In this document: positions 1 through 64,000 of the stretch, in pieces
Position numbering within the stretch: the first letter of the stretch is position 1
How the letters are laid out: the number at the start of each line of letters is the position of its first letter
Assembly: GCF_000715075.1 (NCBI RefSeq)
Contig: NC_134085.1
Span: 134,120,060-134,184,059 of the forward strand
Length of the DNA: 64,000 nucleotides
Direction: 5' to 3'
DNA from: Nicotiana tabacum
Lineage: Eukaryota > Streptophyta > Magnoliopsida > Solanales > Solanaceae
Program-made: the position numbers and the translations under genes
Notes under the pieces: model-generated
What the model was told of the DNA's origin: nothing
Database searches by the model: none
What the model saw: the letters and a program-made list of their open reading frames with translations, nothing else

Positions 1-971
1 GCTTTGAGATAAAGGGAAATTGGCACAAGTAAGGAGAACCCTATAAAAAAGATAGTCGCTCAATATAGCAGTATCTTCAAATAAAGAGAAAACAAGTACA
101 TATATAGAGGAGGTGGGGTTAGTATCATTTTATTTTTGGGAATCGCATCGGTGGGGCCGCCTCGGTCACTTCGCAACCATGCCGCATAAATGACACTACC
201 ATGCGAGCGCTCGGAAGTCATCAGATCCCGAGAATTTTTACTATTCCAGGCATCAACCCTGTAAAAACTATTGGCCCAATTTTAAGATGGTGCCTGATCT
301 CAAAGGCCTCGACTGCTCCAAGTATATTCCCCAAAAAGCCAACATCAGAATTTGAAGGAAAAAACATTAAAACAAAGAACGCGAAATGCTCGAAGAAGAA
401 GAATTGTTATATTACCAAAAACACATTTACAACAGGGGAGCATTTACAAAGCCTTTCCCCTAAAAACTCCTACAAAAAAAAAATAGTCGACCTAAGTCTA
501 CTCTTCACCCCCATTGCCCTCGGAATCATCATCGGAGCCCTCATCTGAAGTGGCCGAAAGAGTAGATTTTTCCTCCAAGGTTCGGGCTTCCTCGATCTTA
601 GTTGAGAGATCGGCGCCTTTATCACTCACTTCCTCGAGAGCCTGCCTCCTCGCTTGCGCACGAGCATAAGTAATGGCCCAAGTCAGCTTCTGCTTGGCCT
701 TCACTAATATCTCTCGAGCTCGTTCATTTGCAGTGGTGGCATCTTTCTTATATGAGGACACCTTTTCTTTTTCCATAGACTTAGCCGATGATAGTGCAGC
801 AACCTCCTCCTTGGCACTCTGCAGAAGCTCCCGGGTTGAAGACAGCTCCGTCCGCAGATGGTCCCTCTCCAAGGCCACGACCCCATTTTGTCCCCTTAAA
901 TCGAGGGCCTCTGCATCCTTGGCGATTGCCTCCTCTCGAAGTTGTTCTATGAGGGCATTCTTTTGCCTGAC

Positions 972-1044
972 CTGCAAGGGAAAAGAAATTTGGCAAAATT
1001 CCAAGTTACAAGGACAAAGGGCAGGTTCGCAAATATAGTATTAC
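972..1044 (-). other. Intron 2 of the antisense ORF
   Basis: Minus strand reads GAGCAG|GTAATA ... CCCTTGCAG|GTCAGG, 73 bp, AT-rich with a pyrimidine-rich 3' end. Removing it joins the coiled-coil exons in frame (phase 0). Confidence 0.7.
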
Positions 1045-1236
1045 CTGCTCGGCAAGGTTATCTTTTTCTCAGCACACTCCTTCCAACCTCGCCCGAAGCC
1101 CACTCAGCTCCTCCTCCTTTGGGGCAGAAGAGGTTTCCAACTCTTTTTGCCTCGAGGTGAGATCTTTGACCTCTTTCCTACGACATATAAGCTCATCTCG
1201 CAGCTTAGAGATAGCGTGATCATACATTTTCTTGGC

Positions 1237-1313
1237 CTAAAACAAAACAGAAGAGTCAAAAAAATGAAGAGAAATACTTAAAGAATGAAAGTTATACATA
1301 AAGAGGTTATAAC
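1237..1313 (-). other. Intron 1 of the antisense ORF
   Basis: Minus strand reads GCAGCAG|GTTATA ... TTTTGTTTTAG|GCCAAG, 77 bp. Removal joins ...AERL*QQ to AKKMYDHAISKL in one frame, so the intron is real although the exon before it carries a nonsense codon. Confidence 0.68.
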
Positions 1314-2361
1314 CTGCTGCTAGAGCCTCTCTGCCTCCTCGATAGCATTAGGAGCCTTGAGATCAATGTCTTCACCGACACCATCGAGGAAGTTTTCAAC
1401 CACATCTACCCACTCTTGAGGTCCTCCCACATTGTTGACCTTTGGGTCCTGTGCATCCCTAAATTCCCCGGGTGAGAATCAAGGACACAAATTAAGGCCA
1501 CCAAGGGCATCAGTATCACCGAAGGGCAAATCTTGTCCCCGAAAAGCTCCAGGCCCAAACCCTTTGGAGTCAGCAGCAACGTTTCCTCGACAGGGACTGT
1601 ACCACATCCAGTTAGGGACTCGGCGACAGTATGTGCACCCTCCTTGAGGGCCTCCACAACATGGGCTTGAGCTGAATCGACCGTTCCTGACTCAGCAGCC
1701 TTCGGCCCAGCCACCTGCGGGGTATCCGTGCCTGACCTCGCCCTTTGTACCAAAATGTACTCATCATCATTACCGTCTTCTTCTCCAATGCTAGGACTTG
1801 CTCTGGCAGTTGAAGCGTCACTTTATACTTATGGCAAAAGTCGAGGATAACCGGATCTATCGCCAGAGAAGAAGGATCTGAAGAATCAACGGGGCCCAAA
1901 GTGAATGGGTATGTATATACATGAAGAAAGCCAGCCTTGTGATCAATTATGCTCTCATTAGAACAGGAAATCTCAACCAGCACTGTCCTCTCCCATCGAC
2001 AATCGTCCCTCAATTTTTGTATATTAGTCACGACGTTAATATACCGGGGCACGTGTTCGCATTGGCCCGGCGTAGATGAGGGTCTCTTGATAGAAAAATC
2101 GTTCATAGTATTGAAATAGGTAGGGGTACACTTTTCAATGATGGGTGCCACTTTGAGTTTGCCCTTGGATGTTCAAGACGAAGAGGCAACATCCTCTTTT
2201 CGAGGCACTGTTTTAGATGTTCTAACCATGGTGGTGGAAACGCCTTTCTGAGAAAATGAGTAAGGAACCAAGAACGAAAGAAGGAAGAATGTGAAAGGGG
2301 ATGGCCTTGGCTCTGAAAGTTTGAAGATGTTGTAAAAGTATGAATCATTAAACAATTGAGG

Positions 2362-2369
2362 TATTTATA
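2362..2369 (-). promoter_or_regulatory. TATA box for the antisense ORF
   Basis: TATAAATA on the minus strand, 133 bp upstream of the antisense ATG at 2229. The spacing fits a plant core promoter driving the antisense ORF from inside the element. Confidence 0.5.
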
Positions 2370-2569
2370 AAAGCCATGTGGGCAGCGATAAGGACGAACC
2401 AATAGCGGTTCGTGGGCTTCTCAATAGTCCTGTTGATAGAGATCCTTGCACAGCTTTTGAGTTATGGTATTTAATGCTCTGATAAGCGGACGTCATGATG
2501 ATAGTGCGTAAGAAGTAGGAGTTCAAAAGTGTTTCTTATCATTTTATTCTAGGAAACGCGGGGACTAAC

Positions 2570-3337
2570 TGTATAAGGTAAAAATCAACAGTTCGATTTT
2601 ACGATTATAAAGGCGCCTCATAGAGACTCCCCTAGAAGGCTCGAAGCTCAGCTCGGGGCTCCGACCCCGAGGGTTCCCAGTGATCGACCTCGAGGTAGCA
2701 TAAACAGCGATCGGCCTCAAGGCAGTGTAAATCAGCGGCTACGGTGGATCGATGTGAGATTCCAAAGGCACGTGACTAGAACTGACAAAGTCTATTAGGC
2801 TAGTCTAAACCCGTATCATGGCATTAAATGGTTGTACCATCCCCATATCTTTGTAATAAATGCATTTGTACTATGTTGGGATTTCTCCTCATATATAAAG
2901 GGGATCCTTGTCATTTTGTAAGGGGACCTAATACACAATATTGAATATACAAGAACATTCTCTTTGCTCCCTAACTTAACATATTCTTTCACTACTTATA
3001 TTTATTGCGTACGTTTATTGTGTTTTATTTATTTTTCTTCATTTATTGCTCATTATTGGTCATAAAGAGCCGCTATTAGATTTATCATAAATGTTAGTCC
3101 TCCATCGATTGTCTTTAACCTGGCCTCTGACTCGACCTCGAGGTCCCGTATACACAAGCTCGAGGCTCCGATTTCCAGCCATTCGGTTTGATTATTATAC
3201 TATCTACAAGCTATTATCTTATTTTTTCTAATCTTTCACTTAGCATCTATTACCTAACAACTAGCATAAAAATATATCACATATTTTTAGAACCACAAAA
3301 TTAAATCTAATTGTTATTACCTTTTTCATGGTAAACA
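2570..3337 (+). repeat. 3' LTR of the Tat-type element
   Basis: Starts TGTATAAGG and ends GGTAAACA (TG...CA), 768 bp, nearly the same length as the LTR of element E (777 bp) and with the same terminal words, but with a different U3. It contains a core promoter at 2891. Confidence 0.7.
2891..2899 (+). promoter_or_regulatory. TATA box of the Tat LTR
   Basis: ATATATAAAGGGG in the middle of the LTR, about 320 bp from its start, at the expected U3/R boundary. Sense orientation relative to the element. Confidence 0.55.
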
Positions 3338-3494
3338 ATTTTCTGTTAATATTAAACTTAAAATTATGACAGAATACACCAATTTTCAGATGGCAAATAG
3401 CAAAACAAAGGTATGTCCTTTTTTAATTGAGAACAAAACCTTAAATCAATGAAAAACGGATTTTCAAATTATCAAAAAATACAACTGTAATTAC

Positions 3495-3652
3495 CATTTC
3501 CTCGGGAGTCTCAAATCAGATGATTTATAACCAGGCCAAGGACTAGTTGTAAGAACTGTGACAGTAAGACAAATTCCAGGACTCACTGTACCGTTATCGC
3601 GGAGATATCTCCAAAAATATCTGCTTTTCCCTAGCTAACGTCAAGTCTGTTC
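3495..3652 (-). pseudogene. CULLIN1-like exon, second copy (fragment)
   Basis: The minus strand reads TDLTLAREK, then [12 protein letters not shown] and [10 protein letters not shown], which match the CUL1 exon that normally runs from [10 protein letters not shown] to LPAEM. A donor follows directly (GAAATG|GTAATT, intron from 3494). It is broken by a frameshift after LAREKQ and by a one-base deletion near LP. The acceptor side is lost: similarity to the copy at 55397 starts only at the TDL codons. The intron continues to 3338, where the Tat LTR begins. This copy keeps more of the CUL1 consensus ([14 protein letters not shown]) than the copy at 55397/5315. Confidence 0.72.
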
Positions 3653-4325
3653 CCTAAAATCAGTGGCCTAAAGTCAAATTTTAATGAGAGGCCTTATACT
3701 TTTTTTATCATTATGTATATGCAAAAAAATTAATCTTGCCAATTTTTTTCATACTTATTGTTTATAGTATATATTCTTAAATGACATAAAGTCTTTAACT
3801 TCAAATAGTAATATTATTATTTATATTAGAAAAGGGTAATTTAAATAAATGAGATGTTAGACATGTATTTGCAATATGTTACCTTTGATATTGTTGTAAA
3901 AATGTATTTATAAATATGAAGATTTAAGTAGTTTAATTCAAAGTTTTAAAAATATTTTACTATTAATGAGTAGACAACTTTCTTTATCTTTTAAAATTTT
4001 CTTGTATTTTTTTTAGTTTTTCTACAAACATTAATAGTGTCTAATATTAAACAAAATTAAAAATCCATTATTAAAATTTTTGGGACCTAAATCTAGGCTT
4101 TACTAATCTCCTACTAGAATCACTTGTCCACCCCTGGCATTCTCAATTAAATTTCTAGAGTCTCAATTAAGATAAGGCAACAATGACAAGAACATTAAAG
4201 GCAGTGAGTGCGTCATTCAGTTACCAAGGTGAATGAAGCTGGTTGAATAGTATGTTTTTGGTAGGACAATTATCTGTAAATAATTATTTATCATCAATGA
4301 GGGACGGGTCAGCAGAACTGTTGGC

Positions 4326-4391
<66 letters not shown>

Positions 4392-5314
4392 GCATGAACC
4401 TCTAAAGTTATCTTTTGCATTTTTTACCATTTTAAAGTAGAGTTCATATTGTACAAAATAGCCATTTGATTATTTTTTTCAATATTAGGAATAGTCATTT
4501 AATTAACTCCCTATTATTTAGGATAATCAATTAATTATTCCCCTAATATTTAAAATTTTAATTTTTAATTTTCTTTTAGTTCTAGAATTTCAAGTACTTT
4601 CAATATAAACTGAAAAAGAGTTTTTTTTTTTAACAAAACTTTTACAAACTAATTCAAACTAGGAAGGTATCACAGTAGTATTATTTTGGGGTCATATTGT
4701 AGGAGTACTAATCGTCACCTTCTACTCTAATTATAACTAGGAGTACTGAATTTATCCTTTTAAGTTTAGGAGCAGTATTAAATTTCATGCCATGAACAAT
4801 TTACACTAGCAATGTTTTTTATTAAATCGTTCCTTATTTGATATATGTATCTCTAAAAAATATATATGAGTTTAGAATCAATTAAGATTTTATCTCTCTT
4901 TTTTTGGGTTATTTGAACTATGTAATGTGATTATAATTCTTTTCATGTTACTAAATTTTCTAAATCTTTTAACGCTTACTATGTATAAAAAAGAAAGACA
5001 TATTTTAAAAAACTCATAAGACATCCTGCTAAAATAATATGAGTTTACGTGGATTTCATATTTTAAATATTTTATTATTTTTTAATATATAGAAGATAAA
5101 ATATTTACTCATAAAATCTATTCCTTGTTTGAATTACGTAGAATTTCTTATATTAAAATCTTTAAAATTATTAAAAGTTTACTTTCTATAAATATTAAAC
5201 TTAAAAATATGACAAAATACACCTATTTTTAAATGGCAAATAGCAAAACAAAGGTATGTCCTTTATTAATTGAGAACAAAAACCTTAAATCAACGAAAAA
5301 TGGATTTTCAAATA
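3653..5314. other. AT-rich non-coding stretch
   Basis: No ORF, exon or element end is recognisable apart from the (AT)n run at 4329. The part 5190-5314 matches 3338-3490 and is the CUL1 intron that follows the split exon. The rest is probably decayed intergenic or intronic DNA. Confidence 0.5.
4329..4386. repeat. (AT)n microsatellite
   Basis: An uninterrupted AT dinucleotide run of about 58 bp. Confidence 0.95.
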
Positions 5315-5367
5315 CATTTCCTCGGGGAGTCTCAAATCAGACGATATATAACCGGGCCAAGGACTAG
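5315..5367 (-). pseudogene. CULLIN1-like split exon, 3' half
   Basis: Minus strand reads SPWPGYISSDLRLPEEM, continuing the reading from 55291 on the far side of element D. Together the halves are 160 bp, against 162 bp expected for the CUL1 exon; copy 1 at 3495 shows that two bases (AA) are missing at the insertion point. The splice donor is gone: compared with copy 1, 27 bp starting at the GT are deleted. Confidence 0.72.
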
Positions 5368-5586
5368 TGGCATTTGTAGGCATGCAAATTTTATTGAATA
5401 TAAATTCAATAAATTTTTTTGGACCATTTTAAATATATTAGTCCAAATAAATATTATGGGCTAATATAATTGAATTAATATTTAAGTCCAATAAATATTA
5501 ACTGTGCTAACCCACTTAATCGGGCTACAAATGATAAGCCCATTTCATTAGGCCAAGATATCATCTTCAAAGAGGCCCAGTTTGGT

Positions 5587-5650
5587 GCCACACGTGAAAT
5601 GACGTGGCACGTCAAGTCAAACGGAAGAGTCAATAGGATCATGCCACGTG
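5587..5650 (+). promoter_or_regulatory. Cluster of ACGT-core (bZIP/G-box) motifs in the D LTR
   Basis: Within about 65 bp lie CACACGTG, TGACGTGGCACGT and CCACGTGTC. These are ACGT-core motifs typical of ABRE/G-box/bZIP sites, 160-220 bp upstream of the TATA box. The 3' LTR keeps most of them and has an extra CCACGTGTGG where the 5' LTR reads CCAGGTGTGG. Confidence 0.45.
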
Positions 5651-5808
5651 TCAAAATGACAAGGCATGCCAAGTCACATTAAAAGGCCAATGAAACAGCG
5701 CCAGGTGTGGAAGTGACATGTTCTGGCCAATCAAATGCGGCCATGTCACACTTCAATTTGATTGATCGGAAAGAGTTTGTTCTTATCACAACTCTTCCCT
5801 TCCACAAC

Positions 5809-5816
5809 TATAAATA
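5809..5816 (+). promoter_or_regulatory. TATA box of the D 5' LTR
   Basis: CTATAAATAGGGG, a near-ideal plant TATA box, conserved in the 3' LTR at 54931. Confidence 0.65.
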
Positions 5817-6186
5817 GGGGTCCTCATAACTCAGAAAAGACACTAGAAGTTATAACAAGAAGCAAGAGAGAGCTCATGGATAAAACACCGCAAATTTCTC
5901 TATAAGTTTCAAGCTTCAAGCAATCAAAATTCATGCTCAAAAACGAAGAACAAATCAAGGTCAAGTTCAAGCAATCAAGCTCGAGCTCAAGAACAAGATC
6001 ATCGTTCGGGGCAACAAACAGAGATTCAAGATCAAGCGCAAAGGCCCTTGAATTTATTTACTACTGAAAAGAAGAATCAGAGGATTAATAGAGATTGTAT
6101 ACTCATATTATTTGAAATCAAATACTACGATTGTTACGATATTTTCGGTCTTGATTTTATTTTCTCGACGCAATTTATTGTCTACA

Positions 6187-6206
6187 AATTCTGGCACGCC
6201 CAGTGG
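6187..6206 (+). other. Candidate primer-binding site of element D
   Basis: TCTGGCACGCCCAGTGGGAC begins a few bases after the LTR end. It is not the initiator-Met type (TGGTATCAGAGC) used by the Copia elements here. I cannot name the tRNA from the sequence alone. Confidence 0.45.
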
Positions 6207-6263
6207 GACAATCTCTACCTCTCATCCCAACTTTTCATTCACCAAAGTTCAAGAACATCGAAA

Positions 6264-7595
6264 ATGGCTTGAAAGAAAGTCAACTCCAGATCAACTTCCA
6301 TTAAAGCTGCTAATTCCAAGTTCTATGCTGATGTGGAAAATATCCTCAATATTACCTTTGGAAGCTTTGCGCCAATCACAAGGAGCAAAGTAAGCTCTTT
6401 AGGACAATAAACACTTTAAGTGTCGTCCGCATCAAGCCTTATTGTTGAATCTTCATCCTTAAAAAGAACAAGATCCTCTACAAGCGCGAACCAAAAAGCT
6501 AACGATGTCGCCGAAAAGATCGAAGAGGTTCTTGCTCAACTTAGTTTATCTAAGTCCAAGAAACCTTTCATGCAAGTCGATGATGATAACTTGAGTGTTG
6601 GATCTCCTCCAGTATCCATTAATGCGACCTCTAAGCTCAACAATGATCTATATTGTTCTTCATCCTCTATGGCGATCATGCAAGCAATGGTTATTGAAGT
6701 TTCTATTGTAGAAGAACAACTTGCAAATTTGACGAAAGCAATTGAAAGCTTATCAAAGCACATGCAAGATCAAGATGCTAAACTTTTGAAGTTAACAAAT
6801 ACATTGGATAGCATAGTAGAGGAAGAATCGACACAAATACCTTTAAATCTTCAAAGATCACAAGAGAAAGAAGCCTCCTCCAAAAAGCAAGCAACGACAA
6901 CCAAGGAGATTCAAGTCTCCGCTGAAGGTTAGATTCCCGTTGAGAAATTAAATGACTTCATCATGGAGTCTATCAAAGATAAACCTGAGTCGTCCAAATT
7001 ATCACTCACATATGCAAAACCGTATACGCAAAGAATTGATAACTTGAAGATGCATGTTGGTTATCAACCTCCTAAGTTGCAACAATTTGACGGCAAGGGA
7101 AATTCGAGACAATATGTAGCACACTTTGTTGAAACTTGCAACAATGCTGGAACGTATGGTGATTATCTTGTCAAACAGTTTGTTCGATCTCTCAAAGGTA
7201 ATGCATTCGATTGGTACACAGATCTCAAATCTGGTACTATCGATAGTTGGGAGCAGTTGGATCAAGAGTTTCTCAATCGCTTCTATAGCACAAGATGCAT
7301 CGTAAGCATGACCAAACTTACAAACTCTCATCAATAAAAGGATGAGCCAGTTATTAACTTCATCAACCGCTGGAGGAGCTTAAGCATCAAGTGCAAAGAT
7401 CACCTTAGTGAAACTTCTAGCATCAAAATGTGCATTCAAGGCATGAAGGGTCTTCGCTGTATCTTACAAGGCATACAGTCTAAAACATTTGAAGAACTAG
7501 CACCTCGTGCTCAAGATATGGAACTAAGTATGGATACAAGTAGAGACCAAGGGCTGCCTATCTTTGATTCTTACGACGAAGAAGAAGAAAAATAA
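6264..7595 (+). pseudogene. gag of element D (retrotrans_gag type), several stops and one frameshift
   Basis: The ATG at 6264 opens MA*KK...; the product runs through YADVENILNITFGSFAP, a Ser/Lys-rich and partly coiled-coil region (6420-6930), then the gag core FVRSLKGNAFDWYTDL with WEQLDQEFLNRFYSTR, typical of the plant Gypsy gag family (Pfam Retrotrans_gag). It ends in an acidic DEEEEK tail. Breaks are a TGA at codon 3, a frameshift around 6400-6420, a TAG at 6930 and a TAA at 7335. No zinc knuckle, protease or RT follows, which makes D dependent on other elements for transposition. Confidence 0.75.
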
Positions 7596-7619
7596 GAAGA
7601 CGAGGAGGGGGGCAAGTAT

Positions 7620-9132
7620 TCATCCGAAGTATGAAGCTGAGGAGTCCATGCATATTGCAATGCTCCTTAACGCATGAGCCTAAACTGAAAGTTATAACGC
7701 TCCTTAACGCACGAGCCTAAACTGCAAGTTATAACGCTCCTTAACGCACGAGCTTAAATTGCAAGTTATAATGCTCCTCGATGCATGAGCCTAAACTGCA
7801 TGTTGCAATGATTCTTGGTACATGAGTATATATTGTATGTCATGATACAAACCAATTTTGAACTAAATCTTTAAGGTGTAAAGCTCTTCAAATTCGAGGA
7901 AAGACTCAAGTCGAAAGCTCTTAAAAGTCAAGAAAAGACTTCAAGTCGCAAAGCTTTTCAAATTAAAGCCAAACTTTAAGATGTAAAGCTCTTAAAATTC
8001 GAGCAAAGTCTTCAAGTTGCAAAGCTCTTCAAATTCGAGCAAAGACTTAAGTTGAAATCTCTTCAAAGTCGAGCAAAGACTTCAAGTCACAAAGCTTTTC
8101 AAATTAGAGCCAAACTTTAAGACGTAAAGCTCTTAAAATTCGAGCAAAGTCTTCAAGTTGCAAATCTCATCAAATTCGAGCAAAGAATGAAGTGGAAAGA
8201 TCTTCAAAATAAAGCAAAGACGTGAAGTCACATAGCTTTTCAAAATTAGAGCCAAAGTTTAAGATGTAAGGCTTTTAAAATTTGAGCAAAGTTTTCAAGT
8301 TGTAAAGATCTTCAAATTTGAGCAAACTATTCAAGTTGCAAAACTCTTTAACTGTGAGCTAAATCTTCAAGTAATGAAGCTCTTGAAATTTGATGGAACT
8401 TCAAATTGTAAGCTAAATCTTCAAGTTATAACTCTCCTTAACGCACGAGCCTGAACTGCAAGTTATAACGCTTCTTAACGCACGAGCTTAAACTGCAAGT
8501 TATAATGCTCCTCGATGCACGAGCCTAAACTGCATGTTGCAATGCTTCTTGGTACATGAGTATATATTGTATGCCACGATACTCACCAATTTTGAACTAA
8601 ATCTTTAAGGTGTAAAGCTCTTCGAATTCGAGCAAAGACTCAAGTCAAAAGCTCTTCAATGTCGAGCAAAGACTTCAAGTCGCAAAACTTTTCAAAGTAG
8701 AGCCAAACTTTAAGATGTAAAGCTCTTAAAATTCAAGCAAAGTCTTCAAGTTGCAAAGCTCTTCAAATTCGAGCAAAGACTTAAGTCGAAAGCTCTTAAA
8801 AGTCGAGCAAATACTTCAAGTCGTAAAGCTTTTCAAATTAGAGCCAAACTTTAAGATGTAATGCTCTTAAAATTCGAGCAAAGTCTTCAAGTTGCAAATC
8901 TCTTCAAATTAGAGCAAAGACTCAAGTCGAAAGCTCTTCAAAATAAAGCAAAGACTTCAAATCACAAAGCTTTTCAAAATTAGAGCCAAACTTTAAGACG
9001 TAAGGCTTTTAAAATTTGAGCAAAGTTTTCAAGTTGTAAAGATCTTCAAATTTGAGCAAACTGTTCAAGCTGCAAAGCTCTTTAACTGTGAGCTAAATCT
9101 TCAAGTAATGAAGCTCTTGAAATTCGAGTGGA
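7620..9132 (+). repeat. Two-level tandem repeats inside element D (first part)
   Basis: Short units of about 37 bp (GCTCCTTAACGCACGAGCCT...) are followed by many units of about 36 bp built on AAGCTCTTCAAATTCGAGCA and its variants. The block repeats as a higher-order unit of about 735 bp: the landmark CTTGGTACATGAGTATATAT occurs near 7814 and 8549, and in the third unit (GAGTAGATAT variant) near 12807 after removal of element E. No coding frame survives. Confidence 0.85.
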
Positions 9133-9137
9133 ACCTC

Positions 9138-9680
9138 TGTGTACGGTGAAAACTGGGGAACCGATTTCCCTCTGACATAATGCTTCGGAGAGTGACCCTG
9201 GAAACACAGGATCTCGGGTCGGTCTCTTCCCTCGAAACCTATCGATGCCCTGCCAAGAATAAACATCGGTTGAGACCGACGAGCGCAGGAATTCCTCGAG
9301 GAATGCACCCGGGGTCGATCAAATTTATCCAAGCGGCTCGACGCTAGCCCTCTTACGACGTAAAACTTAAGGGCTGTCACATCTTATTCTTTTTTGTCAT
9401 GTTAAGTATTTTTATATTAAGTTTGGGCGCATCTTTCTATAAAAAGGGGGTCACCAACAACTTGTAAGGCAGAGCTCCAACTATTTTCTAGAAGTGCACT
9501 AATATATTTTCTCTCTCTCTCTCTCTCGTTTCTTCTAAGTTGTTCATTCTCATTGGCCCGAGGCCGCCCTAGCATTTATCTATTTCCTACTTGTTCTTCA
9601 TCATATCTCCTAATACTGGCAATATAGAGCCTTGCTTAATCATACCTCTAACTGTTATCCCATCCTCAGCCATCCCAAGA
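9138..9680 (+). repeat. 5' LTR of E, 3'-truncated
   Basis: Matches 11881-12420 closely, including TATAAAAA (9439-9446; 12185-12192 in the other LTR) and a (CT)n run. Similarity stops after CCATCCTC...CCATCCC; the last ~240 bp and the primer-binding site are deleted. Confidence 0.75.
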
Positions 9681-9689
9681 ACCCCCAGT

Positions 9690-10213
9690 ACAGCGGCACC
9701 AGAGACGGCTCCTCCCGCCGAGCAAGTACTCGAAAGGTCGAGCAACTACGGATCAGTGGTTGATCCCGCCATCGTGAAAATGCTCGAAGACCTCACCAAA
9801 AGGATTGAATTAGGTGAGAAATACACTGCAGCCAACAATAAAAAGTCGAGACTTACAACTCTAAGGTCGACCAGATCTCAGATGCACCCCTAGTCCTCAA
9901 AGGTTTGGATTCAAAGAAGTTCATTCAAAGGTCGTTCCCCGAGGAAGAGACCCCAACACCCATCCCAAAAAAGTTCAGAATGCCGAAACTCCTTAAGTAC
10001 AATGGCACCTCCGACCCTAATGAACACGGCACTGCTTACACCTCCACAGTAAAAGGCAACGACATAAAAAGTGATGAGATCGAGTCTGTGTTGCTGAAAA
10101 AATTCCAAGAAACGCTTTCGAAGGGGGCCATGATGTGGTACCACAACTTGGCTCCCAACTCCATAGATTCATTCGCCAAAGGAAGCCAGCCAGCAAATAC
10201 AGTTGCATCTTAA
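9690..10213 (+). pseudogene. gag remnant of element E (Tat type)
   Basis: Two overlapping pieces. The first has VDPAIVKMLEDLTKRIELG. The second has MPKLLKYNGTSDPNEH, then IESVLLKKFQETLSKGAMMW and YHNLAPNSIDSFAKGS, the core of Tat/Ogre gag proteins where capsid helices end in a YHNLP-NSIDSF motif. A stop lies between them (9891) and the frame is lost after 10190. This is gag only; the nucleocapsid and pol are absent. Confidence 0.65.
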
Positions 10214-11384
10214 ACATACGCTCATACAGAACAATCCCCCGATATCGATCTGGATGATCCTAACGCAGGCAGATCTCTGCCCGGAAACTGCGTTCGAGAA
10301 GCAGCCGTCGGCACCCCTAGAAATCCGCCAGCCCTCAGTCAAGCCTCCCCTCAAAGGCCACTACGAATAACAAAAACACCACCTACGCCTTCACAGTAAA
10401 GGTCCGGCGGCCCAATGTTACTGGTCTTATTTTGGGTCGGGACACGAGAAACCCTACACGAAGCCAGTTTATCAATCGAAAGCTCCATGAAGCTCCCAAA
10501 TACAAACAAACTCAGTCAATCCTGTACATTCTAAAAAGGGTTATCTACATCGAGATTAACAGGAACCCCTAGGTACTCGAAGATGACCTTCATCCGGAAT
10601 AACGTCCCAGAAGGCCCCGAAATTAATTGCATAATCTCCAAACAATTTGGGGGCCCCAATAGCCCGGACCCATCGGAACGAATGCTCACACTCAAGTTAG
10701 ATGTCAGCGGTCAGCGAATAAAACAACGCATTCAAAGAGCCTCAAAAAGCATGAGGGCATACAGAAACAAAGCAAAGTAAGGAGCGCAGAAGTCTGAAAA
10801 GGTTTGTTCATATACATTAGAAATTCATAAACAACGGCCCTCGAGGGGTCCTTACATATGATTACAAAAGCCCGCAAAGGGGATCATCACGCAAAAAAGA
10901 AATCCAAAGATATGCAGACAACAAAAGCCTAAGGGTCTAGCCTACTTTTTGTGTGACATATCTGTCGTCATCCCCTCGGGCATATGACCACAAAGACAAT
11001 ATCTTCCTAGTCCGAGGCCCTCAGAGACCTCACCTCGTTCCCTTAGAATGGCATCTTCAAAAGGAAGATAGGTGAGGGAAGGAGACAAGAATCGGCTAGG
11101 TGAAAAATCTGGCTGTCGTGAAGCCCGCCAAATCTAATCCCACCAAGCCACTTCTTGAGACGTTGCCTTGGCCCGGGAGTCAACAGCCAGTAGGAACCGC
11201 CACCACACCCCCCAAGAATCCAAAAGGGGTGTAACGCACCGGGCCAAGGGAGGAGGATGAGCAATGGTGTATAATCCGAGCCCCCTCCTGAGCAGCGGTG
11301 TATAGTCCAAAAAATACCCCCCTGGGTTGGAAGAAATCGGCCCTCCGCCTCATCGCCTCAAGCTGGCAACAATTGCAGTAGTAG

Positions 11385-11413
11385 CAACAACAACAACAAC
11401 AACAACAACAACA
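11385..11413. repeat. (CAA)n microsatellite
   Basis: About nine CAA/AAC units in a row. Confidence 0.9.
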
Positions 11414-11601
11414 AAAACATCACGGTAAAACAACTTCGCCCAACCAAAAAGAGGTCAAGAAAGGAGTCAAGGCGCATATGGCATAAATCCTTGAATCTTG
11501 GGGCCTCGAACAACAAAATAGCGGAACTTCAAGATGCAGAAAAGAAAGGAGAGATAGGTATCAAAGAAAGTTTGGGTAGAAGAGCCAGCCACAAGGAGAC
11601 C

Positions 11602-11609
11602 CATTTATA
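11602..11609 (-). promoter_or_regulatory. Antisense TATA box in element E
   Basis: CCCTATAAATGGG on the minus strand, 272 bp before the LTR. The equivalent box in the window-start element is 200 bp before its LTR. Probably the leftover promoter of a lost antisense ORF. Confidence 0.4.
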
Positions 11610-11880
11610 GGGAGGGCAGAGCAACCGATGGTGCCATTACCACCCTCGAAAAATGTAATGACAGGCGCAATCAATGCGATCATAGAAGATGAACTTATAA
11701 CAACGATATGACTTCAGGGCTCGTGACGTTTCAGAAATCCCGAAGAAGCGGAAAGGTGGAGTACCTCGATACCTATCAAAAGAGGGCTGCACCATCAACA
11801 TAATGTCGCTACAGGATATCAGGGAATAATATGTCTATGCAGTTTCTTATCACTTCCCTCCAAGAAACGCAGAAACTATC

Positions 11881-12657
11881 TGTGTACAGTGAAAACCGGG
11901 GAACCGATTTCCCCCTTACATAATGCTTCGGAGAGTGACCCTGGAAACATGGGATCTTGGGCTCGGTCGCTTCCCTCAAAACCTGTCGATGCCCTGCCAA
12001 GAATAAACATCGGCTGAGACCCCGACAACCGCAGGAATTCCTCAAGGAATGCACCTGGGGTCGATCAAATCTATCCAACCGGCTCGACGCAATCCCTCTT
12101 ACGATGTAAAACTAACGGGCTATCACATCTCATTGTTTTTTGTCATGTTAAGTATTTTTGTAATAAGTTTGGGCGCCCTCTTTCTATAAAAAGGAGGTCA
12201 CCAATACCTTGTAAGGCATACCTACAACTATTTTCTAGAAGTGCAATCATATATTCTGTCTCTCTCTCTCTCTCTCTCTATTATCTTCTAAGTTGTTCAT
12301 TCTCACTGGCCCGAGGCCGCCCTAGCATTTATCACTTTCCTACTTGTTCTTCACCATATCACCTAATACTGGCAATATAGAGCCTTGCTAATCATACCTC
12401 TAACTGTTATTCCATCCTCGACCATCCCCGATAGTCAGAGATCGATATCAATGCCGACCCCGAGGTCCCATCGACCATCTCCGAGCTCGAGCAACATACC
12501 CCTTTGGTTCGATTACTATGTCACCTTAACTCGCATTTTAACTTTATACTTCACGCACTTAGCATTAACTACTTTAACAACTAGCTCGGGAATAGACCAC
12601 GTATTTTTAGACTCCCATTTACAAATTTAATTGTTGTTACCATTTTCACGGTAAACA
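11881..12657 (+). repeat. 3' LTR of element E
   Basis: TGTGTACAG ... GGTAAACA, 777 bp, complete, with TATAAAAA at 12185, a (CT)n tract near 12260 and a terminus shared with the LTR at 2570. Confidence 0.8.
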
Positions 12658-12662
12658 ACTTC

Positions 12663-13480
12663 AAATTGTAAGCTAAATCTTCAAGTTATAATGCTCCTTG
12701 ATGCACGAGCCTAAATTGCAAGTTATAACTCTCCTTAACGCATGAGCTTAAACTGCAAGTTATAATGCTCCTCAATGCACGAGCCTAAACTGCATCTTGC
12801 AATGCTTCTTGGTACATGAGTAGATATTGTATGTCACGATACTCACCAATTTTGAACTAAATCTTTAAGTTGTAAAGCTCTTCGAATTCGAGCAAAGACT
12901 TAAGTCAAAAGCTCTTCAAAGTCGAGCAAAGACTTCAAGTCGCAAAGCTTTTCAAATTAGAGCCAAACTTTAAGATGCAAAGCTCTTAAAATTCAATCAA
13001 AGTCTTCAAGTTACAAAGCTCCTCAATTCGAGCAAAGACTTAAGTCGAAATCTCTTCAAAGTCGAGCAAAGAGTTCAAGTCACAAAGCTTTTCAAATTAA
13101 AGCCAAACTTTAAGATGTAAAGCTTTTAAAATTCGAGCAAAGTCTTCAAGTTGCAAATCTCTTCAAATTCGAGCAAAGATTGAAGTGGAAAGCTCTTCAA
13201 AATAAAGAAAAGACTTGAATTCACAAAGCTTTTCAGAATTAGAGCCAAACTTTAAGATGTAAGGCTTTTATAATTTGAGCAAGTTTTCAAGTTGTAAAGC
13301 TCTTCAAATTTGAGCAAACTGTTCAAGCTGCAAATCTCTTTAACTGTGAGCTAACTCTTCAAGTAATGAAGCTCTTGAAATTCGAGTGGAACTTCAAATT
13401 GTAAGCTAAATCTTCAAGTTGCAATGCTCCTTGACGTATGAGCCTAAACTGCATGTTGCTACACTCCTGGCCCGCATAAG
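12663..13480 (+). repeat. Two-level tandem repeats inside element D (second part)
   Basis: Continuation of the 7620-9132 array after element E: a third higher-order unit and the start of a fourth (near 13385), with the same ~36-37 bp sub-units. Confidence 0.82.
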
Positions 13481-14034
13481 TCTAAACTGTGTACCGCCCC
13501 AAAAAAAAAGAGTCTGCTAGGTTGAAAACTTTGAAAGAGGCGGCCTAGGCAAAAGTTAGGACACGAAAACAATCACCCAGTCTGAACTACGGTATGACTT
13601 GATCCTCTTTACCGAGGTACGTAGGCAACTTAGAGTTTCATTCTATGTTCAGTCGCATAAGTTCAAAAGATACATATTGCCCCAATTGTTGTTCGAATGA
13701 AGTATGAAGGAATGTGAGATCAAGCTGAAATGCCATCCTCCTGTTGAACTTTGATCTCATTTGATTTATAGGGGGAAACCCTCCATGGTAAATTGATATC
13801 TTCAATGGGGCGATTTTAGGAGGATGTCAAGTATTTGCATTGAAGTCCTAGGATTCTCTATGTCTATAGGTTCGCCAAACCTTCAAGTTCGTTGGTCTCC
13901 AAGTTCTTCCTCTGCCTAAAAAAAGGGTAGAGAAGAGAGGCGTCCAAAGGAAATACAAGTATAAGGAAAAGATTGCTTTGCACAACATTTCAAATTCAGT
14001 GAGACTTGAACTCAAGATATTTGTGAGAATATAG
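13481..14034 (+). other. Element D internal, non-repetitive, no gene
   Basis: A short poly-A run at 13501 is followed by sequence including CGAGGTACGTAGGCAACTTA, a phrase that recurs in internal regions of plant Gypsy-type elements as I recall them. No ORF above background. Confidence 0.4.
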
Positions 14035-14870
14035 CTCTTAAATTTTGATTGATGTTAAGTAAGACATCTTTCGATCTCGAGTCTTCCATACCGAGGTATG
14101 AATATTTTGGTGAGACTCCACAAATCTGAAATTGAAAGCGTGGTGTAATACAAAGTTGATTTCAAAATATTATCTGGGACGATTCTGAAGTTGTTTGATT
14201 GAGAATTTTGGATATGTTCTAGATCTTGAAGTCTAATTTTCTTGAAATCAAACGGTTTGCAATTTTGATAGTTCTATACCGAGATATGAATTTTTTGGTG
14301 AGACTGTGCAAATCTGGAATTGATAGCACGGTGCAATATAAAGTTGATTTCAAAATATTATTTGGGACGATTCTGAAGTTATTTGATTGAGAATTTTGGA
14401 TATGTTCTAGATCTTTAAGTTTAGTTTTCTTAAAATCAAATGATTTGCAATTTCGATATTTCTACATCGAGATACGAATTTTTTGGTGAGACTGTGCAAA
14501 TCTGGAATTGATAGCGTGGTGAGATATAAAGTTGATTTCAAAATATTATCTGGGACAATTCTGAAGTTGTTTGATTGAGAGTTTTGGATATATTCTAGAT
14601 CTTGAAATTTAGTTTTCTTGAAATCAAACGGTTTTAATATCGATATTACTACACAAAGATATGATTTTTTTTGTTGAGACTGCGCAAATATGAAATTTTC
14701 AGCGTAGTGGAATCTAAAGTTGGTTTCAAAATATTATCTGGGGCGATTCTGAAAGTGTTTGATTCTAAATGTTTGATATATTTTAGATATTGAGGTTTAA
14801 TTTTCGAGAAATCAAATGGTTCATTATTTGGACTCTCACACGACAAAATATGAATCTTTTTTTTCAAGCG
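14035..14870 (+). repeat. ~185 bp tandem repeat inside element D
   Basis: At least four head-to-tail units, each with GATATGAATTTTTTGGTGAG, then TTTCAAAATATTATCTGGGA and GATTGAGAATTTTGGATAT. Landmarks fall near 14094, 14283, 14470 and 14657, with a degenerate fifth at 14846. Confidence 0.82.
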
Positions 14871-14939
14871 CTTAAAGTTGAAAATTATGCAACTAAGATA
14901 AAAGTCGAACAATGTAAAGCAAAAGAGAATCTGAAACAT

Positions 14940-15260
14940 TTAAGCCCTTGAAGTTTCCAAATTGAAATCTTCAACTTCGTCGGCCTTCAAGTTGAAGTCT
15001 TCACGTTCGCCACCCTTCACGTTGAAATATCTATGCCCTCCAGGTCTCCAAGTTGAAGTCTTCATGTTGAGGTCCTCAAATTCGTCGGTCTTCAAGCGGA
15101 ACTATTTGAGCCCTCAAATTTTTCAGATTGAAACATCAAAGTCTACCGAGTCTTCAAGTTGAAGTCTGAAAAGTCCGCCGAATCCTCAAAGTTTTCCAAG
15201 TGTTCAAGTCGATGTCATCAAGTCCATGAAGTCTTCGAGTTGAAGCTTTATAACTTTCAA
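14940..15260 (+). repeat. Degenerate short tandem repeat in element D
   Basis: Recurring GTCTTCAAGTTGAAGTCTTC words at irregular 30-60 bp spacing. It leads into the 84 bp repeat in which element F is inserted. Confidence 0.55.
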
Positions 15261-16047
15261 TCTTAAGGCATACATATTGTCACGACCCCAAATACCGGTC
15301 GTGATGGCGCCTATCACATTACTAGGCAAGCCAACTAATCAATTAACCACAACCCTTTTTCCTTTAACAATTTGCCATTTTCTAACACAGGTTTTAAATA
15401 CCAAATTTCATTGTAAACGTTTAAAGCAACAGAAAAATATGTGGAAGTCAAATAAATAGGAAAATACACAGCCCCATAATCTGGTGTCACGAGTCCAGAG
15501 CCTCTAATACATGTCTGAGCATCTACTACATCACAAACCTAGAAAATGCGGAAAAATAACAAGATAGGGAGGAGAAAAATAGGGCTGCGGACGCCATGCA
15601 GCTACCTAGAAATCTCCGGCAAACGCTGAATAGCTGAAGACCCTCACTCGGCCGCTCAGGCACCTGGATTTGCACACAAGGTGCAGGGAATAACGTGAGT
15701 ACACCAACTTAGTAAGTAACTAAGGTAAATAAGGACTGAAAGCAGTGATGAGCAGTTCAAAATCATATAACTGAATAAACAATAGAATAACGGATCAACT
15801 TTACAGTTTAAAACCACTTTCATCATAAAATCAACATTTGCAGTTTAAACACTTGAAATCATATACTTAGAAATATTTCCAACAGAGCCTTATTTAGAAG
15901 AAAAGTGAAATGAGTGAAAACATCATAACTGGGCCCCTCGGGCAAGGAATCACTCAGAATATGGCCTCTCGGGCAGCCTATCAGTCACTCGTGACTCAAC
16001 TCTCGTCACTCAGTCTCTTTAATATCTTGTAATAATAGAAATCATAA

Positions 16048-16245
16048 TAATCGCTGTGGCATGCAGCCCGATCCATAATTTTTAGTCGACTACGCTCACT
16101 GGGGGTGTGCAGACTCTGGAGGGGCTCCTACAGCCCAAACGTCATATCGCTGCGGCGCGCAGCCAGATCCAATAAACATATCGCTGCGGCGTGTAGCTCG
16201 ATCCATATAAGTATCGCTTCGGCGTGCAGCCCGATCCATAACTCA
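16048..16245. repeat. Minisatellite inside the F LTR
   Basis: Four copies of a unit of about 36 bp around CGCTGCGGCGTGCAGCCCGA followed by TCCATAA, one separated by a 60 bp spacer. G+C is well above that of the surrounding LTR. Confidence 0.75.
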
Positions 16246-17199
16246 CATATATAAATATCCTCACAGTTAGGTTCTCAACTCTCTCAGTCATTAACCTCAC
16301 AGCCTCTCAGGCACAACAGTGGAAATTAGGGAACTCAGTCCAAATAGTCCTCTTATTTAGAAGTGGAAAGATGAAACCCGTTTTAAATATTTAAACAAGT
16401 AAAACATGACTGAGGATATGCTTTTAGCAAGTTAAGTGGGGAAAAACAATCAAAATGCCCCTAGGGTTTCTATAGGTCGGCACAAGGCCCCAAACATGGC
16501 ATACATCCCATAATACAGTATAAATATCCAAAATACGGAATAATATAATATTTCCAAATCAAATACGTGTCTTAATAGTCGCTACGGGACGAACCAAGCC
16601 ACAATCCCTACCGGTGCACGCCCACACGCTCGTCACCTAGCATGTGCATCACCGCATTTATCAAAACAAGTCAAATACCAGGGTTTTGTACCCTCAGTTC
16701 CAGATTTACAATAGTTACTTACCTCAAACTGGGGGAAATGCTACTCCCCGACGCCTTTGCCCCTCGAATCGGCCTCCACTCATGTCGAATCTATCCAAAA
16801 TCAGAATCACGACATCAAAATATGCTAAGGGAACGAAGCCCAAGCAAAAACAATCAAATAATACCAAAAATCTCGAAATTGGCCAAACCCGACCCTCGGG
16901 CCCACGTCTCGAAACTCGATAAAAATCACATCACCGGAAATTCTTTTACTCTCACGAGTCTATACATATCAAGAACACTGAAATCGGAGTCCAAATATCC
17001 CCTCAAATACTGATTTAAAGTCTATTAATCTCAAACCCTAATTCCTCAATTTTAGGCTTAGATTCCATGATTTATTAGGTAGATTTCACAATAGAATGGA
17101 GTTTTAAGTCCAAAATTCTTACCTCCAAATGTTTTCTCTTGAATCCCTCTTCAATCTCCTTCAAAAAGCTCCAAAAATGACCAACTATGGAGGAAAGAA

Positions 17200-17580
17200 A
17201 CCCCACATTCGCGGACAAGATGACCTTTTAAACCTTCTGCTCAGGCCTGAAAATCCTTCTTCGCGAACGCGGTCAAAGCCTCGCATTCGCGAAGCACAGC
17301 ATAACTTTGACCAATTTTCCTCTTATGCGATCGTGACCAAACCCTCGCGAACGCGATGCTTTACACAGACGGATCTTCACGAATGCATTCCATCCATCGC
17401 GAATGCGATGAGTTACTTCCACTGAAGCTCAGCCTCTCTTTTCCTTTTATGCAAACACGACTACACACCTGCGAACGCAATGCACCTACACCCAGCACTT
17501 TGCGAATGCGGAGACCTTATCGCGAACGTAAAGGCTTAATTTACACCTTCCTCGAATGACCCTTCGCGAACGCGAAGGTC
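17200..17580. repeat. Short CpG-rich palindromic words in the F LTR
   Basis: About a dozen copies of CGCGAACGCG/TTCGCGAA and variants at 15-40 bp spacing in otherwise AT-rich DNA. The LTR fragment at 22871 keeps the last ones. Confidence 0.7.
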
Positions 17581-18271
17581 TCATTTCTACAGCACTGACC
17601 TGCAATTTTCTGCAGGTTCTAACTTCAGGAATTGGCCCGATAGACCACCCGAGGCCTCCGGCACCTCAACCAAAGGCACTAACACATCCCACAATCTTAT
17701 TCAAACTTGTTCCAATCTTCAAAACACCTCAAACAACATCAAATCAACTAAAACACATCGGATTCAAGCCTAAGTTTTTAAAAATCTTCCGAATTCCGCT
17801 TCTGATAAAAAATCTGACCAAACCACGTCCAAATGACCTAAAATTTTGCTCACACATCCCAAATGACACAACGAAACTACTGCAACTCTCGGAATTCCAT
17901 TCCAACCCCTAGATCAAAATCTCACCTACCAACCGGAAATCGCCAAAAATCCACTTTCACCAATTCAAGCCTAAATTTACTCTGGACTTTCAAAACGCAT
18001 TCCGATCGCGCTCCTAAGTCCCAAATCACCTCCCAAAGCTAACCGAATCATCGGAACTTACATCCGAGCTCTCTAATACATAAGTCAACATCCTGTTGAC
18101 TTTTCCAACTTAACCTTCCTTAAAAGAGACTAAGTATCTCAAACCTTACCTAGTCCTTTCTGAACCCTAACCAATCAACCCGATCACATATAGAACCATT
18201 ATACAAAGCAATTAGAAGCAGAATGGGGAAACAGAGCGGTAACTCATGAGACAACTGGCCGGGTCGTCACA

Positions 18272-18282
18272 TCCTCCACAAC
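18272..18282 (-). other. Polypurine tract of element F
   Basis: GTGGAGGA on the minus strand, abutting the 3' LTR; it would prime plus-strand synthesis. Confidence 0.6.
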
Positions 18283-18319
18283 TTAAACAAGTGTTCATCC
18301 TCAAACGAGTCAAGAAACA

Positions 18320-18505
18320 TACCTGAAGCCTCAAATAGGTGAGAATATCTGCTCCGCATCTCCCGCTCGGTCTCCCAAGTAGCCTCCTCTACGGGCCGAC
18401 CTCTCTACTGCACTTTCACTGAAGCTATATCCTTTGACTTCAACTTCGAACCTGACGACCCAAAATAGCTACTGGGTCCACATCATAAGTTAGATCATCA
18501 TCCAA
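18320..18505 (-). pseudogene. Chromodomain of element F integrase
   Basis: Directly after the integrase C-terminus the minus strand reads LDDDLTYDVDPVAILGRQVR; after a frameshift it reads RGRPVEEATWETEREMRSRY. The W-E-T pattern is the hallmark of the chromodomain that tethers chromoviral integration complexes to histone marks. Two nonsense codons (one at the DFSTV junction, one in VKVQ*RG) and the frameshift inactivate it. Confidence 0.75.
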
Positions 18506-19640
18506 CTAAACCGTGCTGAAATCCAAAACATGAGACGGATCCCCAATATACTTCCAGAGTATAGAAACATGAAATACCGGATGCACACTCGACAAGCTGG
18601 GTGCCAAAGCAAGCTCATAAGCCACCTCCCTAATACTCTGAAGCACCTCAAAAGGCCCAATGAACCAAGGACTCAATTTCCCTTTCTTCTCGAATCTCAT
18701 AACATCCTTCATAGGTGAAACCTTCAATAGAACCTTCTCCCCAACCATGTAGGACACATCCCGAACCTTCATATCAGCATAGCTCTTCTGCCTCGACTGC
18801 GCTGTACGAAGCCTCTCCTGAATCACCTTCACCTTTTCAAAAGCATCCTGCACCTAGTCTATCCCCAATAGCCTAGCCTCACCGGGCTCAAACCAACCAA
18901 TTGGAGATCTACACCACCTCCCATACAAAGCCTCATACGGAGCAATCTGAATACTCGATTGGTAGTTGTTGTTATAAGCAACCTCTGCAAGCAGTAGAAA
19001 CTGATCCCATGACCCTCCAAAATCAATGACACAAGTACGTAGCATATCTTCCAATATCTCAATAGTGCGCTCGGACTACCCGTCCATTTGAGGGTGAAAA
19101 GCTGTACTCAACTCAGCCTGAGTACCCAACTCTCGCTGCACAGACCTCCAAAACTGCGAAGCAAACTGAGTGCCCCTATCTGAAATGATGGAAACTGGGA
19201 CACCATGCAAATGAACAATATCCTGGATATAGATCGCTGTCAACCGCTCTGAAGAATATGTAGTACACATAGGAATGAAGTGCGCGGACTTGGTCAGCCG
19301 ATCCACAATCACCCAAATAGCATCGAACATTCTCAAAGTTCGTGGAAGTCCAACAACAAAGTCCATAGTGATCCTATCCCACTTCCACTCGGGAATATCC
19401 ATCTGCTAAAGCAAGCCACCCGATCTCTGATGCTCATATTTCACCTGCTGACAATTGAGACACCGAGCTACAAATCCCACAATGTCTTTCTTCATTCTTC
19501 TCCACCAATAATGCTACCTCAAATACTGATACATCTTCACGACACTCGGATGAATGGAATACCGCGAGCTATGGGCCTCCTCCAGGATCAACTCTCCAAA
19601 CCCATCTACATTAGGCGCGCAAATCCGGCCCTACATCCTC
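18506..19640 (-). pseudogene. Integrase of element F
   Basis: An H-H-C-C zinc-binding head is visible (HPSVVKMYQ ... CLNCQQ), then the DDE core with MDFVVGLPR, IISDRGTQF and, 3' of a stop, SERTIEILEDMLR, so all three acidic residues remain. The C-terminal GPY/F module (SPWFIGPFEVLQ) follows. Stops fall after HPQMDG, after ARLLGID and inside the zinc head. In the intact family this is one polyprotein with RT and gag. Confidence 0.82.
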
Positions 19641-20290
19641 AACACCCCATCATCACCAATGGTCACATATCTGGCATCATCATGCTGAACTCTATCCTTA
19701 AGGACAAGCAAATGCGGATCATCATACTGGCACTCTCTGATGCGATCATATAAGGAAGACCGAGAAACCATGCAAGCCAACATCCGACTAGGCTCCGAAA
19801 CATCTAACCTCACGAATTGATTGGCCAAGGCCTGAACATCAACTGCAAGAGGTCTCGCCCCAACTGCAATATATGCCAAATTCCCCATACTCACTGCCTT
19901 TCGGCTCAAAGCATCGGCCACCACATTGGCCTTCCCCGGATGGTACAATATAGTGATATCATAATCCTTAAGAAACTCCAACCATCTCTGCTGCCTCAAA
20001 TTAAGATCCTTTTTCTTGAACAAGTGCTGAAGACTGCGATGATCAGTGAACACCTCACAAGACACGCCATACAAGTAATGCCTCCAAATCTTCAATGTGT
20101 GAACTATGGCAGCCAACTCCAAATCATGAATAGGGTAGTTCTTCTCATGGGGCTTCAACTGACGAGAAGCATAAGCAATAACTCTACCCTCCTGCATCAA
20201 CACACAACCAATCCTAACTCTCAAAGCATCACAATACGCGGTATATGAACCTGAAGCTGATGGCAAAACCAACACTGGAGTTGTGGTCAA
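19641..20290 (-). pseudogene. RNase H region of element F
   Basis: One open stretch of 219 codons contains [18 protein letters not shown] (first catalytic Asp), [30 protein letters not shown] and [17 protein letters not shown], the RNase H pattern of Ty3/Gypsy elements. The usual DAS after the first Asp reads DAL. It ends in a TAG just before the integrase zinc head. Confidence 0.82.
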
Positions 20291-21387
20291 AGCTGTCTTG
20301 AGCTTCTAAAAGCTCTCCTCACACTCATCGGACCATAAAAATGAAGCACCCTTCTGAGTCAACTTGGTCAAGGGTGATGCGATAGATGAAAATCCCCGAA
20401 CAAACTGGCGATAATAGCCTGCTAAACCAAAAAAGCCGCGAATCTCTGTAGCTGAGGATGGTCTGGGTCAACTCTGAACCACCTTTATCTTTTTCGGATC
20501 AACCTGAATACCCTCGCTGGACACCACGTGCCCCAAGAAAGCTACTGAACTGAGCCAAAACTCACACTTGGAGAATTTTGCATAAAGCTTCTCCTCCCTC
20601 AATCTCTGCAACAAAACTCTCAAATGCTCTGCGTGCTCCTACTGACTATGCGAATACACTAGAATATTATCAATGATGACTATGACAAATGAATCAAGAT
20701 AAGGCCAGAACATGTTGTTCATCAAATGCATGAACACTGCTAGGGCATTGGTCAGCCCAAAAGACATTACCAAGAACTCATAATGACCATATCGGGTCTT
20801 GAAAGCTGTCTTAAGAATATCCGAGTAGCTGATCTTCAACTGGTGATAACCCGAACAGAGATCAATCTTGGAGAATACTCTCGCTCCCTGAAGCTGGCCA
20901 AACAAATCATCAATGCGAGGCAAGGGATACTTGTTCTTAATTGTTACTTTGTTCAATTGCCTATAATAAATGCACATCCTCATAGTGTCATCCTTCTTCT
21001 TTACAAGTAGAACGGCGCACCCCAAGGCGACACTCTAGGCCGAATGAACCCCTTATCAAGGAGTTCCTGAAGCTGCTCCTTTAACTCTTTCAACTCCGTT
21101 GGTGCCATACGATACGTCGAAATAGAAATAGGTTGAGTGCCTGACACCAGATCAATACCAAAATCAATATCCCTGTCTGGTGGCATGCCTGACAGGTCTG
21201 CAGGAAACACATCTGGAAAATCCCTCACAACTAGGACAAAATTAATACTGGGAGTCTCTACACCGACATCCCTCACAAAGGCTAGATACGAAAGACATCC
21301 CTTCCCAACTATACGATGGGCCTTCAAGAATGAGATCACTCTACTAGGAACATAGTCAGTCATACCTCGCCACTCAATCCGTGGCAC
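20291..21387 (-). pseudogene. Reverse transcriptase of element F
   Basis: The minus strand shows the linker with FPDVFPADLSGMPPDRDIDF, the N-terminal YRMAP motif, [11 protein letters not shown] and [33 protein letters not shown] and the thumb [17 protein letters not shown]. The catalytic box reads IIDNILVYS where the family has F-I-D-D-I-L-V-Y-S, so the second active-site Asp is Asn and the enzyme would be dead even without its stops (after LVYSHSQ, VVQS, ESF and near AGFYL). Confidence 0.82.
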
Positions 21388-21890
21388 ACCCGGTATAGCT
21401 AATGTGACTGTCTTGGCATGATAGTCCAGAATAGCACGACACGGAGATAACTAGTCCATGCCCAAAATGATATCGAAATCCACCATACACAGTAATAAAA
21501 GATCCACTCAGGTCTCCAGACCCCCAATAGTCACCACACACCACCAGTACACATGGTCTACCACAACAGTATCGCCCACTGGAGTAGATACATGAACAGA
21601 TGAAATAAGAAACTCACGGGGCGTATCTAGATAACTAGCAAAGTATGACGGCACATAAGAAAAGGTGGAACTGGGATCAAATAATACAAAAGCATCTCTG
21701 TGGCAGACTGAAACAATACCTGAAATCACGGCATTTGAAGCAGCAACATTTGGTCTACTCAAAAAATGCATAAAAATGGGCCTGACCACCGCCTGATCAA
21801 CCTCTCCCTCTAGGGCGACCCCTGATTGACTGACCTCTACCCCTAGTTGGTTGGGCGGGTGGTGAAGTAACTGGAGAAGAAGTCGAGGGC
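21388..21890 (-). pseudogene. Aspartic protease region of element F
   Basis: The plant Gypsy protease (RVP_2 type) signature is FVLFDPSSTFSYVPSYFA, where the family has D-[ST or P]-G-S; here Gly is Ser. VDFDIILGMD, the second conserved patch, follows beyond a stop. It would cleave the gag-pol polyprotein in an intact element. Confidence 0.7.
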
Positions 21891-22870
21891 TGACCCCTCT
21901 GCTGAGACTAACCATTATGAAGACTAGGACACTGCCTCCTCATATGCCCAAACTTTCCACGCTTATAATTCCCCGGTGGTGGAGATAGGGACTGAAGGGA
22001 ACCCCTAGCACCGGGATAACCAGTAGAAGGACCTGGCATGGAAGAACCCTAAACTGATGGAGCACGGGACAAACTCTGGGCTGGAAGGGCACTAAGTGAT
22101 GAGTGGCCCTGATGAGAACTATGAGAACCATGACCCGATGATGCCCCATGATAACCTGGGCGAGCTGAATGAGCCTGTCTGAATGGAAGGCCTATACCCT
22201 ACTGGAACAGACCCCTCGAAGGAGCACCACTAAAGCTACCAGATCCCCGAGGCTTCTTGGTATCCCTCTCCTCTCGCTCCTGGCGGCGAATCGACTCAAT
22301 CTTACTGGCGATGTCAGCAACCTCCTCGAAAGTAGCACCTATCACCCTCTCCCTAGTCATGAGAATTCGAAGCTGATATGTGAGACTATCAACAAACCTC
22401 ATAATCCTCTCTCGATCTATGGGAACCAACCAAACCGCATGATGGGCTAACTCAAAGAACCCGCATCTCATACTGCGTCACAGTCATTTCTCCTTGATGC
22501 AACTGCTCAAACTGCCTACGTAGCTCCTCTCAGTGAGACTGTGGCACATACTTCTCCAGAAAGAAAACAGAGAACTGCTGCCAACTACGCCTCTCATACG
22601 CCTCCCACCAAGTGAATGCAGAACCGGAAAACTGAAAGGTGATAAAAGCTACATCACTGGTCTCTAGGATCCCCGCTGTACGAAGCATCCTATTGCACTT
22701 ATCCAAGAACCCCTGGGCATCCTCGCCCTCTGTACCACGGAAGATCGGAGGCTGGAGTCTACCAAACCTCTCAAGTCGACGCTACTCGTCGTCCGGCATA
22801 ACTGGTACAACAAACTCCTAAGCTGGTGCAATCGGCTGGGCTAGAGGTGCCCCCGGTGTCTGCCGCCCCA
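21891..22870 (-). pseudogene. gag of element F, N-terminally deleted
   Basis: The minus strand includes RFVDSLTYQLRILMTRERVI and ATFEEVADIASKIESIRRQE, typical of the Del-lineage capsid, a G/S/P/R-rich linker and a decayed zinc knuckle (YKRGKFGHMRRQCPS, first Cys lost). Upstream, capsid codons (QFAVFFLEKYVP-like region, 22480-22800) are readable in pieces. At 22870 the gag passes straight into LTR sequence, so the true start codon, leader and PBS are deleted. Confidence 0.7.
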
Positions 22871-23613
22871 AAAGCTTAATTTCCACCTTCCTCTACTGAC
22901 CCTTCGCAAACGCGAGGACCCTCTCACGAACGCGAATGTCTCTTTTCTGCAAGAATGACCTACAATTTTCTGTAGGTTCCAACTTTATGAATTGGCCCGA
23001 TAGACCACCCAAAACTCACCCGAGGCCTCCGGGACCTAAACCAAAGGCACCAACACATACCAAAATGTTATTCAAACTTTTTCCAATCTTCAAAACACCT
23101 CAAACAACACCAAATCAACTAAAACACATCGGATTCAAGCCTAAGCTTCTAAAAATCTTCAAAATTCCACTTTTGATCAAAAACCGGACCAAACCACGTC
23201 CGAATGACACAACGGAACTAATGCAACTTTCGGAATTCCATTCTAACCCTAGATGAAAATCTCACCTACCAATCGGAAATAGCCAAAAATCCACTTTCGC
23301 CAATTCAAGCCTAAATCTACTGCAGACTTCCAAAACTCATTCCGATAAAGCTCCTAAGTCCCAAATCACCTCCCAAAGCTAACCAATTCATCGGAACTCA
23401 TATCCGAGCCCTCTAACATATAAGTCAACATTCAGTTAACTTTTCCAACTTAACCTTCCTTAAAAGAGACTAAATGTCTCAAATCTTATCAAATCCTTTC
23501 CGAACCCGAACCAATCAACCTGATCACATATAGAATCATTATACAAACCAATTAGAAGAAGAAATGGGTGAAATGGAGCGGTAACGCATGATACAACTAG
23601 CCGGGTCGTAACA
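22871..23613 (-). repeat. 5' LTR of element F, truncated
   Basis: Matches the last ~740 bp (plus-strand orientation) of 15278-18271 and ends GGGTCGTAACA before the CATAT duplication. The breakpoint shares the word GCTTAAT with the LTR. Confidence 0.82.
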
Positions 23614-23970
23614 CATATAAGTCCTTTTGCACATTAGGTTTGCCTCTACGTGGGTTTGTCCTTAAAAGGAACTATAGTTTTCCAATCTTAAGGTGTACAT
23701 ATAAGTCCCTTTGCACCTTAAGTTGGCCTCTTCGTGGTTTTGTCCTTAAAAGGAACTATAACTTTCCAATCTTAATGTGGACATATGAGTCCCTTTGCAC
23801 CTTAAGTTGGCCTCTCCAATAGTCAGGCCATTTTGAGAGTAATCTCTTTGATAGTCAGCTCATTTTAAGAGTAATCTCTTCAATAGTCGGGTCATTTAGA
23901 GAGTAATCTCTCCAATAGTCGGGTCATTTTGAGAATAATCTCTCCGATAGTCGAGCCATATTAAAAGTAA
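23614..23970 (+). repeat. Element D internal tandem repeats (84 bp and 34 bp)
   Basis: First, two to three units of about 84 bp containing GGTGTACATATAAGTCCCTT and CCTTAAAAGGAACTATA; element F split the first. Then about five units of about 34 bp with AGAGTAATCTCTCCAATAGT. Element A is inserted in the last one, and the array resumes at 53613. Confidence 0.82.
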
Positions 23971-24893
23971 TGATGTTTTAGATTTCAATACCACACAAGA
24001 GGGGGGGTGATTTGGGTGGCACTCAATTTTTGCTTAACTTGATTATAGAAGGGCCTGGTTCTTCTATCTGTTCCAACTACTACTATTGCAGAATAATAAG
24101 TACAGAAAATAAAGAACACAGAGATTTTATGTGAAAAACACCTGGCTTAAAAGGTGGAAAAACCACGACCTACCTTCCAGTAAGATTTTTCCAAACTCTC
24201 CACTAAAATCACTAAGCCAAAAACAGCATTTACAAAAACACTTTTGTAAACCTAGGATTAACTCTAATCCCACTGTGGCACAGAGCTTCAACTGTTGCGA
24301 CAACTTCAAGTTAACTCTAACTTGAAAACTCTAAGTACCTAATATAATTGCTTCTATAAAAGCTAAAAGGTACAATGTAAAATTACCTACTACAATTGAA
24401 CTAGAATAAAAGATAGACACTTAGAATTGGTTCTTCTATTTGGTTCAAGTATCTTCAGGATTGCATGCTTGAATCACACATAAATTGCTTGCAAAATTGC
24501 CTTGCTATTTTGCTCTCAATTCATGTTTAACTTCTGCTTATGTGCATTACCTGTAAAAGAGAACAACACTGATATTTAAGGGGTTAGTAATCAGAGATTG
24601 ACTGGGATACAGATGCTACTCTTCCATGGTGGAAGAGTTCTAGTTGATCTCATACTCTAACTCTATCCTTCTCCTAAACTGTGTTCTCTTTGTGTAAGGA
24701 GTCTTTCTCCTTATCCAATATGCAACCTGTTCGATCATGATCAGGAAATATTACTTCTAATAAGTTAGATTTATCTCCTTCACGTGCATCTCACATGTTT
24801 GGGTTGATCACGACTGTGCGTCACAAGATGGACCTGGTCTATTTTTGAGTTCTTTTGTCAGTTTTCAAAACTTCACATTTACTTGGGCCAACA
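23971..24893 (-). repeat. 3' LTR of element A
   Basis: Plus strand TGATGTTTTAG ... GGGCCAACA, 923 bp. Similar in its ends and in a ~60 bp internal block to the LTRs of B. Confidence 0.88.
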
Positions 24894-25086
24894 AATTCCC
24901 CCTTTTTGATGATGACAAACTTTGTGCTTTTCACTCACTGAGACCCTGTTAGAACTCAGCTTATTCATCAATACAAAAGTTTAGAAAAATTCACTTATCA
25001 TCAAGAACCAGGTTAATTAGATTATAAACATCACAATATCAGAATATGTAAAGCACAATATTTCTTCCCCCTTTTGGCATCATCGA
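24894..25086 (-). other. Polypurine tracts of element A (two)
   Basis: Minus-strand AAAAAGGGGGAATT abuts the LTR (24894-24908). A second AAAAGGGGGAAGAA lies at 25073-25086. Multiple PPT-like tracts before the 3' LTR are a described trait of Sireviruses. Confidence 0.6.
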
Positions 25087-25329
25087 AAAGTTGTATAAAC
25101 AAAGTGTGAGTCCTAGATTTTAATAAGTACTCATGGCCACTGGGGAAACTGCAAGCAATAATGGATTAATCATCAGTAATCAGGCAAACATATTTAAACT
25201 ATCAAGGAAATATTAATAGTCAATACGAGCAAAAACAGTAGATATTATTGATAGAAGATATGTTGCTACAACAATCCACAAACAGAAAGCAAAAATATTC
25301 AAAACAGGAGTTAAAATAAAGAGAAATCC

Positions 25330-27484
25330 CTAATCTGGGTCACTGATGGTACTACATAGGTTCAGGAGATAAAGGCTAGAATTCCTAAGGCTTGGGGAGC
25401 TAGAGGGTTGGTTTTGGGCTTGGAGAAGATTTAGCATATTGTGAAGAATCCCATCATTCTTCTCCTTTTCCTTGGTAAGCTCAGTTCTGAGAGCATCCCT
25501 CTCAGATTCAACCTCTGCTAAGCGAACCTTCAGCCTAGCTATCTCAACATCCTTGGTCTCACTTTCCTGAACTAAAGCCCTGACTTTACTGTTGATAGGT
25601 GTCTTCTTGGATGAACTAGGTTCATTTGGAATGGCATTGACTGATAGTCACAAGCAATCAGAGTATTAATTCCAAAGTAGTCCTTGCTTGTGGCTATTTC
25701 CCATTTCTTCAGAGGCACCTTGCATTGATCCAGAACAGTAGTCAGAATAAATCCATAGGAGGTGGCATGGGCCTTAGAGACATTAATAACCCTGTCCAGT
25801 AGTTTGATGATGAATGCAGGCCAGTTGATTTGCCTTCCACTTTCAAGGCACTCCATCAGAACGAAGTCCATATAGTTAGCAATATGCCTTCTTTCCTGCC
25901 TGGGCAGTAGGCACTTGTTGAAAAACTCAAAGAGGACTTTGTGTTGTGTCTTCATTTCACTCTTTTGCACAAACTTGGCCTCATTCACTTCTTCAACATC
26001 ACAGAATATCCTAGTGATTTCCAGGGCAGGAGGAAGGGAATCCAGACTTGGCCATCTTTGCCTGGTGTAGTCATCATATCCCTCAATAGGGATGTCAAGA
26101 ATCTCTCCCAGCTTCTCTGCATCAAAGGTCACTTGAACTCCTTTTACTTGGCTAGTAACTCTGCCATGTTTGACCTCAGCATTTTCCATGAATTCAATGA
26201 TCTCATTCCTGGATAGCCTTCCATCTATCTGAAGGACCATGTCCTTTCAGCCCTGAACAGCTAGGGCATCAACCAAACGAACCATTCCTTGTTCCACTAA
26301 GTCTTTCAGCAATCTTCCCTTCAAAATTTTTCTTTTGCCAAACTTGGTCATCTTGTCTTGTTCACTATCAGACTCACTTTCTTCTTCACCACTCCATTCC
26401 CCATCTTTAGAAACTCTAACTTGTTTGCTTTTCACTACAGACCTTGTCCTCTTGGTCAATGAAGGTTCAGCAGCCTTAGACACAGATGAAGACTTCTTGG
26501 AAGAGGTCTTGGTCTTTTTGGGCTTGGGAGTCTGAACCTCCATTATTGTATGGTCCTCTTGATGGACATGTTCCATATCCTCAACATCAACAACTTCAGA
26601 GGTCTCTGCAACCTTACCTTTTCCTTTATCCATCCTCTTCTTCTTACTTTCAGCCAAAGGCTTTTGTAGCTCACTCTTACTCTGTTTTACCCCGCTTCTT
26701 GTGGCTCTTCCCTTTGGCAAGAGAGTTTCAGTATTTGTTGGGGAGGACCACTTTTGTTTCTTGGAAGGTTTAGAAACACTGGGGGCTCTTGGTGTTGGAT
26801 TTCTCCTTTTCTTTGGATCATAACTAACACCTACTTTCTTCAGAAGGTCTGTTAGGGTTTCCTCAATATATGAACCAGGTTCATCTGTCTGTGAACTTAG
26901 ATTAACCAACCCTTAAGCAGCCTCTCCCTGAACCACTTCCCCCTGACTTCTTGCCACTTTCTTCCACAGTTGCCTGTGCAACCCCACAAATAGCTGGTAA
27001 CGGCAATACAGAAGTGGGTGAAGAACCAACCACTCCTTTTCCTTTTCCCCTCACATCACCACATACATCCTCTCTCTCTTTTTGTTTTTCAATTTTATTT
27101 TTACCTCCACTCGTTCCCATTTCAGGCATTTCCATATCCCTGATAGGCCTAACTAAAGCAAACTTATTTTCTAAACTGTCAGCCAAAACAGAACTTACCT
27201 TAGAAAGGGAAGTTTTGAGTCTTCTCAGAGTCCGAAGACCCAGGTCCTTCCCCCTCACTCGCAGATTTGAACGAATCGTCTGAGTTCTCAGAATCTTGGG
27301 CTTGGGCAGCCTTCAATTGTGCGTTTAATCTCTTTGACAATGCACCTGAGGCTACAGTTTTTCGGGCTAGCATTTTAACACGTCTTTACTTAGGCTGGGG
27401 GTTTGTACTTGGTGGAGAAGGCGTGTAGGAACTAGAAGGGGATGGTGGTAGAGGATTCCCTGAGTTATCTTGAGGGTTCGACAT
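25330..27484 (-). pseudogene. Extra ORF (ORF3) of element A, downstream of pol
   Basis: The start is the ATG at 27484 (MSNPQDNSGN), the same opening as in B. In order: a Pro/Ser-rich N-terminus; an acidic Ser-rich stretch; a ~220-residue Lys/Arg/Ser region with KKRR and KKKR clusters that could be nuclear localisation signals; KILKGRLLKDLVEQGMVRLV; a globular domain containing VQVTFDAEKLGEILDIP, LFEFFNKCLLPRQERRHIAN and YGFILTTVLDQCKVPL; and a C-terminal coiled coil (EIARLKVRLAEVESERDALR) ending at the TAG at 25330. The globular part resembles the plant domain called 'putative plant transposon protein' (Pfam Transposase_32, from memory). Breaks are a TAA after NPQPK, frameshifts in the acidic region and after ACDY, and TGA/TAA in between. 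Not env-like by any membrane segment I can see. Confidence 0.7.
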
Positions 27485-28133
27485 TGTAGCTGATGGCTTA
27501 AGAGAGTTTGTGAGTTAGGCTTTTGGAGAAGAAAACAATTTAGAGTGAAAAACGTTTTTTGACGGTTTTGGAATAATGAGGGTGGCAGAAGGTAATAATG
27601 GGTATTTAAAGAGAAAGAGTCATTTAATGGATAACGGTAGCTTTAGCAGTCAATCAGAGGTCTAATCAACCTGAAATTGCAGGTTGAATGAACGGTTAGG
27701 CTTCTCTAGATTTTAGGCAATTTTTGTGGGGAGAATTCTAATAAGGATGGAACTGGTTCAAAGGCAAACAGATAGGATTTTCTAATGTGTTGAACAATGG
27801 TAGGACTCTGCTCATGATTTAAATATTTATATTCCTAATTGTGCAGAGTATAGAAAACATACTTTGTCATTCAGATGAACCAGTACTGATGAACCAAGTT
27901 CTTCATTTAGAATTCTTTTGATCATGCCTCAATTTACCACAATAGAGAAAATTTTGTTAGAGATCAGTAAGTAATATCAACACATATCACAGGAGTATAC
28001 TATTTGCAGTATGAAGCTGAGTAAAAATTAATCTAGATATTTACACAAGTTCCAAATTTCCTTGCCAAAAATTTTCATTTTTTTTCAATTTTTTTAATTT
28101 CTTTTTTTCATTGTGCATTCTGAGTTGGTACCA

Positions 28134-31100
28134 TTAGGTGATCTTAATCATCCCTAATTCTAACATGTTCCTTTCAAAGCATTCTCTACTCAGTGCTTTA
28201 GTAAAAATGTCCGCAATTTATTTATGAGTAGCACAGATTCTATGGTAATCAATCCTTTCTTATAGTTGTCCCTTAAGAAGTGATTTCTAACATCTATGTG
28301 CTTAGTCCTCTTATGATGAACTTGGTTCTTTGTCATACTTATAGCACTAGTGTTATTACAAAATATAGAAATGCAACCAACTTTAATGCCAAAATCTATT
28401 AGCTGCTGTTTGATCCACAATAATTGAGCACAACAAGAGGCAACAACAACATATTCAGCCTCAGTAGTAGATAAAGTCACTGAATTCTTCTTTTTAGTGG
28501 CCCATGATACCAGACATGAACCAAGAAAATGAGCCATACATGAGGTGCTCTTCCTATCCAGAAGAAAACTTGCATAGTTAGCATCAGCATATCCTACTAG
28601 ATTAAAGTTACTACCTTTAGGGTACAAAAGACAAAGATCAATAATGTCTTTCAAATATCTCAGTATCCTCTTGATAGCAGTCAAGTGAGATTCCTTAGGA
28701 TTTTCCTGAAAACGAACACAAAGCCCTACACTAAAAACTATGTCAGGTCTGCTAGCAGTAAGATACAAAAGTGAACCAATCATACCCCTATACAACTTCT
28801 GATCAACACATGAACCAGGTTTATCTATGTCTAATTTAGTAGCTGTTGCAATGGGTGTGTCTATTTCCTTTGATTCATCCATTTTAAACTTCTTAATCAA
28901 CTCTTTTACATATTTCTACTGATGGATCATGGTTCCATTTGGGTTTTGTTTGATCTGTAAGCCTAAGAAAAAGTTAAGCTCACCCATCATACTCATTTCA
29001 AACTCACTCCCCATTAATTTGGCAAAGTCCTTACTCAGTTTGTCAGTGGTTGCCCCAAAAATTATGTCATCAACAAATATTTGTACTACAAGAAGATCCT
29101 TACCTTTTTCCACGGGAATAGAGTATTGTCAATTTTACCTAGCCATGTTCAAGCAGGAATTTGGATAGTTATTTATACCATGCTCTAGAAGCCTGCTTGA
29201 GTCCATAGAGAGCCTTGTCTAATTTGTACACATGATTCGGACACTCCTTGCTCTCAAACCCTGGAGGTTGTTTGACAAACACTTCTTCTTTTAGGTAGCC
29301 ATTCAGGAAGACACTTTTGACATATCTGATGAAGAGTGAATTCCATGTGTGCTGCAAAGGCTATGAGGAGTCTTATTGCCTTAAGTCTTGCAACTGAAGC
29401 AAAGGTCTCATCACAATCTATGCCCTCCTCTTGGCTAAAACCTTGGACTACCAGTCCTGCCTTGTTCCTTGTAACTGTTCCATCTTCATCAAGCTTGTTT
29501 CTGAAGACCCATTTAGTGCCAATTACTTATCTGTCCTTAGGTCTTGGAACTAGATGCCAAACTTGACTTCTCTCAAACTGATTGAGTTCATATTGCATTT
29601 CATTTATCCAATATGCATCCTTCAAACCTCAACAACATTTTTAGGTTCAATAAGAGATAAGAAAGCATCAAAAGCACACAGATTCTTTAATTGTGATCTA
29701 GTTTTAACTCTAGATGGTGTGTTAGTAATTATGTTCTCAATGGGATGAGAACTTTGGTACTTGTAAGGTTTCACAACCAACTGGTTTCTATTTGATGTTT
29801 CTCCCATGTTTTGTTGCTGAGGAACATGCTCATAGACAGGTTACATTAGGGGATTGGTTACAGTTCTTCTTTGTTCAGTTCTCCCTGTCAGGTTGCCCTA
29901 GATGGAAGAACTTGTTCCATCACCTATTCCTTCTTTTGGTGCATCTTCAGCTTGATCTGTGACTTCACTCAATTCTTTTACTAGCCCAATAGCTTCATCT
30001 TCATATTCCTGTCTCTCAAAGAAGAATGTGAGTTTCATCCAAAACTACATGTACACTTTCTTATACACACAAAGTTCTTTTGTTGTATACTTTATAAGCT
30101 TTGCTATTTGAAGAATATCCCAAGAATACTCCCTCATCACTTTTGGGATCAAACTTACCTAGGGAGTCCTTTCCATTATTATGCACAAAGCACTTGCATC
30201 CAAATGACCTAAGATGGGATATATTTGGTTTTCTACGTTTAATTAACTCATAGGGAGTCTTCTCTACAAGAAGTCTAGTCATGCATCTATTAATGATGTA
30301 ACATGCAGTACTTACAGCTTCTGCCCAGAAGCTTTGGGGCAGTTTACTAGAAAGAAGCATAGTCCTAGCCATATCTTCAAAAGTCCTATTCTTTCTTTTA
30401 ACTACTCCATTTTGTTGAGGAGTCCTAGGGGCTGAGAAATTATGATCTATACCATGCTCATCACAAAATTCATCAAACTTAGCATTTTCAGTTTCAGTTC
30501 CATGATCAGACCTAATTGATGCAAATTGATTACCTAGTTATTTCTGAGTTTTTCTAATAAAGGCAATAAACATGTCAAATGCTTCATCCTTAGATGTTAA
30601 AAACAGTACCCAGGTAAACCTAGAATAATCATCAACAAGTACTATAACATATTTCTTACCACCTCTGCTCAATGTTCTCATTGGACCACAGAATCCATAT
30701 GAACCAGTTCCATCGTCCTGGTTGTGCTTACCATTTTCTTACTTTTAAAAGATGATCTTACCTGCTTCCCCCTTGCACAGGTCCCACAAACTTTGTCTTC
30801 CTTAAACTTGATGTTAGGTAACCCTATCACCAGGTCCTTGGAAACTAATTTGTTGAGTTGATTCAGACTTGCATGACCAAGTCTTTTGTGTCACAAGAGG
30901 GGATCATTGTCCAACAAACTCAAGCAAGTGAGTTCATTTTCTGAAAGAGTGAAAAAATCTACAATGTAAATATTGTTAACTCTTTTTCCCGGTAAAATAA
31001 TCTTGTCAATGGCAAGATTAATCACAAAACGTTTGGTATAGGTGAATGATACCAGGTTACCTCTGTCACATAGTTGTGATACACTGATTAGGCTATATTT

Positions 31101-31653
31101 CAAGCCATCTATCAAGTAGACATTCTCAATTGAATGTTAGTCTGTCTTACCTACCTTTCCAACCCCAATGATCTTACCTTTCTTCCCGTTTCCAAAGGAG
31201 ACATTACCTCCTTTTAGATCCTCAAGTGAAAGGAACTGGTTCTTGCTTCCAGTCATATGCTTTGAGCATCCACTATCCATGTACCATATTTGGCTACTTC
31301 CCTTTATTTGGACCTACAAAACAAAATCAGGGGTTAGTCTTAGGAACTCAATCTAGTTTGGGTCCCTTCCTATAGGCAAATGGGTGAATTAAATTCCTTT
31401 TGGCCCATCCAGAATAGTTTTCTCTTGAACAAAGGTTTTGTTCTTTTGACTGTCCTTTTCTTTTGCATTATATTCATTTTTGTAATGACCAGTCTTGTCA
31501 CAATGTTTGCAGATTTTGTTTTCAGGAAGTGTGATGTATTTTCTTTTGGGATCCCACTTAGGTGCTGGGGTCCTATAGCCAAGTCCTCTCTTGTTGCTAC
31601 TGTGGTGCTCTTGTAGCCAGAATAGTGCATCAAAAGCCTTGGTCCATTTGCGA
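28134..31653 (-). pseudogene. pol of element A (second zinc knuckle, protease, integrase, RT, RNase H)
   Basis: After the C insertion the minus strand continues the gag tail with a second knuckle (ICKHCDKTGHYKNEY; last Cys is Tyr), then the protease site DSGCSKHMTG (31290-31250), the integrase pieces (LGHASLNQLNKLV; CGTCARGKQV), RT with [20 protein letters not shown] and the intact catalytic box QIFVDDIIFG, and RNase H at 28900 onward (GYADANYASFLLDRKSTS, STTEAEYVV). It ends ...LELGMIKIT at 28134 after a one-base frameshift near 28200. Wording such as MSMMGELNFFLGLQIKQ is typical of the SIRE lineage. At least a dozen breaks. Confidence 0.85.
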
Positions 31654-32395
31654 GTAGAGTACCTGGTCTTCTATGAGATTCTGCTGAGAATGCTAAACTG
31701 TAAGTAAATGAGACAATGGATTTTTACGTGGAAAAATCCCACACAAGGAGACCAAAAACCACGACCTACACCTATAGGCTTTCAACTTCACTAACTTGTA
31801 AAAACCTATTACAAGTCACTTTGTAATGACTCTATTAAAAAGAATTCAACTCAACTAACTTGTGGCACTCTTACCACAAGCCACTTTGTGACTCCCTAGT
31901 TACAAAGACTTTCAATAACTTGTGATGCTCTCACCACAAGCCACTTTATTACTGTATAATTACAAAGGCTTTTGCTTATGACTAGACCTAGTCACAACAT
32001 AAACTCAAAGAGTTTACGGATTTTACAAGAAAATTTCTAATCAACGCTTCTAGCTAAGCAATTTAGGAAATACAGTAAGTACAATAACAAAGTTACAACT
32101 CAACTAAGGACAACAAAATACTGACTTTAGGAACTAGTCCGTAGTAGCGTTCAACTTTGTTCTTCAATCTCGTGAGAATTGATTTCTCTGTTTTTGCAAA
32201 AGGCTTGAATGAGAAACTGAAACATTCAAGTGATGTTTCAATATAAACTCATTGTTGGTACACCTTGATCACACATCACTTGAAATGATGTGAGCACTTT
32301 AGTTGGCCAAGGAATGAGTGGGCGCTGGAAACAGTGCAGTGCGGCAGAAATAGTGCAGACGTCCACTTCATTTCCAGCTCTGTCCAATTGACTTT
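31654..32395 (-). repeat. 3' LTR of element C, outer part
   Basis: Matches 50348-51089. It lacks the terminal TGTTAGTTTGTACGAGTCCA and seven more bases at the outer end, and stops at ...CAATTGACTTT where B is inserted. Confidence 0.85.
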
Positions 32396-33296
32396 TGATG
32401 TTATAAATGTCAATACCACACAAGAGGGGGGGTGATTTGTATGGTACCCAATTTTCGCTCTAGAAGAACCTGGTTCTTCTAGGTGTTCTAACTACTACTG
32501 TTTAAAGTACATAAAATAAAGAACACATAGATTTTTACGTGGAAAATACCTAGCTCAAAAGGTGAAAAAACCACGACCTACTACTCAGTAGAATTTTCCC
32601 AAACTTCTACTAAAATCACTGAGCCAAAACAGCATTTACAAAAACTCTTTGTAAACCTAAGGAGTAACTTTAATCCCTTGTAGCACACAACCTCAACTAT
32701 TGTGACAACTTCAAGTTAGCTCATAACTTGAACACTCAAAGTACCTAATAAAATTGCTTCTATGAAAGCTGAAAGGTACAACTTTAAACCACCTACTACA
32801 ATTGAACTAGAATAAGAAAAAATACAATGGAACTGGTTCTTCTATCTCGTTCAAGTAGCTTCAGGAGTGCACACTCAAATGTCACATAAATTGCTTGCAA
32901 AATTGCCTTGCTCTTTTGCTTTCAATTTAGTTTAACTTCTGCGTTTGTGTAATACCTGTAAAAGAGAACAATCACTGTCATTTAATAGGTTAGAAATCAG
33001 AGTTTGGGACTCAATTTCTGATCTTCTATCGTAGTTAAGTCCTTGAAGATATCAAACTCTAACACTGTCTTTATCCGGATTATGTTCTCTTCATATAAGG
33101 ATACTTTCTCCCATTATCCAATATGCAACCTTTTCGATCAGATTAGGAGATATTGCTGCTTGATCAGTAGGACTTATCTCCTTCACATGCATCTCACATG
33201 TGTAGGTTGATCATGACAGTGCTTCACAAGATGGACCTGGTCCATGACTGAGTTCATTTGTCATTCTTCAAAACTTTACCTGTTCTTGGGCCAACA
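32396..33296 (-). repeat. 3' LTR of element B
   Basis: Plus strand TGATGTTATAAATGTC ... GGGCCAACA, 901 bp, near-identical to 40872-41774. Confidence 0.88.
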
Positions 33297-33483
33297 AATT
33301 CCCCCTTTTTGATGATGACAAACTCTGTGCTTTTTATTGATCAAAAAACCTGTAAGAACTCAGCTTAACCATCAACACTAAACTTAGAAAATTTTCTTTT
33401 CATCAAGGACCAGGTTAATTAGGTTATAAATATCACTTATTTCAGAATAATGTGTAAAGCACAATATCTCTTCCCCCTTTTGG
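33297..33483 (-). other. Polypurine tracts of element B (two)
   Basis: Minus-strand AAAAAGGGGGAATT next to the LTR (33297-33310) and AAAGGGGGAAG at 33471-33483, in the same spacing as in element A. Confidence 0.6.
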
Positions 33484-33841
33484 CATCATCGAAAAGTTGC
33501 ATACACAGTGTGAATTCCAGATTTTAATAAGTACTCATGGCCACTGAGGCAACTGCAAGTGCAATCGTGTGGCAATCATTAGTAATCAAACAAACATATT
33601 TAAACTCTCAAGGTCAGAATAATCACTGAACAAGATAAAACATTAGTTGTCATTGAGAGAGATATGTTGCCACTAACAATCCACAAAAAGAAAGAAAAAC
33701 ATCCAAACCATGAGCAAAAAAATAGAAAAATCCCCAATCTGGGTCACTGGGGGGTACTAGAACTAGTTCTGGAGACAGAAACTAGGAGTCCTAAGGCTTG
33801 GAGGAATTGGAGGGTTGAGTTTGGAGAAGATTCAGCATGTT

Positions 33842-35188
33842 CTAAATAATTCCATCATTCTTCTCCTTTTCTTTTGCAAGCTCAATTCTGAGACGATCCC
33901 TCTTAGCTTCCACTTCAACCACACGAGCCTTGAGCCTAGCAATTTCAGCATCCTTAGCTACACATTCCTGAACCAAAGTCCTAACCTTGCTGTTGATTGG
34001 TGTCCTCAAAGATGAACCAAGTTCAACTGGGATGGCATTGACTGGATAGTCACAAGCAAGAAGAGTTTTGATGCCAAAGTATTTTTTGCTCGAGGCCATT
34101 TCCCATTTTTTCAGAGGTACATTGAGCCTATCCAGAACTGTGGTTAGTATGAATCCATATGGGGTAGCATGAGCCTTGGAACCATTTATGACCCTGTCTA
34201 GCAGTTTGACTATGAGGGCAGGGCAGTTGATTTGCTTTCCTCTCTCCAGGCATTCCATAAGAACCCAATCCATGTAGTTGGCAGTGTGCCTTCTCTCCTG
34301 TCTTAGCAATAAGCACTTGTTGAAAAACTCAAACACCACCTTGTGCTGAGGCCTCATCTCACTTTTCTCCACAGCTCTGTCTTCATTCACATTCTCTGAA
34401 TCATAAAACCTTTTGATGATTTCAAGGGCAGTCGGGAGGGAGTCCAGGCATGGACACCTTTGCCTAATATAGTCATCAAACCCTTCAGAGGGTATGTCCA
34501 GAATCTCTCCCAGTTTCACAGCATCAAACTGCACTTGAACTTCCTTCACCTAGCTACTGACAACTCCATCCTTAACAACAGAATTTGCCATAAATTCAAT
34601 CAACTCATTTCTATCTAGCCTACCTTCCATTTGAAGGACCATGTCCTTCCATCCCTGAGCAGCCAAAGAGTCTACCAATCTCATCATCCCTGGTTCCACC
34701 AGGTCCTTCAACAATCTACCTTTTAAGATTTTTCTTCTGCTAGAAATGGCAAGCATATCCTGTTCCTTCTCAGATTCATCTTCTTCTTCTCCACTCTTAC
34801 TCATCTCAGGCAACTCAACATTCCTAATGGGTACAACCAGAACAAACCTAGTTTCTAAGTTTTCAACCACAGAAGAACTTACCTCAGAAAGAGATTCTTG
34901 AGTTTTTTCAGAGTCAGAAGACCCATGTCTATCTCCCTCAGTCGTGGATTGAAAGGATTCAGACTTAGAGCTAGAATCAGACTTTGGAGCTAGGCTTTCT
35001 ATCATTTGCCTAGCTTTTAACCTTTCATTTAAAATCTTCCTCTGAGCCCCGGATGCTGCAGTTTTTTAAGAAAGCATTTTTTGCCTTCGAAGCCTAGGTT
35101 TTGGTGATATACTGGGTGGCATATATGAGGATGAATTTGAGGGAGATGGTGGTGGAGGAGTGTCAGGATGATCTTGTGGGTTAGACAT
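33842..35188 (-). pseudogene. Extra ORF (ORF3) of element B
   Basis: ATG at 35188 (MSNPQDHPD), N-terminus Pro/Ser-rich as in A. After the acidic region it jumps directly to KILKGRLLKDLVEPGMMRLV, so the long basic middle of A's protein is absent in frame. Then QVQFDAVKLGEILDIPSEGF, VFEFFNKCLLLRQERRHTAN and YGFILTTVLDRLNVPLKKWE, then a coiled coil (EIARLKARVVEVEAKRDRLR). Two nonsense codons (TAA in the N-terminus, TAG before VKEVQ); otherwise the 235-residue domain plus coiled coil is fully open. The original stop lay downstream of 33842; the codon there is a premature TAG/TAA. Confidence 0.72.
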
Positions 35189-35801
35189 GATTCTTCGTTT
35201 CTTGAGAGAATTTGGAAATTTTGGAGAAGAGGGCAATTAGAATTGAAGAGGATTTTTTGACGGTTTTAGAATTATGAATAAGACTGGAGACGTGGTGTGT
35301 ATTTAAAGCGAATTAGACATTAAATAAGTAACGACAGCCTTTTCAGGGGTCAAATAGAAGTCTAATCAAAATGAAATTCTAGAATTTTAGTGATAGATTT
35401 GGTGTCCCTAGATATTAGGCAAAAATCACGGTTTAGAGTTCTAGATGGACGGAACTGGTTCAATTCTCAACGGATATAATTTTCTAGGAATTTGACAAGT
35501 ATAGGACTTTTGCTCATGATTGAATTATTAATCTTTCTAATTGTGTAGAGTATAGGAAACATACTTGAGCTTTCATATGAACCCATACTGATGAAATAGG
35601 TTCTTCATATAGAACTCTCTTGAACATGCTTCAAATGCCATAATAGAGAAAATGTTGTAAGGGATCAGTGAGTCATATATACACATGTCACAGTAGTATA
35701 CTAATTAAAGTATGAAACTGAGTAAGACTTAATCTAGATATTTACACAAGGTTAGAATTCCTAGCCAAAAAAAAATTTGTGTGCATTTAAAGCTGGATCT
35801 A

Positions 35802-38800
35802 TTAGGTGATCTTAATCATCCCTAATTCCAACCTATTCCTCTCAAAGTTTTCTCTACTTAGTGCTTTAGTGAAGATGTCAGCAATTTGCTTATCAGTAGC
35901 ACAGAGTTCTATGGAGATCAAACCTTTCTCATAGTTGTCTCTTAAGAAATAGTGCCTAACATCTATGTGCTTAGTCCTTTTAGGATGAACAGGGTTCTTT
36001 GTCATACTTATAGCACTAGTGTTATCACAGAATATAGGAATGCAACAAACTTCAATGCCAAAGTCTACTTGTTGTTGTTTAATCCATAGCAATTGAGCAC
36101 AACAAGAGGCAGCAACAACATACTCAGCTTTAGCAGTAGATAAGGCCACTAAATTTTGCTTTTTATTAGCCCATGACACTAGACATAACAAGAAAGTGTG
36201 TCATACATGAGGTGCTCTTCCTATCCACTAGGAAACCTGCATAATCAGCATCACCATATCCTACTAGATTGATATTACTACCTTTAGGGTACCAAAGACA
36301 CAGATCAGTGGTGCCTTTCAGATATCTTAGTAACCTCTTGACAGCAGTCAAGTGAGACTCTTTTGGATTTGCCTGAAAACGAGCACAAAGCCCTACACTG
36401 AAAACAATGTTAGGTCTGCTGGTAGTAAGATACAAGAGTGAACCAATCATGCCCCTATACAACTTTTGATCAACTGATGAATCAGGTTCATCAATGTCTA
36501 ATTTAGTGGCAGTTGCAATGGGTGTGTCTATTTCTTTTGATTCTTCCATTTTAAACTTTTTGATAAGCTCTTTTTCATACTTTTGCTGATGGATCATGGT
36601 TCCATTAGGACTTTGTTTGATCTGCAAGCCTAATAAGAAGTTAATCTTACCCATCATACTCATTTCAAACTCACTCCTATTAATTTTGCAAAGTCCTTAC
36701 TTAGCTTATCAGTGGTGGCCCCAAAGATTATGTCATCAACATATATTTGTACCATAAGGAGATCCTTACCTTTTTAACTTAAGAATAAGGTACTGTCAAT
36801 TTTACCTCTTTTGTAACCATGCTCCAGTAGGAATTTGGACAGTTGTTCATACCATGCTCTTGGGGCCTGCTTGAGTCCATAGAGAGCCTTGTCTAACTTG
36901 TACACATGCTCAAGACATTCTTTACTCTCAAACCCTGGAGGTTGTTTTTCAAACACTTCTTCTTTCAGGTAGCCATTCAAGAAGGCACTTTTGACGTCCA
37001 TCTGATGAAGAGTGAATTCCATGTGTGCTGCAAAGGCTATGAGGAGTCTGATTGCCTCTAGTCTTGCAACTGGAGCAAAAGTCTCATCATAATTTATGCC
37101 TTCCTCTTGACTGTAACCTCGAACCACCAGTCTTGCCTTGTTTCTTGTAACTGTTCCATCTTCATCAAGTTTGTTTCTGAAGACCCATTTTGTACCAATA
37201 ACTGATCTGTCCTTGGGTCTTGGAACTAGATGCTAAACTTGACTTCTCTCAAACTGATTGAGTTCATCTTGCATTGTATTCACCCAATCTGCATCCTGCA
37301 AAGCCTCAACAACATTTTTAGGTTCAATAAGCGATAAAAAGGCATCAAAAGCACACAAATTCTTTAACAGTGATATAGTTTTGACTCCGGATGTTGGATC
37401 AGCAATAATGTTCTCAATATAATGAGAACTTTGATACTTCTGAGGTTTTACAACCAACTGGTTTCTGCTAGATGTTTCACCCATGTTTTGTTGCTATGAA
37501 CAGGTTCTTTTAGGGGATATTCCTCTTTGATCAGTTCCCCCTGTCAGGTTCCCTGGATGGAAGAACCTGTTTCATCACCTGTTCCTTATTTTGGTGCCAC
37601 TTTGACTTGTGTTGAGGCTTCAGTCAAATCCTTTACCAATCCAATGGCTTCATCTTCATGTTCCTGTCTCTCAGAAAGAATGTTAGTTTCATCAAATACT
37701 ACATGTACACTTTCTTCTACACACAAAGTTCTTTTATTGAACACTTTATATGCTTTTCTATGTGAAGAATATCCTAAAAATACTCCCTCATCACTTCTGG
37801 GATCAAACTTACCTAGGGAGTTTTTTCCATTATTGTGCACAAAGCACTTGCATCCAAATGCCCTAAGATGGGATATATTTGGTTTTCTCCTTTAAGTAAC
37901 TCATAGGGAGTCTTCTCTACAAGAGGTCTAGTCATGCATATATTGATAATGTAACATGCAGTGTTTACAGCCTCTGCCCAGAAGCTATGGGGCAGTTTAC
38001 TAGAAAGAAGCATAGTCCTAGCCATGTCTTCAAGAGTCCTATTCTTTCATTCAACTACTCCATTTTGTTGGGGGTCCTAGGGGAAGAGAAGTTATGAACT
38101 ATACCATTTTCATCACAAAATTCAGCAAACTTAACATTTTCAAATTCAGTTCCATGATCAGACCTAATTTATGCAAGTTGATTTCTTAATTGTTTCTGAG
38201 TTTTTCTAACAAAGGCAGTGAACATGTCAAATGCTGCATCTTTAGATGTTAGAAATAGTACCCAGGTAAATCTAGAATAATCATCAATAATTACCATTAC
38301 ATATTTCTTTCCTCATCTGCTCATGGTTCTCATTGGACCACAGATATCCATATGGGCCAGTTCCAACAACTTGGATGTGCTTACCATTTTCTTGCTTTTG
38401 AAAGATGATCTTACCTATTTCCCCCTTATACAGGCCTCACAAACTTTGTCTTCTTTGAACTTGATGTTGGGCAACCCTATCACCAAGTCCGTAGAAACCA
38501 ATTTGTTTAGCTGATTCAGACTGGCATGACCAAGTCTTTTGTGCCACAAGAGGGGATCATTATCCTGCACACCTAGGTAAGTTAGTTCATTTTCTGAGAG
38601 AGTAGACAAATCTACAATGTAAATATTGTTAACTCTTTTTCCATGCAAAACAATCTTGTCAGTGGTAAGGTTAATCACAAAGCATTTAGTAGAGGTGAAT
38701 GCTACAAGGTTACCTCTATCACATAGTTGTGACACACTGATCAGGCTGTATTTCAAGCCATCTATCAAGTAGACATTCTCAATAGAGTGAGAGTCTATCT

Positions 38801-38975
38801 TACCTACCTTTCCAACCCCAATGATCTCACCTTTCTTCCCATTTCCAAAGGAGACATTTCCTCCTTTTAGATCCTCAAGTGAAAAGAGCTAGTTCTTGCT
38901 TCCAGTCATATGTTTTGAGCAGCCACTATCCAGGTACCATATTTGACTGCTTCCCTTCACTTGGACCTACAAAAA
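35802..38975 (-). pseudogene. pol of element B
   Basis: Order: protease LDSGCSKHMTG (38935-38900); the pre-integrase zinc site with H-H-C-C (LWHKRLGHASLNQL ... CEACIRGK); integrase core with several stops (38400-38030) and MARTMLLSSKLPHSFWAEAV; RT with [20 protein letters not shown] and [11 protein letters not shown]; intact YVDDIIFG box near 36740; RNase H with VGYGDADYAGFLVDRKSTS and ALSTAKAEYVVAASCC, ending ...LGMIKIT at 35802. The best preserved pol of the three SIRE-type elements, but with stops in the integrase, after RT and in RNase H. Confidence 0.87.
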
Positions 38976-38979
38976 GAAA

Positions 38980-40815
38980 TCAGGGGTTAGTCTTAGGAAC
39001 CCAAACTAGTTTGGGTCCCTTTCTATGGGCAAAGGGATAAATCAGATTCCTTCTAGCCCACCCAAGTTGCCTAATTTTTTCTTGAACAAAAGTTTTATTC
39101 TTTTGACTGGCCTTTTCTTTTGCATTACATTCATTTTTGTAATGGCCAGTCTTGCCACAGTATGTGCAAATTTTGTTCTCAGGAAGAGTGAGATACTTGC
39201 TTTTAGGATCCCACTTAGGTGCTTGATTCCCATAACCAAGTCCTCTTTTGTTGCTATTATGATGTTCTTGTATCCAGGATAGTGCATCAGAAGCCTTGTT
39301 CCATTTGCAAGTTCTGTCTAGTTCATGTTTTACCTTTCCTAGATCTTCTTTTAATATTCTTATCTGCTCAACTTTCATATACAACTCATCCTTCATTTTT
39401 CCTAAGTTTTCTTATAGGGTGAGATGTGTATGATCAGCTTTCTTCTTTCCTGTTACTAGTTTCAGTTTTAAGTTCTCAAACCTAAGTTCTACGACACTAG
39501 TGTCAAGTTCAAGAACCTGGTTCTTCAACTCAGTATTTTCACTTTCACTCTAATTAGCCCTAGACTCTAGATTTTTGCACTTGGCTTTTAGGATCATACA
39601 TTCCCTAGACAGCTTTTCCTTCTCATTGTTAATTATTTCAGACTCATCAATGAAGTCTAGCAGTAGCTCAGACAACCTTTCTTTAGACAGGAATTTAATC
39701 TTGTCTTTGAGATGAAGAATACTTACCTCTTGTTCATCATCTAATTCTCTGATGGCCATAAGTGTTTGTTCATCTCCAACTTCATCTTCTGAGTCTTCAT
39801 CTGATGTTTCTCCCCATGCAGCAACCATAGCCTTTGTTGATCCTTTGTTCCTTTTTGGTTGAACCTGTTCCTTCTTCCTGTTCCTTTGTTTAGCCCTTTG
39901 CTTCATCCACTCAATTTCCCATTGTGGGCAATTCTTGATCATGTGATCAGTCTTACCACACTTGTAGCAACCATCATTGGTCTATTTCTTCGGAGCCCTT
40001 AGTTTGTTGAAGGTTGTACCTCTTGAAGTACCCTTTCCTCTCATTAGGTACTTTTTGAAATCTCTTGTGATCATAGCCATTTCATCATCCTCTAGATCTG
40101 AACCTTCAGCAATTCTGAGAACCAAACTTCTTTCCTTCTTTGGTGCATCCATTTTCATGGTTTACCTTCTCAGTTCATAGGCAGTAAGGTTTCCAATTAG
40201 TTCATCCAGCTTGAGGGTAGCAATGTTCTTTGATTCCTGAATAGCAGTGATTTTGCTTTCCCAAGAGACTGGCAGGACCCTTGTCAAAATCTTCTCAACT
40301 TTGTATTCTTCAAGAATAATCCTTCCAAGAGACTTAAGTTTATTTGTCAGTGTGGTAAAACTTGTATACATCTCTTGGATGGTTTATCCTTCCTTCATGG
40401 TGAAATTCTCATACTGAGAATACAGCAGTGCTCCTCTGGACCTCTTCACTTGAGGTGTTCCTTCATGAGCCACTTGCAAAGTGTCTCATATTTCCTTAGC
40501 ACTGGTACAACTTTGAATTCTATTGTACTTATCTAGACCTAGTCCACACACAAGCCATTTCTTGGCCTTGGCATTCTTCTCCCACTTCTTCAGGTCTTCA
40601 GCAGTGCAGTCAGCTCTTGTCTTTGGCACATCCACTCCTTCAGCATTCTTCTTAGTAGTTGCTAGAGGACCATCAGTGACTATGTCCCAGAGTTCATAGT
40701 CTTCTCCTATGATGTGATCCCTCATCATGTTCTTCCACCAAGAATAGTACTAATCATTGAAAAGTAGAGGCCTAGTAGTGGATTGCCCTTCCCAGTTCCC
40801 AGGTGGTGCACTCAT
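38980..40815 (-). pseudogene. gag of element B
   Basis: ATG at 40815 (MSAPPGNWEGQST). In order: an N-terminal domain with YYSWWKNMMRDHIIGEDYEL; the UBN2-type capsid ([29 protein letters not shown]); an intact knuckle CYKCGKTDHMIKNC near 39955; an acidic/coiled-coil spacer; and a second intact knuckle CTYCGKTGHYKNEC near 39150. It ends VPKTNP and TGA at 38980. Stops are few (near 40770, 40490, 40385, 40160, 39985, 39550). Gag packages the RNA; the two knuckles would bind it. Confidence 0.83.
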
Positions 40816-40857
40816 ATTGATCTTTTCCTAAGGTGTTAGCCTCTTCAAGGATAACCC

Positions 40858-40869
40858 GCTCTGATACCA
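40858..40869 (-). other. Primer-binding site of element B
   Basis: TGGTATCAGAGC on the minus strand, complementary to the 3' end of initiator Met-tRNA, two bases inside the 5' LTR. Confidence 0.9.
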
Positions 40870-40871
40870 AT

Positions 40872-41774
40872 TGATGTTCAACGTCAATACCACACAAGAG
40901 GGGGGTGATTTGTGTGGTTTCACTCTAGAAGAACCTGGTTCTTCTAGGTGTTCTAACTACTACTGTTTGCGGAATAAAAAGTCCATAAAATAAAGAACAC
41001 AAAGATTTTTACGTGGAAAACACCTAGCTCAAAAGGTGAAAAAACCACGGCCTACTACTCAGTAGGATTTTCTCAAACTTCCACTAAAATCACTGAGCCA
41101 AAATAGCATTTACAAAAACTCTTTGTAAACCTAAGGATTAACTCTAATCCCTTGTAGCACACAGCCTCAACTGTTGCGACAACTTTAAGGTAGCTTATAA
41201 CTTGAACACTCAAAGTACCTAATACAATTGCTTCTATGAAAGCTGAAAGGTACAACTTTAAACCACCTACTACAATTGAACTAGAATAAGAAAAAACACA
41301 ATGGAATTGGTTCTTCTATCTAGTTCAAGTAGCTTCAGGAGTGCACCCTCAAATCTTACATAAATTGCTTGCGAAATCGCCTTGCTCTTTTGCTTTTAAT
41401 TTAGTTTAACTTTTGCGTTTGTGCAATACCTGTAAAAGAGAACAATCACTATCATTTAATAGGTTAGAAATCAGAGTTTGATTGGGACTCAATTTCTAAT
41501 CTTCTATCATAGTTGAGTCCTTGTAGATATCAAACTCTAACACTCTCTTTATCCGTATTGTGTTCTCTTTACATAAGGATACTTTCTCCCCTTATCCAAT
41601 ATGCAACCTTTTCGATCAGATTAGGAGATATTGCTGCTTGATCAGTAGGACTTATATCCTTCACGTGCATCTCACATGTGTAGGTTGATCATGACAGTGC
41701 TTCACAAGATGGATCTGATCCATGACTGAGTTCATTTGTCATTCTTCAAAACTTCACCTGTTCTTGGGCCAACA
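40872..41774 (-). repeat. 5' LTR of element B
   Basis: Plus strand TGATGTTCAACGTC ... GGGCCAACA, 903 bp. It is flanked on both sides by B internal sequence (PBS on the left, PPT side on the right). Confidence 0.88.
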
Positions 41775-41865
41775 AAATTCCCCCTATTTGATGATGACAA
41801 ACTCTATGCTTTTATTGATCAAAAACCTGTAAGAACTCAGCTTAACTATCAACACTAAACTTAGA
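41775..41865 (-). other. 91 bp of B 3' internal sequence outside the 5' LTR
   Basis: Matches 33297-33397 (PPT, ATGATGACAAACTCTATGC, AACACTAAACTTAGAA). It ends abruptly in C LTR sequence TAGTCC with one or two shared bases at the joint. Confidence 0.82.
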
Positions 41866-41957
41866 ATAGTCCAAGTGGGTCAGGTTCCTTATCTGGTTCT
41901 TAATAGTAAGTTTGTTAGATCATCAAAACACAAGGCAAGGACATTTGAAACCTATCA
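41866..41957 (-). repeat. 3' LTR of element C, inner part
   Basis: Matches 51195-51285 and ends CCTATCA before the PPT. The segment equivalent to 51090-51194 is missing at the B junction. Confidence 0.83.
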
Positions 41958-42163
41958 ATTCCCCCCTTTTTGATCATGACAAACTTAACATCGATAAAGT
42001 GGATTTAGAGCAGTGAGAACCAGATTAAGTAACAGGAGAACACAAGTTTCACAAATAGTTCCCCCTGACTTTATGCCTTCCTTATTTCTCATTTTTAACT
42101 ACTACACATTTTTGAGAACCAGATTAGGAAACAATTAGTTCCCCCAGACTTTATTCCCCCTTC
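41958..42163 (-). other. Four polypurine tracts of element C
   Basis: Minus-strand AAAAGGGGGGAAT at the LTR (41958-41970), then AGTCAGGGGGAACT (42057-42070), AGTCTGGGGGAACT (42137-42150) and GAAGGGGGAAT (42152-42163). The repetition of the tract fits the Sirevirus description. Confidence 0.62.
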
Positions 42164-42462
42164 TGGCATCATTAAAAAGGCACAAATAGATAAACAGCAT
42201 AAAGAAGTCTAGCCGAGCTAACTCATGCCACATATGTACACATAATATGATAGAGAAGAGAAACATAGAAATTAAGCATTGAGATAATAAAAGAGGATAG
42301 ATTTGATATTGATGAAAATTTTAAACAAAGGCAACATGGGAATGTTAAGACGAGAGCAACACTGTTTCATCCCAACCACATCATAAAAAAGAAAACAGAA
42401 CATCTACCAAACAAGAAAAACTTAAAAAAAACATTTCTAGAAACTGGTCACTGAAGGGGTAC

Positions 42463-44525
42463 TTAGGGGGCACTTGGAGTAAAGGGCTTGGAAGCTGCAA
42501 CAAGTGTTTGGAGAACAAGGTCTATTCGGGCATTGGCCGAATTTTGCTCATTGAGCAGTTCTGCATTTAGTTTCTCTACTTGCGCCCTGAGATCAGCATT
42601 CTCCTTTGTCAAACGAGCTACTTCATCATTTGATGCTAGAACCCCTTGGGCTTGTTGACCTTCCAGGATAGCATTCCTGGCCATCAACCGACGAATTTCC
42701 TCAGCTGCACTGTTCTAAGCATTAATAAGCTGTGAGACGGTTGATGTACTTCCTACCCCCCATTCTTTTCTATGCACTCGCATTCTTCCAAAATTGTCTG
42801 TTAGAAAGTCTGCTTCTTAGTCTCCACCTTGACTGGCCCCAATGGCACTTCAAAGAATTTAAACATTCGCGTAAGCAAGAACCCGTAGGGAAGGCCATGA
42901 TTACCATCTTTGAAGGTGAAAAGCTTTTGCATGTGTTTAATCATAATAGCAGGCAGACTCACAGGAGTAAAACTATCTAGTTGCTCCATCAAGAATAGGT
43001 CAGACTTAGATGTCACTGACCTCCTCTCAGCTCGAGGTAATGGTACTTTGTTAACCAATTCAAACAGCAGCTGATAGACAGTGAGTAGCGCTTTCTTATG
43101 GATCTGGTCCCCCTTCTGGTTTGCATTGTCTTTTACCACGACATTTCTGAAGTTAAACTGACACACATCCTTTACACTGGACACACCAGCTGTAGGAACT
43201 TTAAGAATCTCTCCAAGAAACTTTATATCAAACACACTGTCCACTCCACTCACCACAGCACATATATGGTCTGTCTCAACGGGAAAGAGGCTAACAAAGA
43301 AGCTTTGTACCTCATCCTCATATACCTTAGGTGCATCTATCTAGAATAGATGTGCCCATCATTGAAATTTGACCATTTCAAGAATTTGTCGCATACCAGC
43401 CATCTCATAGATTGATGGGTCAAAAGTATGACCCAGTAGAATCTTTTGGTGCCTCAGGCATTCTGAGCCAAGGCTAACTTCACTTCTCATACTCTTCATA
43501 GAACCAGGTTCCTGAACAATTTCAGACTTGCATTTGTCGGACTTTTCACCACTTAATTTCCCTTTTCCCTTGGATTTGACCAACACATCATCATCAGACA
43601 TCGAGAACTCACTCACCACATCCTTTAACTTGGAGCTAGAGGTTGGTTCCTTCTCTATTAAAGCAGGCTGCTTCTTTTTCTGAGACTGTCTAACCAGTGA
43701 ACCAGGTTAATCTGAGGTTTCCTCTTCCACCTCTACCATAGAAATCCCTTTATCACTTAAGGGCACACCATCTTTCACCAGCTTCCTCCTTTGCTTTTTA
43801 CTACTTTTTCTGCTCTTTTGAATGGCAGAGTTGTAGGCCTCCTTAGCTTGCAACCTGGTAGTATGTCGTTTGGTGGAGGGATTAAGAGTAGATAAAACCC
43901 TCCTCTTAACTATGAACGTATCATAAGCCACATTGTCTAGATCCTCCTCATCACTGGACCTCTTCTCAGGTACCTGTATGTCTAAAGGCATAATAGAGAA
44001 TGTAGGAGAAGAACTGTCATGGTCATGAGAATCTTGACCTGGGTCCTCTAAAGAGGGATCAGGTTCCTCATGTGAGGGCCCAGTAGCTTTTGCTAGTGTA
44101 TTGCCTTCAACAGTTACAATGGCCCCTTCGTCCCCCACACCTTGTACCTCGCTTTTTTGAGAGATGATCTCATATAGTACACTATCAGCAGACACCACAA
44201 AGATGATTACAAAATTCTCTTCCTCAATTGGAACTACTGCCACCAAGGAATCAGTAGCAACAATCACAGAACCCTCTGTAACCTTAGGATTTTGACCTTG
44301 TTCTCCACTTGGTCTTTAACTAGTGGGATTCTCAGAAGATAGAGAGAACGAATCAAAAATTTTAGGAGTTTCTAAAATATAGAGAGACAGAGAATCTAGG
44401 TGAGGTGTGATTTTAACAAGAATGGTGAGAGTGGGTAAGGAAGGCTCAGTAGAGACGGAAGTCTCTATAGGTTTATCAATAACAGGTACGACTGAGGCAG
44501 GGAGGTTGGAGTTTGTCTCAGCCAT
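42463..44525 (-). pseudogene. Extra ORF (ORF3) of element C
   Basis: ATG at 44525 (MAETNSNLPASVV). Read in one frame to about 42805: acidic Ser/Pro-rich region, basic RRK/KKQRRK clusters near 43800, then the domain with SVFDIKFLGEILKVPTAG, LLFELVNKVPLPRAERRSV and LPYGFLLTRMFKFFEVPLG, homologous in layout to ORF3 of A and B (F..LGEIL..P, LFE..NK..LPR.ERR, YGF.LT......VPL). After one frameshift comes a C-terminal coiled coil (EVARLTKENADLRAQVEKLN) ending PFTPSAP at 42463. In-frame stops at 44316, 43707, 43359 and 43341. Function unknown; no signal peptide or membrane helix seen. Confidence 0.7.
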
Positions 44526-45129
44526 TGAAAAAAAATGGTGTGAAAATGCTTTGGGAAGTTTTAATGGAGGACTTATAGTTAGGGAGAACAGAAAAGGGTT
44601 TTTATGAGGAGAGGATAATTATGAAGAGAGAGGAATAGGCACCGGTTATGAAACGACGGTTGGGCATGGAGAAGTGCAACATTTCAGAGGGAGATAAAAT
44701 GATTTGAAGTGAAGAGACATGACAACATGATCTGAAAAGTTGAATGACATGGAAGTTGTGTTTTGTACCTTTTTAAGACGTGTGTTAAAGGATGCACAGA
44801 ACTACTAACCTTGGTACAAGAATCAGGTTCTTGACCTATTATCGGTTTTCAAATAAGTAAATCGGATCATTCAATGTTTATAAGGAGGTCGACATCAGGT
44901 ATTGTCCTTCTTCTGCTTTATGTGGATGACATTGCTTTCTCTAGTAATGACTTAGCTTTGAAAATATTAATCCTCGTTTATCATCCATGCACTACATCTA
45001 CAGCTTCTATACTCATCATGTGTGTTTACCTGCAACGGTATTGAAGTGAGTTAGACAGGGCCAGAAAACACTTTTAGCCAATTTTTCTTGAAGATGATTT
45101 TCATAGCCAAATAATGGAAAATCAGGTTC

Positions 45130-48100
45130 TCAATTGGGCTTTAAAAGCCCCAACTTCACTTTGTTTCTTTCAAAATGTTCCCTACTTAATGCCTTGGTAA
45201 AGATGTCTGCAATTTTATCTTCTGTGCTACAGAACTTCATGCATATCAATCCTTTTTCCACATTGTCCCTCATAAAGTGATGCCTCACATCAATATGCTT
45301 GGTCCTTTTGTGTTGAACTGGATTATTTGCCATGTTGAGTGTACTTGTGCTATCACATAGAAGGGGCACACTCTCAGTGAGTACCCCAAAGTCCTCCAGT
45401 TGCTGCTTGATACACAAAAGTTTTGCACAGTAGGATGTTGCGGCTATATATTCTGCCTCAGCTGTTGAAAGAGCCACTGGGTTTTGCTTCCTTGTGCCCC
45501 AAGAGATGAGACATGAACCTAGAAAATGAGCCATTCCAGAAGTGCTCTTCCTATCTACAAGATAACCTGCATAGTCTGCATCAGCATATCCAATGAGGTT
45601 AAAACTGTCACTTGTGGGATAATAAATTACTAGGTCTTGTGTTCCTTTAAGATATCTCAGAATTCTTTTGGCTTCCTTCAAATGAGATTCCTTGGAATTT
45701 GATTGAAACCTTGCACATAACCTCACACTGAAGACAATATCAGGTCTACTAGCAGTAAGATAGAGAAGAGACCCAATAATGCCTCTATACATTGTTTGAT
45801 TCACACGAGACCCTACTTCATCCATGTCCAGTCGAGTGGTCGTAGCAATGAGAGTGTCTATAACTTTTGATGCTTCCATGTCAAACCTCTTCAAGAGCTT
45901 CCTGATGTATTTTTGCTAACACATAAATGTACCCTTTGGGGACTGTTTTACTTGAAGACCCAAGAAGAAGTTCAGTTCCCCTATCATACTCATTTCAAAC
46001 TGACTTCCCATGAGTTCTGCAAATTCCTCACATAGAGAATCAGTTGTTGCCCCAAAAATGATATCATCAACATAGACTTGAATAATGAGCAGGTTCCTTC
46101 CCCGTTTCTTTAGAAATAGGGTGTTGTCAATTTTCCATCTTTAAAGCCATTTTCTAAGAGGAACTTTGACAACCTTTCATACCAAGCTCGAGGAGCCTGC
46201 TTCAGCCCGTACAATGTTTTGTCTAGTTTAAAAACATATTAATGGTGTTCATGACATTCAAACCCCGGAGGTTGCTTCACATAGACTTCTTCCTTAAGAA
46301 GTTCATTAAAAATGCACTTTTGACATCCATTTGGAACAAGGTGAATTCCATATGAGATGCAAAAGAGATTAGAATTCTAATAGCTTCCATACGACTGACC
46401 GGAGCAAACGTTTCAGCATAGTCAATCCCTTCCTCCTGATTGTAGCCTTGAATCACTAGCTTGGCCTTATTCCTTGTGGTAATTCCATGTTCATCAAGCT
46501 TGTTTCTGAATACCCACCTGGTTCCTATAATGGTTCGATCTGAGGGTCTAGGTACCAGGTGTCAAACATTGTTCCTTTCAAACTGATGTAACTCGTCTAG
46601 CATGGCTTTAATCTAGTCTGCATCTTTGAAGGCTTCCTTGATATTCTTGGGTTCTATCTGGGAGAGAAAAGCTGAGAAGGCAAGTGAATTTTTTGCTCTT
46701 GACCTAGTTTATACTCCAGAATCTAGAGGAGTAATGATGTTGTCCATTTGATGAGAGCTTTTGTGTCTCCAGTTAGACGTCTGAGGTTCATTTTGAGAGG
46801 ATGTGGGTACGTTTTGCTAGTTTTCCAGCGTTCTTCTCTCAGGTGCTAGTGGAGTTCCCTGAACTGCATCAACCACTCTTTCTTTAGCTTTAGTAATTGT
46901 AATTAAAGTACTTGGCTCCATTGGAGATGAGGCAGTATTGTCTTCATTCAGCTCTTTTACTTGACTCATCATATCTGCCTTTCTATTTGTCATGTCAATG
47001 ACTTCACCAGGGACTAGTAAGGGTTCTCCATCTTGATCTTCTTCATTACTCTTCTCACAGGATGGATACGACTCATTAAAAATAACATGAACACTTTCCT
47101 CAACACAATTAGTCCGCTTATTATATATCTTGTAAGCCTTGCTTTGAGAAAAGTAGCCCAGATTTATTTCTTCGTCACTCTTGGCATCGAATTTACCAAG
47201 CCGATCCTTTCCATTGTTGAGAACATAGCATTTGTACCCAAATATTCTTAGGTGAGTCAGCTTGGGTTTTCTTCCATTCAACAATTCATAGGGGGTTTTG
47301 TTCAGAAGAGATCTGATCATGCACCTATTCACCAAGTAGCATGTAGTATTGATAGCTTCAGCCCAAAAGTTCTTTGCAATTTCACTTGTCGATTAGCATT
47401 GTTCTTGCCATCTCTTCTAGAGTTCTGTTCTTCCTTTCTACTACTCCATTTTGCTAGGGATTTCTGGGATCTGAGAAGTTATGAGTGATGCCATTTTCAT
47501 AGAAGAACTCATCAAATTTGACATTGTCAAATTATGTCTCATGATCTGATTTAATTGCGACTTTAGACTCCATCTTCACCTGGATTTTCTTCACAAAAGC
47601 CACAAACACCTCAACAGTTTCATCTTTAGTTCTGAGAAACAGAGTGCATGTGAATCTTGAGTAGTCATCCATCATCACAAAAATGAATCTTTCCCCTACT
47701 CTACTTTACACTCTCATAGGGCCACATAGATCCATATGCAGAAGCTCTAGTGGTTTTGAGTTGCTCATATCTCTTTTAGACTTAAAGGAGGACTTCACAT
47801 GTTTTCCTCTAGCGCATGCATCACATACATTTTGCACCTTGAATTTTGACATGGGCAGACCATGTACCAGGTCCTTCTGAATTAGTTTGTTCAGAAGAGA
47901 AAACTTGCATGGCCCAGTATTCTGTGCCATAGTTCAGTATCATCATCAACAACTTTCAGACAACTCAGATCACCACTTTGTAAGGACTCAAAATCAGTAA
48001 GATTGATGTTCTTGTATCTTTTGGCCACAAGTACCTCTTCACCAGTTACCAGATTGGTGACTGTACATATTTTGGACAAGAATTCCACCTTGTTTCCTTT

Positions 48101-48415
48101 ATCACAGATTTGAGAGACACTCAAGAAACTATACTTAAGGCTGTTGACATAGTTCACATTTTCAATAGGATGGGTGAGTGATTTCCCGACTTTTCCAACT
48201 CCAAGAATGTACCCCTTTTTCCCATTGACAAAGGATACACTCCCTTCTTGTAGAGATTTTAGTGAAAGAAAGTCCATGGTATTCCCAGTCATATGCTTTG
48301 AACACCCACTATCCATGAACCATTGGTGACCGCTTCCTTTCACTGTTTCATGCACAAGGAGATTAAGAGTTAGTTTTTGAAACCCAAGCAAGTTTGGGTC
48401 CCTTGTAGTAGGCAA
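45130..48415 (-). pseudogene. pol of element C
   Basis: The open frame at 48415-47891 contains the protease site FMDSGCSKHMTGNTMDF and the pre-integrase segment (NYVNSLKYSFLSVSQICDKG). After a frameshift come LINKLIQKDLVHG and CDACARGKHVKSSFKSK. Integrase core remnants are at 47700-46820 (NKTPYELLNGRKPKLTHLR), then RT with the intact box QVYVDDIIFG near 46065, then RNase H at 45894-45130 (GYADADYAGYLVDRKSTS, ALSTAEAEYIAA) ending LGLLKPN. Stops and frameshifts separate the blocks. Confidence 0.85.
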
Positions 48416-50267
48416 GAGGATAAATAAGAGCTCTCTTAGTCCATGCAGGTAATGTGCATTTTTTGTGAGTGGAACCTGGTCCCTCTTTTGTAGTCACCTT
48501 TTCAGCAAACACTTTGTTTTTCTGAACAGATTTATCCCTAGCCTAGCAATTTTCTTTGAATTGCCAATTATTCTCACATTGGGTACTTGCTGTGAGGTTT
48601 GTAAGAAGTTTTCTCCCTTTGGAACCCTATTCCTTGCCTGTTTCCACCATTATTAATGTGCATGGCAGTGATATCTTTTGAGGACCATGTACACTTTAAG
48701 GACTTTTCAAGATCATTCTTTACTCTTTCCAGATCAGTCTGGAGGTGCTTGTTTTTGTCAATTTCAACACACATCCTAGTTCTCATAGCTATCACCTCAT
48801 TTTCAAGCCTAATGTGTTCCTCACTTGCTATCGCCTTTCCCTTTCCAGAATTTTCAGGTTTTGACTTAGTCCGTGGTCTCACTATTGTTTCCCTTAGGTC
48901 TGTAATTACTACCAAAAGGTCATTTTTTCTTTTCTGAAGTTTCAATGGTTTCCTTATGGTCAATAACTACAACCACTAAGTCGTCTCTAGTTTGTTTAGA
49001 TTTGCCTAGTTCTAAGGTCAAAGAATCCATATCCTCCACAAGACTATGATAGGCACCAATTAATACATGAGCTAAAGACATGAGTTTTTTTGGAGAATAG
49101 GATTTCAGATTTTTCTGAACATCCCTGAAATTTACCTCTTTGTTGACATTGTCTTCATCGTCATCTGATTGGGCCATCAAAGCAAAAGTTGAGTTATATT
49201 CAGTTTCCTCGCCTTCAACTGCCATCATAGAACTATCACCAGCATCAGGTTCATCTTCAGATTCACTAGACGAATCCCCCCATGCTGCAAGAGCCTATTT
49301 CACCATATTGTCAGCAGATCTTTTTCTCTTGAAGTCCTTGAAAGGAACCGGGTTCCTCTTAGTTGTTCTCTCATGGTTGTTCTTGGAGAACTCTTGCTTC
49401 AAGAGAGGGTCATGAAGTGTCTAGGCTTCCCACACTTATGAAAAAGATCACAGTTTTTGGTTTGTTAGAGCTGCCCCTTTTTAGCATTTCTCCATTTCTT
49501 TTGACCATCTTCTGAAATCTTTTGGTTAAGTAAGCCATGTCACTGTCTTCCTCACTTGAGTCATTGTTATCAGCTTTGAGTACCAGGTTCTTTTCCTTCT
49601 TTGGTTCTCTTCTTTCACTGTCTATCTTCCTCTTCATCTCATAGGTCTTTAGATTTCCAATAAGCTCTTCTGTGGTCAACTCCTGTAAGTATTTTGATTC
49701 AGTAATAGCATTCACCTTGCTTTCCCATGGGCTAGGCAGAATACTGAGGATTTTCCTCACTAGCTTATTTCTAGGAATGGTTTTGCCAAATGAGTGTAAC
49801 TCATTTATGATGGAAGTGAATCTTGTGTACATATCTTGAATAGATTCATCGTCCTTCATCCTGAAGAGTTCATACTCGGTAGTGAGCATATCGATCTTAG
49901 ACTATTTTACTTGGGTAGTTCCCTCATGAGCTGTTTGCAAAGCTTCCTCTATCTCCTTAGCAGTGTCGCAAGCGGAAATTCTATTATATTCTTAAGGTCC
50001 TGTTCCACACACCAGAATCTTCTTGGCACAAAAATTCTTCTCCACAGCTTTCCTGTCTGCGTCAGTATATTCTTTACTGGTTTTTGTTATTGAAAATGGG
50101 AGTTCTTCCAGTACCTTTATTGGAACATAAGGACCATCACATAACTCAGAATCCTCAGCCATGATAAAATCATGCATTCTTATTTTCCACCACCCATAGT
50201 ATTGTCCATTGAACCTGGGTGGTCGGTATGTAGATTGACCTTCTTCAAAATTTGGTGGAGCAGCCAT
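48363..50267 (-). pseudogene. gag of element C
   Basis: ATG at 50267 (MAAPPNFEEGQSTYRPPRF) with WWKIRMHDFIMAEDSEL, the common Solanaceae SIRE-type gag start. The UBN2-like capsid follows (YELFRMKDDESIQDMYTRFT, LGNLKTYEMKRKID-like region), then a long acidic and coiled-coil tail (49228-48574) and a Lys-rich end. The knuckle near 49430 is decayed. The gag frame closes with a TAA at 48363, while the protease frame opens upstream at 48415, one base out of register. Confidence 0.8.
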
Positions 50268-50306
50268 AAGGATTCTTCCTAGGTGTTCTCCTGATAGGAG
50301 GAACCG

Positions 50307-50319
50307 CCTCTAATAACAA
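50307..50319 (-). other. Degenerate primer-binding site of element C
   Basis: Minus strand TTGTTATTAGAGGCGGTTC aligns with the TTGGTATCAGAGCGGTTC expected next to the LTR; two substitutions and one insertion. Confidence 0.55.
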
Positions 50320-50320
50320 T

Positions 50321-51285
50321 TGTTAGTTTGTACGAGTCCACCAAACAGTAGAGTACCTGTTCCTCTACAAGATTCTGCTGAGAATGTGAATAAACTGTAA
50401 GTAAATGAGACAAGGGATTTTTACGTGGAAAAATCCCACACAAGGGGACCAAAAACCATGACCTACACCTGTAGTCTTTCAACTTCACTAACTTGTAAAA
50501 ACCTATTACAAGCCACTTTGTAATGACTCCATTGTAAAGAATTAAACTCAACTATCATGTGGTACTCTTACCACAAGTCACTTTGTGACTCTCTAGTTAC
50601 AAAGACTTTCACTAACTTGTGATGCTCTCACCACAAGCCACTTTGTCACTCTACAGTTACAAAGGCTTTTGCTTATGACTAGACCTAGTCACAACATAAA
50701 CTCAAAGAGTTTACGGATTTTACAAGAAGTTTCCTAATCAACGCTCTAGCTATGCAATTTAAGATTTACAATAAGTACAATAACAAAGTTACAAATCAAC
50801 TAAGGACAACAAAATATTGACTTTAAGAACTAGTCTGTAGTAGCGTTCAACTTTGTTCTTCAAGCTCGTGGGAATTGATTTCTCTGTTTTTGCAAAAGGT
50901 TTGAATGAGAAACTGAAACATTCAAGTGATATTTCAATATAAACTCATTGTTGGTACACCTTGATCACATCACTTGAAATGATGTGAGAACTTTAGTTGG
51001 TCAAGGAATGAGTGGGCACTGGAAATAGTGTAGTGCGGCAGAAATAGTGCAGGCAGCCACTTCATTTCCAGCTGTGTCCAATTGACTTTGTACTGATATG
51101 AGGGAACCACAAGGGTATCAGGTCCTTATTTAGTTTACTAGCTCCTGAAGCTGTGGCAGTTCACATTTAGCTGGAATCCGTTAAACTTCCAGTATAGTCC
51201 AAATGGGTCAGGTTCCTTATCAGGTTCTTAACAGTAAGTTTGTTAGATCATCAAAATCCAAGGCAAGGACATTTAAAACATATCA
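50321..51285 (-). repeat. 5' LTR of element C
   Basis: Plus strand TGTTAGTTTGTACG ... ACATATCA, 965 bp, complete. Shares the ACGTGGAAAAATCCCAC / ACCAAAAACCATGACCTAC block with the other SIRE-type LTRs. Confidence 0.85.
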
Positions 51286-52634
51286 ATCTAGTTCATGCTT
51301 CACCTTGCCTAGATCTTCTTTTAGGACTCTTATCTGCTCATCTTTCTTGTACAACTTATCCTTCATCTTTCCTAGATTTTCTTCTAAGGTGAGATATGTG
51401 TGATCACATTTATGATCACACATTCCCTAGACAGATGTTCCTTTTTATTGTTTATGACCTCAGACTCATCATTGAAGTCTAGCAATAATTCAGATAGCCT
51501 TTCTTTAGACAAAAAATTAATCTTGTCTTTGAGATGAATAACACTTAGCTCTTGTTCATAGTCTGATTTTCCAATGGCCATAGTGCTTATTCATCTCCAG
51601 CTTCATCTTCTGAATCCTCATCTGAGGTTTCTCCCCAAGAAGAAACCATAGCCTTTGTTGATCCCTAGTTCCTTTTGGGTTAAACCTGTCCTTCTTCATA
51701 TTTCTTCGTTCAACCATTTCTTTCTTCCATTCAATTTCCCACTGGGGATAATTTTTGATCATGTGGTCAGTCTTACCTCATTTGTAGCAGCCCTTGTTGG
51801 TCTGTTTTTCAGGAGCCTTGGTTTGTTGAAGGTTGCACCTCTTGAAGAATCCTTTCCTCTCATTAGGTACTTCTTTAAATCCCTTGTGATCATAGCCATT
51901 TCATCATCCTCTAAGTCTGCACCTTCAGCTATTCTGAGAGTCAGGCTTCTTTCCTTCTTGGGAGATTCCATCTTCATGGTTTGCCTTCTCAGTTCATAGG
52001 TAGTGAGATTTCTAATTAGATCATCCAACTTGAGGGTAGCATTGTTCTTTGATTCCTGAATAGCCATGATTTTGCTTTCCAAAGTAACTGGCAAGACCCT
52101 TGTCAAGATTTTCTCAACCTTGTCTTCTTCAAGGATAATTCTTCCAAGAGACTTAAGTTCATTTGTTAGTGTTGTGAACTTTGTGTACATCTTTTGGATG
52201 GTTTCTCCTTCCTTCATGGTGAAATTCTCATATTGAGAATATAACAGTGTTCCTCTTGATTTCTTTACTTGAGGAGTTTCTTCATGGGCCACTTGTAGGG
52301 TGTACCAAATCTCCTTAGTAGTGATACAACTTTGAATCCTACTGTACTCGTCTGAACCTAGTCCACACACAAGCCATTTCTTGGCCTTGGCATTCTTTTC
52401 TCATTTCTTCAAATCTTCAGCAGTACAGTCAGCTCCTGTCTTTGGCACGTCCACTCCTTCAGCATTCTTCTTTGTAGTAGCCAGAGGACCATCAGTAACT
52501 ATATCCTAGAGTTCATAGTCTTCAATTATGATGTGGTCCCTCATCCTATTCTTCTACCAGGAATAGTATTGGCCATTAAAGAATGGAGGCCTAGCAGTGG
52601 ATAGCCCTTCCCAGTTTTCAGGTGGTGCACTCAT
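51286..52634 (-). pseudogene. gag of element A (N-terminal part)
   Basis: ATG at 52634 (MSAPPENWEGLSTARPP). It runs through the UBN2-type capsid ([38 protein letters not shown]), the first knuckle (CYK*GKTDHMIKNYP: second Cys codon is TGA, last Cys is Tyr) and an acidic spacer. At 51286 it is cut by element C and resumes at 31653. Three of the earliest stops replace Trp codons that are intact or recognisable in B. Confidence 0.82.
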
Positions 52635-52676
52635 CTTGATCTGCTCCTAAGGTGTTAGCCTCATCAAGGATAACCC

Positions 52677-52688
52677 GCTCTGATACCA
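52677..52688 (-). other. Primer-binding site of element A
   Basis: TGGTATCAGAGC on the minus strand, complementary to initiator Met-tRNA, two bases inside the 5' LTR; followed by GGGTTATCC. Confidence 0.9.
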
Positions 52689-52690
52689 AT

Positions 52691-53612
52691 TGATGTCTTA
52701 GACTTCAATACCACACAAGAGGGGGGAGATGATTTGTGTGGTACTGAATTTTCGCTTAACTTGATTATAGAAGGACTTGGTTCTTCTATGTGTTCCAACT
52801 GCTAGTGTTGCAGAATCATAAGTACAGAAAATAAAGAACACAGATATTTTACGTGGAAAACACCTGGCTCGAAAGGTGAAACAACCACGACCTACCTTCC
52901 AGTATGATTTTCCCAAACTCTCCACTAAAATCACTGAGCCAAAAACTACATTTACAAAAACTCTTTTCAAAACCTAGGATTAACTCTAATCCCGTTGTGG
53001 CACATAGTCTCAATTGTTGCGACAACTTCAAGTTAACTCTAACTTGAAAACTCTAAGTACCTAATACAAATGCTTCTATAAAAGCTGAAAGGTACAATGT
53101 AAAATCACCTCCTACAATTGAACTAGAATAAAAGATAGACACTTGGAACTAGTTCTTTTATCTGGTTTAAGTAGCTTCCGGATTGCACGCTTGAATAACA
53201 TATAAATTTCTTGCAAAATTGCCTTGCTATTTCGCTATTAATTCACATTTAACTTCTGCTTATGTGTATTACCTGTAAAAGAAAACAACACTGATATTTA
53301 AGGGGTTAGTAATTAGAGATTAACTGGGATACAGATGCTACTCTTCCATTGCAGAAGAGTTCTAGTTTTTATACTCTAACTCTATCCTTTTCCTTAATTG
53401 TGTTCTCTTTGGGTAAGGAGTCTTTCTCCTAATCCAATATGCAACCTTTTTGATAATGGTTAGGAGATATTACTTCTGATAAGTTAGATTTATCTCTTTC
53501 ACGTGCATCTCACATGTTTGGGTTGATCACGACTGTGCTTCACAAGATAGACCTGGTCCATGTCTGAGTTCTTTTGTCAGTCTTCAAAACTTCACATTTA
53601 CTTGGTCCAACA
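52691..53612 (-). repeat. 5' LTR of element A
   Basis: Plus strand TGATGTCTTAGAC ... GGTCCAACA, 922 bp, matching 23971-24893; followed by the duplication AGTAA. Confidence 0.88.
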
Positions 53613-54495
53613 AGTAATCTCTCCGATAGTCGGACCACTAGGAGTAATCTCTACAAAATTTGGGCAGGGATGAGTACCCATCCCCTCGTACCCTAAGATT
53701 GTCTTCTTCATGCATGAATTTTTTGGTTAAATAAGAACATATCCTCCTCGTTGACCTAAAAAAAGAGAAAGAAAAGGACGACGATAAATACATAAAAGAA
53801 AAAAACTACTTCCGGATTGCCACCTTGTGAAAACACAAAGCCAAGATAGCTTGTAGATGCTAAAGTTCGATGCTTAATAAAAATATGAGCACGGGGTTTA
53901 TATAGATCTCCTATGAAGCTGATTGGGAAGCGAGATTTCGATCTGGGAATAGCTGAAATCAGTTATCGAAAAGAACTGGGACTGCTAAGGTGGCAATACA
54001 ATTGTACGGGATCTACTTGGTTAACTCCAATTTTAATATTACTTGGCTCCTTTTCAGTTCAAGTAGGAATTGAACTTGTCGACGCAGATTCAAGTTCAAG
54101 TACGAATCAAAGCCCATAATGATAGCTGTTCATTTGGTTTCAAGTAGGAATCATAAATTTCACAAGATTCAAGTTATAGAATTCACGATTTCCTAGTCAT
54201 ATGGGAATATGTGGTATGATGATGTCTTCTATGTGGATTTTCATGCAAGTTTGTGAACATGAATTAGGATGTTTAATATAAGGTGCAAATGTTAAGTAAA
54301 GTTTCAAATAATGTAAAAGATCTTGACCTACATGCTTATATTTGTCTTTTCATAGATATTGTGAAATGCAAATATATCACTTTAATAAGTTTTAGGGAAT
54401 ATTCATAAAAAAATAAATACTATGCTAATACTTCAAGCCTCGCCTTTTGGAGTTGGATACGTCTAAATCCGTCGAGTCTTGAAGTAGGGGGCATT
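53613..54495 (+). other. Element D 3' internal region
   Basis: Starts with the resumed 34 bp repeat (TCTCTCCGATAGTCGGACC), then non-coding AT-rich DNA. The polypurine tract AGTAGGGGG is at 54483-54491 before the LTR. The short ORF at 53913-54119 has no recognisable domain and is not called. Confidence 0.6.
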
Positions 54496-55290
54496 TGTAG
54501 GCATGCAAATTTTATTGAATATAAATTCAATAAATTTTTTTGGACCATTTTAAATATATTAGTCCAAATAAATATTATGGGCTAATATAATTGAATTAAT
54601 ATTTAAGTCCAATAAATATTAACTGTGCTAACCCACTTAATCGGGCTACAAATGATAGGCACATTTCATTAGGCCCAAGATATCATCTTCAAAGAGGCTT
54701 AGTTTGGTGCCACACGTGAAATGATGTGGCACGCCAAGTCAAACGGAAGAGTCAATAGGATCATGCCACGTGTCAAAATGACAAGGCATGCCAAGTCATA
54801 TTAAAAGGCCAATGAAACAATGCCACGTGTGGAAGTGACATGTTCTGGCCAATCAAACGCGGCCATGTCACACTTCAATTTGATTTGTCGGAAAGAGTTT
54901 GTTCTTATCATAACTCCTCCCTTCCACAACTATAAATAGGGGTCTTCATAACTCAGAAAACACACCAGAAGTTATAACAAGAAGCAAGAGAGAGCTCGTG
55001 GATCAAACATCGCAAATTTCTCTACAAGTTTCAAGCTTCAAGCAATCAAAATTCAAGCTAAAGAATGAAGAACAAATCAAGGTCAAGTTCAAGCAATCAA
55101 GCTCGAGCTCAAGAAATAGATCATCGTTCGTGGCAACAAACATAGATTCAAGATCAAGCTCAAAGGACCTTGAATTTATTTACTACTGAAAAGATGAATC
55201 AGAGGATTCATAGAAATTGTACACTCATATTATTTGAAATCAAATACTACGATTGTTGTGATATTTTCTCGACACAATTTATTATCTACA
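54496..55290 (+). repeat. 3' LTR of element D
   Basis: TGTAGGCATGC ... TATCTACA, 795 bp, TATA box at 54931-54938. It differs from the 5' LTR by scattered substitutions and short deletions (for example near 55260). Confidence 0.82.
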
Positions 55291-55397
55291 GTAAGAACTG
55301 TGACAATAAGACAAATCCCAGGACTCACTGCAAGGTTATCGCGGAGATATCTCCAAAAATATTTCTGCTTTTCCCTGGCTAGCATCAAGTCTGCCAC
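55291..55397 (-). pseudogene. CULLIN1-like split exon, 5' half
   Basis: Minus strand, acceptor TTGAGCATAG|GTGGCAGAC, then [20 protein letters not shown] and PGICLIVTVLT, aligning to the CUL1 stretch [10 protein letters not shown] ... [12 protein letters not shown]. The exon is interrupted after TTCTTAC by element D and continues at 5367. Confidence 0.75.
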
Positions 55398-55481
55398 CTA
55401 TGCTCAAGTTCCCAACCACAAGCTTTCATAAGAAATGTGAACTGGGAAGGATAAATTATGAAAGATATGGTATTTCCTTAC

Positions 55482-55900
55482 CATTCTCTCCATCTTCAAT
55501 ATTAATAGCATGTTTGGCCAAGCTTATTTTTGGCCAAAAGTGCTTGTTTTTGGCCAAAAGCACTTTTAACCAAAAATTGAGGTGTTTGGCTAAGCTTCTG
55601 GAAGGAAAAAAAGTGCTTTTGAGGAGAACTAGAAGCAGTTTTGGAGAATCAGAAAAAAGTAGCTTCTCTCCAAAAGCACTTTTTTGAGAAGCACTGTTGA
55701 GAAAAATACACTTAGAATCAATTTTTTAAAGCTTGGCCAAATACTAATTGCTGCTCAGAAGTGCTTTTCAAACTAATTAGCCAAACACAAACTGCTTCTC
55801 ACCAAAAGTACTTTTGAGAAAAGTACTTCTCAAAATAAGCTGATTTTTGCAGCTTGGCCAAATGGGCTATAACTCTCCACCAAACTGTTGATTCAACTTT
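55482..55900 (-). pseudogene. CULLIN1-like exon interrupted by a MITE
   Basis: Coding parts are 55900-55870 (KLNQQFGGEL) and 55502-55482 (ILKMERM), joined across the MITE; they match CUL1 KLKQQCGGQF-TSKMEGM. A canonical donor (AGAATG|GTAAGG) follows at 55481 and the intron runs to the acceptor at 55398. The upstream side meets the LTR fragment at about 55901. Confidence 0.75.
55506..55869. mobile_element. MITE (364 bp), TWA target duplication
   Basis: Terminal inverted repeats TAGCATGTTTGGCCAAGCT and TAGCCCATTTGGCCAAGCT (reverse complement of the right end), flanked by TAA on both sides (55503-55505 and 55870-55872). Internal mirror words AAAAGCACTTTT and GAGAAGCACT recur. No coding capacity. 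The TWA duplication suggests a PIF/Harbinger (Tourist-like) origin; the superfamily is not certain. The host exon confirms the duplication, since removing the element plus one TTA restores the CUL1 frame. Confidence 0.8.
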
Positions 55901-57538
55901 TTTAACGAACCCGACTTGGTTGTTTTGAGCTCTAGCGCGTCGTTCAGTAGTTTGAGGCTATGAGCAGCTTCACTTCAGGTATTGTGATTTGTACGCATGG
56001 TCGGAATTTAATTCCGGGATTTTTGGAGTAGATTTGGAATGAAAATTCTCATTTCAAAAGCTTTAAGTTGGAAGAATTGACTAAGATTTAATGTTTGAGT
56101 AAATGACCTCGGAATCGGGATTTAAAGGTTTCAGTAGGTTCATATGATGATTTCGGACTTGGGCGTATGCCTAGATTGGGTTTTGGATGACTCGGGAGCG
56201 TTTCAGCACCTATTGTGAAAATTAGCATTTTTAGAGGAATTTCATAAATTTGGGTTGAAGTGAATTTCAATGTTATCAATATCCATTTGGGATTTTGAGT
56301 CTGATAATAGCTTCGTGTGGTGATTCTGGTATTGGGAGCATGTACGGAAGTGGATTCGGAGGTCCGTAGGTCATTTTGGAGTTGTTTGGCGAAAGTAGAA
56401 ATTTGAAGGTCTTTGAGAAGTTTGACTGGAAGTGAAATTTTTGATATCGGGGTCGGATTCCGATTTCGGAAGTTGGAGCAGGTATGTAATGTCGAATATG
56501 ACTGGTGCGCAAAATATGAGATTAATCGGATGTGATTTAATAGGTTTCGGCATCGAATGTTGAAGTTTGAAGTTCTAAAGTTCATTAAGCTTGAATTGGG
56601 TTGTGATTCGTGATTTCGATACTTTTTGATGGGATTTGAAGGCTCAACTAAGTTTGTAATGTGTTTTGGGATGTGTTGGTAAAATTAGATGAGGTCCCGG
56701 AGTCCTCGGGTGGATTCCGGGTGATTAACGGATCGAATTTGGAGTTTGAAGAAGAATTGAGGCTACTGGCATCTAGTGTAACCGCACCTAAGAGCTTTTG
56801 GCCACAGGTGCGGAGCCGCAAAAATGGCCTAAAAGTTACAAAAGCGGAGCAGGGCTGCCCAGGTGAAGGACCGCAGGTGCGGAGTCATGACCTACGTACG
56901 CAGGAGGTGATGAGAGTTGTACGTAGCTACTAGTTATGCCTATGTCCGGGTAGTTTTAGGCTCACTTGTTGATATTATTGATAATTTATGTTTATTATTT
57001 GTCTTAAGAAGAAACATGATTAAGGTTGCGTAATAATTGTGTTGAAAGGAATTTGAATTGAGGAATTTAAGATTTTAAGAATTTCCATTAAACTTGGTAT
57101 TTTCGAAGAGAATTGAGAAATATTATAATAGCTTAAGAAATCTATGTGTAACCGCGTCGCATGTATGTTTTGCGAGCGGAGTAATTTCCTTAAAAGCTAC
57201 AAGCTGAATTTCCCTTATTTTGAAAAGAACCAAGAAAGAGATAAGATTTTAAATGTTAAATTTATATTTGACCGCGTCGCAAGTATGATCCATGAGCGGC
57301 GTGAATTCTTAAATTTATATTTAACCGCACTGCGTGTATGATTCACGACCGAGGTATTTCCTTCTACTAATCTTGTGGGATCGGGCCATTCGACTCGACA
57401 GGATTTATGTACTACACTCTCATGGGAGCGGGTCATTCGCCTCGGCAGGTTAATAGATGCATCTATGGTTCGCGTCGTTCGACCTTCGGCAGTGCACAAT
57501 TTACTTTTATATTGGATCAGACCTTACGCCTCGGCATT

Positions 57539-57576
<38 letters not shown>

Positions 57577-58337
57577 CATGAAATCGTGTGTAGTATTTGG
57601 CAAGAAGCCAGTATATCTGAGGGAATTTCGTTGGTTTGAATTATGACAACTTCTTTGATGAATTCCACTATATCCATGCTTATGCTCTGGTACGAAGGGA
57701 ACTTGGTAGTTTAGAGCTTGAGTAAATTGTAAAGAGGAGAATTGCACCACGTATTTTATACATGTTTATTTTATATATTTACTCTGTTTCATATTTATTT
57801 ACTTCTTTAATGTACCTAATATTATTGGACCGCAAGTAAATGTCGTAGTCAACCCCCTCATCACTACTTCTTCGAGATTAGACTGGATACTTATTGGGTA
57901 AGCGTTGTTTTCTTACTCATAGTACACTTGCTGTGCACTTTTGTTGCATAGGCACATGTATGTCTAGTAGCTTAGTGGGCACAACAACATGGTTGACACA
58001 GAGACTTAGGTGAGCTGCATCTCTCGAGACGACTTGCAGCCATCAGAGTCTCCTTCAGAGTATTGTACTTTCTTTTCTGTCCAAATTTGTGTCTCAGACA
58101 GTTATTGTACTTCATTTTCTTTCATAGTAATTGTTCATGCACTTGTGATACCGGGTTCTGGGGTGATTACGGGATATTCAGTGTTGAAATCGAAAAACAT
58201 TATTATTTATTTTGTAAAGTTCATCTTTTACCAGTTAAATTGAAGGAAAGCTATGATTTGAGAAATACTAAAATAAGAACCAAATTAATTATTTATTGTT
58301 GACTTTCCTGATAGTGGTGTCTGACACCATTACGACC
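55901..58337 (+). repeat. Solo Del/Tekay-type LTR, ends degenerate
   Basis: Plus-oriented LTR style: CGAACCCGACTTGGTTGTTT at the start, GATATCGGGGTCGGATTCCG inside, a zone of CACAGGTGCGGAGCCGC words at 56790-56890, and ACACCATTACGACC at the end, matching the reverse complement of the F LTR start but lacking its last ~20 bp. TTAA occurs at both edges (55902-55905 and 58338-58341). It splits a CUL1 exon region; no internal genes accompany it. Confidence 0.68.
57542..57569. repeat. (AT)n microsatellite
   Basis: About 28 bp of alternating AT followed by ACACAC, inside the solo LTR. Confidence 0.9.
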
Positions 58338-59956
58338 TTAAATGATTTTTGGATTATGATATTTCTCCTACAAAACTCCGCAAAGAGGTCTTTGTCACTG
58401 ATGTATGCGAGAAGATTGACCACCTACAAAAATTCAAACCATTATTTATTGTGGTATCATTTGCAGAAAGATGAACTTTCCAGTAAGTGAAGAGTGAATT
58501 ACAGTTCACGCTACACCTTATCCAACATCTCCTCAATAACATCATCACTGAGCTTTTCAACCCAACTTATCTTAAGAACATTATCGCAATAAGAAGCAAG
58601 AAGCGCTGCACTCGAATAGCCTGATACAGTCTTGTTACACAAGACCTCAAATGCCTCCTTGAGAGCCTGTACAGGTCAAACTTTAGACATCAGAAACTTT
58701 GACAAATAATTCAATGTTAAAGAGATGAACATACCATATGCAAGAAGAAGTTATTATTAAAACATTCTGTAACATAAGCCATACACTTGTCGTGAAGCTC
58801 AATCAACTTCCTAACAAAGACCTGAGAAAAGGGATGAGTTCAAGACTAAGTATTACCCATACATAAAGTGAAATCAAAATATGGGAATATGGTTCTACCT
58901 GCTCCCCTGAGCCCGAACTTTCAGCCTGTGCAAGAACACACATATAAGCACCTCAAATGGAAACACTAATAAATTGTTATCAGGAACTAAAGTTTCTTGA
59001 AACCATAGGACAACAAGGATTCAAAGAAACTTCATATGTATCTACTTCATTTGTACAAATGCTTTCAACTCCACTTAAAATTTTTTGTTCTTTTAAATGG
59101 CGTTTCATGCAATCCCCCACCCCCCCACCCCACCACACTGTTTCTTCCCTATTAAAATTTTAAAAGGACTTTAGACTCACTTACAATTAACAGATAATCA
59201 TCATTCTTAGGTGTAAACCCATAAAAATATGAAATATGAACATGCCAATTCACCTTGTTGCTTGCCGGATCTTCAGCTTGTTGCACCAAGATCTCACCGG
59301 CAGAAGTGACATGCTGCAAAATATGTGCCTTTAGCAGATGTTTAGTCAAAATTCCAAAACCAAATGAATAATTCTTTTCTCAGTCGTTAATTGGCATAGA
59401 GTTTTTTCCCACCTGTTTAAACATATTTGCAACATGTTCCAATCCCGTCGGAATTCTGTGGAATAACCAATTCATTCGAGATAAATCTTCTACCTAAGTG
59501 TACAAAAGATAGTGTAGAAGTAAGGCAAAATAGAGCAACATCAAATAACATGTAAAATACATTGAAACCACCAGAAAACTAAGTGAAAAGAAAAATAAGA
59601 AAGAAATACCTTATCATCTCTAAGCAAAGCTCGGCATCCAGAATGCTCCTTCTCAAGTAACTGATTGGTATATAAAACAAATAATTCATTTTGTACTTTC
59701 TGTAGACTGTAGCATAAATTTAGTCCCAGCATTAAAGACAAATCCAACAAAAGGAAGATTTTTAACATGTAGAAAGTCTGAATTTTCAGCATTCTAAGTC
59801 AAGTATATATCAGGTGGATACTTTAAAGTAATGACATCAATAAGAAGTGTAAGTTTTTAACAAAATTCAAAGGCTGACCCCCTGAAGTTTTTCCTCACTA
59901 CTAAAGTGGAGATAATGAGACACTCTATCCTGCTCTTTTTTTAGGCACTCCTCCGT
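58338..59956 (-). pseudogene. CUL1-like: CULLIN1-like gene, eight consecutive exons
   Basis: Exons (minus strand): 59956-59879 TEECLKKEQDRVSHYLHFSS; 59699-59610 KVQNELF ... [17 protein letters not shown]; 59493-59413 VEDLSRMNWLFHRIPTGLEH; 59313-59254 HVTSAGEILVQQAEDPASNK; 58925-58899 AESSGSGEQ; 58821-58735 [20 protein letters not shown]; 58666-58517 [20 protein letters not shown] ...; 58423-58338 VVNLLAYISDKDLFAEF.... Each has AG/GT borders (donor GTCAGC in the first) and no stop, and the chain matches the middle of plant CUL1, the scaffold of SCF ubiquitin ligases (helical stalk into the start of the cullin homology domain). Residues such as HK>HM and YRKKLARR>CRRN differ from consensus. Truncated on both sides by retroelements; the 5' exons are absent and the 3' exons are scattered at 55900, 55397 and 5367. 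It cannot make a cullin. Confidence 0.85.
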
Positions 59957-60002
59957 CTGTGTTAGCAAAGCATGATTATCACAATTTACTCTGGAAACTT
60001 AA

Positions 60003-60514
60003 TGTTAGAACAAGAATTACAACAATATTAGAAAATAAAAATAAGCTTGCTTGGGCACGTAGAAAAAAAATGGTTTCTTGAAGATAGTTGGAGTCTCTTT
60101 CACGAGCAAACAGAAGAATAAATGACAACTCTATCTTCAGGATTCAACTAAGTCACATAACAAGTAGCATTCAAGAATGTTGCTCTTCTATTCTTGAATC
60201 TATGATTTCACCATTTGATCAATATCTCTTATAATATTTTAAGGGAAAAGTAGTTTGTGAATTGCTTGTATTTTCTAAAGAAAATCAGCCATATTTATAG
60301 GCTAAAGACTCTTAAAAGACAAGTTTATCATTTAATAAGATCATGAATATATTCATGAATTTTGAAGATCAAAATATATTTGCTAAAACCAAAACGCATG
60401 TAGTAAATCAAGAATGAATTCACATTTATTCACTTTGAAAAATAAAAGTCTTTTGTAAATACATTAACATATCAAGTACATTGTTTCAAATTTATTGAAA
60501 TACTTATTCAAACA
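60003..60514 (-). repeat. 3' LTR of the Copia fragment
   Basis: Plus strand TGTTAGAACAAG ... TTATTCAAACA (TG...CA). The minus strand has CTATAAATATGGC near 60295, a likely TATA box. Confidence 0.68.
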
Positions 60515-60527
60515 ATCCCCCACTTGT
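60515..60527 (-). other. Polypurine tract of the Copia fragment
   Basis: Minus-strand CAAGTGGGGGAT abutting the LTR. Confidence 0.65.
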
Positions 60528-61072
60528 TTCAAAAAAATTTTAAAAATTTTGAGACATTAATCTAGCAACATGCATCAATAATTGTGTCTTTTGGATTTGA
60601 ACCATTAGCTAGTAAAGGCATTCTAATTCATTGACTACTTGATGGACGAATCTTGAACGAAGTAGTTCATTGGATGAAGTAGAAAATATCTTACGCACAT
60701 TACTATGTTTTCGGTAAAAATCGATATCCTTTGACACCTTACGACCATGTGTCCTGAATCCTTTTATCTAAGTGCTTTAAGATTTTCTTGTCAAAAATTT
60801 TATTGAAGTGGCCTCCACTTCACACTTAGAGCGGTGAATTCATCAAGAGTTACTTTGCATACTCCGACCAAATAGTTTATGAATTCATTAAGAGAAATTA
60901 ATCTCACCCTCCTTCACAACAAAGTATCGGTAAAGCTATCAAGAGTGTTCCTACACAACCCAACCGAAATTGATCTTATAGATTTATTAGGAGAATAAAA
61001 TATCATCCTTCTCTATAGTAGGAAAATTTTCTACAAATGGAAATTTCATTAATGTGCTCAATTACTGTAACA

Positions 61073-61385
61073 TTACTTGTTTTTTCCCTTTGAACCTAAG
61101 ATGATATCATTAGGTAAGGTTTCTATAAAGTACAACCAATTTAGAATAGGTTTTATTCCCATCTCTTTACAAGTCTCTACCAACAACTCTTTGCCTAATT
61201 CTTTAGACAAAGGATCAGCTAAATTAAACCTGGATTTCACATATTGAAGGGTTATTATGCCATCCTCCAATAATCTTCTCACATGATTGTGTTTAAGACG
61301 AATTTGTCTTGATTTTCCATTATAACAATCACTTGAAGCCCGGAATATAGCAGCTTTATTATCACAATAGATATCAAAGGTGGCA
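61073..61385 (-). pseudogene. RNase H C-terminus of a Copia pol
   Basis: The minus strand reads FDIYCDNKAAIFRASSDCYN, SRQIRLKHNHVRRLLEDG and VKSRFNLADPLSKELGKELL, the end of Copia RNase H where I-D-[VI]-R-x-H becomes IRLKHNHVR and LADxLTK becomes LADPLSK. It is open to the stop at 61073 but lacks everything upstream. Different lineage from the SIRE-type elements in this window. Confidence 0.75.
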
Positions 61386-61406
61386 CTGACTTACTCCAGA
61401 GAGGAA

Positions 61407-64000
61407 TGTCACGACCCAAATTCTCCCTCCGTGAACTTTCGTAACGGCACCTAGTCTCTATGACTAGGTAAGCCTAACTATTTGCGGAAAAATAATTAAA
61501 GATGCGAAACTAACCAGCTAACAGGTAAATATAAATGAAGAGTTTAAAATGCCGCTCGGCATAAACAATAACACTCTCTCAAACTGAACATAGCACTCCC
61601 AAAAATCGGAATCTCATGAATCACAAGCTAATGAAATACATAGTGTTCTAACTCCAGAAGTCTAAATGAAGGAAAATACAAGAAGTTTATAACTGAAGGG
61701 AGAGTAGAGAGGGACTTCTAGGTCTGCAGACGCGGCAGATATACTGCGAAGTCTCTGAATTGCCTCGCCTCACGAATAATATGGCTGATCAGAAGAACCT
61801 AGATCTGCACACGAAAAACATGTGCAGGAAAAGGCATGAGTACGCCACAGCGGTACCCAGTAAGTGCCAAGCCTAATCTCGGTCGAGTAGTGACGAGGTC
61901 AGGTCAGGGCCGTACTAGTTATATATATAACAAGATAAAATAATATGAAATGAGACAGCATAATTTAGATATTAATAGTCAATAAAGATGAAATAACATA
62001 AAGAAATAACTCAATACATAGAGATAGCAACATGGGATCTTCCAGGATAACTTCTCGTAGTTCCAAACGTAAATGTGCAGAGGATCTCCCGGGATACCAT
62101 CCCGTAGTCCAAATAGTAAATGTGCAGGGGGATCTCTCGGAATACCGATCCGTAGTCCCAAAGTAAATATCCAGTACAGGAGGATCTCCCGGGATACCGT
62201 CCCGTAGTCCCAAATATAAATATGCAGGGGGATCTCCCGGAATACCAATCTGTATTTCCAAAGTAAACATGCTAGGGGATCTCCCAGAATACCATCATGT
62301 AGTCCCAAAGTTAACACACAATAGTCTCAATAAAGAAATCTACCGTTCTATTCAAGTTCGTATAAAGAAATAGGATATTCTACTGTAAATATGTTGCACA
62401 GAATCCAAGTAAACAGTTAAAGCAGATAAGACGGTTAAGTCACATAAGCATGCTTTCCTAAGCTAAACATGAGGTTTCACATACTAGTATTTCTTTATTA
62501 AAGAAAAACATAGACATTTACTTAATGAAAATGGGGGTTTTCAACAATTATCACATGTACACACTCGTCACCTCACAAATACATTCATATAACAATAGTA
62601 CCAAAATCCTAAGAGGAGTTCCCCTACATAAGGTTAGGCAAACCACTTACCTCAAACTAGCTCAAAATCAATCTAATAACACGCTCTTGCCCCGAGTATC
62701 CAACTCCGAGTGGCCCAAATCTATCAAATAATTACATAATATAAATATAACTACGAACAACGAGTTTAGCTAAAGGAATCGAAGCTAAGGCAAGAAAATA
62801 GAAAAATACCCAAAAATCCTCTCTGGGCCCATATCTCGGAATCGGGTAAAAATTATAGATTATGAACACCCATTCACTCACGAGTTCACTCGTACAAAAA
62901 TCATTCCAATCCGGCGTCAAATTGTTAGAATTTTCCATTGGGGAACCTTTTCCCCCATTTCCAAAATTCTATCCTCAAATTCCTTAATTAGATGAGAAAA
63001 ATAACAATAGATTAATGTATTAGAACCAAATTAGAGTTATAATTCATTACCCAATAGTCCTGCTTCAAAATATCTCAAGAAATCGCCTTCTACCGAGCTC
63101 TAAATCAATTTTTTAAGTTATGAACTAAAACCCTTAATTTCACTCTTTTCAGCCCAGCGATTTACGCTTCTGCGAGGGGTCCATCGCACCTACGCTACCG
63201 CTTCTGCAGCTCGGGCTCCGCACCTACTGAAATTTATTAAGTCCCCAAGCACCGGACCTGCACTTCATTCCTCGCAGATGCGGTTCCGCTTCTGTGGTCC
63301 TGGAGCCGCATCTGCGACCAACTGACCTCATGCCTTAAACCGCATCTGCGGCCATCATAAAGCTTTTGTGGTGTCACACCTGCGATCCAAAATCTGCAGG
63401 TGCGAAAACAATAGGTTCAACAAATTCAGAAATTGCCTATGTCCAAATTCAATTTTGTTAAGCATCCGAAACTCACCCGAGGCCTCCAGGACCTCAACCA
63501 AACATACCAACCAATCCTAAAACATCATACGAAATTAGTCGAACCCTCAAATCACATCAAACAACGCTAAAACAACGAATCCCCTCTAATCCAAACCTAA
63601 TGAACTTGAAATCTCAAAATTCTACATCCGATGCTGAAACCAACCAAACTATGTTTGATTGACCCCAAATTTTGCACACAAGTCATATTCAACACTATAG
63701 ACCTACTCCAACTTACAAAATCGGATTCCGACCCCGATATCAAAATTTCACTATCATTCTGAAACTCCAAAAATTCAACTTTCGGTATTTCAAGCCTAAA
63801 TAAGATACGGACCTCCAAAACACAATTCGGACACGTCCCTAAGCCCAAAATACCCAACAGAGCTAACGGAATCAACAGAATTCCATTCCAGATCCATCTT
63901 CACACTGCTCCGACTACGGTCCTAATTCTAAGGCTTAAGCTCTCATTTAGGGACTAAGTGTCCCAAAACACTTTGAAACTCAAGATGAACCACCCCGGAA
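61407..64000 (-). repeat. Del/Tekay-type LTR running off the window
   Basis: Plus strand starts TGTCACGACCCAAATTCTCC like the F LTR (TGTCACGACCCC) and contains the same kinds of zones: a minisatellite (62035-62310) and a CpG-word zone (63160-63410: CGCATCTGCG, GCAGGTGCGA). It is probably within a few dozen bases of its end at 64000 (ACCACCCCGGAA). ORFs inside are not genes. Confidence 0.72.
62035..62310. repeat. ~58 bp minisatellite in the LTR
   Basis: Five to six units built on GATCTCCCGGGATACCGTCC followed by CGTAGTCCCAAA and TAAATATGCAGGG. Confidence 0.82.

Follow-up and report, generated by a model that had tools for sequence, protein, structure and literature searches.

A broken, intron-bearing CUL1-like gene copy of Nicotiana tabacum with one exon split by nested LTR retrotransposons

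Nested clusters of LTR retrotransposons are common in large plant genomes. The closest intact relatives of the gene copy described here are two tobacco CUL1-type genes, at C22:163.70 Mb (L013) and C19:63.70 Mb (L014), which are open through exons 1-18 (the first two fused, and exon 19 lying outside the DNA examined). Among CUL1-family genes, Petunia CUL1-P and Solanum ui6.1 are described as pollen genes of S-RNase-based and interspecific compatibility (PMC12403065, PMC7098457). The window analysed here, a stretch of 64,000 nucleotides of N. tabacum on C6, holds a cullin copy (copy A) that, like these pollen genes, belongs to the CUL1 family but is a broken gene; it differs from L013 and L014 in having parts of only 10 of the 19 exons, one of them partial and one split, and in its raised amino-acid change. 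We regard it, with a probability of about 0.9, as an unprocessed pseudogene that still carries introns, which arose by genomic duplication of a single CUL1 paralogue of Nicotiana and was broken by insertions and deletions.

Exons are numbered after the 19-exon CUL1 gene L010 of the same genome. As the initial annotation had it, the pieces belong to one CUL1-like gene and lie on the minus strand in the correct order. Exon 6 (59956-59879, 78 nt) retains its AG acceptor and GT donor, and both splice sites are likewise retained in exons 7 (59699-59610, 90 nt), 8 (59493-59413, 81 nt), 9 (59313-59254, 60 nt), 10 (58925-58899, 27 nt), 11 (58821-58735, 87 nt) and 12 (58666-58517, 150 nt). Exon 13 (58423-58368, 56 nt) keeps its acceptor, but its donor has been replaced by inserted DNA. 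All eight frames are open, with no stop and no frameshift; as regards the N-terminal cullin repeats, this open block is accompanied by no match to exons 1-5. Their lengths are identical to those in L013 and L014 (where an aligner output of 79 + 8 nt corresponds to 60 + 27), and the copy is 86.1% identical to these genes over 1,464 columns, a similarity not due to chance (E 0.0). The eight exons first placed at 59956-58338 are thus real, with open frames and splice sites, but the block ends at 58368, the remaining 30 nt are inserted DNA, and the last donor is lost. We considered whether exon 13 might run on into exon 14 as a spliced join and rejected this, because those 30 nt do not resemble exon 14 and because the other introns are present. 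The DNA search detected window exons that a genome-wide search with the Pfam cullin profile had not listed (none among its 79 matches, with 71 of 80 candidates scored).

Beyond exon 13, an inserted sequence of about 2.46 kb (55906-58367, edges placed by eye, no strand assigned) stands where intron 13 and approximately 64 nt at the beginning of exon 14 would be expected; one segment of this sequence (56431-56743) shows a 76% match to 63442-63752 in inverted orientation. The exon with a MITE inside, previously drawn at 55900-55482, does contain a MITE but starts at 55905 and represents just the 3' part of exon 14, about 57 of 121 nt (55905-55870 and 55502-55482, minus strand), with its GT donor retained. 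The MITE itself (55869-55506, minus strand, 364 bp) is short, has similar inverted termini and a target-site duplication (TSD), TTA, and forms a strong hairpin (fold z -7.62; none of 100 shuffles folded equally well).

Exon 15 is split between 55397-55291 (107 nt, open, acceptor retained) and 5368-5315 (54 nt), both on the minus strand, the second part being followed by an intron 15 remnant (5314-5183, minus strand) whose donor a small deletion has removed in comparison with a second copy described below. The split is real and nearly without loss, as the initial annotation stated, except that 161 rather than 160 of the 162 nt remain and the second half begins at 5368. The two halves do join in related genes: positions 5359 and 55291 fall eleven bases apart in both L013 (1719 and 1730) and L014 (1826 and 1837), where the exon is contiguous. 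A second, unsplit exon 15 (copy B, 3650-3503, minus strand) carries two frameshifting deletions, is continuous across the site of element D in copy A, and is followed by its own intron 15 remnant (3502-3340, minus strand) with the donor GT adjoining the exon end. Copy B sits 1.7 kb past the second half of the split exon. It was considered as an excision product, a reading left unsupported because copy B has frameshifts of its own and differs from copy A by 10-19%. Copy B offers a base-level control for the effect of an insertion on a coding exon. The initial annotation did not mention this copy, the missing ends of the gene, the lost exon 15 donor, the lack of a TSD on the outer element or the sister fragments on C6 and C4.

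L013/L014 is the best-scoring gene pair for exons 6-13, for what is left of exon 14, for each half of exon 15 and for copy B, so the check for a mixture of paralogues came out in favour of one gene. In the protein tree, the window copy and L018, a fragment on C4, are sisters (100/99), and together with L013, L014 and P0110, a "cullin-1-like" protein of N. sylvestris, they form a group of five rows (99/99); in the DNA tree (1,401 columns) the window copy groups with L018 and L021 (100/100). By these trees, the window copy and the C4 fragments form a group that derives by duplication from a single CUL1 paralogue of Nicotiana, that of C22/C19. A protein search with the 208-aa spliced window piece returned 107 proteins, of which the top one was 80% identical; none was a closer relative. 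Two results bear on the assignment of C6 and C4 to parental subgenomes. Introns of the window copy lie at a distance of 0.102 from those of L018, more than the 0.029 and 0.064 in two intact homoeologous pairs, yet two further fragments, L028 on C6 and L029 on C4, have a common internal deletion junction and flanks. Copy B adjoins, at the exon 15 start, repeat R (3651-4342, plus strand), the end of a high-copy dispersed repeat that lies beside three cullin fragments (copy B, L021 and L029). This raises the alternative that a transposon picked up the fragments and spread them, in place of ordinary segmental or tandem duplication. The alternative was weakened by a copy-number search, in which R gave at least 41 matches (40 scored of 699 candidates), two of them at known cullin fragments; furthermore, R is oriented differently with respect to the cullin in the window than in L021/L029, and R was not found in the 3.2 kb examined of the counterpart L028. 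We consider capture very improbable.

The halves of exon 15 lie about 50 kb apart, separated, as proposed initially, by an LTR element with further elements nested inside. The outer element, D, occupies 5369-55290 with its nested content (plus strand) and has paired LTRs with TG...CA ends (5375-6186 and 54496-55290; K80 0.0525 between 5375-6184 and 54496-55290). Nested in D is E3 (23971-53612, minus strand, LTR K80 0.10, TSD AGTAA), which contains E5 (31653-51089), which in turn contains E1 (32396-41866). As in other nested clusters, there are several levels, and LTR distances decrease inwards from E3 through E5 to E1, as nesting requires. This cluster differs from the usual kind in that the LTRs of the outermost element are more similar, apparently younger, than those of E3, E5 and F within it, that D has no TSD (right flank GTAAG, left flank GCATT), and that the hexamer GGCATT at its left junction (5369-5374) is the one beside its own polypurine tract (54490-54495). 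The first 162 bases of the two D LTRs are identical. An LTR element does split the coding exon, but a clean insertion with a TSD was not seen. The missing TSD and the identical 162 bases would also suit an assembly artefact in which exon halves from different loci were misjoined across repeats. This is highly improbable, as only one of the 162 nt is missing at the join, the halves share a strand and follow the expected order, and the inner element E3 retains its TSD. We see no further locus from which a half could have come, since an own-genome search with exon 15 gave seven matches in total, those other than copy A being copy B and four CUL1 genes.

In our main reading, the lineage of the duplicate was fragmented into several pieces, now on C6 and C4. 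This copy lacks exons 1-5 and 16-19; DNA inserted together with a deletion took over intron 13 and the front of exon 14, exon 14 also received a MITE and exon 15 the element D, and elements that later nested in D drove the exon 15 halves apart. The order of the early damage is inferred. This simple story does not predict that D should look younger by its LTRs than its inner elements. A possible explanation, to which we give slightly less than even odds, is that the left junction of D was rewritten after insertion, when a break where the 5' LTR meets the gene was mended with the 3' LTR of D as template. Copying would have run through at least 162 LTR bases and six bases past the edge, on the polypurine-tract side, before rejoining the exon, replacing one T and the presumed five-base TSD. 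If so, it may have partly reset the LTR clock and made D look younger than the elements nested in it. The mismatch between LTR distance and nesting order is a warning against dating insertions by LTR identity alone.

The initial annotation judged coding decay slight compared with the structural damage. We find more decay than displacement alone, because searches failed to recover nine of the 19 exons and the rate of amino-acid change is elevated. Neither the window nor the 8 kb on either side contained a match to exons 1-5 or 16-19 (exon 19 was searched only with an Arabidopsis protein), and with the N-terminal half of L018 as query, the sole match on C6 was 134179805-134180061, inside the window (21 matches, 12 of 12 candidates). 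Against L013/L014, dN of the window copy is 0.082-0.083, roughly 20-fold above the 0.004 that separates L013 from L014 across this stretch; dN/dS is 0.30-0.38, compared with 0.07 and 0.01 in two homoeologous intact pairs, and intron distance is 0.112-0.124. Two of the three C4 fragments, L018 and L021, contain in-frame stops. As in other unprocessed duplicated pseudogenes, introns are kept, disabling lesions are present and intact relatives exist. Judging from the sequence, some constraint may have acted on the eight-exon block part of the time, since it has neither stop nor frameshift and dN/dS against L018 is 0.46 (22 nonsynonymous, 11 synonymous changes) and not 1. That the block is selected as a short CUL1-like protein or a decoy for cullin partners is very unlikely: its open frames, exact exon lengths, splice sites kept to the last donor and dN/dS below 1 would fit, but exons 1-5, start codon included, have no match in the window or the flanking 8 kb, the exon 13 donor is lost, dN is raised about 20-fold and the C4 sisters carry stops.

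The C-terminal part of CUL1 binds RBX1 and accepts NEDD8. The exons for the C-terminal cullin-homology and neddylation regions (16-19) are among those without a match, and the locus should therefore yield no working cullin. The suggested relevance to pollen-pistil compatibility finds no support here, given these absent exons and an RNase T2 (PF00445) profile search of the same genome, in which none of 42 matches (64 of 64 candidates scored) lay on C6 or C4; as regards RNase T2 genes, the idea of an S-locus is likewise unsupported. For cullin biology, the locus records how Nicotiana lost a CUL1 duplicate whose nearest pair of genes has kept open frames. It is a well-preserved case of an ordinary process, useful as a transposon fossil record and otherwise ordinary. 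Lastly, region 61407-61940, which matches sequence upstream of L014, was considered as a shared gene-upstream region; it is a dispersed repeat, because the L014 counterpart recurs on C4 (L054) in the opposite orientation.

A truncated, unprocessed CUL1 pseudogene lies at this locus, within a transposon-rich cluster, and it is in this form that the initial annotation, which read one CUL1-like gene broken by transposons, was upheld. Such clusters are common in large plant genomes; among the titles listed in a small literature search, none dealt with this locus. The N. tabacum genome searched here has 3,996,098,646 bases, with the window at G000:C6:134120060-134184059, and exons are numbered after the 19-exon CUL1 gene L010. 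The eight minus-strand exons of the split gene (copy A), at 59956-58368 and 78, 90, 81, 60, 27, 87, 150 and 56 nt long, correspond to exons 6-13. They were borne out, with open frames in 8/8 and with lengths and order identical to those of L013 and L014, the closest CUL1-type genes in the genome, where the aligner gave 79+8 for the 60+27 nt pair. Splice sites had been described as kept in all eight; every AG acceptor is indeed present, but GT donors remain in only seven, that of exon 13 having been replaced by inserted DNA adjoining 58368. The MITE reported in an exon at 55900-55482 exists (364 bp, TTA at both flanks), but it is surrounded by only ~57 of the 121 nt of exon 14. Two repeat segments, 56431-56743 and 63442-63752, are inverted copies of each other at 76% identity; one of them sits in the insertion replacing part of this exon. 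Exon 15 survives as pieces of 107 and 54 nt and has lost its downstream donor. Neither the window nor the 8 kb to each side gave a match to exons 1-5 or 16-19, the only query for exon 19 being an unverified Arabidopsis protein sequence. The window exons were absent among the 79 matches of a genome search with the Pfam cullin profile, whereas the DNA search did recover them.

The halves of exon 15 end at 1719 and 1730 in L013, and at 1826 and 1837 in L014. A second, unsplit exon 15 (copy B), missing from the initial annotation, lies at 3650-3503 on the minus strand. The two halves belong together, as these adjoining end points and the unsplit copy show: as had been anticipated, they join in related sequences, abutting in L013 and L014 and unbroken in copy B. 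Copy B has the unusual residues of copy A and two small frameshifting deletions. Its identity is 90.3% with the first half over 103 columns, and 81.0% over 210 columns with the second half and intron together. It runs continuously across the insertion site of D, the LTR element that splits exon 15, with one base unaccounted for in copy A. Exon 15 has seven matches in the genome, three being the window's own places and four lying in other CUL1 genes. A high-copy repeat (3651-4342) abuts copy B.

A protein tree of 28 rows paired copy A with L018, a cullin fragment on C4 (support 100/99), nested in a five-row group with L013, L014 and the N. sylvestris cullin-1-like protein P0110 (99/99). The DNA tree agrees on this placement; the deeper forks of the protein tree are less sure, because the Arabidopsis sequence is unverified, less than one third of the columns are filled in copy A and L018, and P0099 forms a long branch. 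The other CUL1 genes (L009/L010, L011/L012 and C3/C17) are further from copy A than the L013/L014 group. L010 falls beside P0116 of N. tabacum, and L013 beside P0110. In L013 and L014 a single fused exon of 228 nt stands for the first two coding exons of L009/L010 (128+100 nt), apparently through loss of an intron.

Across introns 2-7 (the first aligned poorly and was excluded), copy A stands at 0.112-0.124 from L014/L013 and 0.102 from L018; distances between intact genes are 0.029 (L013-L014) and 0.064 (L009-L010). Copy A has been under far weaker constraint than live CUL1 genes: over 623 nt, its dN/dS is 0.30-0.38 against L014/L013 and 0.46 against L018, and 1.08 in a shorter comparison with L021, while live genes give 0.07 (L013-L014) and 0.01 (L009-L010). 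Some constraint perhaps acted for part of its history, and an open frame by itself is not strong evidence that copy A is used.

Related CUL1 fragments lie at C4:66.088 Mb (L021), C4:66.102-66.105 Mb (L018), C4:66.142 Mb (L029) and C6:134.300 Mb (L028). L028 and L029 have the same internal deletion junction, and their flanks match at 85-89%; these two are therefore counterparts, and the C6 and C4 clusters probably arose from one source. Of all these fragments, only those on C4 were found to contain N-terminal exons.

D (plus strand; LTRs 5375-6186 and 54496-55290) showed no TSD when its flanks were compared, with GTAAG on the right and GGCATT on the left. This hexamer (5369-5374, outside the 5' LTR) equals the six bases between D's own G-run and 3' LTR (54490-54495), beside the polypurine tract, and at the left-junction end the two LTRs are identical through their first 162 aligned bases (P 8e-5 for a leading run of such length, 0.0028 for such a run anywhere). 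The left junction may have been repaired by copying the 3' LTR plus six bases beyond, a single event that would account for the hexamer, the absent TSD and the identity block. A mis-processed plus-strand primer could alternatively have left the hexamer, but would not explain the identity block. Inside D lie E3 (23971-53612, TSD AGTAA) and F (17558-23613, inferred from a direct repeat without clear TSD); E3 contains E5 (31653-51089, likewise inferred, its direct repeat lacking TG/CA ends), which contains E1 (32396-41866). LTR K80 values of 0.1006 for E3, 0.0727 for E5 and 0.0542 for E1 follow an order consistent with nesting, but D (0.0525) appears younger than the enclosed E3, E5 and F (0.1266), and left-junction repair alone would leave the low divergence of its remaining LTR sequence unexplained. 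Searched singly for domains, ten reading frames gave copia gag or pol matches above the cut-off in two cases (gag in E3 and Pol_BBD in E5), RT_RNaseH in one (within F), Transposase_32 in two, at scores under its cut-off, and no match in the remaining five. On the left side of the outer cluster, long internal tandem repeats occupy 7659-9134 and 12657-13457.
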